A stretch of 54,874 nt of DNA from an uncultured Oscillospiraceae bacterium (lineage in GTDB: Bacteria; Bacillota; Clostridia; Oscillospirales; Oscillospiraceae). Below the pieces are notes generated by a model that saw only the letters and a program-made list of their open reading frames with translations, was not told the origin of the DNA and did not search any database. A program made the translations under genes and the position numbers. The stretch is from contig CANPYX010000014.1 in NCBI GenBank assembly GCA_947588955.1, positions 1 through 54,874 on the forward strand, written 5' to 3'. Below, in pieces: positions 1 through 54,874 of the stretch (its first letter is position 1; every line of letters starts with the position of its first letter).

Positions 1-76
1 CCTTTTCCGTCTCTTCTTTTTGCCATTATACCACAAACCCACCCCCGGGAATAGGGGCGGGTTTGTCGACAGACTG

Positions 77-108
77 AATCGGGGCGGCTTGTGCCGCCCC
101 GATTTTTT
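77..108 (+). terminator. Intrinsic terminator-like hairpin
   Basis: An 11-bp perfect GC-rich stem (ATCGGGGCGGC / GCCGCCCCGAT) with a TTGT loop is followed by six T on the plus strand. It lies just past the murC stop codon, so it may also end murC transcription on the minus strand, although the T-run is on the plus side. A second weaker hairpin (32-67) lies to its left, next to a minus-strand TATAAT at 25-30 that probably serves a gene outside the window. Confidence 0.7.
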
Positions 109-119
109 ACCCTTTTTGA

Positions 120-1520
120 TTATTTGCCCACCGTCTGCGCGGTTTTCTCTGTCAGGCTGTCGCAGATGGTGTAAATGTTGCCGGCGCCGACTGTGAGGAT
201 CACATCGCCGGGGTGGGCCTCGGCGCGCAGGCGCTCCGTCAGGTCCTCAAAGGTGGGGCAGAACACGGCGCCCGGAATTGCGGCGGCGAGGTCGGCGGAG
301 GAAATCCCTATGGTGTTGCGCTCCCGCGCGGCGTAGATCTCCGCAAGATACACCTTGTCGGCGCGCTTAAGCGCCTCGGCGAAGTCGTCAAACAGCGCCT
401 TTGTGCGGGAGTAGGTGTGGGGCTGGAATGCCAGCACCACTCGCCCGTCGGTGATGGAGCGCACCGCGTCCATGAGGGCGTTGAGCTCGCCGGGGTGGTG
501 GGCGTAGTCGTCGTATACCCGCGCGCCGTTTACCGTCCCCTTGAACTCGAACCTGCGTGCCGCGCCGCGGAACGCCTTGAGCCCGCGTGTGACCGCCTCG
601 CCGGGTATGCCCAGCTCTATGGCGGCAGCGGCGGCGGCAAGGGCGTTTTTCACGTTGTGGACGCCGGGTATGGCGAGCTCAACGCGGCAGTAGGTCTTCA
701 TCTTGTATATCACGTCAAATTTGCTGACGCCGTCCTCAACCACCAGGTTTTTCGCCCTGATATCGGCGCGGGGGGAGAAGCCGAAGGTCACTACCCGACG
801 GCGTATGCCGTCAATGGCGTCCATGGTGTTTTTGTCGTCGATGTTGGCGATCACCACCCCGTCGGGCACGGGGACGAGGTTGGCAAAGGCGCGGAAGGAC
901 TTTTTCACGTCCTCCAGGTCCTTGAAGAAGTCCAGGTGGTCCGCCTCAATGTCAAGTATAACGGCGACGGTGGGGAAAAAGCTCAAAAAGGAGTTATAAT
1001 ACTCGCAGGACTCCAAAACTATTGTGTCCCCCTTGCCAACGCGGTAGCCCGCGTGGAGAAGCGCCAGCGTTCCGCCGATCATCACGGTGGGGTCCATGTT
1101 CGCCGCCATAAGTATGTGGGTACACATGGAGGTGGTGGTGGTCTTCCCGTGGGTGCCGGAAATGCACAGGGCGTTTTTGTAGTGGCGCATTATGACGCCC
1201 CACGCCTCCGCCCGCTCAAAGACGGGTATGCCGTTGTCCCTGGCGTACTCCACCTCCGGGTTGTCCTCCCTGGCGGCGGCGGTGCGAATGACAAAGGCGG
1301 CGCCCAGGACGTTCTCGCTCCTGTGGCCTATGTGTATGGTGATCCCCTGGGACCGCAGGTCCTTCACGGTGTCGCTGTCGTTGATGTCTGAGCCAGTGAC
1401 GGGTACGCCCCTGTCAAAGAGCACCTTTGCCAATGGGGACATAGATACGCCGCCGATACCTATGAGGTGGCAGCGTCGCTTTTCAAGTATCAGCTTTTCA
1501 AGCTCGGCAATTCTGTCCAT
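120..1520 (-). CDS. murC: UDP-N-acetylmuramate--L-alanine ligase MurC
   Basis: Cytoplasmic ATP-dependent ligase that adds L-alanine to UDP-MurNAc, the first amino-acid step of peptidoglycan precursor synthesis. The 466-aa product has the Mur-ligase order: N-terminal Rossmann domain with GIGGVSMS (about residues 21-28), central ATPase domain with the P-loop GTHGKTTTT (122-130), and a C-terminal domain with DDYAHHPGE. Length is normal for MurC. The reading frame extends 25 codons further upstream, but the ATG at 1520 is preceded by CGGAG at good spacing and begins with the expected MDRIAELEKL, so I chose it. It is monocistronic here and divergent from cca. Confidence 0.96.
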   Translation of the reverse strand: MDRIAELEKLILEKRRCHLIGIGGVSMSPLAKVLFDRGVPVTGSDINDSDTVKDLRSQGITIHIGHRSENVLGAAFVIRTAAAREDNPEVEYARDNGIPVFERAEAWGVIMRHYKNALCISGTHGKTTTTSMCTHILMAANMDPTVMIGGTLALLHAGYRVGKGDTIVLESCEYYNSFLSFFPTVAVILDIEADHLDFFKDLEDVKKSFRAFANLVPVPDGVVIANIDDKNTMDAIDGIRRRVVTFGFSPRADIRAKNLVVEDGVSKFDVIYKMKTYCRVELAIPGVHNVKNALAAAAAAIELGIPGEAVTRGLKAFRGAARRFEFKGTVNGARVYDDYAHHPGELNALMDAVRSITDGRVVLAFQPHTYSRTKALFDDFAEALKRADKVYLAEIYAARERNTIGISSADLAAAIPGAVFCPTFEDLTERLRAEAHPGDVILTVGAGNIYTICDSLTEKTAQTVGK

Positions 1521-1563
1521 AACCGCTCCGATAAGAAAAAGATTGAAATTCAAACGCCAAATT

Positions 1564-1592
1564 ATTATAATACAATATGAGGGCAAATACAA
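1564..1592 (-). promoter_or_regulatory. murC sigma-A promoter
   Basis: On the minus strand a TTGTAT -35 box and a perfect TATAAT -10 box are separated by 17 bp, about 45-70 bp upstream of the murC start. It sits between murC and the MITE-like element at 1616-1779. Confidence 0.75.
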
Positions 1593-1615
1593 CATTTATT
1601 TGATTTTTTATGTTA

Positions 1616-1779
1616 AGGAAGCTCTGAACAAATCGCCGCACCGATCTTGACGGCATATTTTCCGCCATATTTCGTCAAAAAATTTTGAAATACACAAAGT
1701 ATGTCTGCAATTTTTTGCCTTCATCTGGCAAAAAAATCTGCTCGCCAATCTCGGCGCTTCGATTTATTCAGAGCTTCCT
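1616..1779. mobile_element. MITE-like inverted-repeat element (MITE-1)
   Basis: A 164-bp non-coding, AT-rich segment is bounded by near-perfect terminal inverted repeats: AGGAAGCTCTGAACAAATCG at the left and the complement of AGGAAGCTCTGAATAAATCG at the right. Sub-terminal parts pair imperfectly, so the element can fold into one long hairpin. It contains no ORF and sits in the divergent murC-cca space. Its interior resembles that of the element at 53852-54010 (for example GCAG, then an imperfect palindrome ending in GTATTTC). That suggests a common superfamily of non-autonomous elements. No transposase is visible in the window. Confidence 0.75.
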
Positions 1780-1808
1780 GAAGATGTCTTGAAAAGGGGT
1801 GACGAAGG

Positions 1809-2963
1809 ATGATGCCGGAGTATATAACCCAGATCTTAACGCGCCTGCGGGGAGCGGGCTTTCGCGCCTACGCCGTGGGCGGATGCGTGCGCGACACGCT
1901 CCTGGGCGCGCAGCCCCACGACTGGGACGTGGCCACCTCCGCCACGGTGGAGGAGATGTCGCGGCTCTTTGAGAGGACCGTCCCCACCGGCGTAAAATAC
2001 GGCACCGTCACCGTTCTCCTTCCCGGCGGCGCCGCCGAGGTCACCACTTTTCGCAGGGACGGGGAGTACCTGGACGGGAGAAAGCCTGAGAGCGTGGAAT
2101 TTGTGACGGAGCTCCGGGAGGACCTTCGCCGCCGGGATTTCACTGTCAACGCCATGGCCATGGGCGCGGACGGGGAGATAATCGACCTTTTCGGCGGCAG
2201 GGAGGACCTGAGGCGCGGCGTCATACGCTGTGTGGGCGACCCGGAGGAACGCTTCACCGAGGACGCCCTGAGGATGCTGCGGGCGGTACGCTTCTCCGCC
2301 AGGCTGGGCTTTGAGATAGAGGAGAAGACCCTGGCGGCGATAATAAGGCTCGCCCCCAACGCGGAAAAGCTCTCCGCCGAGCGGGTACATTCGGAGCTTT
2401 CCAAAACACTGCTGTCCCCCAGGCCAGAGTACGCGGGACATATGATAGAATATGGACTTTTGAGCCGTTTTATGTCAGCGCCGGCAAAAAAAACCGGGCT
2501 TGAGCCTCTGCGCGCCGTGCCGGGGGAGCTGAGGCTTGCCGTGTTCGCCGTCCTTTGCCGTGACCTGGGGCTTTGCCAAAGCGCCGGCGGGCTCCTCCGT
2601 GAGCTTCGCGCCACATCCGCTGACATCAAGCTCGCCTCCGAGGCGGAAAAGCTCTTTTCCGGCGGGAAAATGCCGGACGAGGACGATATCCTCATGGCGC
2701 TTGTGGACCACACGGACGGTTCGGTCCTTGCCGCCTGCGCCGCCCGCGGCGCTTACGGGCAGGCGAGGGCGGCTGTGGACAGCGCCCGATGCGTCCGCCC
2801 CTCACAGCTTGCCGTCACGGGGAGCGACGCCGCCGAGGCGGGTCTGCGGGGCTCGGAGATCGGCGCCGCCCTTCGCACTCTCGCCGTGGAGGTCACCTTC
2901 GGCAGGCTGAAAAACGACCGCGCCGCCCTCCTGCAAGTGCTGAACCTGCCCCGACAGGCGTGA
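1809..2963 (+). CDS. cca: CCA tRNA nucleotidyltransferase / poly(A) polymerase family
   Basis: Template-independent nucleotidyltransferase that builds or repairs the 3'-CCA end of tRNAs in the cytoplasm. The 384-aa product has the class II signatures in order: GGCVRD (24-29), the metal-binding DWD (38-40), RRDFTVNAMA in the catalytic domain, and EDALRMLRAVRFSARLGF in the neck. The C-terminal third is divergent and alanine-rich. A ribosome-binding site (AAGGGGTGACGAAGG) precedes tandem ATGs at 1809 and 1812. The one tRNA gene in the window (tRNA-Ala, 34567-34639) lacks an encoded CCA, consistent with a need for this enzyme. The alternative assignment, poly(A) polymerase, cannot be excluded from sequence alone. 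Confidence 0.92.
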   Translation: MMPEYITQILTRLRGAGFRAYAVGGCVRDTLLGAQPHDWDVATSATVEEMSRLFERTVPTGVKYGTVTVLLPGGAAEVTTFRRDGEYLDGRKPESVEFVTELREDLRRRDFTVNAMAMGADGEIIDLFGGREDLRRGVIRCVGDPEERFTEDALRMLRAVRFSARLGFEIEEKTLAAIIRLAPNAEKLSAERVHSELSKTLLSPRPEYAGHMIEYGLLSRFMSAPAKKTGLEPLRAVPGELRLAVFAVLCRDLGLCQSAGGLLRELRATSADIKLASEAEKLFSGGKMPDEDDILMALVDHTDGSVLAACAARGAYGQARAAVDSARCVRPSQLAVTGSDAAEAGLRGSEIGAALRTLAVEVTFGRLKNDRAALLQVLNLPRQA

Positions 2964-3074
2964 TTCTCGGAATTTGAGAGAAATTCCGCGCCTTCGGGGT
3001 GTATTTCTCTCTCCCGTTATCTTAGAGTGAGTTCGACGGGAGCGATCCCGATTATTGGCACGGAGGTGCGTAAA

Positions 3075-4307
3075 ATGGAAAAGAAAACCATAGGCGGCTT
3101 TATCGCCGCCCTTCGCAGGGCAAACGGCATGACCCAGAGGGAGCTTGCCGAGAGGCTTGGCGTGTCGGACAAGACCGTCAGCCGGTGGGAGACAGACGAG
3201 GGCGCGCCGGACCTTTCGCTGATCCCCGTGATAGCGGAGATCTTCGGCGTCACCTGCGACGAGCTTTTGCGCGGGCAGAGAAGCGCCGCGGGCGAGGGCG
3301 GGACCGCCGCGCCAGAGGTCACGGCAAAGGGCGAGCGGGAGCGGCGGAGACTTTTAAGGTCCGCCATGTCCCGCTTTAGGACCCGCTCTCTCATCGCCGC
3401 CGGCGTCTCGGCGCTGGGGCTCATCGCGGCGCTCATCTGCAACTTCGCCTTTCTGCGGGCGACGCTGGGCTTTTATCTGGGCGCCGCCTTCTATGTGGCG
3501 GGCGCGGTCCTCCAGGCGGTGTTCCTGGACAGGGCATTCCTCAGCGTGGACTGGGAGGAATCTGACGCCTCCGCCTTTAAACGGGACGCCCTGCGCCTTG
3601 CGGAGCTCTCCTTCGCCCTGACCTCTGGCTTCCTGGGTTTCACCCTGCCCATGGCGTTTGTGGGCGCTTATATGGGCGTGACCGCGGGCAGTCTGTTCCT
3701 TTACGGCGCCATTGGCGCGGCGGCTGCGCTCCTCATCTGCGGTGCGGCGTGCCGCCTTGTCAACACCCGCCTCATTAAAAAGGGCGTCCTCATCCTCACC
3801 GAACGTGAAGCAGGCCTCCGCCGGAAAAATATCCGCCTCCAGAACATCTGCGCCGCGGTGCTCGCCGGCCTCCTCACTCTCACCGCTTTGGCAAATTCCG
3901 CCGTCACAGAATCCGATTTCCTGCTTCGCGGCGCCGTCTTTGAGGACTACGAGAGCTTCCTGGAGTTCGTGGAGACAGACGTCCCGGACCCCATGTACAA
4001 CGCCGCGCCGGAGCCCGACTATTTGGACGGGGACGGCAGTCCCATAAGCGAGGACGAGGCGCTGAAAAGGACCATAACCGACAGCGACGGCACCGTCCTG
4101 CTCACCTTCGTCCAGCGCAACAGCGACGTTGAACGGATAAATTACACCGTCAGCGCAGGCTCGGCGCTCCCCATCACCGTGTACACCCACGACGACTTCC
4201 GGGAGTTTTTCGCCCGCAAATCCACCCTGAATTCCGTCTTCATGGCATCCTACTGCGCCGAGGCCGCCGCCGTGCTGCTCATCTATCTCCTCAAGCGTGA
4301 AAAGTAA
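3075..4307 (+). CDS. Membrane-anchored XRE-family transcriptional regulator
   Basis: The 410-aa protein begins with a clear XRE/Cro helix-turn-helix (about residues 6-60: TQRELAERLGVSDKTVSRWE). About six hydrophobic segments follow. Two sit near residues 105-160, two in the middle, one before a 90-residue hydrophilic stretch (probably extracytoplasmic), and one at the C-terminus (VLLIYLLK). This HTH-plus-membrane layout is common in Firmicutes, but the ligand is usually unknown. I chose the ATG at 3075 because GGAGGTG lies 6 nt upstream; an in-frame ATG at 3027 lacks such a site. It is monocistronic and ends at a terminator. The HTH is certain; membrane signal sensing is inferred. Confidence 0.88.
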   Translation: MEKKTIGGFIAALRRANGMTQRELAERLGVSDKTVSRWETDEGAPDLSLIPVIAEIFGVTCDELLRGQRSAAGEGGTAAPEVTAKGERERRRLLRSAMSRFRTRSLIAAGVSALGLIAALICNFAFLRATLGFYLGAAFYVAGAVLQAVFLDRAFLSVDWEESDASAFKRDALRLAELSFALTSGFLGFTLPMAFVGAYMGVTAGSLFLYGAIGAAAALLICGAACRLVNTRLIKKGVLILTEREAGLRRKNIRLQNICAAVLAGLLTLTALANSAVTESDFLLRGAVFEDYESFLEFVETDVPDPMYNAAPEPDYLDGDGSPISEDEALKRTITDSDGTVLLTFVQRNSDVERINYTVSAGSALPITVYTHDDFREFFARKSTLNSVFMASYCAEAAAVLLIYLLKREK

Positions 4308-4313
4308 AATATC

Positions 4314-4355
4314 GGGCTGTGAAAGAGTCTTTTCACAGCCCTGTATTCTTTTTTT
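4314..4355 (+). terminator. Intrinsic terminator of the XRE regulator
   Basis: An 11-bp stem (GGGCTGTGAAA / TTTCACAGCCC) is followed within a few bases by a run of seven T, immediately after the stop codon of the regulator. Confidence 0.88.
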
Positions 4356-4425
4356 ATTACTCCGGCAATTTAATTTGCCGATTCAAACTGTTGACAAACC
4401 CCGGAAAAGAGTAGACCCCCATATC

Positions 4426-4601
4426 AAATATTTTTCCGGCGGCATGTACGTCGGAAAAATCACCTTTTGTTTTGCAAGTGTGCGCCCCTACGGGGCGTGC
4501 GCGCAGCAAAACAGCAGGATAATTTTCTCTGAATTTCGCAAAATTCAGAGAAAATTACCCGCACGTTCCCCCTGTCGACAAAGACCATCGGTCTTTGTCG
4601 A
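4426..4601 (+). repeat. Multi-hairpin intergenic element, copy 1
   Basis: First of six full copies. Hairpin A (4430-4460) is the conserved ATTTTTCCGGCGGCATGTAC...CGGAAAAAT fold. Hairpin B is closed by GTTTTGC/GCAAAAC around GCGCCCC/GGGGCG. Hairpin C (about 4519-4557) has arms built on TTTTCTCTGAATTT with the CGCA tip. The linker CGCACGTTCCCC follows, then hairpin D (TCGACAAAGACC / GGTCTTTGTCGA, 4575-4601) with six T after it. Hairpin D abuts the 3' end of pth. No ORF is plausible. Related copies start at 5251, 13131, 31661, 35745 and 50470, with a remnant at 47583. Confidence 0.9.
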
Positions 4602-4605
4602 TTTT

Positions 4606-5193
4606 TTATCCATTAAACTGGTTCATCGCCCGCTCAACGCCGTGGAGTATGACGCACTCCACCGCGTCGGCGGCGCGCTGGGCGGCGCGGAGTATCTCCT
4701 CCGCGTCCTCATTGCGGAACACGGAGAGCACCCAGTCCACCAGCTCCCTCTCCGGCGGGACCGCGCCCACGCCCAGCCGCACACGGGGGAAGCCCTCGCC
4801 GCCGCACTTGGCGATGATGTCCCGCAGTCCGTTGTGCCCTCCCGCCGAGCCGGAGGGACGCACCCGCAGCCTGCCCAGGTCCAGGTGCACGTCGTCGGAC
4901 ACCACTAAGACGCGCTCCAGCGGCACCTTGTAAAACCGCATTGCATCCGCCGCCGCGTCACCGGAGAGGTTCATGAAGGTCTGTGGCTTCATCAAAAGCA
5001 CCCTGCTGCCGCCAATGTCGCAGACGGCGGTGAGCGACTTGTGCTTTGCCCGGTCAATGCTCACGCCGTGCTTTTTTTCAAACGCCCCGGCGGTGAGGAA
5101 CCCCGCGTTGTGGCGGGTCATCTCATATTTCACTCCCGGATTCCCCAGGAACACAACTATCCAGTCAATATTTGAAGCTTTCTTAAAAAACAT
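4606..5193 (-). CDS. pth: Peptidyl-tRNA hydrolase
   Basis: Releases peptides from peptidyl-tRNA that drops off ribosomes, recycling tRNA. The 195-aa protein has the Pth layout: FLGNPG (15-20, with the conserved Asn18), the catalytic histidine in TRHNAGF (His28), MKPQTFMNLSG, DDVHLDLG with the catalytic aspartate, and SAGGHNGL. Length is typical. It lies downstream of prs on the same strand, as in many Firmicutes, but a multi-hairpin element and a palindrome separate the two genes. The closest GGAGG is about 17 nt before the ATG, so translation initiation may be weak. Confidence 0.95.
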   Translation of the reverse strand: MFFKKASNIDWIVVFLGNPGVKYEMTRHNAGFLTAGAFEKKHGVSIDRAKHKSLTAVCDIGGSRVLLMKPQTFMNLSGDAAADAMRFYKVPLERVLVVSDDVHLDLGRLRVRPSGSAGGHNGLRDIIAKCGGEGFPRVRLGVGAVPPERELVDWVLSVFRNEDAEEILRAAQRAADAVECVILHGVERAMNQFNG

Positions 5194-5250
5194 ACCTGTT
5201 TACCAATTCGACCTCCCTGTCGGGGGCAGTCTGCCAAAAAGCTTGAAATT

Positions 5251-5420
5251 AAATATTTTTCCGGCGGCATGTACGTCGGAAAAATTTCCTTTTGTCGCGC
5301 AAGTGTGCCGCCTCCGGCGGCGCGCGCAGCGCGACAGCAGGGGGAAATTTATGAATTTCGCAAAATTCATAAATTTTTCCCGCACGTTCTCCTTCAAAAA
5401 GGGGCAGCGCCCCTTTTTGA
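5251..5420 (+). repeat. Multi-hairpin intergenic element, copy 2
   Basis: Same order as copy 1. Hairpin A is conserved. Hairpin B is closed by GTCGCGC/GCGCGAC around GCCGCC/GGCGGC. Hairpin C has arms AAATTTATGAATTT... with tip CGCA, followed by the linker CGCACGTTC. Hairpin D is TCAAAAAGGGG / CCCCTTTTTGA (5394-5420), a bidirectional terminator-like palindrome. It fills the prs-pth gap, so pth is flanked by two copies of the element. Confidence 0.9.
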
Positions 5421-5429
5421 GGAAAATTC

Positions 5430-5453
5430 GCCCTCCCCCGGCCGGGGGAGGGC
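5430..5453 (-). terminator. 24-bp perfect palindrome downstream of prs
   Basis: A perfect GC-rich self-complementary sequence (GCCCTCCCCCGG / CCGGGGGAGGGC) lies 20 bp past the prs stop, followed on the minus strand by GAATTTT. It is most simply the prs terminator stem. Hairpin D of the neighbouring repeat follows at once and could back it up. Confidence 0.6.
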
Positions 5454-5473
5454 ACAATAAGCATTAAGACGGA

Positions 5474-6433
<960 letters not shown>

Positions 6434-6547
6434 AGGTTTTTCCTCCAATTGTTTTGGTACATTTATCTTACCACAACCGCCGACAGAAGTGGGTACAAAA
6501 AAGAGACAAAGTTTCGACGCTTTTCGGTCAAATCTTCCTATCGAAGA

Positions 6548-7237
6548 CTATTTCGTTAAAACATCAAATACGTGGAGCGTCCCGTCTGAGACACGAAATT
6601 TCACGTCAAAGCCCCCGTACTCCAGCCCGTAATCCCTTTGCGGGTCCTCCTGATAGGAGGGGCGCGGGTCGTGGGAAAGTATCTCCGAAAGCGCCTCCAG
6701 CGTCTCTGCGGGGAGCTTATTTTGAAGCTCCGGCGGGAAGTCCACCTCCAGCCTCCTCTCCGGCAGTGCGTCGGTGTAGCCGCCCAGGGCGTCGGGGCGG
6801 CAGTCGGCGTAGGGCAGGTAGGGCTTTATGTCGAATATGGGCGTCCCGTCCGTCATATCCGCCCCCGCCACGACGAGAGCGGGTCCCTCCGAATACCCGC
6901 TGTCCACCCCCAGGAGCCTGACGCAGGAGAGCCCGATGGGGTTGGGGCGGAAGGGGGAGCGTGTGGCAAATACCCCGACGCGCCTGTTGCCGCCCAGCCT
7001 CGGCGGGCGCACCGTGGGCGACCAGCCCTCCCGCCGCACCCGGTCAAAGCCCCATATGAGCCAAAGGTGCGAAAAGCCCTCTATCCCCCTGAGCGCGTCG
7101 GCGTTCCTGAATTCCGGCTCAAATACCACCAGCGCCCTGACCTTCTCCGCAAGCCCGCTCTGCCTGGGCACGCCGAATTTGGAGGTAAACCCGCACCGCA
7201 GCCGCGCTATGACCTGAAACGGCACATTTTCCGCCAC
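6548..7237 (-). CDS. trmO: tRNA (t6A37) N6-methyltransferase TrmO (TsaA/UPF0066)
   Basis: SAM-dependent methyltransferase that methylates t6A at position 37 of ACY-decoding tRNAs. The 229-aa product matches the TsaA/VirR-type beta-barrel family: the signature VFATRSPFRPNPIGLS, GIEGFSHLWLIWGF and DGTPIFDIKPYLPYAD. The C-terminal region (about 160-229) corresponds to the extra domain of long TrmO forms. It starts with GTG at 7237, preceded by AGGGGG. It lies upstream of prs on the same strand and is divergent from the flavoprotein gene at 7358. The family is certain; the exact tRNA substrate is inferred from characterised homologues. Confidence 0.9.
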   Translation of the reverse strand: MAENVPFQVIARLRCGFTSKFGVPRQSGLAEKVRALVVFEPEFRNADALRGIEGFSHLWLIWGFDRVRREGWSPTVRPPRLGGNRRVGVFATRSPFRPNPIGLSCVRLLGVDSGYSEGPALVVAGADMTDGTPIFDIKPYLPYADCRPDALGGYTDALPERRLEVDFPPELQNKLPAETLEALSEILSHDPRPSYQEDPQRDYGLEYGGFDVKFRVSDGTLHVFDVLTK

Positions 7238-7300
7238 CGTAAAGCCCCCTTTGATTATTGTAATGTTTATTATAGTCTCATTTCACTTGCTTGTCCATAC

Positions 7301-7329
7301 TTGTCAACCTCGCGGTTTTGGCGTATAAT
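7301..7329 (+). promoter_or_regulatory. Sigma-A promoter of the flavoprotein pair
   Basis: TTGTCA and a perfect TATAAT are separated by 17 bp, about 30 bp upstream of the ATG at 7358, which carries CGGAGG at 7345-7350. Confidence 0.85.
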
Positions 7330-7357
7330 TTACGCAATAAGTATCGGAGGTATTTAT

Positions 7358-8557
7358 ATGGATACCGTCATCATCGGCGCGGGCGCCTCAGGGCTCGCGG
7401 CGGCGATCGAGGCGGCGGGGCGCGGAAGCGTCGCCGTCCTTGAGCGCGCCCCGCGCGTTGGCAGGAAACTCGCCGTCACCGGCAACGGGCGTTGTAACCT
7501 TACGAATCTGAACATGGGCCCGGAGCATTACCACGGGGAGGAGCCGGACTTCGTGCTCCCCGCCCTGACAGCCTTCGGCGTGGGGGACACCATCGCCTTT
7601 TTCCGCTCATTGGGGCTCATCACCGTCTCCGAGCCCTCTGGCAGGGTCTATCCCCTCTCCGAGCAGGCGGGGAGCGTTGTAGATGTGCTGCGCTTTGCCG
7701 CGTCCGAGGCGGGCGCGCAGCTCCGCTGCGGCGTTTGCGTTCGGGAGATACGCCCCGAAGCCGGCGGCTTTCGGGTGATCTCCGACGGCCCGGAGCTTCA
7801 CGCCCGAAACGTCGTCGTCTCCGCCGGCGGAGCCGCGGGGACGGTCGCCGGCGGCAGTGAGTCCGGATACCTCCTTTTGGAGCGCCTGGGGCACACCCGC
7901 ACAAGGCTCAGCCCCTCCCTTGTTCAGCTCAAGACCGACAACTCCTTCACCCGCCCGCTCAAGGGCGTGCGCGCTCCGGCGGCGGTGAGGGTAATGAGCC
8001 GCGGCAGGACCGTCGCCGAGAGCTCCGGCGAGGTCCAGTTTACCGACTACGGCGTCTCCGGCCCCGCGATATTTGAGGTCTCACGCGCGGCGGTGACCTG
8101 CCCCGACTGCGTCATATGCCTGGACCTCGCCCCGGTCACGGGGTTTGACGAGCTTGCGGATATGCTTGACGCCCGCCGGAGCGCCCACCTTACCGCCGAA
8201 AATTTGCTGACGGGTATGCTCCACAACAAGGTGGGCAGGACGCTGGTCACGCGCCTGGGATACCCCCTGGCGGCGCCCGTTTCGACCCTCACCCGCGCGG
8301 ATACGGACCGCGTCGCCCGCGCCGCGAAGCGCGTGGAGCTGCGGGTCACCGGCAGCATGGGCATGGAGGGCGCGCAGGTCACCGCCGGGGGCATAAGGAC
8401 ACGTGAATTTGACCCCGCCACATTGGAAAGCCGCCTCGTCCCAGGACTTTTCGCCTGCGGCGAGGTGTTGGACGTGGACGGCGACTGCGGCGGCTACAAT
8501 CTCCAGTGGGCGTGGAGCTCTGGCAGGCTGGCGGGAAGGCTGGGTGACAGACCGTGA
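7358..8557 (+). CDS. HI0933/YhiN-family FAD-dependent oxidoreductase
   Basis: The 399-aa flavoprotein has an N-terminal dinucleotide-binding fold (VIIGAGASGLAAAIEA, residues 4-19), the family motif RKLAVTGNGRCNLTN, and a C-terminal FAD-contact segment (FACGEVLDVDGDCGGYNLQWA). These define the HI0933-like family, annotated as aminoacetone oxidase or NAD(P)/FAD-dependent oxidoreductase; the physiological substrate is generally not established. The reading frame is open far upstream, but the ATG at 7358 has CGGAGG 7 nt before it and a consensus promoter just upstream. It overlaps the next flavoprotein gene by 4 bp, so they are co-translated. Confidence 0.9.
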   Translation: MDTVIIGAGASGLAAAIEAAGRGSVAVLERAPRVGRKLAVTGNGRCNLTNLNMGPEHYHGEEPDFVLPALTAFGVGDTIAFFRSLGLITVSEPSGRVYPLSEQAGSVVDVLRFAASEAGAQLRCGVCVREIRPEAGGFRVISDGPELHARNVVVSAGGAAGTVAGGSESGYLLLERLGHTRTRLSPSLVQLKTDNSFTRPLKGVRAPAAVRVMSRGRTVAESSGEVQFTDYGVSGPAIFEVSRAAVTCPDCVICLDLAPVTGFDELADMLDARRSAHLTAENLLTGMLHNKVGRTLVTRLGYPLAAPVSTLTRADTDRVARAAKRVELRVTGSMGMEGAQVTAGGIRTREFDPATLESRLVPGLFACGEVLDVDGDCGGYNLQWAWSSGRLAGRLGDRP

Positions 8558-10125
8558 TCAGACTGCGCGACATATCCCTCCCCGCACGGGAGGACTCAAG
8601 GGCGGCGCTCCTTCGCGCGGCGGCAAGGGAGCTGCGGGTGCGCGAGGGCGATATCCTCGAAATGAAGCTCCGCCGCCGCTCCGTGGACGCCCGCCGCCGG
8701 GGGGACGTGAGAATACTTTATACACTCGACGTGAGTACCGCCGCGGAGGACGCCGCCGTTTTGAAAAACGCGGGCCACAAGGCGTCGGCGGCGGAGGAAT
8801 ATACCTACTCGCCCCCCGCCGAAAGCCGCCTGAGCTCGCGCCCCGTGATAGCCGGATTCGGTCCCGCGGGCATGTTCGCGGGGCTCGTTCTGGCGTATGC
8901 CGGGGCCCGCCCCATAATTTTCGAGCGCGGCAGGGACGTGGACGCCCGCGCCCGCGACGTGGAGCGGTTCTGGGAGACAGGCGCGCTTGACACCGCCTCC
9001 AACGTCCAGTTCGGCGAGGGAGGCGCCGGGGCCTTCTCCGACGGCAAGCTCAACACCGGCATCAAGGACCCTCGTATCCGCTGGGTCCTGGAAAGGTTCG
9101 TGGAGTTCGGCGCGGAGGAGAGCGTGGCGTATGACGCCAAGCCCCACGTGGGCACGGACAGGCTCAGGACCGTGGTGAAAAATCTGCGTGAAAGAATAAT
9201 CTCCCTCGGCGGCGAGGTCCGCTTTGGGTCCGCCCTCACCGGGATACGCCTTCGCGGCGGCAGGGTCGCCGGCGTCACGGTGAACGGCGCGGAGGAGATA
9301 GCCTGCGACAGCCTCATTCTGGCGGTGGGCCACAGCGCCAGGGACACCTTTGAATACCTCCACGCCCTGGGCGTCCCCATGGAGCCCAAGCCCTTCGCCA
9401 TGGGCGTCCGCGCGGAGCACTCCCAGGCGGCGCTGAATAAGTACCGATTCGGCTCCTTTGCGGGCCTTAAATCCCTGGGCGCGGCGGACTACAAGCTGGT
9501 GTGCCACACCTCCGCGGGCTCGGCGTATACCTTCTGTATGTGCCCCGGCGGTTACGTGGTCAACGCCTCCTCCGAGCCCGGCGGCGTCTGCACCAACGGC
9601 ATGAGCTGGTCCGGGCGCGCCGGGGAAAACGCCAACTCCGCCCTTCTGGTGGGGCTGGACCCCTCAGATTTCCCATACCATGGCGCCCTTGGCGGCGTGG
9701 AGTGGCAGCGGGAGATCGAGCGCCGCGCCTTTGACGCCGCCGGCGGGTACCTCGCCACCGCCCAGACCGTGGGCTCCTTCCTCGGCGGCTCCGCCGCCCC
9801 GTCGGTGACACCCACCCTCCGCCCCGGCGTAAAATACTCAGACCTCCACGGCGTCCTTCCAAAAAAAATAACCTCCGCCCTGGAGCTTGCCCTGCCGGAG
9901 TTTGCCAAAAGGCTCCCCATCTTCTCCGACCCCGGCGCGGTCCTCACCGGTCCGGAGACGCGAAGCTCCTCCCCGGTGCGCATACTCAGAGACAGTACCC
10001 GCCAATCCGCCGTTCGCGGCCTCTTTCCCTGCGGCGAGGGCGCGGGCTACTCCGGCGGCATAACCTCCTCCGCTGTAGACGGCATCCTCACCGCCGAAAC
10101 GCTCCTCTCCCTTTCAAATCCCTGA
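8554..10125 (+). CDS. COG2509-type FAD-dependent protein
   Basis: The 523-aa flavoprotein starts at GTG 8554, overlapping the previous stop by 4 nt. The first 90 residues form a basic N-terminal domain typical of the COG2509 'FAD-dependent dehydrogenase' group. They are followed by VIAGFGPAGMFAGLVLA (about 98-114, FAD-binding), then VQFGEGGAGAFSDGKLNTG and LRDSTRQSAVRGLFPCGEGAGYSGGI near the C-terminus, all family hallmarks. No substrate is known with confidence. Tandem placement with a HI0933-like gene suggests a joint redox role, which is inference. Confidence 0.88.
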   Translation: MIRLRDISLPAREDSRAALLRAAARELRVREGDILEMKLRRRSVDARRRGDVRILYTLDVSTAAEDAAVLKNAGHKASAAEEYTYSPPAESRLSSRPVIAGFGPAGMFAGLVLAYAGARPIIFERGRDVDARARDVERFWETGALDTASNVQFGEGGAGAFSDGKLNTGIKDPRIRWVLERFVEFGAEESVAYDAKPHVGTDRLRTVVKNLRERIISLGGEVRFGSALTGIRLRGGRVAGVTVNGAEEIACDSLILAVGHSARDTFEYLHALGVPMEPKPFAMGVRAEHSQAALNKYRFGSFAGLKSLGAADYKLVCHTSAGSAYTFCMCPGGYVVNASSEPGGVCTNGMSWSGRAGENANSALLVGLDPSDFPYHGALGGVEWQREIERRAFDAAGGYLATAQTVGSFLGGSAAPSVTPTLRPGVKYSDLHGVLPKKITSALELALPEFAKRLPIFSDPGAVLTGPETRSSSPVRILRDSTRQSAVRGLFPCGEGAGYSGGITSSAVDGILTAETLLSLSNP

Positions 10126-10143
10126 CCCCGCCTGATTTCGGGG

Positions 10144-10172
10144 TTGATTTAATCTCCCTCTTGTGTTACAAT
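10144..10172 (+). promoter_or_regulatory. Sigma-A promoter upstream of the NYN gene
   Basis: TTGATT and TACAAT are separated by 17 bp, about 45 bp upstream of the TTG start at 10219. Confidence 0.65.
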
Positions 10173-10218
10173 AATCCTAATTGACTGCCTTTACCCTATT
10201 GCAAAGGAGTGGGACGGC

Positions 10219-10998
10219 TTGCCAATCCTTCCCGATAACATTTCAAATAAGCGCCTCGCGGTGCTCATAGACGCCGACAACGTCCCACGCGGCACACTGG
10301 CGGGGATAATGCAGGAGGTAGCCATCTACGGCACCCCCACGATCAAGCGTATCTACGGCGACTGGACCGGTCCGCACATCCAGGGCTGGAAGATGTCCCT
10401 CCTGGAAAACGCCGTGACGCCCATCCAGCAGTACAGCTACACCACCGGCAAAAATTCCACGGACTCGGCAATGATAATCGACGCCATGGACATCCTCTAC
10501 AACGAGCGCGTGGACGGCTTCGTACTGGTCAGCTCCGATTCCGACTTCACGCGCCTCGCCATACGCCTCAGGGAGGCCGGCATGACCGTCTTCGGCATCG
10601 GCGAGCGCAAGACCCCCGGACCCTTCATAGCCGCCTGCGACAAATTCATATACATCGAAAACATCAAGCAGCCCGGCGAGACGGTCCAGGTGGAGGAGGC
10701 TCCCCAGCCCAAGGACAGGCGCAAGCAGACCTCCCGTGACGACAGCGGCCGTCTCCCCAAATCCGTCATCCGCCTCATCGCCCAGTCCGTGGCGGACCTC
10801 ACCGAGGGGGAGGACGCGGTGTACATGGGCGAGCTTGGCAACCTCATCATGAAGAAAAAGCCGGATTTCGACGTGCGCAACTACGGCTTTAAATCCCTGA
10901 GCGCCATGATAAAATCCATCGACCGCTTCGAGGTGGACTTCCGCCAGACGGCGGACCCCAACGTGAAGCACCCCTACGTAAGGGACAAGGAGGCATAG
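10219..10998 (+). CDS. NYN-domain (LabA/DUF88) protein with C-terminal OST-HTH/LOTUS domain
   Basis: The 259-aa protein has an N-terminal NYN/PIN-like nuclease fold. The acidic metal-site residues are visible in LIDADN (17-22), NSTDSAMIIDAMDIL, and VLVSSDSDF. A charged linker (about 150-170) precedes a C-terminal LOTUS/OST-HTH-like region ending in SLSAMIKSIDRFEVDF. Proteins of this layout are thought to bind and possibly cleave RNA; no substrate is known here. The start is TTG with GGAG 9 nt upstream. The metallophosphoesterase gene follows after 10 nt, so they probably form an operon. Confidence 0.87.
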   Translation: MPILPDNISNKRLAVLIDADNVPRGTLAGIMQEVAIYGTPTIKRIYGDWTGPHIQGWKMSLLENAVTPIQQYSYTTGKNSTDSAMIIDAMDILYNERVDGFVLVSSDSDFTRLAIRLREAGMTVFGIGERKTPGPFIAACDKFIYIENIKQPGETVQVEEAPQPKDRRKQTSRDDSGRLPKSVIRLIAQSVADLTEGEDAVYMGELGNLIMKKKPDFDVRNYGFKSLSAMIKSIDRFEVDFRQTADPNVKHPYVRDKEA

Positions 10999-11008
10999 CG
11001 TACCCCAC

Positions 11009-11848
11009 ATGAAGCGCAGAAAACGTCGCAAGGGCTTGCTCATTCTACTGACGCTTATGCTCATCCTCGCCCTCCTCATCTATGACAGCAACACCCGCCT
11101 GGTCACCGACGGGTTCACCCTGGGAAACTCCCGCCTGCCCCAAGGCTTTGAGGGTATGCGCATAGTCCACCTCTCGGACCTGCACGCCAAACGCTTCGGC
11201 GACGGCAATTCGGAGATCATAGAGGCGGTGAGGGCCGCGTCGCCGGAGCTCATATGCGTCACCGGCGACATGGTGGACGGCGAGCAGACGGAGCAGGAGC
11301 CCTACGTCCGGGAGCTCATGGAGGGGCTCACCTCCATAGCCCCCGTCTATTTCGTCTCCGGCAACCACGAGTGGGCGTCCGGCTGGGCGCGGGAGCTCTT
11401 TAAAATACTGGAGGAGTACGGCGTCACCGTCCTGAGAAACGAGTACACTGTCTACGGCAGGAACGGCGACACCATAGTAATAGCCGGCGTTGACGACCCC
11501 AACGGACTGCGCGACCAGAAGTCTCCGGCGGAGCTTGTGGAGGAGATCAAAGCCCAACAGCCCGGAAAATACGTCCTCATGCTCGCCCACCGGGACGACG
11601 GGCTTGACATGTGGTCGGAGCTGGGCGTCGATGCCGTCCTGTGCGGTCACGCCCACGGCGGGCTCATACGCCTCCCCTTCACCGACGGCCTTTTCGCACC
11701 GGGTCAGGGCTGGTTCCCCACCTGGACCGCCGGGGTCTACACTCAGGGCGGCACCCAAATGCTCGTCTCCCGCGGTCTCACCGGCTCCCACATGGTCCCA
11801 AGGCTTTTTAACAACCCCCAGGTCGTCTCCGTGACCCTCGCCAGATGA
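11009..11848 (+). CDS. Membrane-anchored metallophosphoesterase (YkuE-like)
   Basis: The 279-aa protein has a basic N-terminus (MKRRKRRKG), one transmembrane helix (about 9-25) and a calcineurin-like phosphoesterase domain. The metal ligands are in order: HLSDLHAKRFG, VTGDMVDG, SGNHEW, LAHRDDG and CGHAHGG. The arrangement matches YkuE-type enzymes acting at the outer membrane face or the envelope; the natural substrate is uncertain. It sits 10 nt behind the NYN gene. Confidence 0.9.
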   Translation: MKRRKRRKGLLILLTLMLILALLIYDSNTRLVTDGFTLGNSRLPQGFEGMRIVHLSDLHAKRFGDGNSEIIEAVRAASPELICVTGDMVDGEQTEQEPYVRELMEGLTSIAPVYFVSGNHEWASGWARELFKILEEYGVTVLRNEYTVYGRNGDTIVIAGVDDPNGLRDQKSPAELVEEIKAQQPGKYVLMLAHRDDGLDMWSELGVDAVLCGHAHGGLIRLPFTDGLFAPGQGWFPTWTAGVYTQGGTQMLVSRGLTGSHMVPRLFNNPQVVSVTLAR

Positions 11849-11919
11849 CGAAAAACTGTAATAAAATATCCCGCCCCCGCATATAATGATATGTATTTTA
11901 TTTCCAAGGGGGTAGAGAT

Positions 11920-12021
11920 ATGCTGGATAAAGGCGAAAAACCGGCGCCCAAGCCGGATATTGACGAGCTTATCTTTGGTGACAAAGAGCCAAGGCATTCC
12001 GAAAGATTTACGAAGGACTGA
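11920..12021 (+). CDS. 33-aa small protein upstream of prfB
   Basis: A 33-codon ORF (MLDKGEKPAPKPDIDELIFG...) is highly charged and proline-rich, with no membrane segment. AAGGGGG lies about 8 nt before its ATG, and a TATAAT (11882-11887) lies about 35 bp upstream. It ends 5 nt before the prfB start, so it would be translationally coupled to prfB. In position it recalls the short first ORF of frameshifted prfB genes, but the frame and sequence do not continue into RF2. It could be a genuine microprotein or a leader peptide; I do not recognise the sequence. Confidence 0.5.
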   Translation: MLDKGEKPAPKPDIDELIFGDKEPRHSERFTKD

Positions 12022-12026
12022 ATAAC

Positions 12027-13130
12027 ATGATAGTTGAATACGAGGATTATAAGACAAAAATAGGCGGCTTAAAGCCCAAGCTCGGTACCATAAGGCAGGC
12101 GATGAAGCTTGACGAGGTCTCCGCCGAGATCGACCGCCTCCAGGCGGAAAGCGAGGCGGAGGGCTTCTGGAGCGACCAGAAAAACTCCCAGAAGGTCCTT
12201 CAGCGCCTAAAGCAGCTGAAAAACCGGCGCGAGAGCTTTGAAAAGCTGGAAAGCCGCTACGACGACCTTGCCACGCTGTGCGAAATGGCAATCGAGGAGG
12301 ACGACATATCCCTCCTTCCTGAGCTGGAGGGCGAGTACGACGCCTTTGTCAACGACCTGGAGACCACCCACCTTTCCACCATGCTCTCCGGCGAGTACGA
12401 CAGCTCCAACGCCATCCTCAGCTTCCACCCCGGCGCCGGCGGCACCGAGGCGCAGGACTGGGCAAGTATGCTCTACCGCATGTACACACGCTGGGCGGAG
12501 CGCCACGGATATAAGTACACCATCCTGGACTACCAGGACGGCGACGAGGCGGGCATCAAGTCCGCCACCATCAAGATCGAGGGCGACAACGCCTACGGCT
12601 TTTTGAAAAGCGAGAACGGCGTCCACCGCCTGGTGCGCATATCCCCCTTTGACGCCTCCGGCCGCCGCCAGACCAGCTTCGCCGCCGTGGAGGTCATGCC
12701 GGAGATAACCGACACCGGCGAGATCGAGCTTCGGGACGAGGACATAAAAATGGACGTCTACCGCTCCTCCGGCGCCGGCGGACAGAAGGTCAACAAGACA
12801 AGCTCCGCCGTCCGCCTCACCCACCTGCCCACCGGCATCGTCGTCTCCAGCCAGGTGGAGCGCAGCCACTTCCAAAACTTAGAAAACTGCAAGGAGATGC
12901 TTCGAGCAAAGCTGGCGGAGATCAAGGAGCGGGAGCACCTGGAGAAGATCAGCGACATCAAGGGCGTCCAGATGAAGATCGACTTCGGCTCCGCCATCCG
13001 CAGCTACATCTTCATGCCCTACACCCTGGCGAGAGACGAGCGCACGGAGTTTAAAAACGGCAACATCAACGCCGTCATGGACGGCGACATCGACGGCTTC
13101 ATCAACGCGTATCTGGCAATGAAAGCTTGA
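12027..13130 (+). CDS. prfB: Peptide chain release factor 2
   Basis: Class I release factor for UGA and UAA stops. The 367-aa protein shows HPGAGGTEAQDWASMLYRMY, the peptidyl-hydrolysis loop GAGGQKVNKT with the GGQ motif, and STAVRLTHLPTG-like sequence. SPF at ISPFDASGRR corresponds to the RF2 anticodon tripeptide region. There is no programmed +1 frameshift: codons 28-29 read CTT GAC in frame (12108-12113), exactly where frameshifting prfB genes carry CTT TGA C. The gene would therefore be expressed without RF2 autoregulation. It is followed directly by repeat copy 3, whose hairpin D begins at the base after the stop codon. Confidence 0.95.
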   Translation: MIVEYEDYKTKIGGLKPKLGTIRQAMKLDEVSAEIDRLQAESEAEGFWSDQKNSQKVLQRLKQLKNRRESFEKLESRYDDLATLCEMAIEEDDISLLPELEGEYDAFVNDLETTHLSTMLSGEYDSSNAILSFHPGAGGTEAQDWASMLYRMYTRWAERHGYKYTILDYQDGDEAGIKSATIKIEGDNAYGFLKSENGVHRLVRISPFDASGRRQTSFAAVEVMPEITDTGEIELRDEDIKMDVYRSSGAGGQKVNKTSSAVRLTHLPTGIVVSSQVERSHFQNLENCKEMLRAKLAEIKEREHLEKISDIKGVQMKIDFGSAIRSYIFMPYTLARDERTEFKNGNINAVMDGDIDGFINAYLAMKA

Positions 13131-13367
13131 CTTCTTCAAAAAGGGCTTTGCCCTTTTTGAAGAAAGGGGAACGCATTCAGAAGAAGGCGTGAATTCTGGG
13201 GAATTCACGCCTTCTTCTGAAGGGGGAACGTGCGGAAAAATTACCGGAAATGTCTGCGGACGTTTCCGGTAATTTTTCCTGCTGTCGCGCTGCGCGCGCC
13301 GCCGAAGGCGGCACACTTGCGCGACATAAGGTGATTTTTCCGACGTACATGCCGCCGGAAAAATATT
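13131..13367 (-). repeat. Multi-hairpin intergenic element, copy 3 (extended)
   Basis: Read on the minus strand it has hairpin A, hairpin B (GTCGCGC/GCGCGAC), hairpin C with arms AAAAATTACCGGAAA and tip CCGCA, then CGCACGTTCCCCC. It differs by an extra 21-bp perfect palindrome (13176-13221, tip CCCA) followed by a second GCGTTCCCC. Hairpin D (13131-13165, CTTCTTCAAAAAGGG / CCCTTTTTGAAGAAG) then abuts the prfB stop codon and is the likely prfB terminator. The [palindrome + CGTTCCCC] unit thus occurs twice, suggesting a modular structure. Confidence 0.9.
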
Positions 13368-13383
13368 AAATTTGAAAGCTCAT

Positions 13384-13625
13384 TCCCCCGTCGCAACTGC
13401 TGCCGTAGAAGCTCCCACCGGGGGTTCTCCACATAGGGGGCCGCAGCCCCCTGTGTGGTCGTTTTTAAAAGGGGATTGTCAAGGGGGAAAATCGAAATCC
13501 CCCTTGACCCGTTTTTCTCCTCTTTGTTACTTTCTCCTCTTTTGACGGGTCAAAAGAGGAGAAAGTAAATCCCTCCGCCATTTAATGGCGGACTCATTAT
13601 AAAAAGCCCAGCGGCTTAGGAGCGT
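13384..13625 (+). repeat. Palindromic repeat family E, copy 1
   Basis: A non-coding string of hairpins: CACATAGGGGGC.../...CCCCCTGTGTG (13430-13457), GTCAAGGGGG / CCCCCTTGAC (13478-13508), a 20-bp-arm palindrome TTACTTTCTCCTC.../...GAGGAGAAAGTAA (13527-13568), and CCGCCAT/ATGGCGG (13575-13591). It then runs into ACTCATTATAAAAAGCCC. The inverse complement of 16436-16680 matches it along nearly its full length, with paired substitutions in the stems. Confidence 0.85.
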
Positions 13626-13662
13626 CGGCGTCATATAATGGCGGACTCATTATAAAAAGCCC
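13583..13662 (+). repeat. 27-bp direct repeat at the end of family E copy 1
   Basis: The 27-bp unit beginning TAATGGCGGACTCATTATAA occurs at 13583-13609 and, identically, at 13636-13662, a 53-bp period. It is the distal part of the family E element, so this looks like a partial tandem duplication of the repeat end. Confidence 0.85.
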
Positions 13663-13676
13663 CGCAGGTTCAGAGC

Positions 13677-13705
13677 TTGCAACAGCCGCGCAAATGTGTT
13701 AAAAT
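13677..13705 (+). promoter_or_regulatory. Sigma-A promoter of the cobT-cobU-cobS operon
   Basis: TTGCAA and TAAAAT are separated by 17 bp. The distance to the first ATG at 13742 is short (about 30 nt of leader), so this operon has no room for a cobalamin riboswitch, unlike the minus-strand cob operon. Confidence 0.75.
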
Positions 13706-13741
13706 ACCGTTACCAACACATTCCCACGGAGGCGCCCAACA

Positions 13742-14029
13742 ATGCCCAATGTAAAATACACAAAGGAATCCTGCCTCCGGCTTTTGACCTCCAAGCACAC
13801 GGAGCTCCTTTCCCAAGGGCTCAGCCGGCTTCCCCAGCGGTCGGACTTTGACGACGCCCAGGTGGTGGCGATAAAGGCGTTCCTGGGTCCCTGGCCGCGT
13901 GCGCTGGAGGAGGCGGGGCTCAAGGAGCCCAGGAGCGAGGACCGGCTTGAGAAGAACCGGGAGAAGCGCCGCCGCGCGCGGCGCCGGGCGCGGGCGGCAA
14001 AAAAGGCGGGTGAACAGCATGACGAATGA
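13742..14029 (+). CDS. Small basic protein, possibly homing-endonuclease-associated-repeat-like
   Basis: A 95-aa protein with a very basic C-terminal third (REKRRRARRRARAAKKA). The central FLGPWPRALEEAGL with the preceding helix (SDFDDAQVVAIKAF) resembles the W-P..A...AG repeat found beside HNH homing endonucleases, but only one unit is visible and no nuclease is attached. GGAGG precedes the ATG. Its 3' end overlaps cobT by 11 nt, so it heads the cobT operon. DNA or RNA binding is plausible from charge; the function is unknown. Confidence 0.75.
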   Translation: MPNVKYTKESCLRLLTSKHTELLSQGLSRLPQRSDFDDAQVVAIKAFLGPWPRALEEAGLKEPRSEDRLEKNREKRRRARRRARAAKKAGEQHDE

Positions 14030-15116
14030 GGAATCGGAGCTTTTCCGGCTCATAAATACGGTCGCGGGACCTGATACCTCCGCCATGGAGTCCGCCGCCC
14101 GCCGCCAGGGTACGCTCGCCAAGCCCCCCGGCAGTCTGGGGCGGCTTGAGGAGCTGTCAATTCAGCTGGCGGGTATCACCGGCAGTGTCATAAACACCCT
14201 CACGGGCAAGGCGCTGCTTGTGTTCTGCGCCGACAACGGCGTGGTGGAGGAGGGCGTTTCCGTGGCGCCGCAGTCGGTCACCGCCGCCCAGACGGTGAAC
14301 CTCACCCGCGGCAAAACCGGCGCCTCCGTGCTGGCGCGTCAGTTCGGAGTTGAGGTGTACGTCTGCGACGTGGGCGTGAGCGCCCACATATCCGCCCCCG
14401 CCGTGATACATAAGAAAATCGCCCACGGCACAAAAAACATCGCCGCGGGTCCCGCCATGGACCGGGGCGACGCTGTAAAGGCGATTTTAACGGGCGCGGA
14501 GCTCGCCGCGAAAGCCATTGACGAGGGAGCGGCCGCCGTCGGCGTGGGCGAGATGGGCATAGGCAACACCACCACCTCCTCCGCCGTCCTCTCCGCCCTC
14601 ACGGGAAAAAACGCGGCGGAGATAACCGGGCGCGGCGGCGGGCTCACGGACGAGGGGCTCTCAAAAAAGCTCAAGGCGATAAACGTCGCCCTCTCCCTCA
14701 ACCGCCCGGACCCTTATGACCCAATCGACGTCCTTTCAAAGGTGGGCGGCTTTGACCTGTGCGCCATGGCCGGAGCCTTCATAATGTCCGCCTCGCGGCG
14801 CGTCCCGGCGGTCATCGACGGCTTTATTTCCGCCGTCGCCGCCCTGTGCGCCGTAAGGCTCTGCCCGAATGTCCGCGCTTTCCTCATCCCCTCCCACGCC
14901 TCCGTGGAGCCGGGTTACAGGGCGGCAATGGACTGTCTGGGGCTTGAGCCCCTTTTCGACCTGCGTATGCGCCTTGGCGAGGGCAGCGGGTGCCCCATAG
15001 CCATGATGATCCTGGACGCCGCCTGCGCCGTAATGCGCGATATGGCGACCTTTGAGGAGGCGGAGATCGACGACGGGTATCTGGAACCCATACGCAAGGG
15101 GGCGGACGGCAAATGA
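14019..15116 (+). CDS. cobT: Nicotinate-nucleotide--dimethylbenzimidazole phosphoribosyltransferase
   Basis: Activates the lower-ligand base by forming alpha-ribazole 5'-phosphate (or an analogue) from nicotinate mononucleotide. The 365-aa protein carries GTLAKPPGSLGRLEELS near residues 27-43, VFCADNGVVEEGVS, GEMGIGNTTTSSA, and the C-terminal SGCPIAMMILDAACAVMRDMATF. The family's catalytic glutamate would lie in the last region, but I could not place it securely. The frame runs 40 codons further upstream; the ATG at 14019 gives a normal-length protein and overlaps the preceding gene by 11 nt. It overlaps cobU by 4 bp. Confidence 0.95.
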   Translation: MTNEESELFRLINTVAGPDTSAMESAARRQGTLAKPPGSLGRLEELSIQLAGITGSVINTLTGKALLVFCADNGVVEEGVSVAPQSVTAAQTVNLTRGKTGASVLARQFGVEVYVCDVGVSAHISAPAVIHKKIAHGTKNIAAGPAMDRGDAVKAILTGAELAAKAIDEGAAAVGVGEMGIGNTTTSSAVLSALTGKNAAEITGRGGGLTDEGLSKKLKAINVALSLNRPDPYDPIDVLSKVGGFDLCAMAGAFIMSASRRVPAVIDGFISAVAALCAVRLCPNVRAFLIPSHASVEPGYRAAMDCLGLEPLFDLRMRLGEGSGCPIAMMILDAACAVMRDMATFEEAEIDDGYLEPIRKGADGK

Positions 15117-15655
15117 ACGTCTTCGTCTCCGGCGGCAGTAAAAGCGGAAAATCCGATTTGGCGCAGGAGGCGGCGGTAAAGCTCTCCCGCGGCGGACCGC
15201 TTTACTATGTCGCCACCATGATCCCCTATGACGGCGAGGACCGGGTGCGCGTGGCGCGCCACGTCGCCCGCAGGGAGGGCATGGGCTTTGTGACCTTGGA
15301 GCTGGGCAGAGAGGTACAGAGCTGTCTTGAGCTCGCGCCGCCCAACGCCTCCTTCCTCGTGGACAGCGTCACGGCGCTGCTTTTGAACGAAATGTACCCC
15401 GACGGCGCCTCGGATGCGGACCCGCGGGCGGCGGAGCGGTGTATCCGGGGCCTTATTGAGATTGCGGACCGCGCCGAAAACGCCGTCTTCGTCTCCGATT
15501 ACATCTACTCCGACGCCCGCCGCTACGACAGCTTCACAGAAAAATACCGCCGTGACCTGGCGCGGATAGACAGGGCGCTCGCCGAAAAATGCGACGCCGT
15601 TTTTGAGCTCACCGCGGGGCTCGTCACGGTCCACAAGGGGGAGAGGCTACCGTGA
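15113..15655 (+). CDS. cobU: Adenosylcobinamide kinase/guanylyltransferase CobU (variant)
   Basis: Phosphorylates adenosylcobinamide and transfers GMP to make AdoCbi-GDP. The 180-aa product has the P-loop GGSKSGKS (7-14) and VARHVARRE, which carries the histidine expected to be guanylylated. The usual EVGxGIVP segment is replaced by VSDYIYSDARRYDSFTEKY, a variant form. It overlaps cobT and cobS by 4 bp each. A second, shorter CobU-like gene lies at 17807-18184 and carries the segment closer to canonical CobU. Confidence 0.9.
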   Translation: MNVFVSGGSKSGKSDLAQEAAVKLSRGGPLYYVATMIPYDGEDRVRVARHVARREGMGFVTLELGREVQSCLELAPPNASFLVDSVTALLLNEMYPDGASDADPRAAERCIRGLIEIADRAENAVFVSDYIYSDARRYDSFTEKYRRDLARIDRALAEKCDAVFELTAGLVTVHKGERLP

Positions 15656-16401
15656 AAAGGCTCTTTCACGCGCTTTTGATGTGCTTTTCCATGTTCACCG
15701 CCGTACCCGTGCCGGGGAAAATATGGGACGAGGACGCCCGGCCGGTGATGACGCTTTTCCTGCCATTGGTGGGGCTTTTTATCGGCGCCGTCTGGTCGCT
15801 TTTGGCGTATCTTCTGGGGCTCTCCGCCCTTCCGGGACCTGTCCGCGCCGCCATACTCTGCGCCTACCCCTTCCTTGTAACCGGCGGAATACACTTTGAC
15901 GGCTATCTGGACGTAACCGACGCCCTGAAATCCTGGCGCGAGCCGGAGGAGCGCCGAAGGATACTGAAGGACCCCAACGTGGGCTCCTTCGCGGTCCTGG
16001 CGGGCGCGCTTCTCATAATGGCGCAGTTCGCCCTCTTCGCCTCGGCGGGGGAGGACACGGACCTTGTTGTCCTGGCGCTAATCCCCACCGTCTCCCGCAC
16101 CCTGGCGGCGCTGGCGGTGACGGTACTGCGCCCCATGTCGGTGAGCGAATATTCCGGCGCGTACCGCCGAGGCGTGAAAAGATCCCACGCCGCCGCGCTG
16201 TCCGCGCTTCTCGCCCTGGAGCTGGCGGCAGGCTTTGTCCTCTCAGGACTTGCGGGGCTGTCGCTCTTGGCGGTGGCTCTTGGCTATATCCACCACGCCC
16301 GCCGCGCCTTCCGCTCCCTGGACGGCATGTCCGGCGACATCTCCGGCTACGCCCTGACCTTCGGCGAGCTGTGCGGGATCACTATATTGGTTTTAATATA
16401 G
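15652..16401 (+). CDS. cobS: Adenosylcobinamide-GDP ribazoletransferase
   Basis: Integral membrane enzyme joining AdoCbi-GDP and alpha-ribazole (phosphate) to give adenosylcobalamin (5'-phosphate). The 249-aa protein is dominated by hydrophobic helices, with MTLFLPLVGLFIGA, the acidic motif HFDGYLDVTDAL and GSFAVLAGALLIM, all CobS hallmarks. It starts with GTG overlapping the cobU stop and ends the operon; a GC-rich hairpin (16415-16435) follows within 15 bp. Confidence 0.94.
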   Translation: MKRLFHALLMCFSMFTAVPVPGKIWDEDARPVMTLFLPLVGLFIGAVWSLLAYLLGLSALPGPVRAAILCAYPFLVTGGIHFDGYLDVTDALKSWREPEERRRILKDPNVGSFAVLAGALLIMAQFALFASAGEDTDLVVLALIPTVSRTLAALAVTVLRPMSVSEYSGAYRRGVKRSHAAALSALLALELAAGFVLSGLAGLSLLAVALGYIHHARRAFRSLDGMSGDISGYALTFGELCGITILVLI

Positions 16402-16435
16402 ATCACAAAAAGGGCCGCGCCCATAGGGGGCGCGG

Positions 16436-16680
16436 GGGCTCCGGAGCCGCGGGGCTCTTTGTAAGGTGTCCGCCCTTATGGGGCGGGGGGATTTTCTTTC
16501 CTCTCTTTTGGTTTCGCCAAAAGAGAGGAAAGAAACAAAGGAGAGAAAAGCGACCAGAGGGGGATTTCGATTTTCCCCCTCTGGACACCCCTTTTAAAAA
16601 CGACCACACAGGGGGCTGCGGCCCCCTATGTGGAGAACCCCCGGTGGGGAGCAACGCCGGCAGCAGTTGCGACGGGGAAA
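16436..16680 (-). repeat. Palindromic repeat family E, copy 2
   Basis: The inverse complement aligns with 13384-13625. Hairpins are TTTCTTTCCTCTC.../...GAGAGGAAAGAAA (16493-16535), CCAGAGGGGG / CCCCCTCTGG (16554-16584), CACACAGGGGGC.../...CCCCCTATGTG (16605-16632), and CCGCCC/GGGCGG (16470-16486). Stem sequences differ from copy 1 but remain complementary. The two copies flank the cobT-cobU-cobS operon as an inverted pair. Confidence 0.85.
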
Positions 16681-16689
16681 GGGAACCTG

Positions 16690-17020
16690 TCGATTACCGC
16701 TCCGCAGCGCCCAATGGCGAAGCCGAGGGCGCGGATGTAGGAGTAGGGCGTTGGATTACAGACGCGGCAGCACACGCCGTGTAGGAGCAGCACTGAAACA
16801 TTCTGCCCGATTTTAGAGCCAAAGCGCGGCGATGTTAAGGAGTAGGGCGTCCTGACGACCGACCACGTTAAGCGGCTAAGCGAGTTCGGAGACTGTGCAA
16901 TTCGGTTTAGGGAACCCGCGCGCCGATTCTTCTGCCCGTGCGCAAAACATTCAGACTGCGGGAGCCGTCGCGAGACTAAACGGTAGGGCGTAACAAGTTT
17001 TTGCCGACCCCAAAATAAAA
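16690..17020. other. Non-coding stretch with recurring GTAGGGCGT motif
   Basis: I find no credible gene here. The motif GTAGGGCGT recurs at about 16743, 16842 and 16983, twice inside GGAGTAGGGCGT. Other short repeats are ACATTC near TCTGCCCG (16797, 16926, 16949). It lies between a family E repeat and the related hairpin at 17024-17090. It could be decayed repeat DNA, a degraded mobile element, or an unrecognised RNA. Confidence 0.5.
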
Positions 17021-17023
17021 AAT

Positions 17024-17090
17024 TCTTTTTCTCTCTTTTGCTTCTTTTCTCATCTTTTTCTCATTTCTGAGAAAAAGATGAGAAAAGAAG
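17024..17090 (+). repeat. Partial family E repeat with 23-bp-arm hairpin
   Basis: A perfect inverted repeat with 23-bp arms (17041-17063 and 17068-17090, loop TTTC; arms begin CTTCTTTTCTCATC) is preceded by TTTTTCTCTCTTTTG, as in family E copies. Other hairpins of the family are absent, so this is a truncated copy or an independent relative. On either strand it ends in A/T-rich arms and could act as a terminator. Confidence 0.7.
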
Positions 17091-17141
17091 ACCTACCGTT
17101 TCCCGCACCAGCGGGAATTAGCCGCACCCGCGGTGAGGCAA

Positions 17142-17540
17142 TTACCTAACGCCCAAACGCTCTCTCAGCCCCTCCTGGAGGACCTGGGAGCAATTAATGC
17201 GGCGCTTGTCGGCCATATCGGCCATCCATGCGGGGAGTGAGACGTTTTTTCGGACGCTTCTGGTTTCGGTGGCGGCTCGATATGCAAGGGTATCAACGAG
17301 GATCAGGGAGAGTATGCTTCCGTCAGCGTGCTCGATTGCCGATTGCGGGGTTGGCGGCGCGATGGGCAGGCCCTTGTCCTCCGCCACGCACAGCCAGCCG
17401 GAGGCGGCGTCGGTGATCTGCTCGATAGCGTCCTCTATATCGTCGCCGGTGGTCACGCAGCCCGGCAGGTCAGGAACACGGGCGTAATACTCCGTCCCGT
17501 CCTCTGTGGGGGTAAAAACAGCGGTATATGTGTACTTCAT
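17142..17540 (-). CDS. hicB: HicB-family antitoxin
   Basis: The 132-aa antitoxin has an N-terminal HicB RNase H-like fold (YTAVFTPTEDGTEYYARVPDLPGCVTTGD) and a C-terminal ribbon-helix-helix-type DNA-binding segment (about 97-130: RKNVSLPAWMADMAD...INCSQVLQEGL). It should neutralise HicA and autorepress the operon. It overlaps hicA by 4 bp, in the toxin-first order typical of hicAB. Confidence 0.92.
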   Translation of the reverse strand: MKYTYTAVFTPTEDGTEYYARVPDLPGCVTTGDDIEDAIEQITDAASGWLCVAEDKGLPIAPPTPQSAIEHADGSILSLILVDTLAYRAATETRSVRKNVSLPAWMADMADKRRINCSQVLQEGLRERLGVR

Positions 17541-17737
17541 GACTGCCTCCTTAGCTTCTGATTTTCCTTGATTTCCTTACGGATATATCGGAGCGTGTTT
17601 TCGGTGAACTTGTGGCGCTTTACCGGTATTGTACACATTAAAGCCTCATTGTAGTAAATATCGTGGTTGGAGCCGTGGCGGTCAAAGGTGTAACCGTTTG
17701 CCTCAAGCTCTCTGAGCGCCTGATCTCTTGGTGTCAT
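17537..17737 (-). CDS. hicA: HicA-family mRNA interferase toxin
   Basis: The 66-aa protein is a typical-length HicA: an N-terminal helix (REL-EANGYTFDR), then GSNHDIY with the catalytic His25, and VKRHKFTENTLRYIRKEI at the C-terminus. HicA toxins cleave mRNAs in a ribosome-independent manner. The ATG at 17737 is preceded by GGGAGGG; an upstream in-frame start at 17791 lies inside the promoter and was rejected. Confidence 0.92.
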   Translation of the reverse strand: MTPRDQALRELEANGYTFDRHGSNHDIYYNEALMCTIPVKRHKFTENTLRYIRKEIKENQKLRRQS

Positions 17738-17759
17738 AGCGTTCCCTCCCAACGGTTTT

Positions 17760-17788
17760 ATTATACACAAAAATGTGTAATTTGTCAA
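17760..17788 (-). promoter_or_regulatory. hicAB promoter with operator palindrome in the spacer
   Basis: A perfect minus-strand TTGACA (17783-17788), 17-bp spacer and TATAAT (17760-17765). The inverted repeat TACACA-N4-TGTGTA (17764-17779) lies across the spacer and the edge of the -10 box. That position is ideal for autorepression by the HicB ribbon-helix-helix domain. The site also lies 28-47 bp upstream of the divergent gene at 17807 and could affect it. Confidence 0.85.
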
Positions 17789-17806
17789 CAAAAAAGGAGC
17801 TTATAT

Positions 17807-18184
17807 ATGAACCTAATCATCGGCGGGGCGTATCAGGGGAAGAGCGGGTACGCAAGGGCGCATTGGGGGCTTGCGGACGGGGACATATTTACCTGCGCCG
17901 ACAGCGGGGAGATCGACTGGTCCGCGCCGTGTATTGACGCCATTGAGAATCTGACGCTCCGATGTGTCAGGGAAAAGGTCGACTCCGTGGAGCTCTTTCG
18001 GGAGCACCGGGACAGCTGGCGCGGGAGCGTCCTCATATGCGCGGACATATCCGGCGGCGTGGTCCCCATTGACGCGCAGGAGCGCGCCTGGCGCGAGGAG
18101 ACGGGCAGGCTTTGCGCCTGGCTCGCGGGGGAGGCTGAGACCGTCACAAGGCTTTTTTGCGGTATCGCCGGGAGGCTCAAATGA
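17807..18184 (+). CDS. Short CobU-like protein
   Basis: A 125-aa protein opens with a P-loop (GGAYQGKS, residues 6-13) like CobU. It ends with ICADISGGVVPID...RAWREETGRLCAWLA...VTRLFCGIAGRLK, which parallels the canonical EVG-GIVP...R-FR-x-x-GR-nq-lA...v-x-x-x-aG-p region. The middle is about 50 residues shorter than CobU and lacks the HRxRR guanylylation histidine. The start is ATG with AAAAAGGAG upstream. It overlaps cobC by 4 bp, supporting a cobalamin role, perhaps the kinase activity or an accessory subunit. The family is fairly sure; activity is inferred. Confidence 0.78.
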   Translation: MNLIIGGAYQGKSGYARAHWGLADGDIFTCADSGEIDWSAPCIDAIENLTLRCVREKVDSVELFREHRDSWRGSVLICADISGGVVPIDAQERAWREETGRLCAWLAGEAETVTRLFCGIAGRLK

Positions 18185-18747
18185 GGCTCGTACTTTTCCG
18201 CCACGGGCGGACCCTCGCCAACGAGCGGCGGCTCTATTGCGGGTCCTCGGACCTGCCCCTCTCCCCCGCGGGAAGGGACGAGCTGAGGGCGCTGAGGGTG
18301 GGCGGCGCGCTCCCCGACATAGCCTCCGCGAAGGTCATAACAAGCGGAATGAGGCGGTGCGAGGAGACGCTTTCGGAGCTGTACGGCGCCGTCCCCCATG
18401 GGACGGACCCGGATTTTCGGGAGATGGACTTCGGGGATTTTGAGCTGCGCTCCTATGAGGAGCTGAGGGGCGACCCGGCGTACATCGCCTGGATAACCGG
18501 CGACAATGGGGCGAATGTGGCGCCAAACGGCGAGAGCGGCGATATCATGCGGGCGCGGGTGCTGAGCGCCCTGGAAGGGCTCCTCCAAAGCCCCTGTCCC
18601 ACGGCGGTTTTCACCCACGGCGGCGTCATAGCCGCCATAATGGACCGCCTCTTTTCCGAGGAGCATAAAAACCTCTACCAGTGGCAGCCGGAGCCGGGAC
18701 ACGGCTATGACATTGACACCGACATGCACACATATGTGAAATTTTAG
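18181..18747 (+). CDS. cobC: Histidine phosphatase, probable alpha-ribazole phosphatase
   Basis: The 188-aa protein is a phosphoglycerate-mutase-like histidine phosphatase: RHGRT (7-11, nucleophile His8), a second arginine in SGMRRCEET, EMDFGDFE (81-88), and the second catalytic histidine in FTHGG (His146). In this context, overlapping a CobU-like gene and near cobT/U/S, it most likely removes phosphate from alpha-ribazole 5'-phosphate or cobalamin 5'-phosphate. The phosphatase fold is certain; the substrate comes from context. Confidence 0.87.
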   Translation: MRLVLFRHGRTLANERRLYCGSSDLPLSPAGRDELRALRVGGALPDIASAKVITSGMRRCEETLSELYGAVPHGTDPDFREMDFGDFELRSYEELRGDPAYIAWITGDNGANVAPNGESGDIMRARVLSALEGLLQSPCPTAVFTHGGVIAAIMDRLFSEEHKNLYQWQPEPGHGYDIDTDMHTYVKF

Positions 18748-18793
18748 TTAAATACGCAGTCCGATAACAAAGTAACAACTTTATATACAAAGT

Positions 18794-18830
18794 AAACCAA
18801 TCTACCCTGCGGCAGGTTGGTTTATTTTGT
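18794..18830 (+). terminator. Intrinsic terminator after cobC
   Basis: A 13-bp stem with two G-U type pairs (AAACCAATCTACC / GGCAGGTTGGTTT), loop CTGC, followed by the T-rich TTTATTTTGT. Confidence 0.8.
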
Positions 18831-18867
18831 GCAAGTATACAAAATTAAGTTTAGAGAAGTAATTTTG

Positions 18868-18896
18868 CTTGACTTTTAAAGTGTTCTGAGGTATAA
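18868..18896 (+). promoter_or_regulatory. Orphan consensus promoter facing the cobO 3' end
   Basis: TTGACT, a 17-bp spacer and a perfect TATAAT lie on the plus strand with no plus-strand gene downstream. A transcript from here would run antisense into cobO (ending at 19001). The interval 18748-19000 otherwise holds only the cobC terminator. Confidence 0.65.
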
Positions 18897-19000
18897 TGCA
18901 CCTATAACGAAGCAAAAAGGCGTTTTGAGCCGGCTTGCCGAGAAAATAAATCCCCTTTGGGACGGCGCCTCGGCGCGGTCTTTGCGGAGCATACGCAAAA

Positions 19001-19510
19001 TCAGTATTCCACGCCCTCCCTGGCGGGGATGCCGAAGTCGAAGGGGTGCTTCTCCTTGCGCATTTCGGTGACGTACCCGGCAAGCTCCAAAAGCTCGGCG
19101 GCGGGGTTTCTGCCCGTGAGGACGATCTCGCGCCGCTTCCCCTCGCGCCGCAGCAGCTCCAGCAGCGCCGCGGGGGCAAAGGCCGCGTGGTTGTAGGCGG
19201 AGACCGCCTCGTCAAGGACGATGAGGTCAAAGCTCCCGGCGTCGCGGACGATGCCGGAGAGATACTCCCCACAGCACCGGCGGACATTGGCCTTTTCGTC
19301 CTCCGAAAGGGTTTTCCAGCGCCCCGGACAGTACCTAGGGCAACGGGTCTCGATATTTTTTACGCTTTTCATGGCGGTGACCTCACCGGAGGAGCCGTCC
19401 TTGAAAAACTGGGCGAAGAGCACGCTTTTCCCGTGCCCCGCCGCCCTCATTGCCAGCCCGCAGGCGGCGGTGGTCTTCCCCTTGCCGTCACCGTGGTAGA
19501 CGTGTATCAT
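19001..19510 (-). CDS. cobO: Cob(I)yrinic acid a,c-diamide adenosyltransferase (CobO/BtuR type)
   Basis: Transfers the 5'-deoxyadenosyl group of ATP to the cobalt of corrinoids. The 169-aa protein has the CobA/BtuR P-loop GDGKGKTT (7-14), FAQFFKDGSSGE, FDLIVLDEAVSAYN and EIVLTGRNPA. It is the last gene of the minus-strand cob operon and overlaps cobQ by 4 bp. Confidence 0.95.
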   Translation of the reverse strand: MIHVYHGDGKGKTTAACGLAMRAAGHGKSVLFAQFFKDGSSGEVTAMKSVKNIETRCPRYCPGRWKTLSEDEKANVRRCCGEYLSGIVRDAGSFDLIVLDEAVSAYNHAAFAPAALLELLRREGKRREIVLTGRNPAAELLELAGYVTEMRKEKHPFDFGIPAREGVEY

Positions 19511-20964
19511 ACGCCGTCCTCCAAAATTTTGTAAATTAGCTCCATATCCAGCGACTCCCGCACCGCATTGGCGAGGGCGTCGTACTGGCTCTCCCTGTAC
19601 GCTTTGGGGTCAAATTCGCTCTCCGGTGAGAAGGTAATGCCGCGCTTTTCAAATAGCGCCGAGACAATGGCGTCAGCTATGCCGGCGCCGTCAAAGAGCC
19701 CGTGTATGTAGCTGCCGTAGACGTTCCCGGAGCATATCACCGTGGCGGATATGCCGCTTTGACCCATGTGTATCTCGTAGCCGTCATAGGCAAGCCCGTT
19801 GAGGCGGGAAAAAATCCCCTCAACGCCGGAGAGGACGCCGCTTTTTCTGGCAAGGGTCTTTTCGCCCGAAAACACGGTGTCGATGGGCAAAAGTCCCATT
19901 CCCTCCGTCTCGCCCCCGCCCTCGGCGCCCGTGGGGTCAGTAATTTTCCGCCCCAGCATTTGGAGCCCGCCGCATATCCCGAAAACGGGAACGCCTCGGC
20001 TCGCAAGCTTTTTTACGCTCGCCTCAAGACCGTTCTGCCGCATCCACAAAAGGTCCGAGACGGTGCTTTTCGTGCCGGGGATGATAACCATATCCGGCTC
20101 CCCCAACTCCCGCGGGTCCCTTACGTACCTCAGCGACACCTGAGAAAAGCGGGAGAGAGGGGAAAAGTCCGTGAAATTTGAAAGCCTGGGAAGGGAGACG
20201 ACGGCTATGTCCACCTCCCGCCTCGCGCCGGATTTAAGCCGGTCCGACAGGCTGTCCTCGTCGTCGATGTCCACGCGCAGGTAGGGGACCACACCGGCGC
20301 AGGGGACCTTCGTCAGGTCCTCCAGCATTTTGAGCCCCGGCTCCAAAATGGACCTGTCGCCCCGGAACTTGTTTATCACCGTGGCCTTCACAATTTTCCG
20401 CTCCTCCGGCTCCAGCAAAGCCAAAGTGCCGTAGAGCTGGGCGAAGACCCCGCCGGGGTCGATGTCCCCCACCAGTACCACCGGAGAATGGGCGAGCCTT
20501 GCCATTCCCATGTTCACTATGTCGTCGGCTTTGAGGTTTATCTCCGCGGGGCTCCCCGCGCCCTCGATGACGATGATGTCGTACTCCGAGGCCAGGGTAT
20601 CATAGGCGCGGGTGATCTCAGGGACGAGGGATTTTTTGAATTTGAAATACTCCGTCGCCCGCATATTGCCTAAGACCCTGCCGTTAACTATGACCTGGGA
20701 CCCCACGTCGGTGGTGGGCTTTAAGAGTATGGGGTTCATGAGGCACGAGGGCTCCACCCCCGCCGCCTCCGCCTGGACAGCCTGTGCCCTGCCCATCTCC
20801 AGCCCCTCGCGGGTGACGCAGGAGTTGAGCGCCATATTCTGGGACTTGAAGGGCGCGGCGGCGTACCCGTCCTGACGGAATATCCGGCACAGTGCGGCGC
20901 AAAGAAGGCTCTTCCCCGCGTTTGACATGGTCCCCTGTATCATTATGGGCTTTGCCCGCCTCAT
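19507..20964 (-). CDS. cobQ: Cobyric acid synthase
   Basis: ATP- and glutamine-dependent amidation of adenosylcobyrinic acid a,c-diamide at four positions. The 485-aa protein has an N-terminal dethiobiotin-synthetase-like ATPase (MIQGTMSNAGKSLL, PFKSQNMALNS) and a C-terminal class I glutamine amidotransferase with the nucleophile in GICGGLQMLG and the histidine in GSYIHGLFD. The frame is open 191 codons upstream, antisense-like over cobD; the ATG at 20964 gives MRRAKPIMIQGT and a 4-bp overlap with cobD, so it is the real start. Confidence 0.96.
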   Translation of the reverse strand: MRRAKPIMIQGTMSNAGKSLLCAALCRIFRQDGYAAAPFKSQNMALNSCVTREGLEMGRAQAVQAEAAGVEPSCLMNPILLKPTTDVGSQVIVNGRVLGNMRATEYFKFKKSLVPEITRAYDTLASEYDIIVIEGAGSPAEINLKADDIVNMGMARLAHSPVVLVGDIDPGGVFAQLYGTLALLEPEERKIVKATVINKFRGDRSILEPGLKMLEDLTKVPCAGVVPYLRVDIDDEDSLSDRLKSGARREVDIAVVSLPRLSNFTDFSPLSRFSQVSLRYVRDPRELGEPDMVIIPGTKSTVSDLLWMRQNGLEASVKKLASRGVPVFGICGGLQMLGRKITDPTGAEGGGETEGMGLLPIDTVFSGEKTLARKSGVLSGVEGIFSRLNGLAYDGYEIHMGQSGISATVICSGNVYGSYIHGLFDGAGIADAIVSALFEKRGITFSPESEFDPKAYRESQYDALANAVRESLDMELIYKILEDGV

Positions 20965-22001
20965 AAAAGCACCTCCCCAAGAGCCTTCAGGAGCATATCG
21001 TTTTCCTCCGCGGTTCGCACGGCGAGGCGGAAATATCCCTCTCCCAGGCCCACAAAATTCCGGCAGTCGCGAAGGGCGAAGCCAAGCCTTCTGAGGGGCC
21101 TTACAAGCTCTCTTTCGAAATAAGCCAGCAGGAAATTTGCCTCGCCCGGAAAGACCCGCAGACCCATTTTTGTAAGCTCCCCCCTGAGCCTTTCGCGCTC
21201 CGCCGACAGAAGCTTCACGCGCTCCCGCAGCCACCCGCCGCAGCCCATTGCCGCCTCCCCAGCCGCTTGCGCGGGGACGGAGACGTTCCAGCACTGGCCC
21301 AGCGCCGACATCCGCTCCAAAAGGGCACGGTCGCGGGACATGAGATACCCCAGCCGGACGCCGGGAACGGCGAAGCTCTTGGTGGGGGAGCGGAGGACCG
21401 AGACGTTGGGGAAGTCCTCCAAAAGTACGGTTATGGCGTACCTTCCGGGGCCGTCGGTGAGGTCCAGAAAGCAAAAATCGCAAAAAAGCCGCGCGCCCGT
21501 CGCGGCGATCGCCCTCAAAAGCTTCGGCGCCACGCACACGCCCGTGGGGTTTGCCGGGGAGCAGAGGAACACGGCGGAGTACCCGGAGAGGTCAAGTGAA
21601 AGTATGTCCTCCGTCAGCCGAAAGCCGTTTTCGGACCTGAGAACGTAATGCTCCACCCTCTTCCCCGAAGCCTCCAGCGCGGAGGCGTACTCGGAGAAGG
21701 AGGGAGAGACGATGAGGGCGGGCGGGCCGCCGGGAAGCGCGGCGGCGTACTGGTAGATGATCTCCGACGCGCCGGCGCCCGCCAGAATATACTCAGCCGG
21801 GACGCCCTCATAGGCGGAGACGGCGGCGCGGAGCCTCCGGCAGTAGGGGTCCGGGTAGAGGGCGCATTTTTCGACGCAGGAACGAAGCGCCCGCCGCACC
21901 GCAGCCGGCATCCCGAAGGGGTTTATGCTGGCGGAGAAGTCAAGGAGGGGCTTATCCCCGTATATATCCCCGCCGTGGGGATTCTGGGCTGTCAGATACA
22001 T
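20961..22001 (-). CDS. cobD: Threonine-phosphate decarboxylase CobD
   Basis: PLP enzyme that makes (R)-1-aminopropan-2-ol O-phosphate, the cobinamide linker. The 346-aa protein is a class I/II aminotransferase fold opening with PHGGDIYG and DFSASINPFG. It has FLCSPANPTG (146-155) and the PLP lysine in SPTKSF (Lys208) followed by GVRLGYL. The start at 22001 overlaps the 3' end of cbiB by 10 bp. Confidence 0.94.
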   Translation of the reverse strand: MYLTAQNPHGGDIYGDKPLLDFSASINPFGMPAAVRRALRSCVEKCALYPDPYCRRLRAAVSAYEGVPAEYILAGAGASEIIYQYAAALPGGPPALIVSPSFSEYASALEASGKRVEHYVLRSENGFRLTEDILSLDLSGYSAVFLCSPANPTGVCVAPKLLRAIAATGARLFCDFCFLDLTDGPGRYAITVLLEDFPNVSVLRSPTKSFAVPGVRLGYLMSRDRALLERMSALGQCWNVSVPAQAAGEAAMGCGGWLRERVKLLSAERERLRGELTKMGLRVFPGEANFLLAYFERELVRPLRRLGFALRDCRNFVGLGEGYFRLAVRTAEENDMLLKALGEVLL

Positions 22002-22963
22002 AACAAAATCACCCCGAATCTGAATAGTTCCGTCAAAAGGAGCATCAAAACCGAGGCTCCGTACATGAGCCTTCCGGCGCGGGATATGTCGCGGGGCTCG
22101 ATGTCCCTGCCGGGGTCGCCGATGTACTCCTTTTTGTGGAGCACGCCGCCGTATACAGCGTCGCCGGCGAGGCGCACGCCCAGCGCGCCGGCGCAGACGG
22201 ATTCCGTCTGGGCGGAGTTGGGGCTTTCGTGCTTTCGCCTGTCCCGGAGGAATATCCTCCACGCCCCGCCGCCGTCAAGCCCCAAAAGGGGGCAGACGAG
22301 TATCATCAAAAGCGCCGAGAGGCGGGAGGGGATCAGGTTCAGAAGGTCGTCGGCTTTTGCCGCCGCGCGCCCGAAATATAAATATTTCTCGTTTTTGTAG
22401 CCTATCATGGAGTCCATGGTGTTCACCGACTTGTAGAAAAAGCCGCCCGCCGCGCCGAAAAGACACATCCAGAAAAGCGGGGCGATCACCCCGTCGGAGG
22501 CGTTTTCCGCCACGGTCTCCACCGCCGCGCGGCATATCCCGTCCCGGTCCAGAACGTCCGTGTCCCTCCCGACGATCATGGAGACGGCGCGGCGCGCGCC
22601 CTCGGTGTCCCCATTTTCCAAGGCGGTTTGGACCCGTCGGCTTTCACGGACGAGCTGCCTTGCCGCCACCAGCTGCCAGCACATTACGCTGTCAAGGAGG
22701 AGGTAAAGGAGGGGGTGTACGCGCCATGCGAGGACCAGAAGCAGGACGGGAACGGCGGTGGAGGCGAGGGCGACTGTCAAAACCGTCACCGCGCCGCGCC
22801 ATATGTCGCCTCTGCCGCCGCGACGGAGACACCTTTCGCAAATGGCGATGAGCCTGCCCATGGCGGCGACAGGGTGGGGGATACAGTGGGGGTCGCCTAA
22901 GACGAAGTCAATGAGGAATCCCACGGCGACGGCGAGGGAGTCGTAAAGGACAAGCTCAGCCAT
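21992..22963 (-). CDS. cbiB: Adenosylcobinamide-phosphate synthase CbiB
   Basis: Membrane enzyme attaching the aminopropanol (phosphate) arm to adenosylcobyric acid. The 323-aa protein has several hydrophobic helices and the CbiB signatures FVLGDPHCIPHPVAAMG (20-36), SDGVIAPLFWMCLFGAAGGFFYKSVNT-type sequence, and MDSMIGYKN. It overlaps its neighbours by 8-10 bp; its substrate comes from CobQ and its linker from CobD, both downstream in the operon. Confidence 0.95.
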   Translation of the reverse strand: MAELVLYDSLAVAVGFLIDFVLGDPHCIPHPVAAMGRLIAICERCLRRGGRGDIWRGAVTVLTVALASTAVPVLLLVLAWRVHPLLYLLLDSVMCWQLVAARQLVRESRRVQTALENGDTEGARRAVSMIVGRDTDVLDRDGICRAAVETVAENASDGVIAPLFWMCLFGAAGGFFYKSVNTMDSMIGYKNEKYLYFGRAAAKADDLLNLIPSRLSALLMILVCPLLGLDGGGAWRIFLRDRRKHESPNSAQTESVCAGALGVRLAGDAVYGGVLHKKEYIGDPGRDIEPRDISRAGRLMYGASVLMLLLTELFRFGVILLCI

Positions 22964-24902
22964 TTTCCCTCGCCCCCTGCATTGTGAACACGGTGACGGG
23001 GTTTTGCGCCGACATCAGGCTGTACCCGCCCGCCTTCTTTGACACGGCTACACTCACCGACACGGCGTCAAAGTATTCAAAGCCGTATTTTTCCGCAAGG
23101 CGCGTGAGCTCCGCCGATGTCTCCAGCGTCACGGCGGTTGCCACTATGCGGGCGGCTGGATTTTTGGCGAGGACCGCCTCAATCACCGCCTCCATGCTGC
23201 CGGAGGAGCCGCCCACAAAGACGTGGGTGGGGGCGGGCAGCGCCTCCAGCGCCTCTGGCGCCTCGCCCTCGGTGACGGTTATGTTTTCCAGGCGGAATTT
23301 AAGGGCATTTTGCCGTATAAGCTTGCACGCCTCAGCCGACCTTTCAACGGCGTAGACGCGCCCCTCCGGGGCGGAAAGGGCGCACTCCACGGACACCGAG
23401 CCCGTCCCCGCGCCCACGTCCCATATGACGGAACCGAACTCCGGCGCGAGCTTAGAGAGGCACACGCTCCTGACCTCCGATTTCGTCATGGGTACGGCTC
23501 CGCGGATAAACTCGCCGTCGGGTATGCCCCGGCGGACGCGGCGTCGGGCGTCGGGATTTTCAATGAGCATGACGGAGAGGCTGTCGAAATCCCGCTCCGA
23601 AAGCTCCCCGGCAGTGGCGCGTGTCACGCGCTCGCCGGGGCAGGAGAGGCGCTCGCCCACGGTGACGGTGAGATTTGAAAAGCCGTAGGCGCACAGCCTT
23701 TTTGCCACGTTCCCCACGGTGTTCTCCCCGCCCGTCAGGGCAAAGACATACCGGTTTTCCTCCACGGCGCGAATGAGATTTGCGTCCCTGCCGTGGAGAC
23801 TTAAAAGCTTTATATTCTCCCAGGATATGCCAAGGCGCGCGGCGAAGTATACGGGGGAGGCTATGCCGGGTATGAGGCGAAGGTCGTAGTCAGGAAGGGC
23901 GGCGCGCAGTACAGCGGCGGCGCTGTAAAAGCCCACGTCGCCGCGAAGCGCCAGCACGGGGCTTTGAAAGCGGCGGCTTTCCAGTATTTTTCGCACCTCC
24001 TCCGGCATAAACGCCCGGAACGCGGGCTTAAAGTCCGTCAGGCACTCCAGCACGGGACCCGCGCCCAGCACCGCGTCGGCGCTTTCCAGCGCGCGCCGCG
24101 CCCGAAGCGTCAGGCAGTCCGGGCTTCCGGGGCCTATTCCCACAAGTGTGAGGCGCTTTGAGGGGGGCATGAGGCTTTGAAGCGCCTCGTCAAGGGTAAC
24201 GCCGTCATCATTTTCAGCCGGGGGACCGATTATGACGGGGACGGCGCCGGCGCTCTCCGCCGCCGAAAGCTTCTCCTCAAAGCCGCCAGCCGCGCCGGAG
24301 GCCTTTGTCACAAGCCATTTCGCCCCCGTCTGCCGGAGCGTCGCCTCGTTGAGCTCGCGGGTGAAGGGTCCTTGCATGGCGATGATGTGGGAGGCGGGAA
24401 CGCCGGCGGAGAGGCAGGCGTCAATGGAGGAGGTCAGGGGCAGGACACGCGCCCAGACGCGGGACATTTGGAGCTTTGAAAAGGCGGACAGCTCCTTTGC
24501 GCCGGTGGTGAGGAGGATATTGCCGCGTGTCCCCGCAAGGTACTCCGCCGCCTCCTCGGTGGTTTTTACGTACACGGCGCCGCCGGCAACGCCGGTTTTC
24601 CTCGCGACGCGTATGAGGGGGACGCGGGCTCGTGAGGCGGCGGCGCGGATATTTTTTGACGCCTCCACAGCGTAGGGGTGGGTGGCGTCGATGACGCGGG
24701 AAAATCCGTTTTCACGGATAAAGCTCTCCATCTGGGCACTGTCCATGCGCCCCGCGATAACGTCTATGCCGTCAATGCCCTCAAGGAGGCTTTTCCCGTA
24801 GTCCGTGGCGACGCAGAGGGTGAGGGAATAGGCGCTGTTCAGCCCTTCCGCGAGGGCGCGCCCCTCTGAGGTGCCGGCAAAAATACAGATTTTTTCCTTC
24901 AC
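22956..24902 (-). CDS. cbiJET: Three-domain CbiJ-CbiE-CbiT fusion
   Basis: A 648-aa protein combines three corrin-ring enzymes. Residues 1-245 are CbiJ/CobK (cobalt-precorrin-6A reductase; FAGTSEGRALAE at the N-terminus, DATHPYAVEAS). Residues 250-455 are CbiE (C5-methyltransferase; LTLVGIGPGSPDCLTLRA, LRGDVGFYSAA). Residues 460-648 are CbiT (C15-methyltransferase/decarboxylase; GIPDGEF, SAM motif DVGAGTGS at 495-502). CbiE-CbiT (CobL) fusions are common; fusion with the reductase is less usual. No frameshift or internal stop is present. It would carry out three consecutive steps on one polypeptide. Confidence 0.93.
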   Translation of the reverse strand: MKEKICIFAGTSEGRALAEGLNSAYSLTLCVATDYGKSLLEGIDGIDVIAGRMDSAQMESFIRENGFSRVIDATHPYAVEASKNIRAAASRARVPLIRVARKTGVAGGAVYVKTTEEAAEYLAGTRGNILLTTGAKELSAFSKLQMSRVWARVLPLTSSIDACLSAGVPASHIIAMQGPFTRELNEATLRQTGAKWLVTKASGAAGGFEEKLSAAESAGAVPVIIGPPAENDDGVTLDEALQSLMPPSKRLTLVGIGPGSPDCLTLRARRALESADAVLGAGPVLECLTDFKPAFRAFMPEEVRKILESRRFQSPVLALRGDVGFYSAAAVLRAALPDYDLRLIPGIASPVYFAARLGISWENIKLLSLHGRDANLIRAVEENRYVFALTGGENTVGNVAKRLCAYGFSNLTVTVGERLSCPGERVTRATAGELSERDFDSLSVMLIENPDARRRVRRGIPDGEFIRGAVPMTKSEVRSVCLSKLAPEFGSVIWDVGAGTGSVSVECALSAPEGRVYAVERSAEACKLIRQNALKFRLENITVTEGEAPEALEALPAPTHVFVGGSSGSMEAVIEAVLAKNPAARIVATAVTLETSAELTRLAEKYGFEYFDAVSVSVAVSKKAGGYSLMSAQNPVTVFTMQGARENG

Positions 24903-25624
24903 AGCTTATACCCCCTGGGAGTGACCATTTTTCCGTCTATGAGCCTTGTGGAAGAATTCCCGATAAACACCGTGTCGCGCATCCCCGCCCGAAACGCGGC
25001 GAGCTCCGAAAGCGTCATCACCTGAAAGCTCTCCTCGCCGCCGCCCACGTCCGTGGCGACGCCGCAGACCGTCTCCGGCGGGCGGTGAAGTGCTATGAGC
25101 TTTGAGGCGCGGGAGAGATTTTCCGTCCGGGCGCGGCTTCCGGGATTGTAGAGGACTATCACAAGGTCCGCCGCCGATGCCAGCTCCAACCGCTTTTCAA
25201 TTGTCTCCCAAGGGGTCAGCAGGTCCGAGAGGCTGAGGACGCAAAAGTCCGCCGTCAGCGGGGAGCCCAGCCCCGCCGCGCCGGAGAGTGCGGCGGTCAC
25301 GCCGGGGACGAGGCGGACCTCCACCCCGTATTCACCGGCAAGCTCCAAAATTGGGGACGCCATGCCGTAAACGCCGGGGTCGCCGGAGCAAACCATCGCC
25401 ACGGCCTTTCCTGAGGCGGCGAGCTCCAGGGCGGCGCGGCAGCGCTGCGTCTCACGGCGCATGGGGGTGGAGAGATATTCCTTTTCGGGGAAAACCGCCC
25501 TGACCTTTTGGCAGTAGGGACCGTAGCCCACCACTATCTCCGCCGCCTTTAGAGTCCTATAAGCGGCGAGGGTCATGCCCTCTGGGTCGCCGGGACCTAT
25601 GCCGACTACCTTTAGCTCCTTCAA
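24899..25624 (-). CDS. cbiH: Cobalt-precorrin-3B C17-methyltransferase CbiH
   Basis: SAM-dependent methylation at C17 with ring contraction. The 241-aa protein has VVGIGPGDPEGMTLAAYRTL, the SAM-binding VCSGDPGVYGMAS, LVPGVTAALSGAAGLGSPL and VLYNPGSRAR. I chose the TTG at 25624, which has GGAGGG 6 nt upstream and forms a TTGA overlap with the cbiG stop. A TTG five codons earlier is possible. Confidence 0.94.
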   Translation of the reverse strand: MKELKVVGIGPGDPEGMTLAAYRTLKAAEIVVGYGPYCQKVRAVFPEKEYLSTPMRRETQRCRAALELAASGKAVAMVCSGDPGVYGMASPILELAGEYGVEVRLVPGVTAALSGAAGLGSPLTADFCVLSLSDLLTPWETIEKRLELASAADLVIVLYNPGSRARTENLSRASKLIALHRPPETVCGVATDVGGGEESFQVMTLSELAAFRAGMRDTVFIGNSSTRLIDGKMVTPRGYKL

Positions 25625-26637
25625 AGCTCGACCCTCCAATCTCTTGCCGCAACCGCCACGGTGACGCCGTTTGAGGCGGTTTTGGGGATTATGAGCGTGG
25701 CTCCGGTCAGTAAGGCGGCGCGCTCGCAGACGTTGCCGACGCCAACGGTTCTCTTCACAAAGTCGGAATCATGAAATTCGCCGGGGGCGCGGCTCAGCTC
25801 ATCGGCGGAGTAGAATTTCAGGGGCGCGCCCAGGCTCCGGGCAAACTCCAAAAGTCCCGCCTCGTCCCGCTTTATGTCCGCCGTGGCAACGCATGATATG
25901 GCGGCGGGGTCGAGGTTCGCCGCGTCGAAGGCGGCGGCGACCGCCCCGGATATTGCGTCGGCCGCCGTTCCGCAGCGGCAGCCGACGCCAAGGGTGAGAA
26001 TACGTGGGACGAGGCGGAGGGTGGTTTTGTACGGCGTCTCCCGGCGGATGCCGATGTAGATGCCGACGCCGCCGGCGTCGCCGGGGACAAGCCCCGCCGG
26101 GAGGAGCTTTGGCAGGGGAAATTCGGAGAATATGGGCACGTCGCCCGTCAGGATGGCGGCGGAGACGGCCTTCGCCGCGGCGAGGGAGGATATTGCGCAG
26201 CCGTGCTCCACCGCCCAGGCGTCGCAGGAGAAGCGGCCTGCCAGGTCCGTGGCGGTGGTAATCACCGGCACGGCTCCGGTGAGGGCGGCGAGGGTCCGGG
26301 CGTAAGCGTTGGCGCCGCCGATGTGACCGGAGAGGATGGGGATCACGAATTTGCCCGCCTCGTCCATGACCAAAACGGCGGGGTCCTCGGCCTTGCTTTT
26401 AAGGTGCGGGGCGATGTCCCGCACGGCTATGCCGCAGGCGCAGATGAAGATGAGGAGCTCGTGAGAGCGGAAAAGCCCGCCCATGTCGGCGCAGACGCTT
26501 TTGTGGGAGGTGAAGCCGTGGGGCGCGGCGTACCTTTCCGTGGAGTGGACGGCGGAGAGGGGCAGGTCAAGGAGCCCACAGAGCTTTTCCGCCAGCTCAC
26601 AGGCGGCGGGGGAGAAGCAGAAGACGGCGGCGTTCAT
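25621..26637 (-). CDS. cbiG: Cobalt-precorrin-5A hydrolase CbiG
   Basis: Opens the delta-lactone of cobalt-precorrin-5A with loss of acetaldehyde, a step specific to the anaerobic pathway. The 338-aa protein has a central ILSGHIGGANAYA (about 100-112), LTLGVGCRCGT at the start of the C-terminal domain, and a final VGVGNVCERAALLTG...NGVTVAVA. It overlaps cbiF by 4 bp. Together with CbiD it marks the pathway as oxygen-independent. Confidence 0.95.
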   Translation of the reverse strand: MNAAVFCFSPAACELAEKLCGLLDLPLSAVHSTERYAAPHGFTSHKSVCADMGGLFRSHELLIFICACGIAVRDIAPHLKSKAEDPAVLVMDEAGKFVIPILSGHIGGANAYARTLAALTGAVPVITTATDLAGRFSCDAWAVEHGCAISSLAAAKAVSAAILTGDVPIFSEFPLPKLLPAGLVPGDAGGVGIYIGIRRETPYKTTLRLVPRILTLGVGCRCGTAADAISGAVAAAFDAANLDPAAISCVATADIKRDEAGLLEFARSLGAPLKFYSADELSRAPGEFHDSDFVKRTVGVGNVCERAALLTGATLIIPKTASNGVTVAVAARDWRVEL

Positions 26638-27389
26638 ATTTTCGCCTCCCGAAAGCCCGTGGAGAAGGACGGGTCGTAGAGCCGGGAGGGGGAGAAATCG
26701 GAGGTGAGGAAGCTGCCAACGATTATGAGGGCGGCGCTTGTTATGCCGTTCTCCGACGCCGTTTTCTCCAATGTCCCCACGGTACAGCGCAGGATCTTTT
26801 CGTCAGGCCATGTTGCCCTGTAGACGATGGCGGCGGGGGTGTCGGGGGTCATGCCGCCGGCGAGGAGGTCGGAGGTCACTCTTTGGAGAAGCCCGGTGCT
26901 CAGAAAGAGGACCATGGCGGCGCCGTGGGATGCCAGCGCCGCGAGGCTTTCAGATTCGGGGACGGGCGTTCTGCCCGATGCGCGGGTCACTATGACGGTC
27001 TGGGAGACGCCGGGGAGGGTGTACTCGGTTTTCAGCGCCGCCGCCGCTCCCGAGAGGGCGCTGACGCCGGGGGTGATGTCAAAATCGATGTTCCGAAGAC
27101 GAAGCTCCCGAATTTGTTCCCCGATGGCGCCGTAGAGGGAGGGGTCGCCGGAGTGGAGGCGGAGGGTGGTCTTCCCCCGCGCCTCGGCGGACTCGATCAC
27201 GGAGAGGACCTCCGGGAGGGTCATTTTGGCGCTGTCATATTTTTCACTCTCCGGCTTTGCGTATTTCAGAAGAGCGGGGTTTATGAGGGAGCCGGCGTAG
27301 ATGACCACGTCCGCCTCCTCCAGGAGCCTTTTGCCGCGAAGGGTTATGAGGTCCTCCGCGCCGCATCCGGCGCCGACTATGTGTACCAT
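26634..27389 (-). CDS. cbiF: Cobalt-precorrin-4 C11-methyltransferase CbiF
   Basis: The 251-aa SAM-dependent methyltransferase begins VHIVGAGCGAEDLITLRG and has HSGDPSLYGAIGEQ, GVSALSGAAAAL and TRASGRTPVPESESL, typical of CbiF/CobM. Its ATG directly abuts the cbiD stop codon with AAAGGAGG inside the end of cbiD. Confidence 0.95.
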   Translation of the reverse strand: MVHIVGAGCGAEDLITLRGKRLLEEADVVIYAGSLINPALLKYAKPESEKYDSAKMTLPEVLSVIESAEARGKTTLRLHSGDPSLYGAIGEQIRELRLRNIDFDITPGVSALSGAAAALKTEYTLPGVSQTVIVTRASGRTPVPESESLAALASHGAAMVLFLSTGLLQRVTSDLLAGGMTPDTPAAIVYRATWPDEKILRCTVGTLEKTASENGITSAALIIVGSFLTSDFSPSRLYDPSFSTGFREAKI

Positions 27390-28523
27390 TTACTTTTCCT
27401 CCTTTAACCGTGCCAAAAGCTCTCCGGCTTGCGCGGTTTGACCGAGAAGGCCGTATTTTTTGGAAAACGTCAGGACGCCGGGGAGGAGCTTGAAGGGCTT
27501 TGCCGCCAGGTTTTCGCCGATTTTGTCCATTACGCGCTCCATGACGGGGGCGCGGAGACCCGCGTTTTCCAGAATGTCCAGCATACTGTCGGTAGAGGCG
27601 CTGTCCATTAGGGCACGGAGGGTTTCGGGGGACGCGCCGAGAGCGCCGGCGTGGGCGGCGAGGATCTCGGCGCGGCAGTCGCCGTAACGGGAGTGGGTGT
27701 TGAACATGTTTGCCGCCAGCTTTACGGTCTTGCCGATGTGTCCCACTAAGAGCGCGCCGGAAAAGCCCAGCCCGTCCGCTGCGGAGAAGGCGTCGCCCAC
27801 GAAATTCGAGACGGTGACGGCGTTTTCGGGAGCGAGGCGCAGAGAATTTTCCACGAAGTCCGCGCCGTAATTTCCGGGGACGAAAAGCACGTACCTCCGC
27901 CCCGCCGCGCGGCGGGTGGAAAGCTCGGCGCGGAATGTCTCCACCACCGCCGCGTCGCTCATGGGCTCCACGATGCCGGTGGTGCCGAGAATGGATATGC
28001 CGCCGATTATACCAAGGCGCGGGTTGAAGGTTTTCCCGGCAAGCTCCGCGCCCTCCGGGGCGGAGATGAGGGCGCGGAGCCCTCCGGTGTAGCCTGAGTC
28101 CTCGCAGACCTCCGTCAGGGCGGCGGCGATCATCCTTCGGGGCGTGGAGTTTATCGCCGCCTCGCCCACGGGCCTGTCGAGGCCCGGCTTTGTGACGCGC
28201 CCGATGCCCTCGCCGCCGTCAATTGTTATCCCCAGTATGGCGGTTTTCTCCACGCGGGCGTAGATTTTTATTCCGTTTGTCACGTCCGGGTCGTCGCCGC
28301 TGTCCTTTTTGACGGCGCAGGAGGCGTAAGCCTCGCAAAGCTCCACGTCCTCCAGGGGGAGGGTGAGGTCTATGCCGGCGGGGGTGAGGAGGCGGACGCT
28401 TTGGAGCCGCCTGCCGCTCAGGAGCATTATTGCCGCTGCCTTTGCCGCCGCCGCCGCGCACGAGCCGGTGGTGAAGCCGCGGCGGAGCCTTTTGCCGTCC
28501 TTTGTTATGAAGCTGTCGTTCAT
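27390..28523 (-). CDS. cbiD: Cobalt-precorrin-5B C1-methyltransferase CbiD
   Basis: The 377-aa protein has the CbiD opening RRGFTTGSCAAAAAKAA (about 14-30), GEGIGRVTKPGL, and the C-terminal LLVGHIGKTVKLAANMFNTHSRYGD. It methylates C1 in the anaerobic route. It overlaps cbiC by 4 bp. Confidence 0.95.
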   Translation of the reverse strand: MNDSFITKDGKRLRRGFTTGSCAAAAAKAAAIMLLSGRRLQSVRLLTPAGIDLTLPLEDVELCEAYASCAVKKDSGDDPDVTNGIKIYARVEKTAILGITIDGGEGIGRVTKPGLDRPVGEAAINSTPRRMIAAALTEVCEDSGYTGGLRALISAPEGAELAGKTFNPRLGIIGGISILGTTGIVEPMSDAAVVETFRAELSTRRAAGRRYVLFVPGNYGADFVENSLRLAPENAVTVSNFVGDAFSAADGLGFSGALLVGHIGKTVKLAANMFNTHSRYGDCRAEILAAHAGALGASPETLRALMDSASTDSMLDILENAGLRAPVMERVMDKIGENLAAKPFKLLPGVLTFSKKYGLLGQTAQAGELLARLKEEK

Positions 28524-29137
28524 CGCGTCAGGGAGTAGACAAGGGCGTTGACTATCGCCGCCGCCACGTTTGAGCCGCCCTTCCTGCCCCTTGCCACTAT
28601 GTGGGGGACATTGGAGGCGAGAATTGCGTCCTTGGCCTCCAGAATGTTCACAAAGCCCACGGGTACGGCGATGATGAGCTCCGGGGCAAGCCTTCCCGCG
28701 TCCATAAGCTCACGGAGGGTCAATAGGGCGGTGGGGGCGTTGCCGATGGCGAAGATGAGGGGGCGGTGAAGGCGCGCCGCCCTCTCCATGGACACCGCGG
28801 CGCGGGTACAGCCCCGGCGCTTTGCCTCCTCCGCCACGTCCGGGTCGGACATGAAACAGAGTATTTCACAGCCCAGCCTTTGGGCGGCGGATTTGTTGAT
28901 CCCCGCCTTTGCCATTTGGGTGTCGGTGACGATGGCGCAGCCGCTTTTAAGGGCGTTTTTTCCGGCTTGAACGGCGTTGGGGGAGAAATGAAGGCTTTGG
29001 GCGTAGTCAAAGTCGGCGGTGCAGTGTATGACGCGCTTGACCACGGGCTTTATGTCCGGGGGGAGCTCCACGGTGAGCTCGGATTCTATGAGCTCCATGC
29101 TCCGCGCCTCGATTGCGGCGGGGTCGGTTATCAGCAT
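28520..29137 (-). CDS. cbiC: Cobalt-precorrin-8 methylmutase CbiC
   Basis: Moves a methyl group from C11 to C12 to give cobyrinic acid. The 205-aa protein has the catalytic histidine in VIHCTADFDY (His38), AIVTDTQMAKAGI, and C-terminal GNAPTALL...PVGFVN...ARGRKGGSNVAAA. I chose the ATG at 29137, with AAGGAG 8 nt upstream; a GTG at 29146 sits on the ribosome-binding site and is less likely. It overlaps the end of cbiA. Confidence 0.94.
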   Translation of the reverse strand: MLITDPAAIEARSMELIESELTVELPPDIKPVVKRVIHCTADFDYAQSLHFSPNAVQAGKNALKSGCAIVTDTQMAKAGINKSAAQRLGCEILCFMSDPDVAEEAKRRGCTRAAVSMERAARLHRPLIFAIGNAPTALLTLRELMDAGRLAPELIIAVPVGFVNILEAKDAILASNVPHIVARGRKGGSNVAAAIVNALVYSLTR

Positions 29138-30495
29138 TTTGAACACTCCTTATATTCGGCATATTCGGCGCATTTTTTGAGGAAGCTCTCCGCCGCCGGA
29201 ATGTAAGCGGGGAGGTAGAGGTGGGGGTAGCCGGCGTAGAGGGTGGGGGTGTAAAAGGCGCAGTCCCAACGCCTGCCGCCGGGTTTTTGGGCGGTGAAGC
29301 CGTCGCCGGTGCCGGTGCTGTCATAGTAGTGGAATTCGTGGGCGGGGAGGACCGTTCCGGCGGGACCGAAAAGACCGTCTCTTTGGGAGGTGAGGGTCAC
29401 GTAGCCGAAGCGGACGAGGCGTCCGGCGTTGAAGCTCTCATTTTGGAGGACGCCGCACATTTTCCTGCCCTCAAGCCGGGAACCGAGGTACTGGAAGCCG
29501 CCGCACTCGGCGACGGTGGGCATACCGGACAGGACGGCGCGGCGGACGCTTTCGGCGGCGGCGCGGTTTTTCTCCAGGGTGTCCGCGTAAAGCTCCGGGT
29601 AGCCGCCGGGGAGGTAGAGGCCCGCCGCGCCGGAGGGTACGGGCTCGTCCTTGAGGGGCGAGAAAAACAGGATTTTTGCCCCCATGGAGCGAAAAAGCTC
29701 CAGGGTGTCGGGGTAGATGAAGGAGAAGGCGGCGTCGCGCGCCACGGCGACGGCGACGGGCGGGAGCGCGGGGAGGGGACGGGGCCCAGCTTTGAGCTCC
29801 GGCGCGGAGGCGGCGAGGGAGAGGACGCCGTCAATATCCAGCGTTTCGCGGCAGATGTCGCCCAGGGCGTCAAGCTTTTGGACGGCGGCTTGGGTGTCCT
29901 CCGGCGTCACAAGCCCCAGGTGGCGGGAGGGGAAAAGGCAGGTCTCCGGCAGCTTTGGGATATAGCCCAGGGGGAGGATATTCCCGCCGAAGCGCCGGAG
30001 GGTGAGGTCGTGAAGGCGCTCATATGTCCCGCCTGTCACCCGGTTGAAGATGACGCCGCGAACGGAGCTGTCGGGGTAAAAGCGGCTGAAGCCCTCAAGG
30101 ACAGCCAGCGCCGAGGCACAGGTTCCGGCGGCGTTGACCGTGAGGACCACGGGGGCGGAGACGGCGCGGGCGACGGTGTAGGTGCTGTTGTCGGTGCCGT
30201 CCTCGCCGGTTCCGTCGTAATAGCCCATGACGCCCTCGATGACGGTGATGTCGCGCCCGGCGTGGGCGGCGAGGGCGGAGCGGAGGAGGGAGTCGGAGCA
30301 GAAGAAGGGGTCCAGGTTCCCGGAGGGGATGCCCAGCGCCTCCCGGTGGAACATGGGGTCGATGTAGTCGGGGCCGCATTTCAGGGCGGAGACGCCGCCG
30401 CTCCTCTCCCGAAGGAGCTTCAGGAGGGCGCAGACGGCGGTGGTTTTTCCGCAACCGCTGGAGGCGCCGGCTATGAGCACGCGGGGGCACCTCAT
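29131..30495 (-). CDS. cbiA: Cobyrinate a,c-diamide synthase CbiA
   Basis: Amidates the a and c side chains of cobyrinate using glutamine and ATP. The 454-aa protein starts with the ATPase P-loop GASSGCGKTT (10-19), then KCGPDYIDPMFH and VIEGVMGYYDG. It ends with a glutamine-amidotransferase domain whose nucleophile lies in TVAECGGFQYLG, followed by HEFHYYD. It overlaps btuD and cbiC. Confidence 0.95.
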   Translation of the reverse strand: MRCPRVLIAGASSGCGKTTAVCALLKLLRERSGGVSALKCGPDYIDPMFHREALGIPSGNLDPFFCSDSLLRSALAAHAGRDITVIEGVMGYYDGTGEDGTDNSTYTVARAVSAPVVLTVNAAGTCASALAVLEGFSRFYPDSSVRGVIFNRVTGGTYERLHDLTLRRFGGNILPLGYIPKLPETCLFPSRHLGLVTPEDTQAAVQKLDALGDICRETLDIDGVLSLAASAPELKAGPRPLPALPPVAVAVARDAAFSFIYPDTLELFRSMGAKILFFSPLKDEPVPSGAAGLYLPGGYPELYADTLEKNRAAAESVRRAVLSGMPTVAECGGFQYLGSRLEGRKMCGVLQNESFNAGRLVRFGYVTLTSQRDGLFGPAGTVLPAHEFHYYDSTGTGDGFTAQKPGGRRWDCAFYTPTLYAGYPHLYLPAYIPAAESFLKKCAEYAEYKECSKC

Positions 30496-31616
30496 GACGG
30501 CACCTCCGAAGCGCCGCCGGGGACCACCCTTTTGCCACGGGAGCGGGCGTAGTCAAGAAGCTCAGCCTTGGCGCTGTTGGTCCCACGCGCGGGACAGCCG
30601 GAGTCGACCACTGTTTCCGAGGCGTCAATGAGGGCTTTGGCGGCGGAAATGTGGGCCTCGGTGAGGTCGCCAAAGGCGGGGCATTTAACCACCGAGGCGG
30701 CGAGTGGCGCGGCGACTGCCAGGTCAAGGTCGTTTTCAAAGAGTATACCGGCGTAAAACGGGACGCCCGCCTTTTGGAGGGCGCGGTAAACGGGGATACC
30801 GTACCCGCCGCCGCCAACGACGAATACCTGGGGAACGCCCAGCGGGGCGGCAAGCTCAATGCTTCCGAGGGAGGCGTTATAGGAGCCGCGCTCAAGCCCG
30901 TAAAGGCGGCGGACGCTTAAATCGGAGAAGACCTCCTCAGGCTTGCCGAAGGCGGAGATGCCGTCAGGGGAGACGCAGACAACGGTGTCTGAGACCTTGG
31001 AGGCCAGGTCGATCTCGTGGAGGCTCATGAGAATGGCGACGCCCCGCTCCTTGGACATAGACCTGAGTATCTCCAAAAGCTCAATCTTGTGCCTTATGTC
31101 CAGGAAGGAGGTGGGCTCGTCCAAAACGATGAGCTCCGGCTCCTGGGCGATGGCGCGGGCGAGGAGGACGCGCTGGCGCTGTCCGTCGCTGAGGGCGGAG
31201 AAGTCGCGGTCCGCTATATCGGCGGCGTTGACCTGGGAGAGGGCGTCAAGGACTATCTCCCTGTCCCGGCGGGTGAGGAGCCCGAAGCTGCCGGTGTAGG
31301 GGTAGCGCCCCGCCGCCGCCACGTCAAAGGCGGTGAGGAGCTCCGGCCTTATCCGGTCCGTCAGCACCACAGCCATTTTCCGCGCCATGGCCTTGGAGTC
31401 GGCAAAGCGCAGGTCCTCGCCCTCCAAAAGGATCTGACCGGATATGGCGGGGAGGCGGCGGGTGACGGTTTTGAGGATAGTGGATTTCCCTGAGCCGTTG
31501 GGGCCGGTGAGGGTCATTATGCCGCCCCTTTGAAGGGAGAGGGATATGTGGGAGAGAAGGGGCTTGCCGTTGTAGCCAACGGCAAGGTCGCGGAGCTCAA
31601 AATACGGCTTGTCCAT
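30492..31616 (-). CDS. btuD: Corrinoid ABC transporter ATPase with C-terminal extension
   Basis: ATPase partner of the BtuC-like permease. Residues 1-250 are a complete ABC domain: Walker A GPNGSGKS (38-45), signature LSDGQRQ (142-148), Walker B LIVLDEP (162-168) and switch His (LMSLHEID). Residues 255-374 form a distinct extension with a glycine-rich VVGGGGYG (267-273) and VVDSGCPARGTNSAKAELL, suggesting a Rossmann-like nucleotide or cofactor fold. Its role is unknown; regulation of transport or an enzyme step near CbiA is possible. It is separated from btuC by repeat copy 4, the only sizeable gap in the operon. Confidence 0.92.
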   Translation of the reverse strand: MDKPYFELRDLAVGYNGKPLLSHISLSLQRGGIMTLTGPNGSGKSTILKTVTRRLPAISGQILLEGEDLRFADSKAMARKMAVVLTDRIRPELLTAFDVAAAGRYPYTGSFGLLTRRDREIVLDALSQVNAADIADRDFSALSDGQRQRVLLARAIAQEPELIVLDEPTSFLDIRHKIELLEILRSMSKERGVAILMSLHEIDLASKVSDTVVCVSPDGISAFGKPEEVFSDLSVRRLYGLERGSYNASLGSIELAAPLGVPQVFVVGGGGYGIPVYRALQKAGVPFYAGILFENDLDLAVAAPLAASVVKCPAFGDLTEAHISAAKALIDASETVVDSGCPARGTNSAKAELLDYARSRGKRVVPGGASEVPS

Positions 31617-31660
31617 ATTTCACCTCATTGGCTGCTTGCCAAAGGAAAAGATTCTAATTC

Positions 31661-31837
31661 AAATATTTTTCCGGCGGCATGTACGTCGGAAAAATCACCT
31701 TTTGTCGCGCAAGTGTGCCGCCTCCGGCGGCGCATGCGGCGCGACAGCAGGAAAAAATTTATGAATTTCGCAAAATTCATAAATTTTTTCCGCACGTTTC
31801 CCCTTATCTGAAAAAGCCCGTCAGGGCTTTTTCAGAT
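31661..31837 (+). repeat. Multi-hairpin intergenic element, copy 4 (inside the cob operon)
   Basis: Hairpins A, B (GTCGCGC/GCGCGAC) and C (arms AAATTTATGAATTT..., tip CGCA) and the linker CGCACGTTTCCCC are all present. Hairpin D (ATCTGAAAAAGCCC / GGGCTTTTTCAGAT, 31806-31837) overlaps the last codons and stop of btuC. It is the only insertion breaking the otherwise overlapping genes of the riboswitch-controlled operon, and D is a plausible internal attenuator. Confidence 0.9.
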
Positions 31838-32867
31838 TGATCATTAGCCAGATGACGATGGGGGCTCCTATGGCGCTGGTCACGGTGCCGACGGAGAGCT
31901 CGGTGGGGGAGAAGACGGTGCGGGCCACAAGGTCGCAGAAAACGCAGAATACCGCGCCGCACACAAAGGAGGCGGGGACCATGAGGATGGGCTTTGAGGA
32001 TTTGAGGAGTATGCGGCATATGTGCGGCACGGCTATGCCCACAAAGGAGATGGGCCCGGCAAAGGCGGTGACGCAGGCGGAGAGAACGCTGGAGAGGAGA
32101 ATGAGCAGTACGCGAAAACGCCTCACGTTGACGCCCAGGCTCAGGGCGTACCCCTCCCCCAGGGCGTATGCCGAGATGGGTTTGGACAGGAGAAAGACAC
32201 AAAGGAACGTGGGCAGGACGATGAGGGCGGAGATCTTCACGTCCCGCCAGGAGGCGGCGGAGAAGCTGCCCATTGACCAGTGGGTCAGGTTCACAATGTC
32301 CGCCTCCTTTGCGAAGTTGATGAGGAAATCCGTGACGGCGGAGCAGATGTAGCTTATCATTATGCCGATGACCAGGAGCATGGACATATTTTTGAGCCTG
32401 CCGCCAAAGAGAAGGGCGAACATCATGGTGAACATGGAGCCCAGGAACGCCGCCGCCACCGTGACAGCCACGGGGACCGTGGGTATCCAGGCGCTCAGGG
32501 CGATGGTGACCACGGCGAGGAACATTTTGGCGCCGGAGGATATGCCCAGGACAAAGGGGCCGGCGATGGGGTTGCGGAAGAAGGTCTGGAGGAGGAACCC
32601 GGAAAGGGACAGGGCTCCTCCCAGCACCGCCGCCAGCATGAGCCGGGGCAGGCGTATCTTCCAGATTATGTTGAACGCCGAGGCGTCCGCCGCAAGCTCC
32701 CCGCGCTCAATGGCGCCCTTGTGGAAGATCATGCGCCAGATCTCGCCCACGGGTATGCTGACGCTGCCGGAGTTTATGCTCCATATGACGGAGAGGACGA
32801 AGAGAGCGAAAAGGGAGATGAATACCGCGCAGTAGCGCGCGGTATTCAGTTTGACGTTTACGTTCAT
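31821..32867 (-). CDS. btuC: Corrinoid ABC transporter permease (FecCD/BtuC family)
   Basis: The 348-aa polytopic membrane protein has about nine or ten hydrophobic helices. The FecCD signatures LPRLMLAAVLGGALSLSGFLLQTFFRNPIAGPF-type segment and GPISFVGIAVPHICR match BtuC-type permeases. It overlaps btuF by 4 bp. The substrate is assigned from the cobalamin riboswitch and the cob genes; FecCD permeases for iron siderophores are the alternative. Confidence 0.93.
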   Translation of the reverse strand: MNVNVKLNTARYCAVFISLFALFVLSVIWSINSGSVSIPVGEIWRMIFHKGAIERGELAADASAFNIIWKIRLPRLMLAAVLGGALSLSGFLLQTFFRNPIAGPFVLGISSGAKMFLAVVTIALSAWIPTVPVAVTVAAAFLGSMFTMMFALLFGGRLKNMSMLLVIGIMISYICSAVTDFLINFAKEADIVNLTHWSMGSFSAASWRDVKISALIVLPTFLCVFLLSKPISAYALGEGYALSLGVNVRRFRVLLILLSSVLSACVTAFAGPISFVGIAVPHICRILLKSSKPILMVPASFVCGAVFCVFCDLVARTVFSPTELSVGTVTSAIGAPIVIWLMINLKKP

Positions 32868-34093
32868 TTCAGCCGTTTGAGATAGGTGAGGGCGTCGGTG
32901 CTTTCGTCCGCCTCAAGCATGAGGTGGATGTCGTTGACCATACTGCCGATGGTGTCCTGGATCTGGAAGAAGTCCGGGGTGGTGCACCAGACGTTGCCCT
33001 CTTTCACCGCCTTCATCTCGGAGAGGATGTCGGCCCTGCCAAGGAAGTCCTCCAGCGTCTCTGGCTTGCCGCCCAGGGACCAGACGTAGATTATGTAGTC
33101 CGCGTCCTTGGCTCCGTCGTAGAACGCCTCAAACTCCATTTTCACGGTGCCGGACTCGCCCACGCCCACATCGGGGAGGGCGTATTTGCCGCCGGCAAGG
33201 TCGATCATCTTCGCCATGTAGTCGTCGGCGTTGCGGGCGTAGAGGGCGCCCTTGGAGGTGATGTAGAAAATAGCCACGGTCTTGCCGGTGTTCTCCGCCT
33301 TGGAGATCTCGTCAATATAGGACGCCTGAGTGTTGAAAAGCGCCTCGGCCTCCGCCTCCTTGTTGAAGATCGCGCCGTAGAGCTTTGCCCACTCCACGCG
33401 GGCCAGGGGGTGCTCCTCGTCGGCGGACTGGTCCAGGACCACGTCAACGCCCAGGGCGTCAAGCTGTGCGGCAACGTCCTCGGTGAGCATGGTGGAATAA
33501 AACGCGAAGGTAGTGCCGGCGGCGGTGATCTTTTCGTAGTCCGGGGCCTTGTAGTCGCCAACATAGGTGAGGGAGCCGTTTTCAATGGCGCTCTTCACCT
33601 CGTCGATATACCAGGAGTCGGCGTCGTAGGTGGTGAGGGAGATGGCGTCCAGCGCGCCGATGGCGTTTATGAGGGAGGTCACGGGCGTGGACGCCACCAT
33701 GATGTTGTTCACAGGCTGTTGAAGGACTATGGCGCCCTCCGGAGCGTCAGCCGGGACGCTCATGCCCTCCGGGACGATGAGCATTTTCGTCCCGTCGGAG
33801 GTGGAGGCAAGCTTGTAGCCGCCCTTGTAGTAGTCCACCGAGAAACATTTGGCGTAGGAAAGCTCCATGGAGCGGTCAAAAACCAGCCTGCCGTCATAGC
33901 TTTCCTCGGCGGGGTCCTCAACCGAGGGGGTGTTTTCACCGTTGTTTTCGGTGTTTTCGGGCTGATTTGACTGCTCGCCGCCATTTTCGGGGGGCGGGTT
34001 GTCCTGATTATCGTCGGAGGGCTTGTTGCAGGCGGCGAGGAGCGAGACGAGCATTAGCGCCGCAAGCATAAGGGACAGGATCTTTGTTTTCAT
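32864..34093 (-). CDS. btuF: Corrinoid-binding lipoprotein of the ABC transporter
   Basis: The 409-aa extracytoplasmic solute-binding protein begins with a lipoprotein signal (KILSLMLAALMLVSLLAAC, lipid-modified Cys22). An acidic Asn/Glu/Pro-rich linker (about 25-60) follows, then a periplasmic-binding-protein fold of the BtuF/FepB type. The start at 34093 is preceded by AAGGAG. It is the first gene behind the cobalamin riboswitch, which supports corrinoid rather than siderophore uptake. Confidence 0.92.
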   Translation of the reverse strand: MKTKILSLMLAALMLVSLLAACNKPSDDNQDNPPPENGGEQSNQPENTENNGENTPSVEDPAEESYDGRLVFDRSMELSYAKCFSVDYYKGGYKLASTSDGTKMLIVPEGMSVPADAPEGAIVLQQPVNNIMVASTPVTSLINAIGALDAISLTTYDADSWYIDEVKSAIENGSLTYVGDYKAPDYEKITAAGTTFAFYSTMLTEDVAAQLDALGVDVVLDQSADEEHPLARVEWAKLYGAIFNKEAEAEALFNTQASYIDEISKAENTGKTVAIFYITSKGALYARNADDYMAKMIDLAGGKYALPDVGVGESGTVKMEFEAFYDGAKDADYIIYVWSLGGKPETLEDFLGRADILSEMKAVKEGNVWCTTPDFFQIQDTIGSMVNDIHLMLEADESTDALTYLKRLK

Positions 34094-34140
34094 GTTTTTT
34101 TCTCCTTGGTTATATTTTCTCACGCGGCAATTCCGGCAAT

Positions 34141-34178
34141 AAAAAAGGCACATTCTTCGCAAAACGCAAAAAATGTGC
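34141..34178 (-). terminator. Riboswitch-controlled terminator ahead of btuF
   Basis: On the minus strand, the stem GCACATTTTTTGCG / CGAAGAATGTGC is followed by CTTTTTT. It lies between the cobalamin aptamer and the btuF ribosome-binding site, as expected for transcriptional attenuation in response to cobalamin. Confidence 0.85.
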
Positions 34179-34279
34179 AGCATATGTACCCTTGTCCGGT
34201 GGCAGGGAGGGTGCACCGCTCCCCTCACCCGAAGGCAAAGGTAAACGCCGCACTCCTCTATACCCAGAAATGATCGCGA

Positions 34280-34420
34280 TAAAGAACCGGGCCGGTATTC
34301 TGGCTTGAGACGCCGAAAACGTGGCGTCAGTTACAGTAATGGCAGTTGCGCCGGATTTTCACCGGCTTCCCCGTTTGATCTATTCGGTAAAACCTTTCAA
34401 ACCGCAGTCCATGACAGCTA
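34280..34420 (-). promoter_or_regulatory. Cobalamin (B12) riboswitch
   Basis: Read on the minus strand, the core has the B12-box pattern: GGGAAGCCGGTGAAAATCCG, then GCAACTGCC-ATTACTGTAACTG, and the 3' element AAGCCAGAATACCGG. These are hallmark conserved blocks of the cobalamin aptamer. It lies between a consensus promoter (34438-34466) and an intrinsic terminator (34141-34178) upstream of btuF. Repression of the whole 14-gene operon by adenosylcobalamin or a related corrinoid is the established behaviour of this class. Confidence 0.95.
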
Positions 34421-34437
34421 TTCAATTTTCACGGAGG

Positions 34438-34466
34438 ATTATAACACGGCGGGCGGGAGGTGTCAA
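34438..34466 (-). promoter_or_regulatory. Consensus promoter of the cob operon
   Basis: A perfect minus-strand TTGACA, 17-bp spacer and TATAAT. Transcription would start near 34431, giving a leader of about 340 nt that includes the cobalamin riboswitch. Confidence 0.92.
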
Positions 34467-34530
34467 GGAGAAAAAATCAATCCGCCGGTGCGGTCTTTGC
34501 CGGAAGCAACGACCGCAGACCTGCCGCCAC

Positions 34531-34555
34531 AAAAAAAGACCACCTATCGGCGGCC
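34531..34555 (-). terminator. Terminator after tRNA-Ala
   Basis: On the minus strand, GGCCGCC / GGTGGTC (7 bp including two G-U pairs) with loop GATA is followed by seven T, 12 nt past the tRNA 3' end. Confidence 0.8.
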
Positions 34556-34566
34556 TTTCCTTGTTA

Positions 34567-34639
34567 TGGACCTGAAGAGACTCGAACTCTCGACCTCTCG
34601 GATGCGAACCGAACGCTCTCCCAGCTGAGCTACAGGCCC
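34567..34639 (-). tRNA. tRNA-Ala (anticodon CGC)
   Basis: A complete 73-nt cloverleaf. The acceptor GGGCCTG/CAGGTCC includes the G3-U70 wobble that identifies alanine tRNA. The D stem is GCTC/GAGC, the anticodon stem TTCGG/CCGAG with loop TTCGCAT, and the T arm is GAGAG-TTCGAGT-CTCTT. The discriminator is A and no CCA is encoded. It reads the GCG codon, which is frequent in these GC-rich genes. Confidence 0.95.
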
Positions 34640-34709
34640 TTATATTATATAAGCTGTTTTCAAAGACAGCTTAATTATTATAGCACGTTTTTTTGATTTG
34701 TAAAGAGCT

Positions 34710-35252
34710 TTATTTCGATTCTTTAAGATAAATTTCTGCCTTCAACACGGCGAGGGCGGTTTTGGCGTCGGTGAGCTCGCCGGACATGGTCATATCGTGG
34801 AGCCTTTGGAGGGGGTAATACTCCACGTTCAAAAATTCATCCTCGTCCAGGTGCGCCTTGCCGGGCTTTATGTCAAGGGCGAGGTAGATATACAGCGTCT
34901 CGGCGCAGTAGCCGGGGGAGGGGAGAAGCGTCCCCAGGGAAATGAACCTTCCGGCGGAGCAGCCTGTCTCCTCCGAAAGCTCCCTGACGGCACATTCCAG
35001 CGGGTCCTCGCCCTGCTCCAGCTTCCCCGCGGGTATCTCCAGCGTCTCAGCCATGAAGGGGTAGCGGAACTGGCGGACCATGGGAACTGTGCCGTCGTCC
35101 CTAATTGCGATGACGCCCACGCCGCCGGTGTGGTCAACCACCTCGCGGTAAGCCGTCTTCCCGTTTTGGAGCTCAACGGTGTCGTTACGCACGCGCATGA
35201 TGCGCCCCTCGTAAATAATGTCGCTTTTCAGCGTTTTCTCATAAAAACCCAT
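34710..35252 (-). CDS. Nudix hydrolase, probable ADP-ribose pyrophosphatase
   Basis: The 180-aa protein has a complete Nudix box (residues 76-98: G-x5-E-x7-REL-x-EE-x-GC). The upstream region HTGGVGVIAI and MVRQFRYPFMAETLEIPAGKLE is typical of the ADP-ribose pyrophosphatase (NudF/YqkG) branch. It hydrolyses ADP-ribose or related nucleoside diphosphate compounds; the exact substrate is not certain. It has its own consensus promoter and is transcribed toward tRNA-Ala. Confidence 0.9.
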   Translation of the reverse strand: MGFYEKTLKSDIIYEGRIMRVRNDTVELQNGKTAYREVVDHTGGVGVIAIRDDGTVPMVRQFRYPFMAETLEIPAGKLEQGEDPLECAVRELSEETGCSAGRFISLGTLLPSPGYCAETLYIYLALDIKPGKAHLDEDEFLNVEYYPLQRLHDMTMSGELTDAKTALAVLKAEIYLKESK

Positions 35253-35284
35253 GCCGGCGCCGCCTTTTTTCTTGTAATGACATT

Positions 35285-35314
35285 ATTATAACGGCTTTCC
35301 GCACCCCGCGTCAA
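35285..35314 (-). promoter_or_regulatory. Nudix gene promoter
   Basis: Minus-strand TTGACG and a perfect TATAAT with an 18-bp spacer, about 35 bp upstream of the Nudix start. Confidence 0.78.
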
Positions 35315-35498
35315 GGGTGTTTACTTGACGGGTTGCACAAAAATAGGCGGTCATTTTTGTTCGATTTGTCAAATTGGGCTGTTTATTTTTTCACGAATTC
35401 GGCGTATAATTCGCGTGTAAGCAAAAGAAGGTCCCAATGAAGGGACCGCCACCATTTCGAAGAACCACGATGAACCAGGCAAAAAGGAGTGAGGCGGT

Positions 35499-35636
35499 AT
35501 GTTCAAAGGGTTGACCCGCAGTCTGAGCCGCATTTTTGGCGGACGAGTGCTTACGGTTCTCCGCCGTGACAGCGCAGGCGTCTATGTGGAGGACAAGGAC
35601 TACGCGGAATATCTGAAGACCAGGAAGAAGAAGTAA
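35499..35636 (+). CDS. 45-aa small basic protein
   Basis: A short ORF (MFKGLTRSLSRIFGGRVLTV...) with AAAAAGGAG 9 nt upstream and a TATAAT at 35405-35410. The N-terminal half could form an amphipathic helix (FKGLTRSLSRIFGGRVLTVL); the C-terminus is charged (YLKTRKKK). It is too short for domain assignment and I do not recognise it. A highly structured hairpin follows 8 nt after the stop. Confidence 0.55.
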   Translation: MFKGLTRSLSRIFGGRVLTVLRRDSAGVYVEDKDYAEYLKTRKKK

Positions 35637-35644
35637 ACCGGGAA

Positions 35645-35731
35645 AACGCAAATTTCCCCCGGCGGCCGTATGTAGGCTGCCGACTGCGGCCGAAATTGAG
35701 CCACAGGCTACCGCCGGGGGAAGTTTTCGTT
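35645..35731 (+). other. Branched long hairpin, candidate small RNA or terminator
   Basis: Two 21-nt arms (35645-35665 and 35711-35731, core TTCCCCCGGCGG / CCGCCGGGGGAA) pair with two mismatches. They enclose a 45-nt region that can fold further: GTAG/CTAC, GGCT/AGCC and GCCG-ACTG-CGGC. There is no coding potential. It could stabilise or end the upstream small-ORF transcript, or be an independent RNA. Confidence 0.55.
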
Positions 35732-35744
35732 AATACTCAAACGG

Positions 35745-35921
35745 CTTTTTCTCAAAAGGGCTGAGCCCTTTTGAGAAAAAGGGGAACGTTCAGAAAAATC
35801 CCTTGAATTCTGCGGAATTCAAGGGATTTTTCCTGCTGTTTTGCTGCGCGCGCCGCCGGAGGCGGCACACTTGCAAAACAAGAGGTGATTTTTCCGACGT
35901 ACATGCCGCCGGAAAAATATT
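35745..35921 (-). repeat. Multi-hairpin intergenic element, copy 5
   Basis: Read on the minus strand it has hairpin A and hairpin B closed by GTTTTGC/GCAAAAC (as in copy 1 but with the GCCGCC/GGCGGC inner stem). Hairpin C has arms AAAAATCCCTTGAATT... and tip CCGCA, followed by ACGTTCCCC. Hairpin D is CTTTTTCTCAAAAGGG / CCCTTTTGAGAAAAAG (35745-35781). It lies between the 45-aa ORF region and the 3' end of the peptidase-E-like gene. With copy 5 the window 35637-35990 contains no gene. Confidence 0.9.
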
Positions 35922-35990
35922 GAATTTTGGGGTTTTGACAGTTTAAACCGCCGTGGGCACTCAGCCTGCGGCGGTTTTCACTTTTTTAAA

Positions 35991-36725
35991 TTACAATGAA
36001 ACGGACTCCCCATCATGGCAGAGTTGGGTTTGGCGGCGGTCACGGAGCATGTAGGCTTCGCCGTACAGGGTCGTCCTGCCGCCGTCAACTATGATATAGC
36101 TTCCGTCATTCAGCGCGAGTATATCGTGGCCCACGCTGTCGTCGTAGGTGATGTCCTCGATAAGGCGCAGTCCGTCCAGATACGTCCCTCTGAGGCTTTG
36201 CATATGCGGGAAGATGTTTATATCTGTTATCCCAAGGCCGGTGATCCAGCGTTCATAATTCGGGTCCACCGCCTCGCCCTCCAGGTCGGGGCCCGCGTAT
36301 ACCGTATCCGCGCAGTTCATGGAGCCGGCGCTCCACGCGAGTATGATCCCGTCATAGTCCCGAAGTCGCTCCCTGAGCCGGAGCCTCTTTAAAAACCTGT
36401 TCTGTGTGGGAACGTGACCGCCCGTCAGAACAAGCACGTCCGTCCTCCTCAAATCATCCGCGGCTCCGGGGTTCCTGCCGTCGCACATATCCACCGACGC
36501 GACGCCAAGTCCGCTCAAGGGGAAGGACCTGGCAAAGCAGTCGCGAAGCCCGTCGTTTTGGGCGTAGTTATCCGGATCTGAGCATATAATGAGCACCCTG
36601 GCGTTCTCCGGCCATATGGCCCTCAGGTTGTCCGTCAGTCCGTTTTTGTCCATAAGCGGCGCGGGGAGCCTTGTGCCGTTTTCCTTGGTGTACCCGCCCA
36701 GAGCACTTGTCAGTACCGCCTTCAT
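35991..36725 (-). CDS. Peptidase S51 (dipeptidase E-like) family protein
   Basis: The 244-aa protein has the class I glutamine-amidotransferase-like fold of peptidase E. The nucleophile serine is in AWSAGSMN (Ser132), after VLVLTGGHVPTQ, and a histidine in INIFPHMQS (His174) fits the catalytic triad. Members cleave Asp-X dipeptides or act on cyanophycin-like peptides; the substrate here is unknown. It overlaps typA by 4 bp, so it is co-translated downstream of it. Confidence 0.85.
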   Translation of the reverse strand: MKAVLTSALGGYTKENGTRLPAPLMDKNGLTDNLRAIWPENARVLIICSDPDNYAQNDGLRDCFARSFPLSGLGVASVDMCDGRNPGAADDLRRTDVLVLTGGHVPTQNRFLKRLRLRERLRDYDGIILAWSAGSMNCADTVYAGPDLEGEAVDPNYERWITGLGITDINIFPHMQSLRGTYLDGLRLIEDITYDDSVGHDILALNDGSYIIVDGGRTTLYGEAYMLRDRRQTQLCHDGESVSL

Positions 36726-38563
36726 TGCGCGTACTTCGCGCCCTTCAGCGCCTTCATTCTCAGGGCGTGGTCCAAAATGGACTTGCGGATGCGCAGGGAG
36801 GTGGGGGTGACCTCCAAAAGCTCGTCGTCAGCCAAAAACTCAAGGCACTGCTCCAGGCTCATGACGCGCGGCGGCACAAGGCGCAGCGCCTCATCGGAGC
36901 CGGCGGCGCGCATGTTGGTGAGCTGCTTTTTCTTGCACACGTTCACGGTTATGTCCTCGTCCTTGGGCGTCTCGCCCACCACCATGCCGCCGTAGACCGG
37001 CACACCGGGGGAGACGAACATCACGCCCCGGTCCTGGACGCCGAATATGCCGTAAGCCACCGCCTCGCCTGTCTCGGACGCCACTAAGGACCCGGTGCCC
37101 CGGCGGGAGAGCTCGCCCTTATATTTTTCGTACTTCTCAAAGACGGAGCTCATTATGCCCTCGCCGCGCGTGTCGGTCAAAAACTCGTTCCTGTAGCCGA
37201 AAAGTCCCCGGCTGGGCACGAAAAACGTAAGCTTCATGCGGGAGCCCACGGGCGTCATCTCCACAAACTCGCCCCGGCGGGAGCTGAGCTTTTCAATGAC
37301 CGAGCCGACTGAGTCCTCCGGCACGTCCGCCACCACCCGCTCGATGGGCTCGCACCTCTCCCCGTCTATCTCCCGCATCAGCACGCGCGGGGGCGACACC
37401 GCGAACTCGTAGCCCTCACGCCGCATGGTCTCGATGAGTATGGACAGGTGCATCTCGCCCCTGCCCGCCACGTTGAAGCTGTGGTCGGAGCCCTCCACCT
37501 CGGAGACCCGCAGGGACACGTCCTTCATTGTCTCACGGAAAAGCCTGTCCCTGAGCTGGCGGGAGGTGACGTACTTCCCCTCGCGCCCGGCAAAGGGGGA
37601 GTCGTTGACGGAGAAGGTCATCTCCATGGTTGGGGCGGAGATCTTCACAAAGGGCAGCGCCTCCGGCGTGTCGGGCGCGCATATTGTGTCGCCGATGGAG
37701 ATGTCGGGTATGCCGGAGAGGGCAATTATATTGCCGGAGGAGCTGTCGGAGACGGGCACGCGGGCAAGCCCCGCGAACTCGTAAAGGCTCACGGCCTTCG
37801 CCCTTTTCGGGGCGGCACCGCTGTCGTGGTAGTTGACCACCGCAAGCTCCTGGTTCTGCTTTATGGTCCCCCGCTCTATCCTTCCTATGGCGATACGTCC
37901 CACGTAGTCGTTGTAATCCAGGGAGCTCACCAGCATTTGCAGGGGCTCGCCGTCCCGGTCGTCGGGGGCGGGGATGTAGTCCACGATGGTGTCAAAAAGC
38001 GGCTTTAAGTCCGTGCCGGGGACGTCGGCGGAGTAGCTGGCGGTCCCCTGACGGCCGGAGCAGAAGAGCATGGGGGAGTCTATCTGCTCGTCGGTACAGC
38101 CCAGCTCAATAAGCAGCTCCAAAATCTCGTCCACTACCTCCAGCATACGCTGGTCCGGGCGGTCTATCTTGTTGAGCACCACAATGACCCGGTGTCCCAG
38201 CTCCAGCGCCTTTGAGAGCACGAAGCGGGTCTGGGGCATGGGTCCCTCGGCGGCGTCCACTAAGAGTATGACGCCGTTGACCATCTTCAAAATGCGCTCC
38301 ACCTCTCCGCCGAAGTCGGCGTGGCCGGGGGTGTCAACGATGTTTATCTTGATGTCGCCGTACTGTACGGCGGTGTTCTTGGCGAGAATGGTTATTCCCC
38401 GCTCGCGCTCCAAGTCGTTTGAGTCCATGACCCGCTCCTGGACAGCCTGGTTCTCCCTGAATACGCCCGACTGCTTGAGCATCTCGTCCACCAGCGTCGT
38501 CTTGCCGTGGTCAACGTGGGCGATTATTGCCACGTTCCTGATTTTCTTTTCCAAAGCCAACAC
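36722..38563 (-). CDS. typA: Translational GTPase TypA/BipA
   Basis: Ribosome-associated GTPase important for assembly and stress growth. The 613-aa protein has G1 AHVDHGKTT (15-23), G2 RERGITI, G3 DTPGHADF and G4 NKID, then the EF-G-like domains and the C-terminal BipA-specific domain. The start is GTG at 38563. A minus-strand promoter with 18-bp spacing lies at 38596-38625. Confidence 0.96.
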   Translation of the reverse strand: MLALEKKIRNVAIIAHVDHGKTTLVDEMLKQSGVFRENQAVQERVMDSNDLERERGITILAKNTAVQYGDIKINIVDTPGHADFGGEVERILKMVNGVILLVDAAEGPMPQTRFVLSKALELGHRVIVVLNKIDRPDQRMLEVVDEILELLIELGCTDEQIDSPMLFCSGRQGTASYSADVPGTDLKPLFDTIVDYIPAPDDRDGEPLQMLVSSLDYNDYVGRIAIGRIERGTIKQNQELAVVNYHDSGAAPKRAKAVSLYEFAGLARVPVSDSSSGNIIALSGIPDISIGDTICAPDTPEALPFVKISAPTMEMTFSVNDSPFAGREGKYVTSRQLRDRLFRETMKDVSLRVSEVEGSDHSFNVAGRGEMHLSILIETMRREGYEFAVSPPRVLMREIDGERCEPIERVVADVPEDSVGSVIEKLSSRRGEFVEMTPVGSRMKLTFFVPSRGLFGYRNEFLTDTRGEGIMSSVFEKYEKYKGELSRRGTGSLVASETGEAVAYGIFGVQDRGVMFVSPGVPVYGGMVVGETPKDEDITVNVCKKKQLTNMRAAGSDEALRLVPPRVMSLEQCLEFLADDELLEVTPTSLRIRKSILDHALRMKALKGAKYAQ

Positions 38564-38595
38564 TTCTCTTTCGGCGTGTAGATTTCAACCGAAGT

Positions 38596-38625
38596 ATTAT
38601 ATTACAAAGGTCAACCCCATTTCAA
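38596..38625 (-). promoter_or_regulatory. typA promoter
   Basis: Minus-strand TTGAAA and TATAAT with an 18-bp spacer, 33 bp upstream of the typA start. Confidence 0.75.
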
Positions 38626-38738
38626 GCGCCCAAACGTCGAAGCGTGACATTGTTTCGGAAAAAAATATGTGAAAATTGCTTATATCTGACGGGAGCCAAA
38701 CCCGCGGTTCGACTTCCGTCAGCTATATCGCGCCCTTT

Positions 38739-39743
38739 TCACACCGTTTCCGCCTCCCGCGGCCTCAGCTCGTTTGGGGAGGGGGAGCCGTCAAAGAAGG
38801 AGCGGAGATTCTCGCAGGTGGTTTGGGCTATGGCGGAAAGCGCCTCGCGGGTGAGGAACGCCTGGTGCCCCGTCACCAGCACGTTGGGCTGGCTGAGAAG
38901 CAGGTTCAGCGTGTCGTCGCGCATGACCTTTGAGGAAACGTCCTCGTAAAACACGTCCGCCTCCTCCTCGTATACGTCCAGCCCCGCCGCCCCCACAACG
39001 CCGGACTTCACGTTGTCCAAAAGCGCCTCGGAATCTATGAGCGCCCCGCGGGAGGTGTTGATTATTATGACCCCTGGGCGCATGGAGTGGAAGGTCTGGC
39101 GGCTTATCATGTGGTACGTCTCCGGCGTCAGGGGACAGTGAAGGGATATGACGTCGGAGCGGCGAATGAGCTCCTCCGGCCTTACGTATTCAAGCCCCGC
39201 GCCCCATGTGGGCTTCGGGTCGCTGGCAAGCACATGCATTCCCAGCCCCTTGCACATTCCGGCGAGCTTCATTCCCACCTTTCCGGTGCCAATGATACCC
39301 GCCGTGCGCCCCTCTAAGTTTATCCCCACAAGCCCCTCCAGGCTGAAGTTGCGCTCGCGGGTCCTGGTGAACGCCCTGTGGGTCATGCGCGTCAGCGTCA
39401 GCAGCAGCGCCAGGGCGTGCTCGGCGACGGAGGCGGGGGAGTAGGCGGGGACGCGGAACACCCGTATCCCGTTTTGCTCCGCCGCCACAAGGTCTATGTT
39501 GTTGAACCCGGCGCACCGCAGCGCCGCCGCCCGCACACCGTACCCCGCGAGGGCCGACAGCGTCCGCGCCCCCAGGTCGTCGTTCACAAAGGCGCAGACA
39601 GCCTTGCAGCCGTTGGCGAGAACGGCGGTGTCCGGGGTCAGCTTGCTCTCAAGATACCTCATCTCCAGCCCGTGCGCCGCCGCCGGCGCGTCAAAATACG
39701 TCCTGTCGTAGCTTCGCGCGTCAAAAAACGCCACTGTCTCCAT
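38739..39743 (-). CDS. D-2-hydroxyacid dehydrogenase, D-lactate dehydrogenase type
   Basis: The 334-aa NAD-dependent enzyme has GTGKVG (152-157) in the nucleotide-binding domain, the catalytic motifs LHCPLTPET and NTSRGALID, DVYEEEADVFYED, and the C-terminal catalytic histidine in VTGHQAFLT. The YEEE and FYED block is typical of D-lactate dehydrogenases, which regenerate NAD by reducing pyruvate. Related hydroxyisocaproate enzymes are alternatives. The ATG at 39743 has GTGGAGG upstream; a start 11 codons earlier lacks one. Confidence 0.9.
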   Translation of the reverse strand: METVAFFDARSYDRTYFDAPAAAHGLEMRYLESKLTPDTAVLANGCKAVCAFVNDDLGARTLSALAGYGVRAAALRCAGFNNIDLVAAEQNGIRVFRVPAYSPASVAEHALALLLTLTRMTHRAFTRTRERNFSLEGLVGINLEGRTAGIIGTGKVGMKLAGMCKGLGMHVLASDPKPTWGAGLEYVRPEELIRRSDVISLHCPLTPETYHMISRQTFHSMRPGVIIINTSRGALIDSEALLDNVKSGVVGAAGLDVYEEEADVFYEDVSSKVMRDDTLNLLLSQPNVLVTGHQAFLTREALSAIAQTTCENLRSFFDGSPSPNELRPREAETV

Positions 39744-39792
39744 GCTTTTCCTCCACAAGTAAAAAATAATTCGCAATAATTAAAAATAATGC

Positions 39793-39821
39793 TTGACAAA
39801 GCTTTACCTTTGTGGTATAAT
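39793..39821 (+). promoter_or_regulatory. Consensus promoter upstream of glyS
   Basis: TTGACA, a 17-bp spacer and TATAAT, a perfect match. The leader to the glyS start is about 210 nt. I looked for a T-box (TGGGTGGTACCGCG) in it and found none. Confidence 0.9.
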
Positions 39822-40036
39822 GCCATTGTAACAAAGACGCGGGGAAGGATTTCCGACCGTGTCCGGCGGAGCCTTGCCGTTTTTATAGTATATCCAACCA
39901 AATTAATATACATTCCTGGGGAATAATAAGTTCAAAAAAACTGTGGAAAAACCGGCGGAACAAGTATATAATGGGCATAATGCGCCAAAAGCGCCAAAAT
40001 ATGTTACGCGGCAGCCAGCCGCGGGAAGGAAAAGCT

Positions 40037-41434
40037 ATGAAAAACTCCGAAAAGACACTGGACATGATCGTCAACCTGTGCAAAAGCCGCGGCTTTGTTT
40101 ACGCCGGAAGCGAGATATACGGCGGGCTTGCCAACTCCTGGGATTACGGTCCCCTGGGCGTTGAGTTCAAAAACAACGTGAAAAAGGCGTGGCTCAAGAA
40201 GTTCGTGCAGGAGAACCCCTACAACGTGGGGCTTGACGCCGCCATAATAATGAACCCCCAGACCTGGGTGACCACCGGTCACGTCGCCGGCTTCTCGGAC
40301 CCCCTTTTGGACTGCCGCGCCTGCAAGTCCCGCCACCGGGCGGACAAGCTCATAGGCGACGAGCACCCTGAGGTGAACACCGACGCCATGACCTTTGACG
40401 AGATGGATAAATTCATCGCCGAGCATGAGGACGTGGTATGCCCCATATGCGGAAAGCACGATTTCACCCCCATACGCAAGTTCAATTTGATGTTCAAGAC
40501 CGCCATCGGCGTCACCGAGGACACCTCCTCCACCTGCTATCTGCGGCCTGAGACGGCCCAGGGGATATTTGTCAACTTCCCCAATATCCAGCGCACCACC
40601 CGCCGCAAGCTGCCCTTCGGCGTCTGCCAGGTGGGAAAGGCGTTCCGCAACGAGATAACCCCCGGCAACTTCACCTTCCGCACCAGGGAGTTTGAGCAGA
40701 TGGAGTGCGAGTTCTTCTGCAAGCCGGGGACGGACCTGGAGTGGTTCGCCTACTGGAAAAAATTCTGCATCGAGTGGCTGAAGTCCCTGGGACTCAAGGA
40801 GGAGAACATGCGCTACCGCGACCACGAGCCGGCGGAGCTTGCCTTCTACTCCAAGGCGACAACGGACATCGAGTACGCCTTCCCCTTCACCGACTGGGGC
40901 GAGCTGTGGGGCATCGCCGACCGCACGGACTACGACCTGAGCCGCCATCAGGAGGCCTCCGGCAAGGACCTCACGTACTACGACCAGGACGCCAACGAGC
41001 ACTATGTCCCCTACGTCATCGAGCCCTCCCTGGGCTGTGACCGGGTTGCCCTGGCGTTTTTGTGCGAGGCGTACGACGAGGAGCACCTGACAGACGCCAA
41101 GGGCAAGGAGGACGTGCGCGTGGTGCTGAGGCTCCACCCCTTCCTCGCGCCCTACAAGTGCGCCGTTCTGCCCCTTTCAAAGAAGCTCTCCGACAAGGCG
41201 ATGGAGGTGCGCAACGAGCTTGCCAAGTCCTTCATGGTGGACTTTGACGACGCCGGCTCCATCGGCAAGCGTTACCGCCGGGAGGACGAGATCGGCACTC
41301 CGTTTTGCGTCACCTACGACTTCGATTCCGAGAACGACAACTGCGTCACCGTCCGCGAGCGGGACACCATGGAGCAGGTGCGCATACCCATAAGCGAGCT
41401 CGAGGCGTACATCGCCGAGAGGGTAAAATTCTGA
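40037..41434 (+). CDS. glyS: Glycyl-tRNA synthetase (dimeric type)
   Basis: Charges tRNA-Gly. The 465-aa class II synthetase belongs to the single-chain alpha-2 type. It has [19 protein letters not shown] near the N-terminus, [12 protein letters not shown], motif 2 in [11 protein letters not shown], and motif 3 in [13 protein letters not shown]. The zinc-ligand pattern ([18 protein letters not shown]) is present. I chose the ATG at 40037 with GGAAGG upstream; 22 upstream codons are open but do not look like the family. Confidence 0.95.
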
Positions 41435-41472
41435 TTTTCCCCCGTATCACATGGGAGAGGAGGTAAACACAT

Positions 41473-43398
41473 ATGGAAGGAAAGCGGCTTTATTACAAAA
41501 GAAAGCTTAGGGAGTTTTTCACGAAAATATTCGGCAAGACCTGGACCGAGGCGCTTTTTGCCCCCACCCACGCGCCGGACTGCCTTCTCTCCCGCCTGTT
41601 GCCAAAATGGGCGGCGGTGATCTTTCGCGTTTTGGGATGGGTGAGCCTTCCCTTTTTCCCGGTGTTCTGCCTCTTTTTCCTGGACTACATGAACTACCGG
41701 AAGCTTGAGGCGATGCGGACCTTCTGGACGGAGCATCCGCTTTCAGCCCTCTTTGAGTGCGTTGTCATGCTTGCGCTCTTCCTGGGACTTTTGCTGCTTC
41801 TGCGCCGCGGCGCCGCGGCAGCCGGAGCGATGGGCGCGGTGTCGGTCATATTCGGGTATATAAACTACATGAAGATAACCCTGAACGGCGACTTCTTCCA
41901 GCCCCGTGACTTCTCCATGGCAAGCCAGGTGCGGGAGCTCACCCAGTTTATAAGCGGCGATCTGCCCAGGTGGTTCTATCTGGGGGCGGCTGTTATGGTG
42001 CTGTGGGTGCTGTTTCTGGCGCTGTGCGGCACAAATCTGCCCCTGCGCTGGACCGTTCGACTGCCCCTGCTTTTGGCGGGGGTGCTGGCGGTTTGCTCCA
42101 CCTTCTCCACTATGGACAAGTCCAACGAGTACCTTTCAAAATACGGCATGACCTTCTTTGACGCGGCGCTCCAGTCCTCAAATTACACCGCCAACGGCTT
42201 TGTGGGCGCCTTCACCTTGAACCTGCTCATGAACCGAATGGAGCCGCCGGAGGGCTACTCCGACGAGCTTGTTGACGAGCTCATGGGGGACTTTGAGGCG
42301 GTCCCGCAGACCGGCGAGGACTACGACGTGATAGTTGTCCTCAGCGAGAGCTTTTTCGATGTCCGAACCCTTCCCGAAGCGGAATTTTCGGAGGACCCTC
42401 TGTCAAGCTTTGACGAGGTGATTGCCCGTGACGGGGCGTACAGCGGGACGCTGTACACCACCGCCTCACGAGGCGGCACCGTCAGACCGGAATTTGAGAT
42501 ACTCACGGGTCTCTCCACCGATTACCTCCACAACGTCTCAAGTCCCTATGAGCTCACCGACGCGCCGGTGGAGTCGTATGTCTCCAACTACAAGCGCGCG
42601 GGGTACAGGACCGTGGCGATCCACCCGTATATAGGCTCCTTCTACCGCCGCTCCAAGGCGTACCCGTTTTTGGGCTTTGACGAATTTCTTGACCGAGAGG
42701 GCGTATCGGAGACAGTGGAGCCGGAGTATAAGCGGGGGCTTGTCAGCGACGACACCACCCTGAGGGCGATCGAGTACGAGCTGGAGCACTCCGAGGGGCC
42801 TGTGTTCATTGAGGCGATAACCATGCAGAACCACCAGCCCTTCTCAAAGCTTCCGGAGGACCAGATTGCAATAACCGTGACCGACCCGCTTTTGAGCGGG
42901 GAGTCGCTGGACAGCGTCACCACCTACACCCAGGGCGCCGCCGACGCCGCCGACATGCTGCGGGACCTTGCGGATTACATCGACGAACGCGAGAGACCGA
43001 CTGTGCTGCTCTTTTACGGCGACCACATACCCAACCTGGGGGACGCCTATAAAGAGACCGGCATCCTCACCGGCGGCAGCAGCCCGGAGGAGCTGAGATA
43101 TATGTACTCCACGCCCTTTGTGATCTACACCAACACCGGAGCCGAAAGCGGTATGCTGCCGAAAAAGGCGGGAAATGAGATATCCACCTACTACCTCCTT
43201 GAGGTGATAGCCGACATGACGGGCTTTGCCCAGACGCCGTATATGCGCCTGCTGGCGGATTTTTACACCCGCGTGCCTGTCTACAACGCGCGCCTGCCGT
43301 TCCTTGGCGGGAGCGGCGACGTGGAGGCGCTGTGCCGGATGCATGACGTGATAACATATGACCGGCTCATAGGCAATCGTTGGTCGAATACGAGGTGA
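41473..43398 (+). CDS. LTA synthase-family sulfatase (membrane phosphoglycerol transferase-like)
   Basis: The 641-aa protein has five predicted transmembrane helices in the first ~210 residues, followed by an extracytoplasmic sulfatase/alkaline-phosphatase domain. Metal-site motifs are VVLSESFFDVRT and YGDHIPN. The candidate nucleophile is Thr336 in GGTVRPEFE, and HNVSS/AITMQNHQPF match the LtaS group. Such enzymes polymerise glycerolphosphate on lipoteichoic acid or transfer it to other envelope glycans; which one is unknown here. It overlaps the next gene and begins a four-gene operon with nadE and mnmE. Confidence 0.9.
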   Translation: MEGKRLYYKRKLREFFTKIFGKTWTEALFAPTHAPDCLLSRLLPKWAAVIFRVLGWVSLPFFPVFCLFFLDYMNYRKLEAMRTFWTEHPLSALFECVVMLALFLGLLLLLRRGAAAAGAMGAVSVIFGYINYMKITLNGDFFQPRDFSMASQVRELTQFISGDLPRWFYLGAAVMVLWVLFLALCGTNLPLRWTVRLPLLLAGVLAVCSTFSTMDKSNEYLSKYGMTFFDAALQSSNYTANGFVGAFTLNLLMNRMEPPEGYSDELVDELMGDFEAVPQTGEDYDVIVVLSESFFDVRTLPEAEFSEDPLSSFDEVIARDGAYSGTLYTTASRGGTVRPEFEILTGLSTDYLHNVSSPYELTDAPVESYVSNYKRAGYRTVAIHPYIGSFYRRSKAYPFLGFDEFLDREGVSETVEPEYKRGLVSDDTTLRAIEYELEHSEGPVFIEAITMQNHQPFSKLPEDQIAITVTDPLLSGESLDSVTTYTQGAADAADMLRDLADYIDERERPTVLLFYGDHIPNLGDAYKETGILTGGSSPEELRYMYSTPFVIYTNTGAESGMLPKKAGNEISTYYLLEVIADMTGFAQTPYMRLLADFYTRVPVYNARLPFLGGSGDVEALCRMHDVITYDRLIGNRWSNTR

Positions 43399-43406
43399 GT
43401 GACGGT

Positions 43407-43754
43407 ATGGGAACGGGACAGGCGTTTGTAAAGTGGCTGAAACCGGGCGGTGCGGCGCTGGTGCTGATACTTGCCGTTATCGCCACCGTCATGCTCTTCA
43501 CCGCCAGGGGCACCCCCGTGGAGGGCTACGCCGCGCCCCACGGCGGGGACTATTACGCCGACAGGCTTTCGGAGCTTAAAACGGAGATCGAGACGAATCT
43601 CCTGCCGAAAATAGACGCGCCGGGGGTGGAGCTGGGGCTTTCGGAGGGCGCCGTCACCGTCACGGGACCCAAAGAGCCCCTGCAAACGGCGAGGCTTGCC
43701 ATAATACACTATTTTGACCCCGAACTATTTGAGTTTACGGAGGTGCCGGAATGA
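43407..43754 (+). CDS. Small single-pass membrane protein
   Basis: A 115-aa protein with one transmembrane helix (about residues 14-35: VLILAVIATVMLF) and a short extracytoplasmic domain rich in Glu and Pro. I chose the ATG at 43407 with GAGGTG 8 nt upstream; a GTG at 43395 overlapping the previous stop codon is possible. No family is recognised. Its position between an LTA-synthase-like gene and nadE (4-bp overlap with nadE) suggests an envelope accessory role. Confidence 0.75.
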   Translation: MGTGQAFVKWLKPGGAALVLILAVIATVMLFTARGTPVEGYAAPHGGDYYADRLSELKTEIETNLLPKIDAPGVELGLSEGAVTVTGPKEPLQTARLAIIHYFDPELFEFTEVPE

Positions 43755-45682
43755 GAGACGGATTCGTAAAGGTCGCCGCCGCGACGCCGAGGATAAGGGT
43801 GGCGGATTGCGACTATAACGCTTCTGAGATTATAAGGCTCTGCCACGAGGCGGGGCGGCTGGGCGTAAAAATACTGGCTTTCCCTGAGCTTTGCGTCACC
43901 GGCTACACCTGCGCCGACCTATTTTTGCAGGACACGCTTCTGGACGGCGCCGAGGCCGCCCTCTCGCGCATACTCGCGGAAACCCGCAGACTCGATATGC
44001 TCATCGCCGTTGGCCTCCCCGCGCGTCACCGGGATAAGCTATATAACTGCGCGGCGGTGCTGTGCCGGGGGAAGCTTCTGGGGCTGGTGCCAAAGGCGCT
44101 CCTGCCCAACTACGGAGAATTTTACGAAAAACGCTGGTTTGAGGCGGGGACCCCCGAAAACCTCGTGGACGCACGCCTTTGCGGGAGCTCTATCCCATTC
44201 GGCACGGGTCAGGTGTTCCCATGCTCCAACGTGCCGGGGCTTTGCGTGGGCGTGGAGATATGCGAGGACCTGTGGGCCTCGGACCCGCCCTCCAACCGGC
44301 TCGCCGCGCTGGGGGCGACGGTAATTTTGAACCTGTCCGCCTCCAACGAGCTGGTGGGCAAGGCGGCATATCGGCGGGAGCTGGTGAAGAACCAGTCCGC
44401 GCGGCTCCTCGCCGCCTATATCTACGCCGACGCGGGGGAGGGGGAGAGCACCACCGACCTTGTGTTCGCGGGGCACAACATAATAGCCGAAAACGGCACG
44501 ATTTTGGCGGAGAGCCGCTTCAAAACGGGGCTCACCGTCAGCGAGACCGACATTGACCGCCTTACCTTCGAGCGCCGGCGAAATACCACATTCCGCATCG
44601 GTGAGATGACGGACGCCGCGCGCTATGCCGTTATGAACCCCGATTTCTCACTGAGGAGGAGCGACACCGTCCTCACCCGCCCCGTGGGGCGCAGTCCCTT
44701 CGTCCCCCCGGACCCGGCGGAGCGCGAGGAGCGGTGCGCGGAGATATTTGAGATACAGGTCCGTGGGCTTAAAAAGCGCATGGAGCACACGGGCTGCCAA
44801 AAGCTTGTTGTCGGCGTGTCCGGCGGGCTGGATTCCACCCTCGCCATGCTTGTGTCGGCGGGGGCTCTGAGGGAGCTGGGGCTTCCCTCCGACGGGCTTC
44901 TGGCGGTGACCATGCCCTGCTTTGGAACCACCGAGCGCACAAAATCCAACGCAACGCTGTTGGCGGAGAAGCTGGGAGCGGAGCTTCGGTGCGTTGACAT
45001 CACGGCCTCCGTCCGCCGGCACTTTGAGGACATCGGTCACGACGAAAATGACCGCTCCGTCACCTATGAAAACGCCCAGGCGCGGGAGAGGACCCAGGTT
45101 TTGATGGACATTGCCAACAGCCTGAACGGGCTGGTGGTGGGCACCGGGGACCTTTCCGAGCTTGCCCTGGGTTGGGCGACCTACAACGGGGACCACATGA
45201 GCATGTACGGCGTCAACGCCGGAGTTCCCAAGACGCTGGTGCGCTATCTGGTGGGCTGGTACGCCGACACCCGCGGCGATGAGGAGCTTGCCGCTGTTTT
45301 GAATGACATCCTGGCGACGCCCGTTTCGCCGGAGCTTCTGCCGGCGGAGAACGGGGAGATAAGCCAGAGGACCGAGGACCTGGTGGGGCCCTATGAGCTC
45401 CACGACTTCTTCCTCTACTACTTTGTCCGCTGGGGCATGGAGCCGAAAAAGATATACCGCCTGGCAAAATACGCCTTCGCGGGCGTCTACGACGACGGAA
45501 CAATTTTAAAGTGGCTGAAGACCTTCCTCCGCCGCTTTTTCAGCCAGCAGTTCAAACGCTCCTGCCTGCCCGACGGGCCAAAGGTGGGGTCCGTGGCGCT
45601 TTCGCCCCGCGGGGACTGGCGCATGCCCTCCGACGCCGCGGTGAAGGCGTGGCTCAGGGAGCTGGAGGAAACGGATGTCTGA
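43751..45682 (+). CDS. nadE: Glutamine-dependent NAD+ synthetase
   Basis: Forms NAD+ from deamido-NAD+, ATP and glutamine. The 643-aa protein joins an N-terminal nitrilase-type glutaminase with the Glu-Lys-Cys triad (Glu46 in FPELC, Lys115 in PKALLPNY, Cys171 in EICEDLW) to a C-terminal synthetase with the P-loop SGGLDST (357-363). Both active sites look intact. It overlaps mnmE by 8 bp. Confidence 0.96.
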   Translation: MRDGFVKVAAATPRIRVADCDYNASEIIRLCHEAGRLGVKILAFPELCVTGYTCADLFLQDTLLDGAEAALSRILAETRRLDMLIAVGLPARHRDKLYNCAAVLCRGKLLGLVPKALLPNYGEFYEKRWFEAGTPENLVDARLCGSSIPFGTGQVFPCSNVPGLCVGVEICEDLWASDPPSNRLAALGATVILNLSASNELVGKAAYRRELVKNQSARLLAAYIYADAGEGESTTDLVFAGHNIIAENGTILAESRFKTGLTVSETDIDRLTFERRRNTTFRIGEMTDAARYAVMNPDFSLRRSDTVLTRPVGRSPFVPPDPAEREERCAEIFEIQVRGLKKRMEHTGCQKLVVGVSGGLDSTLAMLVSAGALRELGLPSDGLLAVTMPCFGTTERTKSNATLLAEKLGAELRCVDITASVRRHFEDIGHDENDRSVTYENAQARERTQVLMDIANSLNGLVVGTGDLSELALGWATYNGDHMSMYGVNAGVPKTLVRYLVGWYADTRGDEELAAVLNDILATPVSPELLPAENGEISQRTEDLVGPYELHDFFLYYFVRWGMEPKKIYRLAKYAFAGVYDDGTILKWLKTFLRRFFSQQFKRSCLPDGPKVGSVALSPRGDWRMPSDAAVKAWLRELEETDV

Positions 45683-47042
45683 CCTGATAGCCGCCGTCGC
45701 CACGGGCGCCGCGCGCTCGGCGATAGGCATAATACGCCTCTCCGGCGAGGGGGCGATAGACTGCGTTGACGCGGTTTTCAGGGCGGCGTCGGGGAGAAAA
45801 ATGGCTGATACGCCCTCAAATAAGCTGGTTTACGGCGGGATATACGACGAAAACGGCGGTCTTTTGGACATGGGGCTGTGCTTCGTTGCCCGCGCGCCGA
45901 AAAGCTACACCGGCGAGGACACGGCGGAGCTTCAGTGCCACGGCTCGCCGGCGGCGCTGGGGGAGGTGCTGGCGGAGCTTCTGAAAAACGGCGCGCGCCA
46001 GGCAAAGCCGGGGGAGTTCACAAAGCGCGCCTTCCTCAACGGGAAGCTTGACCTCACCCGTGCGGAGGCGGTTATAGACCTCATCGACGCGGACACGGAC
46101 CTTGCCGCGAAAAACGCCGCCGGACAGCTCGCCGGCGCTGTGACGCGCAAGACCGACGCCGTGTACTCAGACCTTCTGGACATTGCCGCCCACTTCCACG
46201 CGGTGGTGGACTTTCCAGACGATGACGTGGAGGAATTTGAGCTCCGGGACTACCTGGGGACGCTGGAGAGGGCGGAAAAAACGCTCTCGGACCTTCTGGA
46301 CACCTTCGGGCGGGGGAGGGTCATACGCGACGGGCTGGAGTGCGCCATCGTGGGGAGCCCCAACGTGGGGAAATCCTCGCTCCTCAACGCGCTTCTGGGC
46401 TTTGAGCGGGCAATCGTCACCGATATTCCCGGAACCACCAGGGACACGGTGGAGGACACCTGCGTTTTGGGTGGTGTGAAGCTCCGGCTCATCGACACGG
46501 CGGGACTTCGCAAAACGGACGACGCCGTGGAGATGATGGGGGTGGAACGCTCCTACGCCGCCATGAGGCGGGCAAAGCTCATTTTTGCCGTGCTGGACAG
46601 TTCGCGCCCCATGACGGGGGAGGAGGCGGAGCTCATAAAAAAAGCCGCCTCGACGACGAGGACGGTGATGGTGTTAAATAAATCCGACCTTCCCGTAAGG
46701 CTCGCGGTACCGGCGGAGCTTGAGGGAATTCCCCGAACCGGGCTGTGCGCCCTGACGGGGGAGGGGACACGTAAGCTTTCGGAGCTTGTGGCGGGGCTTT
46801 TCCAGCAGTACGGGGACGCGCCGGAAGGGGAGATACTGACAAACGACCGCCAGGCGGGGGAGGTCCGCGCCGCGCTGGAGGCGGTGAGGGACGCAAAAGG
46901 AGCCCTTCAGGAAGGGGTGACCCCGGACGCCGTGCTCACGGAGCTTGAGGACGCTATGGACTCATTGGGAAGGCTTGGCGGCAGGACGCTCTCCTCCGAC
47001 GTGACGGACAGGATTTTCAGCCGCTTCTGCGTGGGGAAATGA
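45675..47042 (+). CDS. mnmE: tRNA uridine-34 5-carboxymethylaminomethyl GTPase MnmE
   Basis: With MnmG it makes cmnm5U34 on tRNAs using a folate cofactor. The 455-aa protein has an N-terminal folate-binding domain (GRXXXXIXR-like SAIGIIRLSGEGA), a helical domain, the embedded G domain (GSPNVGKSSLLNALL, DIPGTTRDT, DTAGL, NKSD), and the characteristic C-terminal FSRFCVGK with the essential cysteine. It ends the LTA-synthase operon; mnmG is not in the window. Confidence 0.96.
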   Translation: MSDLIAAVATGAARSAIGIIRLSGEGAIDCVDAVFRAASGRKMADTPSNKLVYGGIYDENGGLLDMGLCFVARAPKSYTGEDTAELQCHGSPAALGEVLAELLKNGARQAKPGEFTKRAFLNGKLDLTRAEAVIDLIDADTDLAAKNAAGQLAGAVTRKTDAVYSDLLDIAAHFHAVVDFPDDDVEEFELRDYLGTLERAEKTLSDLLDTFGRGRVIRDGLECAIVGSPNVGKSSLLNALLGFERAIVTDIPGTTRDTVEDTCVLGGVKLRLIDTAGLRKTDDAVEMMGVERSYAAMRRAKLIFAVLDSSRPMTGEEAELIKKAASTTRTVMVLNKSDLPVRLAVPAELEGIPRTGLCALTGEGTRKLSELVAGLFQQYGDAPEGEILTNDRQAGEVRAALEAVRDAKGALQEGVTPDAVLTELEDAMDSLGRLGGRTLSSDVTDRIFSRFCVGK

Positions 47043-47049
47043 CCGACAG

Positions 47050-47085
47050 AAAAATCCCCCCGACGGGGCGGTGTCCGCGGGGGAA
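47050..47085 (-). terminator. Terminator of the small XRE gene
   Basis: On the minus strand, TTCCCCCG / CGGGGGGA is followed by TTTTT. It lies 6 bp past the stop of the XRE gene and between it and the converging mnmE. Confidence 0.78.
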
Positions 47086-47090
47086 CCATA

Positions 47091-47441
47091 TCACTTCATG
47101 CCGTTTTTGAACTCCTTCACGGCGTCGGTCAGGTCCTTTATGCTCTCCAGAAGCGCCTGCTGTTCACGGCCGGCGGCGCGGATCATGCTGAGAAAATCGT
47201 CACGCTCCATCCCGATGTTGGGCTGACCGAAGATGATGTGGTCGGAGGTGACGTGCAGGGCGCCGCACAGACGCTCGATGAGCTCCAGGGACGGGCCGGA
47301 TACGCCGCGCTCAACGGCGCTGAGGTGGTTCGGGGTGACACCCACCGCCTCGGACAGCTCCTCCTGGGTCATGTGCGCCTCCTCGCGGAGCCTTTGGATG
47401 TTCGCGCCGACGCGTATGTTTATGGGCTTTCGCTCCCGCAT
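47091..47441 (-). CDS. Small XRE-family transcriptional regulator
   Basis: A 116-aa protein with an HTH_XRE domain (about residues 11-66: IQRLREEAHMTQEELSEAVGVTPNHLSAVERG) and a short C-terminal tail with a predicted helix. There is no ligand domain, so the signal is unknown. AGGGAGG precedes the ATG. It has its own promoter and terminator and converges on mnmE. Confidence 0.87.
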   Translation of the reverse strand: MRERKPINIRVGANIQRLREEAHMTQEELSEAVGVTPNHLSAVERGVSGPSLELIERLCGALHVTSDHIIFGQPNIGMERDDFLSMIRAAGREQQALLESIKDLTDAVKEFKNGMK

Positions 47442-47470
47442 TGTGCCGCCTCCCTCCGTCGATTTATTAT

Positions 47471-47499
47471 ATTTTATCCGTTTTATTTTGACCGTTCAA
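47471..47499 (-). promoter_or_regulatory. Promoter of the small XRE gene
   Basis: Minus-strand TTGAAC and TAAAAT with a 17-bp spacer, 30 bp upstream of the start. Confidence 0.7.
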
Positions 47500-47582
47500 C
47501 ACTGTGACGCAATCAGAAAATAAATGCAATACACCGAATAAATTCTCGCGCCGCGCGGAGAGACGAGATTACCCGAATCTGA

Positions 47583-47640
47583 TATTTTAACGGCGGAGGG
47601 TACGCCGGAAAAATCATCTTTTTTGCTGAAATTTTTCCTG
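47583..47640 (+). repeat. Remnant of the multi-hairpin element
   Basis: Contains a degenerate hairpin A (ACGGCGG...GTACGCCGGAAAAATCAT) followed by a shortened T-rich segment ending TTTTTCCTGC. Hairpins B, C and D are missing. Located in the XRE-ppdK intergenic space just before the ppdK promoter. It is a decayed copy or a distant relative. Confidence 0.55.
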
Positions 47641-47648
47641 CAAAGAGC

Positions 47649-47677
47649 TTGAAAACGGGAGATACTGCTGGTATAAT
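47649..47677 (+). promoter_or_regulatory. ppdK promoter
   Basis: TTGAAA and a perfect TATAAT with a 17-bp spacer, about 60 bp upstream of the ppdK start. Confidence 0.85.
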
Positions 47678-47738
47678 ATCTGTGGTTTTTTCCGAGAATG
47701 AAAAAAATTCAAATTTTTATACGAGGAAGGATAAACAA

Positions 47739-50372
47739 ATGGCTAAAAAGTATGTCTACCTGTTCTCAGAGGGCAACGCCAACATGCGTGAGCTCCTGGG
47801 CGGCAAGGGCGCTAACCTTGCCGAGATGACCAACATCGGGCTCCCCGTGCCCCAGGGCTTCACCATCACCACCGAGGCCTGCACCCAGTACTACGAGGAC
47901 GGCCGCACCATCAACGATGAGATCATGGGGCAGGTCAACGAGTACGTCAAAAAGATGGAGGAGATGAACGGCAAGAAGTTCGGCGACCTTACGAACCCCC
48001 TGCTGGTCTCCGTACGCTCCGGCGCCCGCGCCTCCATGCCCGGTATGATGGACACCATTCTGAACCTGGGACTCAACGACGACGTTGTCGCCGCCATGAT
48101 AGCCGGCAACCCCGACCCCAAGTTCGAGCGGTTCGTCTATGACTCCTACCGCCGCTTCATCCAGATGTTCTCCGACGTGGTCATGGAGGTGGGCAAGAAG
48201 TACTTCGAGCAGCTCATCGACGCCATGAAGGAGCGCAAGGGCGTGAAGTACGACGTGGAGCTCACCGCCGCGGACCTGAAGGAGCTGGCCAGCGAGTTCA
48301 AGGCGGAGTACAAGAAGCAGCTGGGTCAGGACTTCCCCTCCGACCCCCAGGTACAGCTTTACGAGGCCATCCGCGCGGTGTTCCGCTCCTGGGACAACCC
48401 CCGCGCCAACGTCTATCGCCGGGACAACGACATCCCCTACTCCTGGGGCACCGCCGTCAACGTCATGCCCATGGTGTTCGGCAACCTGAACGACAACTCC
48501 GGCACGGGCGTCGCCTTCACCCGTGACCCCGCCACCGGCGAGAAGAAGCTCATGGGCGAGTTCCTCACCAACGCCCAGGGCGAGGACGTGGTGGCCGGCG
48601 TCCGCACCCCCATGCCCATCTCCCAGATGGAGGAGAAATTCCCTGAGGCTTATGCGGACTTTGTAAGGGTCTGCGACATACTTGAGAACCACTACCGCGA
48701 CATGCAGGACATGGAGTTCACCGTGGAGAACGGCAAGCTCTATATGCTCCAGTGCCGCAACGGTAAGCGCACCGCCCCCGCCGCTTTGAAGATCGCCTGC
48801 GATCTGGTGGACGAGGGCATGATAGATGAGAAGAAGGCCGTCTCCATGATCGACCCCAGGAATCTGGACACCCTTCTCCACCCCCAGTTCGACCCCGCCG
48901 CTTTGAAGAAGGCCCAGGCAATCGGCCGCGGCCTCGGCGCCTCCCCCGGCGCTGCCTGCGGAAAGGTTGTCTTCTCCGCGGAGGACGCCAAGGAGTGGAA
49001 GGCCAGAGGCGAGAAGGTCGTTCTTGTCCGCCTTGAGACCTCACCAGAGGACATCGAGGGCATGAAGGCCGCCCAGGGCATACTTACCGTCCGCGGCGGT
49101 ATGACCTCCCACGCCGCCGTCGTCGCCCGCGGAATGGGCAAGTGCTGCGTCTCCGGCTGCGGCGAGATCAATATGGACGAGGCGAACAAGAAGTTCACCC
49201 TGGCCGGAAAGACCTATCACGAGGGCGACTGCATCTCCATCGACGGCTCCACCGGCAACATCTACGACGGGCTCATCCCCACCGTGGACGCCACCATCTC
49301 CGGTTACTTCGGACGCATCATGGCCTGGGCCGACAAGTACCGCAGGCTCAAGGTACGCACCAACGCGGACACCCCCGCGGACGCCAAGAAGGCCCGTGAG
49401 CTGGGCGCCGAGGGCATAGGACTTTGCCGCACCGAGCACATGTTCTTCGGCGACGGCCGTATCGACGCCTTCCGTGAGATGATCTGCTCCGAGACTGTTG
49501 AGGAGCGCGAGGCCGCCCTTGCGAAGATACTTCCCATGCAGCAGGCCGACTTCGAGGGGCTCTACGAGGCGCTGGAGGGCACCCCGGTTTGCATTCGGTT
49601 CCTCGATCCCCCGCTCCACGAGTTCGTTCCCACCGAGGAGGCCGACATCGAGATCCTGGCGAAGGCCCAGGGCAAGAGCGTTGAGACCATCAAGGCGCTC
49701 ATCGCCTCCCTCCACGAGTTCAACCCCATGATGGGTCACCGCGGCTGCCGCCTTGCCGTCACCTATCCGGAGATCGCCGTGATGCAGACCCGCGCCGTCA
49801 TCCGCGCCGCCATCAACGTCCAGGCCAAGCACCCCGACTGGAACGTTGAGCCTGAGATCATGATCCCGCTGGTGGGCGAGGTCAAGGAGCTCAAGTACGT
49901 CAAGGACTTCGTGGTCAAGACCGCCGACGAGGAGATCGCCAATGCGGGCGTGGAGCTTAAATATCAGGTTGGCACCATGATCGAGATCCCCCGCGCCGCC
50001 CTCACCGCCGACGACATCGCGAAGGAGGCCGACTTCTTCTGCTTCGGCACCAACGACCTCACTCAGATGACCTACGGCTTCAGCCGTGACGACGCCGGAA
50101 AGTTCCTGAACGCCTACTATGACGCCAAGATCTTCGAGAACGACCCGTTCGCCAAGCTCGACCAGGTTGGCGTGGGCAAGCTCATGAAGATGGCCATAGA
50201 GCTGGGACGTCCCGTGAATCCCAAGCTCCACGTGGGCATCTGCGGCGAGCACGGCGGCGACCCGACGAGCGTGGAGTTCTGCCACACCATCGGCCTCGAT
50301 TACGTCAGCTGCTCCCCCTTCCGCGTCCCCATCGCCCGCCTCGCCGCCGCCCAGGCCGCGATCAAGGGCTGA
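47739..50372 (+). CDS. ppdK: Pyruvate, phosphate dikinase
   Basis: Interconverts pyruvate, ATP and Pi with PEP, AMP and PPi; in anaerobes it often runs in the glycolytic (ATP-forming) direction. The 877-aa protein has an N-terminal ATP-grasp-like domain, the phosphohistidine His458 in GGMTSHAAVVARGMGKC, and the C-terminal PEP/pyruvate TIM barrel with GICGEHGGDP (Cys835 acid/base). Length matches single-chain PPDKs. The ATG at 47739 is preceded by GAGGAAGG; 30 upstream codons read through the promoter. Confidence 0.97.
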   Translation: MAKKYVYLFSEGNANMRELLGGKGANLAEMTNIGLPVPQGFTITTEACTQYYEDGRTINDEIMGQVNEYVKKMEEMNGKKFGDLTNPLLVSVRSGARASMPGMMDTILNLGLNDDVVAAMIAGNPDPKFERFVYDSYRRFIQMFSDVVMEVGKKYFEQLIDAMKERKGVKYDVELTAADLKELASEFKAEYKKQLGQDFPSDPQVQLYEAIRAVFRSWDNPRANVYRRDNDIPYSWGTAVNVMPMVFGNLNDNSGTGVAFTRDPATGEKKLMGEFLTNAQGEDVVAGVRTPMPISQMEEKFPEAYADFVRVCDILENHYRDMQDMEFTVENGKLYMLQCRNGKRTAPAALKIACDLVDEGMIDEKKAVSMIDPRNLDTLLHPQFDPAALKKAQAIGRGLGASPGAACGKVVFSAEDAKEWKARGEKVVLVRLETSPEDIEGMKAAQGILTVRGGMTSHAAVVARGMGKCCVSGCGEINMDEANKKFTLAGKTYHEGDCISIDGSTGNIYDGLIPTVDATISGYFGRIMAWADKYRRLKVRTNADTPADAKKARELGAEGIGLCRTEHMFFGDGRIDAFREMICSETVEEREAALAKILPMQQADFEGLYEALEGTPVCIRFLDPPLHEFVPTEEADIEILAKAQGKSVETIKALIASLHEFNPMMGHRGCRLAVTYPEIAVMQTRAVIRAAINVQAKHPDWNVEPEIMIPLVGEVKELKYVKDFVVKTADEEIANAGVELKYQVGTMIEIPRAALTADDIAKEADFFCFGTNDLTQMTYGFSRDDAGKFLNAYYDAKIFENDPFAKLDQVGVGKLMKMAIELGRPVNPKLHVGICGEHGGDPTSVEFCHTIGLDYVSCSPFRVPIARLAAAQAAIKG

Positions 50373-50418
50373 GAGACACAAGAGGGAATAAAACTTAAAA
50401 AACCGCGATAATCATCTG

Positions 50419-50445
50419 CACCATCCCCGTTTTTCGGGGGTGGTG
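50419..50445 (+). terminator. Terminator-like hairpin after ppdK
   Basis: An 11-bp stem (CACCATCCCCG / CGGGGGTGGTG) with a TTTTT loop lies 46 bp past the ppdK stop; only a weak T-tract follows. Confidence 0.6.
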
Positions 50446-50469
50446 TAGGCTTTATCAAAACTCATAATA

Positions 50470-50646
50470 AAATATTTTTCCGGCGGCATGTACGTCGGAA
50501 AAATCACCTTTTGTCGCGCAAGTGTGCCGCCTTCGGCGGCGCGCGCAGCGCGACAGCAGGAACAAATATTTGAATTTCGCAAAATTCAAATATTTGTTCC
50601 GCAAATTTTCGGTTTGGCAAAAAGGGCTTTGCCCTTTTTGCCAAAC
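50470..50646 (+). repeat. Multi-hairpin intergenic element, copy 6
   Basis: Hairpins A and B (GTCGCGC/GCGCGAC) are conserved, and hairpin C has arms CAAATATTTGAATTT... with tip CGCA. The linker is altered (CCGCAAATTTTC instead of CGCACGTTC). Hairpin D is GTTTGGCAAAAAGGG / CCCTTTTTGCCAAAC (50612-50646). D ends just 2 bp before the ribosome-binding site of the gene at 50662, so it may attenuate or insulate that gene. Confidence 0.9.
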
Positions 50647-50661
50647 TGAGGGAGTGAGAAA

Positions 50662-52008
50662 ATGACGAGAGACGCGAGCATGGCATATGATTATATGTTC
50701 ATGGGGATGCCGTCTTCAAAGACGGACAAGAGCCGGCCTATGGGGGGACTTGATTACAAGTACGGCATGAACCCCGCAGAGGTGCTGCAGATACTCAACA
50801 GCTGCGGCGTCATCACCTCGCCGAAAAACGGGCAGAAATACGGGCGGGGCATGGATTTGGGGCGGTACAAAAAATACGCGAACGTGATAACGCCGGAGGA
50901 CATTGACTTCTTTCTGAACGGCAACGGCGGCGGGGACATACACGAATTCATTGAGCGCCTTTACAGCGAGAGGACCGCTCCCAGGCGGGCTCCGAGACAG
51001 GCACCGAGGCAGGCGAACACGGCGCCGAGGTCCGCTCCACAAAATACAAATCATTTCAACACGCCTCCCGGACAGACGGTCGTGAACAACGGCGGATTTG
51101 ACGATGAGGTTTTCGAGGAGATCGAATTTGACGGCGGCGGTTCCGGCTCCTACGGCGGAAACAGCAGCGTCCAGCGGACCTCCTACACCGTCAGCGGCTC
51201 CGGCGGGTGGCTGAAAAAGGCGCTGATAGCGGTCCTTGTTGTTTGCCTTGCGTTTATCGGCTTCCGGATTTTTAAAAGCGCGCCGAGGACCTCCGCCAAG
51301 ATCGGGACCCATGAGATCGGCGAGATGGAGAAATACTCCTACGACGGAAATACATATTACGGCAAGAACAGCAGGGGAAAGCCGGACGGCGTGAATTTCA
51401 TGTGGAACTCCGTCACCTACGGCATGGGGGACTACACGAAAAACGGGATCACGGGGCTCGGCGTCATGGGGGACAACAATGGGACGCGCGCGAGCTTCGG
51501 CCAGTTCAAAAAGGGAAAGCTGAACGGCGCGGCCTGCGCCGTGAGTAACGGCGTGGCATACGCCGCCGAGTTTAAAAAGGGCTATCCCACCGGCTACGGC
51601 TATAAGTATGACATGGGCACGGGGGAGGAGAGCATCGTCAAATTCGGAAAGAAGGGCTCCATAAGCAAGGTCGTGGCCACCAACTCGGGCTTCGGCTGGG
51701 TCAAGCCCAACGGCAAGAGCTTCAAGCTGGAGGAGGGCGGAAAGTACAAGGGGATAGAGTACGCGTCGAATGGAGATGTGGAGATAAAGGACGTCCGCTT
51801 CTGCTTCGACTACGTGGCGGTGTCGGCGCGGTACGGGACGGACGTTATCTCCTGGGGAAGGACCATGTGCACCTTCGACACCATCACCGGTTCCGACAAC
51901 GGGCTGGGAATAGATATGGAGTACATATACAATGTTATAATGGACGGACATTACAGCATAGACGATATGTCCGGCATGAAGTTCAGCGTCACATTTTCCC
52001 GCGGCTGA
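50662..52008 (+). CDS. Single-pass membrane protein with MORN-like extracytoplasmic repeats
   Basis: The 448-aa protein has an N-terminal soluble part (1-105, not recognised) and a Pro/Arg/Gln-rich low-complexity linker (105-180, repeated RAPRQ). A transmembrane helix (about 186-204: ALIAVLVVCLAFIGF) follows. The C-terminal half has Gly/Tyr-rich units such as YYGKNSRGKPDGV and FKKGKLNGAACA that resemble MORN repeats. This points to a cytoplasmic sensor or regulator region linked to an external binding surface. No homologue family is certain. It begins a three-gene cluster. Confidence 0.72.
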   Translation: MTRDASMAYDYMFMGMPSSKTDKSRPMGGLDYKYGMNPAEVLQILNSCGVITSPKNGQKYGRGMDLGRYKKYANVITPEDIDFFLNGNGGGDIHEFIERLYSERTAPRRAPRQAPRQANTAPRSAPQNTNHFNTPPGQTVVNNGGFDDEVFEEIEFDGGGSGSYGGNSSVQRTSYTVSGSGGWLKKALIAVLVVCLAFIGFRIFKSAPRTSAKIGTHEIGEMEKYSYDGNTYYGKNSRGKPDGVNFMWNSVTYGMGDYTKNGITGLGVMGDNNGTRASFGQFKKGKLNGAACAVSNGVAYAAEFKKGYPTGYGYKYDMGTGEESIVKFGKKGSISKVVATNSGFGWVKPNGKSFKLEEGGKYKGIEYASNGDVEIKDVRFCFDYVAVSARYGTDVISWGRTMCTFDTITGSDNGLGIDMEYIYNVIMDGHYSIDDMSGMKFSVTFSRG

Positions 52009-52064
52009 CGGGCTTTCGGCACCTCACGGGAGGCGGCAGGCTTATATAAAGGGAGGAACGCGAT

Positions 52065-52529
52065 ATGTCAAAGAACGGCGATGTAACGGGGAGTCGGTAC
52101 AGGGCGTGCCCGTGCGCCAGGATCACTGAGAAGATCGACAGCGGAGTTGTATATTTTTCCGCCACCTGCTGTTCACCTAAGCGTGACGGGGAGGTCCGGA
52201 TAAACTCCACCGCGCAGAATCGCATTTGCTGCGGCGGTCAGGTCAACGGTCAGCGGTACACCGGGTGCCAGTATTATGTGAGGAATGCGAAAATAAGCGG
52301 CAGCAGGCACACCGTCACAAGGACGGGAAGGTCGCTGGTGCCCAGGCTTGTGTGGGCGGGCTTATTTTGGATAATTGCCTACGCGCTGTCCAACAGCGAT
52401 GTGCAATACTCAGGCGCGGCGGCTATAATATTCCTGCTCATCGGCTGCTGGTTCATGTTCGCGGGGCTCTTTTCCAAGACCGGAGTGGTCCGCACGGGCA
52501 GCGGCAGGAAAAGGGAACGGAAAAAATAG
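52065..52529 (+). CDS. Cys-rich membrane protein of unknown function
   Basis: A 154-aa protein with a cysteine-bearing N-terminal half (RACPCARI, SATCCS, RICCGG, GCQYY), suggesting a metal or disulfide site. Two hydrophobic helices follow (LVWAGLFWIIAYALS and AAIIFLLIGCWFMFAGLF), with a basic C-terminal tail (RKRERKK). GGGAGG precedes the ATG. It lies between two genes of the same cluster; no family is recognised. Confidence 0.65.
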   Translation: MSKNGDVTGSRYRACPCARITEKIDSGVVYFSATCCSPKRDGEVRINSTAQNRICCGGQVNGQRYTGCQYYVRNAKISGSRHTVTRTGRSLVPRLVWAGLFWIIAYALSNSDVQYSGAAAIIFLLIGCWFMFAGLFSKTGVVRTGSGRKRERKK

Positions 52530-52605
52530 GCTTGTCTCTGCCAAAAAGCGGAGGATTGCCGCTGACGCACATATTATAAGATAAAGCTTTTAAGGGGGCG
52601 GGCTG

Positions 52606-53724
52606 ATGACCGATATGCTTGACTATATCGCCTGGCGGGGGGACCTGGATATGGAGACGGACGGGTTCAACGAGGCTGACGCGGCGGTGCTGGCGCGGTT
52701 TTCGTATATGCCATTTGAGTACCTGAGGGACCCGCCAAGGGACGGCTTTTTCAAAATACGCGACATAGCGGCTCAGGCGTTGGAGGATGAGCGGCTTGTG
52801 ACGGAGGAGCGGTGGAAGCTCCGGGACCGGGAGCTGATGGCGGCTATGGGCGCCAGCCGCCGGTTCGGGGAGCTGGAGGCGGGGTACTGCTTTGACCGCT
52901 TTGACGAGAAGCTCCAGACCCAGTTTTCCGCCATAACCGTGTGCCTGCCGGAGGGGAAACGGGCGGTGGTCTTCCGGGGCACGGACAACACCGTCGTGGG
53001 CTGGAAGGAGGACCTCAATATGTCCTACCTCTGCCCCATACCGGGACAGGAGACGGCGGTGGAGTACACAAGGGCGATGGCGGCGCTTTTCCGTGGCGGG
53101 CTCATACTCTGCGGCCACTCCAAGGGCGGGAACCTGGCGGCCTACGCCGGGGCGTTCTGCGGGGAGGATACACAGGGGCGCGTGGAGTCGGTCTACAACT
53201 TCGACGGACCCGGATTTTTTGACAACATACTTGAAAGCCCCGGCTACCGGGGGATTTTCGGCAGGATACATACCTTTATTCCACAGTTCTCCGTGGTGGG
53301 GATGCTTTTGGGCAGGGACGAGAAGTCCACGGTGGTCCACAGCAGGGAAAACGGGCTCCACCAGCACGATATGTACTCCTGGGAGATAGTGGGACCCGGC
53401 TTTGTGAGGCTGGGCACCGTCACCGGCGGGAGCAAATTCGTGGACTCGGCGCTGAAGGGGTGGATAGCCCAGATGACGCCGGAGCAGTTTGAGCTCTTCG
53501 CGGACACCATATACAAGGTCATGGAGGACACCAACGCCAGGACGCTCCACCAGATGCGGGAAAACCTGCGGGAGACGGTCATGAGCATCGCCAGGAGCGT
53601 GAGCGGAATGGACGAGGACACCCGCCGCGCGGTGATGGAGTGCGTCAAGCTCCTTGTGATAAACGCCGGCAGGGGAGTGAAGGAGGAGCTTATGGAGATG
53701 GGGACGCGTGAAAAATCCACCTGA
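52606..53724 (+). CDS. Mbeg1-like (DUF2974) alpha/beta hydrolase
   Basis: The 372-aa protein has an alpha/beta-hydrolase core with the nucleophile elbow CGHSKGGNLA (Ser172), preceded by VVFRGTD, and a family-typical N-terminal region. A C-terminal helical region (about 295-360) follows. This is the DUF2974/Mbeg1-like family, known from Firmicutes and often annotated as lipase-like, with no assigned substrate. It ends the cluster, upstream of the pheS T-box. Confidence 0.85.
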   Translation: MTDMLDYIAWRGDLDMETDGFNEADAAVLARFSYMPFEYLRDPPRDGFFKIRDIAAQALEDERLVTEERWKLRDRELMAAMGASRRFGELEAGYCFDRFDEKLQTQFSAITVCLPEGKRAVVFRGTDNTVVGWKEDLNMSYLCPIPGQETAVEYTRAMAALFRGGLILCGHSKGGNLAAYAGAFCGEDTQGRVESVYNFDGPGFFDNILESPGYRGIFGRIHTFIPQFSVVGMLLGRDEKSTVVHSRENGLHQHDMYSWEIVGPGFVRLGTVTGGSKFVDSALKGWIAQMTPEQFELFADTIYKVMEDTNARTLHQMRENLRETVMSIARSVSGMDEDTRRAVMECVKLLVINAGRGVKEELMEMGTREKST

Positions 53725-53759
53725 GGGGGAAAAATGCGTGTCATTCGCGCAAAAATGTC

Positions 53760-53788
53760 TTGCCAAGGGCGGGACGTTGTGATAAAAT
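53760..53788 (+). promoter_or_regulatory. Promoter of the pheS T-box operon
   Basis: TTGCCA, a 17-bp spacer and TAAAAT. The start site would be near 53795, just upstream of T-box stem I. Confidence 0.8.
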
Positions 53789-53794
53789 CAGTGA

Positions 53795-54180
53795 AGTTAT
53801 GGCGATGACGGGGAAAATGGCGTTCAATCCGCCGGCAGAGAGGGGAGTCGATACTAATATTTAACTAAAAGCTTTAACCGAGCGACGAGGATTTTTTGCG
53901 CCAGGCAAGGAAGGCGACGCAGGGAATACTGTATGTATTTCCAAGTCGTCTGACGCGGCACGGCACAAAAAAGACCGGCGCGAATTAAAGGCTTTAGTTA
54001 AATATTAGTATAAGGCTGAAAGCTCCCTGGCAGGAAAACGCCCGGTTCGCCCCTGAGCTCCGGCCAATCACCGGCGTGCGCCCGCGTTAAGGGCTTCGAG
54101 TGCGCGCGCAAGCGCGAATTTGGGTGGTACCGCGGAAAGCTCCTTCCGTCCCAATTTGGGACGGGGGGATTATTATTTTT
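53795..54180 (+). promoter_or_regulatory. T-box riboswitch (Phe) with an inserted MITE
   Basis: Typical T-box architecture: a GATGA segment near the base of stem I, the specifier triplet TTC (53823-53825; Phe) followed by A, and the AG-bulge region AGAGAGGGGAGTCG. The returning strand GGCTGAAAGCTCCC pairs GGGAG (53843-53847) with CTCCC (54023-54027). The T-box sequence TGGGTGGTACCGCG lies at 54121-54134, followed by the terminator CGTCCC / GGGACG (54149-54166) with a T-rich tail. Uncharged tRNA-Phe binding should favour antitermination and pheS expression. A 159-bp element sits in the apical loop of stem I. Confidence 0.93.
53852..54010. mobile_element. MITE-like element (MITE-2) in the T-box apical loop
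   Basis: A 159-bp non-coding element bounded by 26-bp near-perfect terminal inverted repeats (TACTAATATTTAACTAAA at the left, its complement at the right). TA dinucleotides at both ends suggest a TA target site. The interior carries the ACTGTATGTATTTC-type central sequence related to MITE-1. Removing the segment between the TA dinucleotides leaves GTCGATAAGGCTGAAAG, a normal T-box apical loop, which supports insertion. Confidence 0.85.
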
Positions 54181-54214
54181 AAAAACATATACATTTTAAA
54201 TACGGAGTGATACC

Positions 54215-54874
54215 ATGAGAGAACAATTAGCAAAGATCCGCCGGGACGCGGAGGAGAAGCTTGCCGCGGTGACCAGCTCCGCCGAGCTTGAGGAGCTGCG
54301 TGTCCGCTACCTGGGCAAGAAGGGCGAGATAACCGCCATCTTAAAGCAGATGGGCTCCCTCCCCGCCGAGGAGCGGCCCGTGATGGGGCAGCTTGCCAAC
54401 GAGGTCCGCGCCGCAATCGAGGTGAAGCTGTCCGAGGCAAAGCGCGAGGTGGAGGAGAAGGCCATGGAGCTTCGCCTTCGCGCCGAGGCGGTGGACGTCA
54501 CCGCGCCCGGTAAGAGCGTGGACGTGGGCCACAGGCACCCCATGTATATCGCCCTGGACGAGATGAAGGAGATATTCATCGGCATGGGCTTCACCGTGGT
54601 TGACGGACCGGAGATCGAGCTGGGCGAGCTGAACTTTGACCGGCTCAACGCCGAGCCCGGCCACCCCTCCCGCGACTGGTCGGACACCTTTTACTTTGAC
54701 AGGGACGAGCGGGTGATGCTCCGCAGCCAGACCTCCCCCATGCAGGTGCGCGCCATGGACACCCTGCCCCTGCCCATTCGCATGGTCGCCCCCGGCAGGG
54801 TCTACCGCAAGGACGAGGTGGACGCCACCCACTCCCCCATGTTCCACCAGGTGGAGGGCATGGTCATCGACAAG
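54215..54874 (+). CDS. pheS: Phenylalanyl-tRNA synthetase alpha subunit (5' part)
   Basis: The first 220 codons of PheS, running off the window. The N-terminal coiled-coil arm (about 1-90) is followed by the class II catalytic domain, with HPMYIALDEMKEIFIGMGF, the motif 2 area VAPGRVYRKDEVDATHSPMFHQVEG, and RSQTSPMQVR. It forms the alpha2-beta2 enzyme with PheT, expected just downstream. Control by the upstream Phe T-box is supported by the TTC specifier. Confidence 0.95.
   Translation, partial: MREQLAKIRRDAEEKLAAVTSSAELEELRVRYLGKKGEITAILKQMGSLPAEERPVMGQLANEVRAAIEVKLSEAKREVEEKAMELRLRAEAVDVTAPGKSVDVGHRHPMYIALDEMKEIFIGMGFTVVDGPEIELGELNFDRLNAEPGHPSRDWSDTFYFDRDERVMLRSQTSPMQVRAMDTLPLPIRMVAPGRVYRKDEVDATHSPMFHQVEGMVIDK

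Follow-up and report, generated by a model that had tools for sequence, protein, structure and literature searches.

The four-hairpin repeat dispersed through the 54,874-nt stretch of DNA analysed here (the window, contig CANPYX010000014.1 of an uncultured Oscillospiraceae bacterium) is very probably a MITE-like, non-autonomous transposable element of the IS1182 family. In the mechanism we propose, an IS1182 transposase would act in trans on the terminal repeats of the element, and the unit would be joined at the feet of a hairpin, thereby duplicating or replacing it. With age, a terminal repeat and one hairpin copy would be lost, and hairpin D plus local gene-end sequence would turn into the terminator of the adjoining gene. 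The A-B fold is kept, either as RNA or as DNA in single-stranded form. On this reading, a large repeat family from uncultured gut bacteria, so far unclassified, gains a likely mover, and the positions of assembly breaks are explained by IS1182 copies. The sites also show whole hairpins duplicated in nature around members of the IS1182 family, a process that the available text of a paper on IS1272 only draws as a branch of its model. One copy of the element rewrites a gene end by giving it a new stop codon, and a MITE with an RNA-like core held by compensatory change across genera makes the reason for the RNA fold testable.

Copies in the window and spread among relatives

An earlier note on this DNA had described six full copies with the order hairpin A, hairpin B, hairpin C, linker and terminator-like hairpin D, and all six were found where it had placed them. 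Copy 1 (4384–4603, plus strand) starts with the 5' terminal repeat CAAACTGTTGACAAAC (4384–4399), followed by A (4430–4460), B (4468–4513), C (4514–4562) and D (about 4573–4603); its covariance-model match covers 4425–4579 (159.8 bits). Terminal repeat-like sequences also precede Copy 2 (5227–5420, plus strand; CAGTCTGCCAAAAAG at 5227–5241, core 5250–5400, D 5393–5420, 172.7 bits) and Copy 5 (35745–35944, minus strand; AAACTGTCAAAACC at 35931–35944, core 35773–35923, D about 35745–35781, 164 bits), the latter with a terminator-like hairpin upstream at 35945–35977. Copy 4 (31641–31838; core 31660–31810, D 31806–31838, 169.4 bits) and Copy 6 (50469–50648; core 50469–50619, D 50612–50648, 168.8 bits) both lie on the plus strand, and Copy 3 (13131–13369, minus strand; core 13215–13369, 159.1 bits) carries two D-like hairpins within 13131–13221. 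A hairpin D is present in every copy, but the idea of one conserved hairpin has to be dropped, as its sequence varies by site. The core of about 150 nt (A-B-C) is joined to D by the linker CGTTCCCC, and the full unit measured 204–221 bp in the five copies of the source genome with both ends measurable.

With a covariance model built from 13 copies, the six window copies scored 159–173 bits and a decayed remnant at 47579–47713 (plus strand) scored 25.3 bits, while the remaining 14 of 21 listed window matches (47 bits or less) mostly came from these hairpins read on the other strand. The source genome (2,563,483 bases in 58 contigs) gave 147 matches at E ≤ 0.01, among 150 scored of 1,681 first-look candidates, and 88 of these matches reached at least 96 bits. 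Hairpin A was located at 105 sites in the DNA examined from this genome, including decayed copies and probably one chance site. The many hundreds of copies per genome that had been predicted were thus an overestimate, the number being approximately 90–105; the window is richer than average, with six copies against about 1.9 expected from the genome's 88.

The covariance search located the element well beyond the window. At E ≤ 1e-6 it matched 29 of 34 genomes of the genus and, weakly, one of 26 further relatives drawn, and in a wider draw at E ≤ 1e-10 it matched 71 of 300 genomes, representing 39 of 106 genera. These are rough E-values from mostly fragmented metagenome assemblies, with lists of at most 51 matches per genome in the genus search and 10 candidates scored per genome in the wider draw. 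Among the 80 loci listed, of 106 in named genomes with the exact hairpin-A pattern, were some in Pseudoflavonifractor gallinarum, Intestinimonas, Lawsonibacter and many rabbit-gut Oscillospiraceae assemblies, and many of these hairpin-A loci scored more weakly with the model than copies of the source genome. The element matched no Rfam family: nothing reached the gathering score over the window copies, and 14 loci, relatives included, gave only six matches, all sub-threshold, in a listing up to E 0.5. Carriage as phage or plasmid cargo was likewise disfavoured, with no match to the exact hairpin-A pattern in viral_contigs and none to an 86-nt A-B query in plasmids or phages.

The window holds other repeats and structured elements. 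A further dispersed repeat forms an inverted pair (13383–13576 and 16486–16680, 81% alike), also occurs at 16409–17141 and has many matches in the sister genome G019; a 48-nt unit lies in two tandem copies (85% identical) at 13576–13676. A cobalamin riboswitch (34273–34422) and a tRNA (34567–34639), both on the minus strand, scored above the gathering score, and a T-box-like match at 54009–54156 (plus strand) scored 46 bits against a gathering score of 93.

Terminal repeats, insertion sites and the likely IS1182 partner

The terminal repeat of the element is of CAGACTGTTGACAAAC or CAGACTGTCAAAAAAC type, and its right end folds into D, including the inverted terminal repeat. Scanning the 75 nt before hairpin A with up to three mismatches, we found a 5' repeat of either type in 24 of 105 source-genome copies, compared to 13 of 1,820 control windows; its offset before A was 27–29 nt in 12 copies, 45–47 nt in 10 and elsewhere in two. 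Both terminal repeats were present in 10 of the 105. Counting against the IS1182 reading, a 5' repeat could not be recognised in 81 of 105 copies and a hairpin duplication was lacking in 91 of 97, so most copies are assigned to the element by their shared core.

Both repeat types match the ends of IS1182 elements in the genus: CAGTCTGTCGACAAAC/CAGACTGTAGACAAAC ends occur in G019 and G032, and CAGTCTGTCAAAAAAC-type ends in G014, G001, G012 and G010. Among 12 transposase loci inspected, six have matching IS ends with the same hairpin on both sides, as do some copies of the element, and six do not. A model of the IS1182 transposase matched 20 of the 34 genus genomes (eight over the cut-off), its cut-off was passed by all four proteins tested, and two IS proteins carry DUF772 and DDE_Tnp_1_6 domains. 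The unit itself is gene-less, with no transposase gene inside, and searches with PF13751 and the IS1182 model found no complete transposase gene in the source assembly, which also counts against the IS1182 reading. Ends of the IS, however, lie at contig edges: the G019 IS gave 17 matches in the source genome, 13 of them at contig edges. One is in the window, where positions 1–76 (minus strand) are an IS1182-family element end cut by the contig edge, with the terminal repeat CAGTCTGTCGACAAAC at 61–76 and 99% identity to the G019 IS end over 1–78. A terminator-type hairpin (AATCGGGGCGGC..GCCGCCCCGATT, 77–104) directly adjoins this end. Ten loci yielded nine IS terminal repeats for inspection by eye; eight lie clearly next to a hairpin, and that of L393 lies next to an imperfect one. 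Two pairs of contig ends in the source genome have one hairpin in common (by eye), and the assembly evidently breaks at these sites because of the multi-copy IS1182 element. Two copies in the source genome (L003 and L010) adjoin IS ends.

Several observations have to be set beside this match. The autonomous IS elements inspected have no A-B core, which counts against an IS1182-derived MITE. Comparing IS1182 matches with element number by eye across the 34 genus genomes gave no clear relation, and the source genome and others are rich in elements with no transposase match at all. It is very unlikely that a different transposase moves the element and that the likeness to IS1182 ends is coincidental. 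The terminal repeats are short and variable, as such an account would expect, and a third IS1182-type lineage exists (L371), whose GGGGCTGTGAAAA ends have IS-like counterparts interrupting hairpin C at three loci of the source genome (L120, L123 and L137). Against it, two separate repeat types are each found on the elements as well as on the IS, and the hairpin duplications that the two leave are alike in kind. Spread by a RAYT (Y1) transposase, as for REP or BIME sequences, seems more improbable still, notwithstanding the many dispersed extragenic hairpins; inverted terminal repeats and long duplications, both present here, are not known features of REP biology. The REP comparison drawn in the earlier note gained no support from a partner search with Y1_Tnp, which gave no matches in the source genome and matches in five of 14 control genomes. 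This absence is weak evidence in an assembly broken at repeats, which lacks the IS1182 transposase gene as well even though it contains IS ends.

The IS1182 reading is further favoured by what lies at the insertion sites. Target duplications of IS1182 elements range from 0 to 60 bp, and direct duplications of 19–44 nt, usually a whole hairpin, flanked six of 97 source-genome copies, seven of 19 in genus relatives, three of 42 in pieces of G019 and 11 of 34 in other genera. Mispaired controls gave three, zero, zero and zero, respectively, each of 500. Among 65 named loci (a set overlapping that of the other genera), 17 had a duplication, compared to two of 500 controls, and a first duplication test of 102 source-genome copies placed 15 above the 95th percentile of controls where five were expected. 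The counted duplications at L046 and L318 are not hairpins.

Orthologous empty sites, whose presence or absence bore on the earlier suggestion of a mobile palindromic element, were found in sister genomes and, together with the terminal repeats and hairpin duplications, bear that suggestion out. The site of Copy 4 is empty in G019, G011, G017, G024, G005, G031 and G021, and Copy 4 inserted in the lineage of the window. As to a possible removal of the target hairpin on insertion, a GC-rich palindromic stretch (for example CTCCCGCCGGCGGGAG) stands at this place in relatives and is absent from the window; the seven empty sites are predicted to fold with modest stability (−10.5 to −16.5 kcal/mol, not compared with shuffles). 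G019 is approximately 95% identical to the source genome in shared flanks, and 37 of the 105 hairpin-A sites had both flanks in the G019 DNA examined, 12 of them aligned by eye and the other 25 judged by gap length only. At L007, the source-genome copy lies between two copies of a 28-nt hairpin and G019 has a single hairpin. Copy 1 lacks A-B-C in G019 but keeps D there, reflecting either loss or gain; at Copy 6, a deletion between direct repeats has removed A, B and half of C from G019, which keeps the other half of C and D. Presence of Copy 2 in G019 fits the gap length, Copy 5 is present with a nested insert in hairpin B found there only, and the remnant at 47579–47713 corresponds to a full copy at the same place in G019 (aligned with L303). 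The nested insert is restricted to the source genome at three other sites, at one of which G019 has a second hairpin A instead. One further aligned site has a copy in both genomes along with other differences, and the differences at sites 29, 44 and 63 are assignable to neither insertion nor loss.

Gene ends and the folded core

Gene context, taken from a simple ORF caller, places the element mainly at gene ends. Copies in the source genome lie between convergent genes (40), in tandem antisense (33) or tandem sense (15) pairs, or between divergent genes (five), with one side uncalled in 12; the corresponding numbers are 21, 9, 3, 2 and 1 for other genera and 7, 7, 1, 2 and 2 for genus relatives. 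In 77 of 97 source-genome copies the gene next to D runs on the opposite strand, but targeting of one orientation was rejected as an explanation, this excess coming mostly from that of convergent gene pairs. Tandem pairs alone inform on orientation, and they were antisense versus sense in 33 versus 15 cases in the source genome, 9 versus 3 in other genera and 7 versus 1 in genus relatives.

Stop codons on the D side often lie beside D, approximately 165–185 nt away from A. Among 74 copies with such a stop, 72 have a stem of 9 bp or more close to it; 20 of these stems included stop-codon bases and 15 reached coding sequence, of which two are hairpin C and two come from one locus. Copy 4's D supplies the stop codon of a minus-strand gene. 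Two simple origins of D were rejected: a purely native terminator, given that a AAAAGGGC..GCCCTTTT core recurs near hairpin A (22 of 25 in 790 kb of G019, three of three in the window), and a purely element-borne hairpin, given the gene-end bases in the arms of those 20 stems. Hairpin D combines the end of the element with sequence from the local gene end. The proposal of a modular terminator stands in part: D is a terminator-like hairpin, often beside or overlapping a neighbouring stop codon, and a role in termination is predicted.

Folding predictions point to structural constraint on the core. Two of the six window copies folded as RNA with z = −11.3 each, a stability that none of 200 shuffles reached. 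In the 13-copy alignment, hairpin A was invariant and 18 of 49 pairs had changed on both sides, all in B and C. When 35 sequences representing at least 15 genera were compared, 19 of 28 A-B pairs had changed on both sides and 94.9% of cells paired; none of 500 shuffles reached the observed level of covariation, and partners slid by 1–3 columns paired in 40–53%. This structure was derived from the same alignment in which it was assessed, which favours it. One U-G pair of the core is retained in all 35 sequences, and one hairpin-A pair is G-U in 28, A-U in six and C-G in one. Because such wobble pairs work on the A-to-D strand only, that strand is constrained, as RNA or as single-stranded DNA. 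In the other genera inspected by eye, hairpin C is seemingly absent and a different hairpin lies upstream of A. The structured RNA cassette suggested earlier is partly supported, by the covariation of the A-B core across genera and by its one-strand G-U pairs; expression and function as RNA are putative.

A covarying fold across genera is not required of a MITE and counts against that reading. Alternatively, the unit could be first of all a structured RNA or a module for 3' ends (terminator, insulator or mRNA-stability element) that is under host selection and that IS1182 movement only spread, which we regard as rather unlikely. The core covariation over at least 15 genera and the invariant U-G pair are in its favour, as are the D stems that take in stop-codon bases or reach coding sequence and the excess of convergent (40) over divergent (five) copies. 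However, five of 34 genus genomes (one 98% complete) have no match at E ≤ 1e-6, copies get lost and decay, and transposase targeting of terminators accounts for the gene-end location without selection. A bolder version of an RNA function, also rather unlikely, is that much of the family Oscillospiraceae conserves the A-B core as a functional RNA, carried by a miniature transposon that lands next to transcription terminators. Hosts would gain portable structured 3' ends that remodel termination and gene tails, and the fold would be kept because the RNA serves the element or the host.

A second structured element, approximately 105 nt long and with the motifs GGGGTCCCC, AGAGGAGGAGC, GCGCCTGAG, GAGGTTAAGCG and GCGACGACGA, had 54 distinct copies in the loci examined and none in the window. 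It occurs at L127–L146 (inside hairpin B of many copies), L299, L337:6389–6501 and L086:953–1080, the last directly upstream of a tmRNA gene. Its insertions lie inside hairpin loops: of hairpin B, of a terminator-like hairpin (L337) and of the ~105-nt element itself (L138, L314 and L346). In this element, 20 of 31 pairs had changed on both sides (none of 500 shuffles reached that), Rfam gave no match over it, and a model search at E ≤ 1e-6 matched 32 of 150 genomes and 28 of 106 genera, with at least 25 copies in the source genome. It is possibly a separate, undescribed loop-inserting mobile RNA-like element. Copies with a nested insert (L130, L135, L144, L145, L146 and L299) often have mismatched lower arms of hairpin B by eye (e.g., TTTTGC versus GCGTGA), as though each half derived from another copy.

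Comparison with known systems

Other dispersed bacterial repeats resemble the element in part. REP and BIME sequences are likewise dispersed extragenic palindromes; unlike them, the present element has terminal inverted repeats and hairpin duplications, and no Y1 transposase was found in the source genome's broken assembly. BOX elements of Streptococcus pneumoniae are, like the present element, many, dispersed, modular and intergenic, with RNA-like folding, and we know of no link between them and IS1182. Their sequence and host differ from those of the present element (PMC3049150).

The closest parallels are within the IS1182 family. The available portions of the work on IS1272 describe insertion at stem-loops regardless of their primary sequence, several of these being confirmed transcription terminators (PMC4923244), and propose that the stem-loop is replaced, the model having a further branch in which the whole hairpin is duplicated (PMC5678879). 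IS1272/TnSha1 share with the present sites the location at stem-loops, and the stem-loop replacement described for them (PMC4923244, PMC5678879) may apply here as well. They differ in having a transposase gene and in being reported without target duplication, whereas the present unit is gene-less and shows hairpin duplication. For IS1272, the best studied relative, those portions report no target duplication (PMC5678879, PMC4923244), which counts against the MITE interpretation. The IS1272 scheme, as far as those texts present it, fits the present elements if acting in trans on a gene-less unit, which would make them of a kind already known. A published IS1182-type MITE, MITEPye1 of Paracoccus yeei, is likewise described in the available text as small, gene-less and intergenic, with IS1182-like terminal repeats and a predicted RNA fold, albeit with 1–3 copies per chromosome and 4-bp direct repeats (PMC11578231). 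Unlike MITEPye1 as described there, the present element occurs in approximately 90–105 copies, shows hairpin duplications, possesses a covarying core and ranges across the family. Searches of the open-licence PMC literature listed no IS1182 MITE that targets terminators in these bacteria. Both MITEs of the IS1182 type and the targeting of hairpins have been published before; what is new is this family of elements, its RNA-like core, its copy number and its hairpin duplications.
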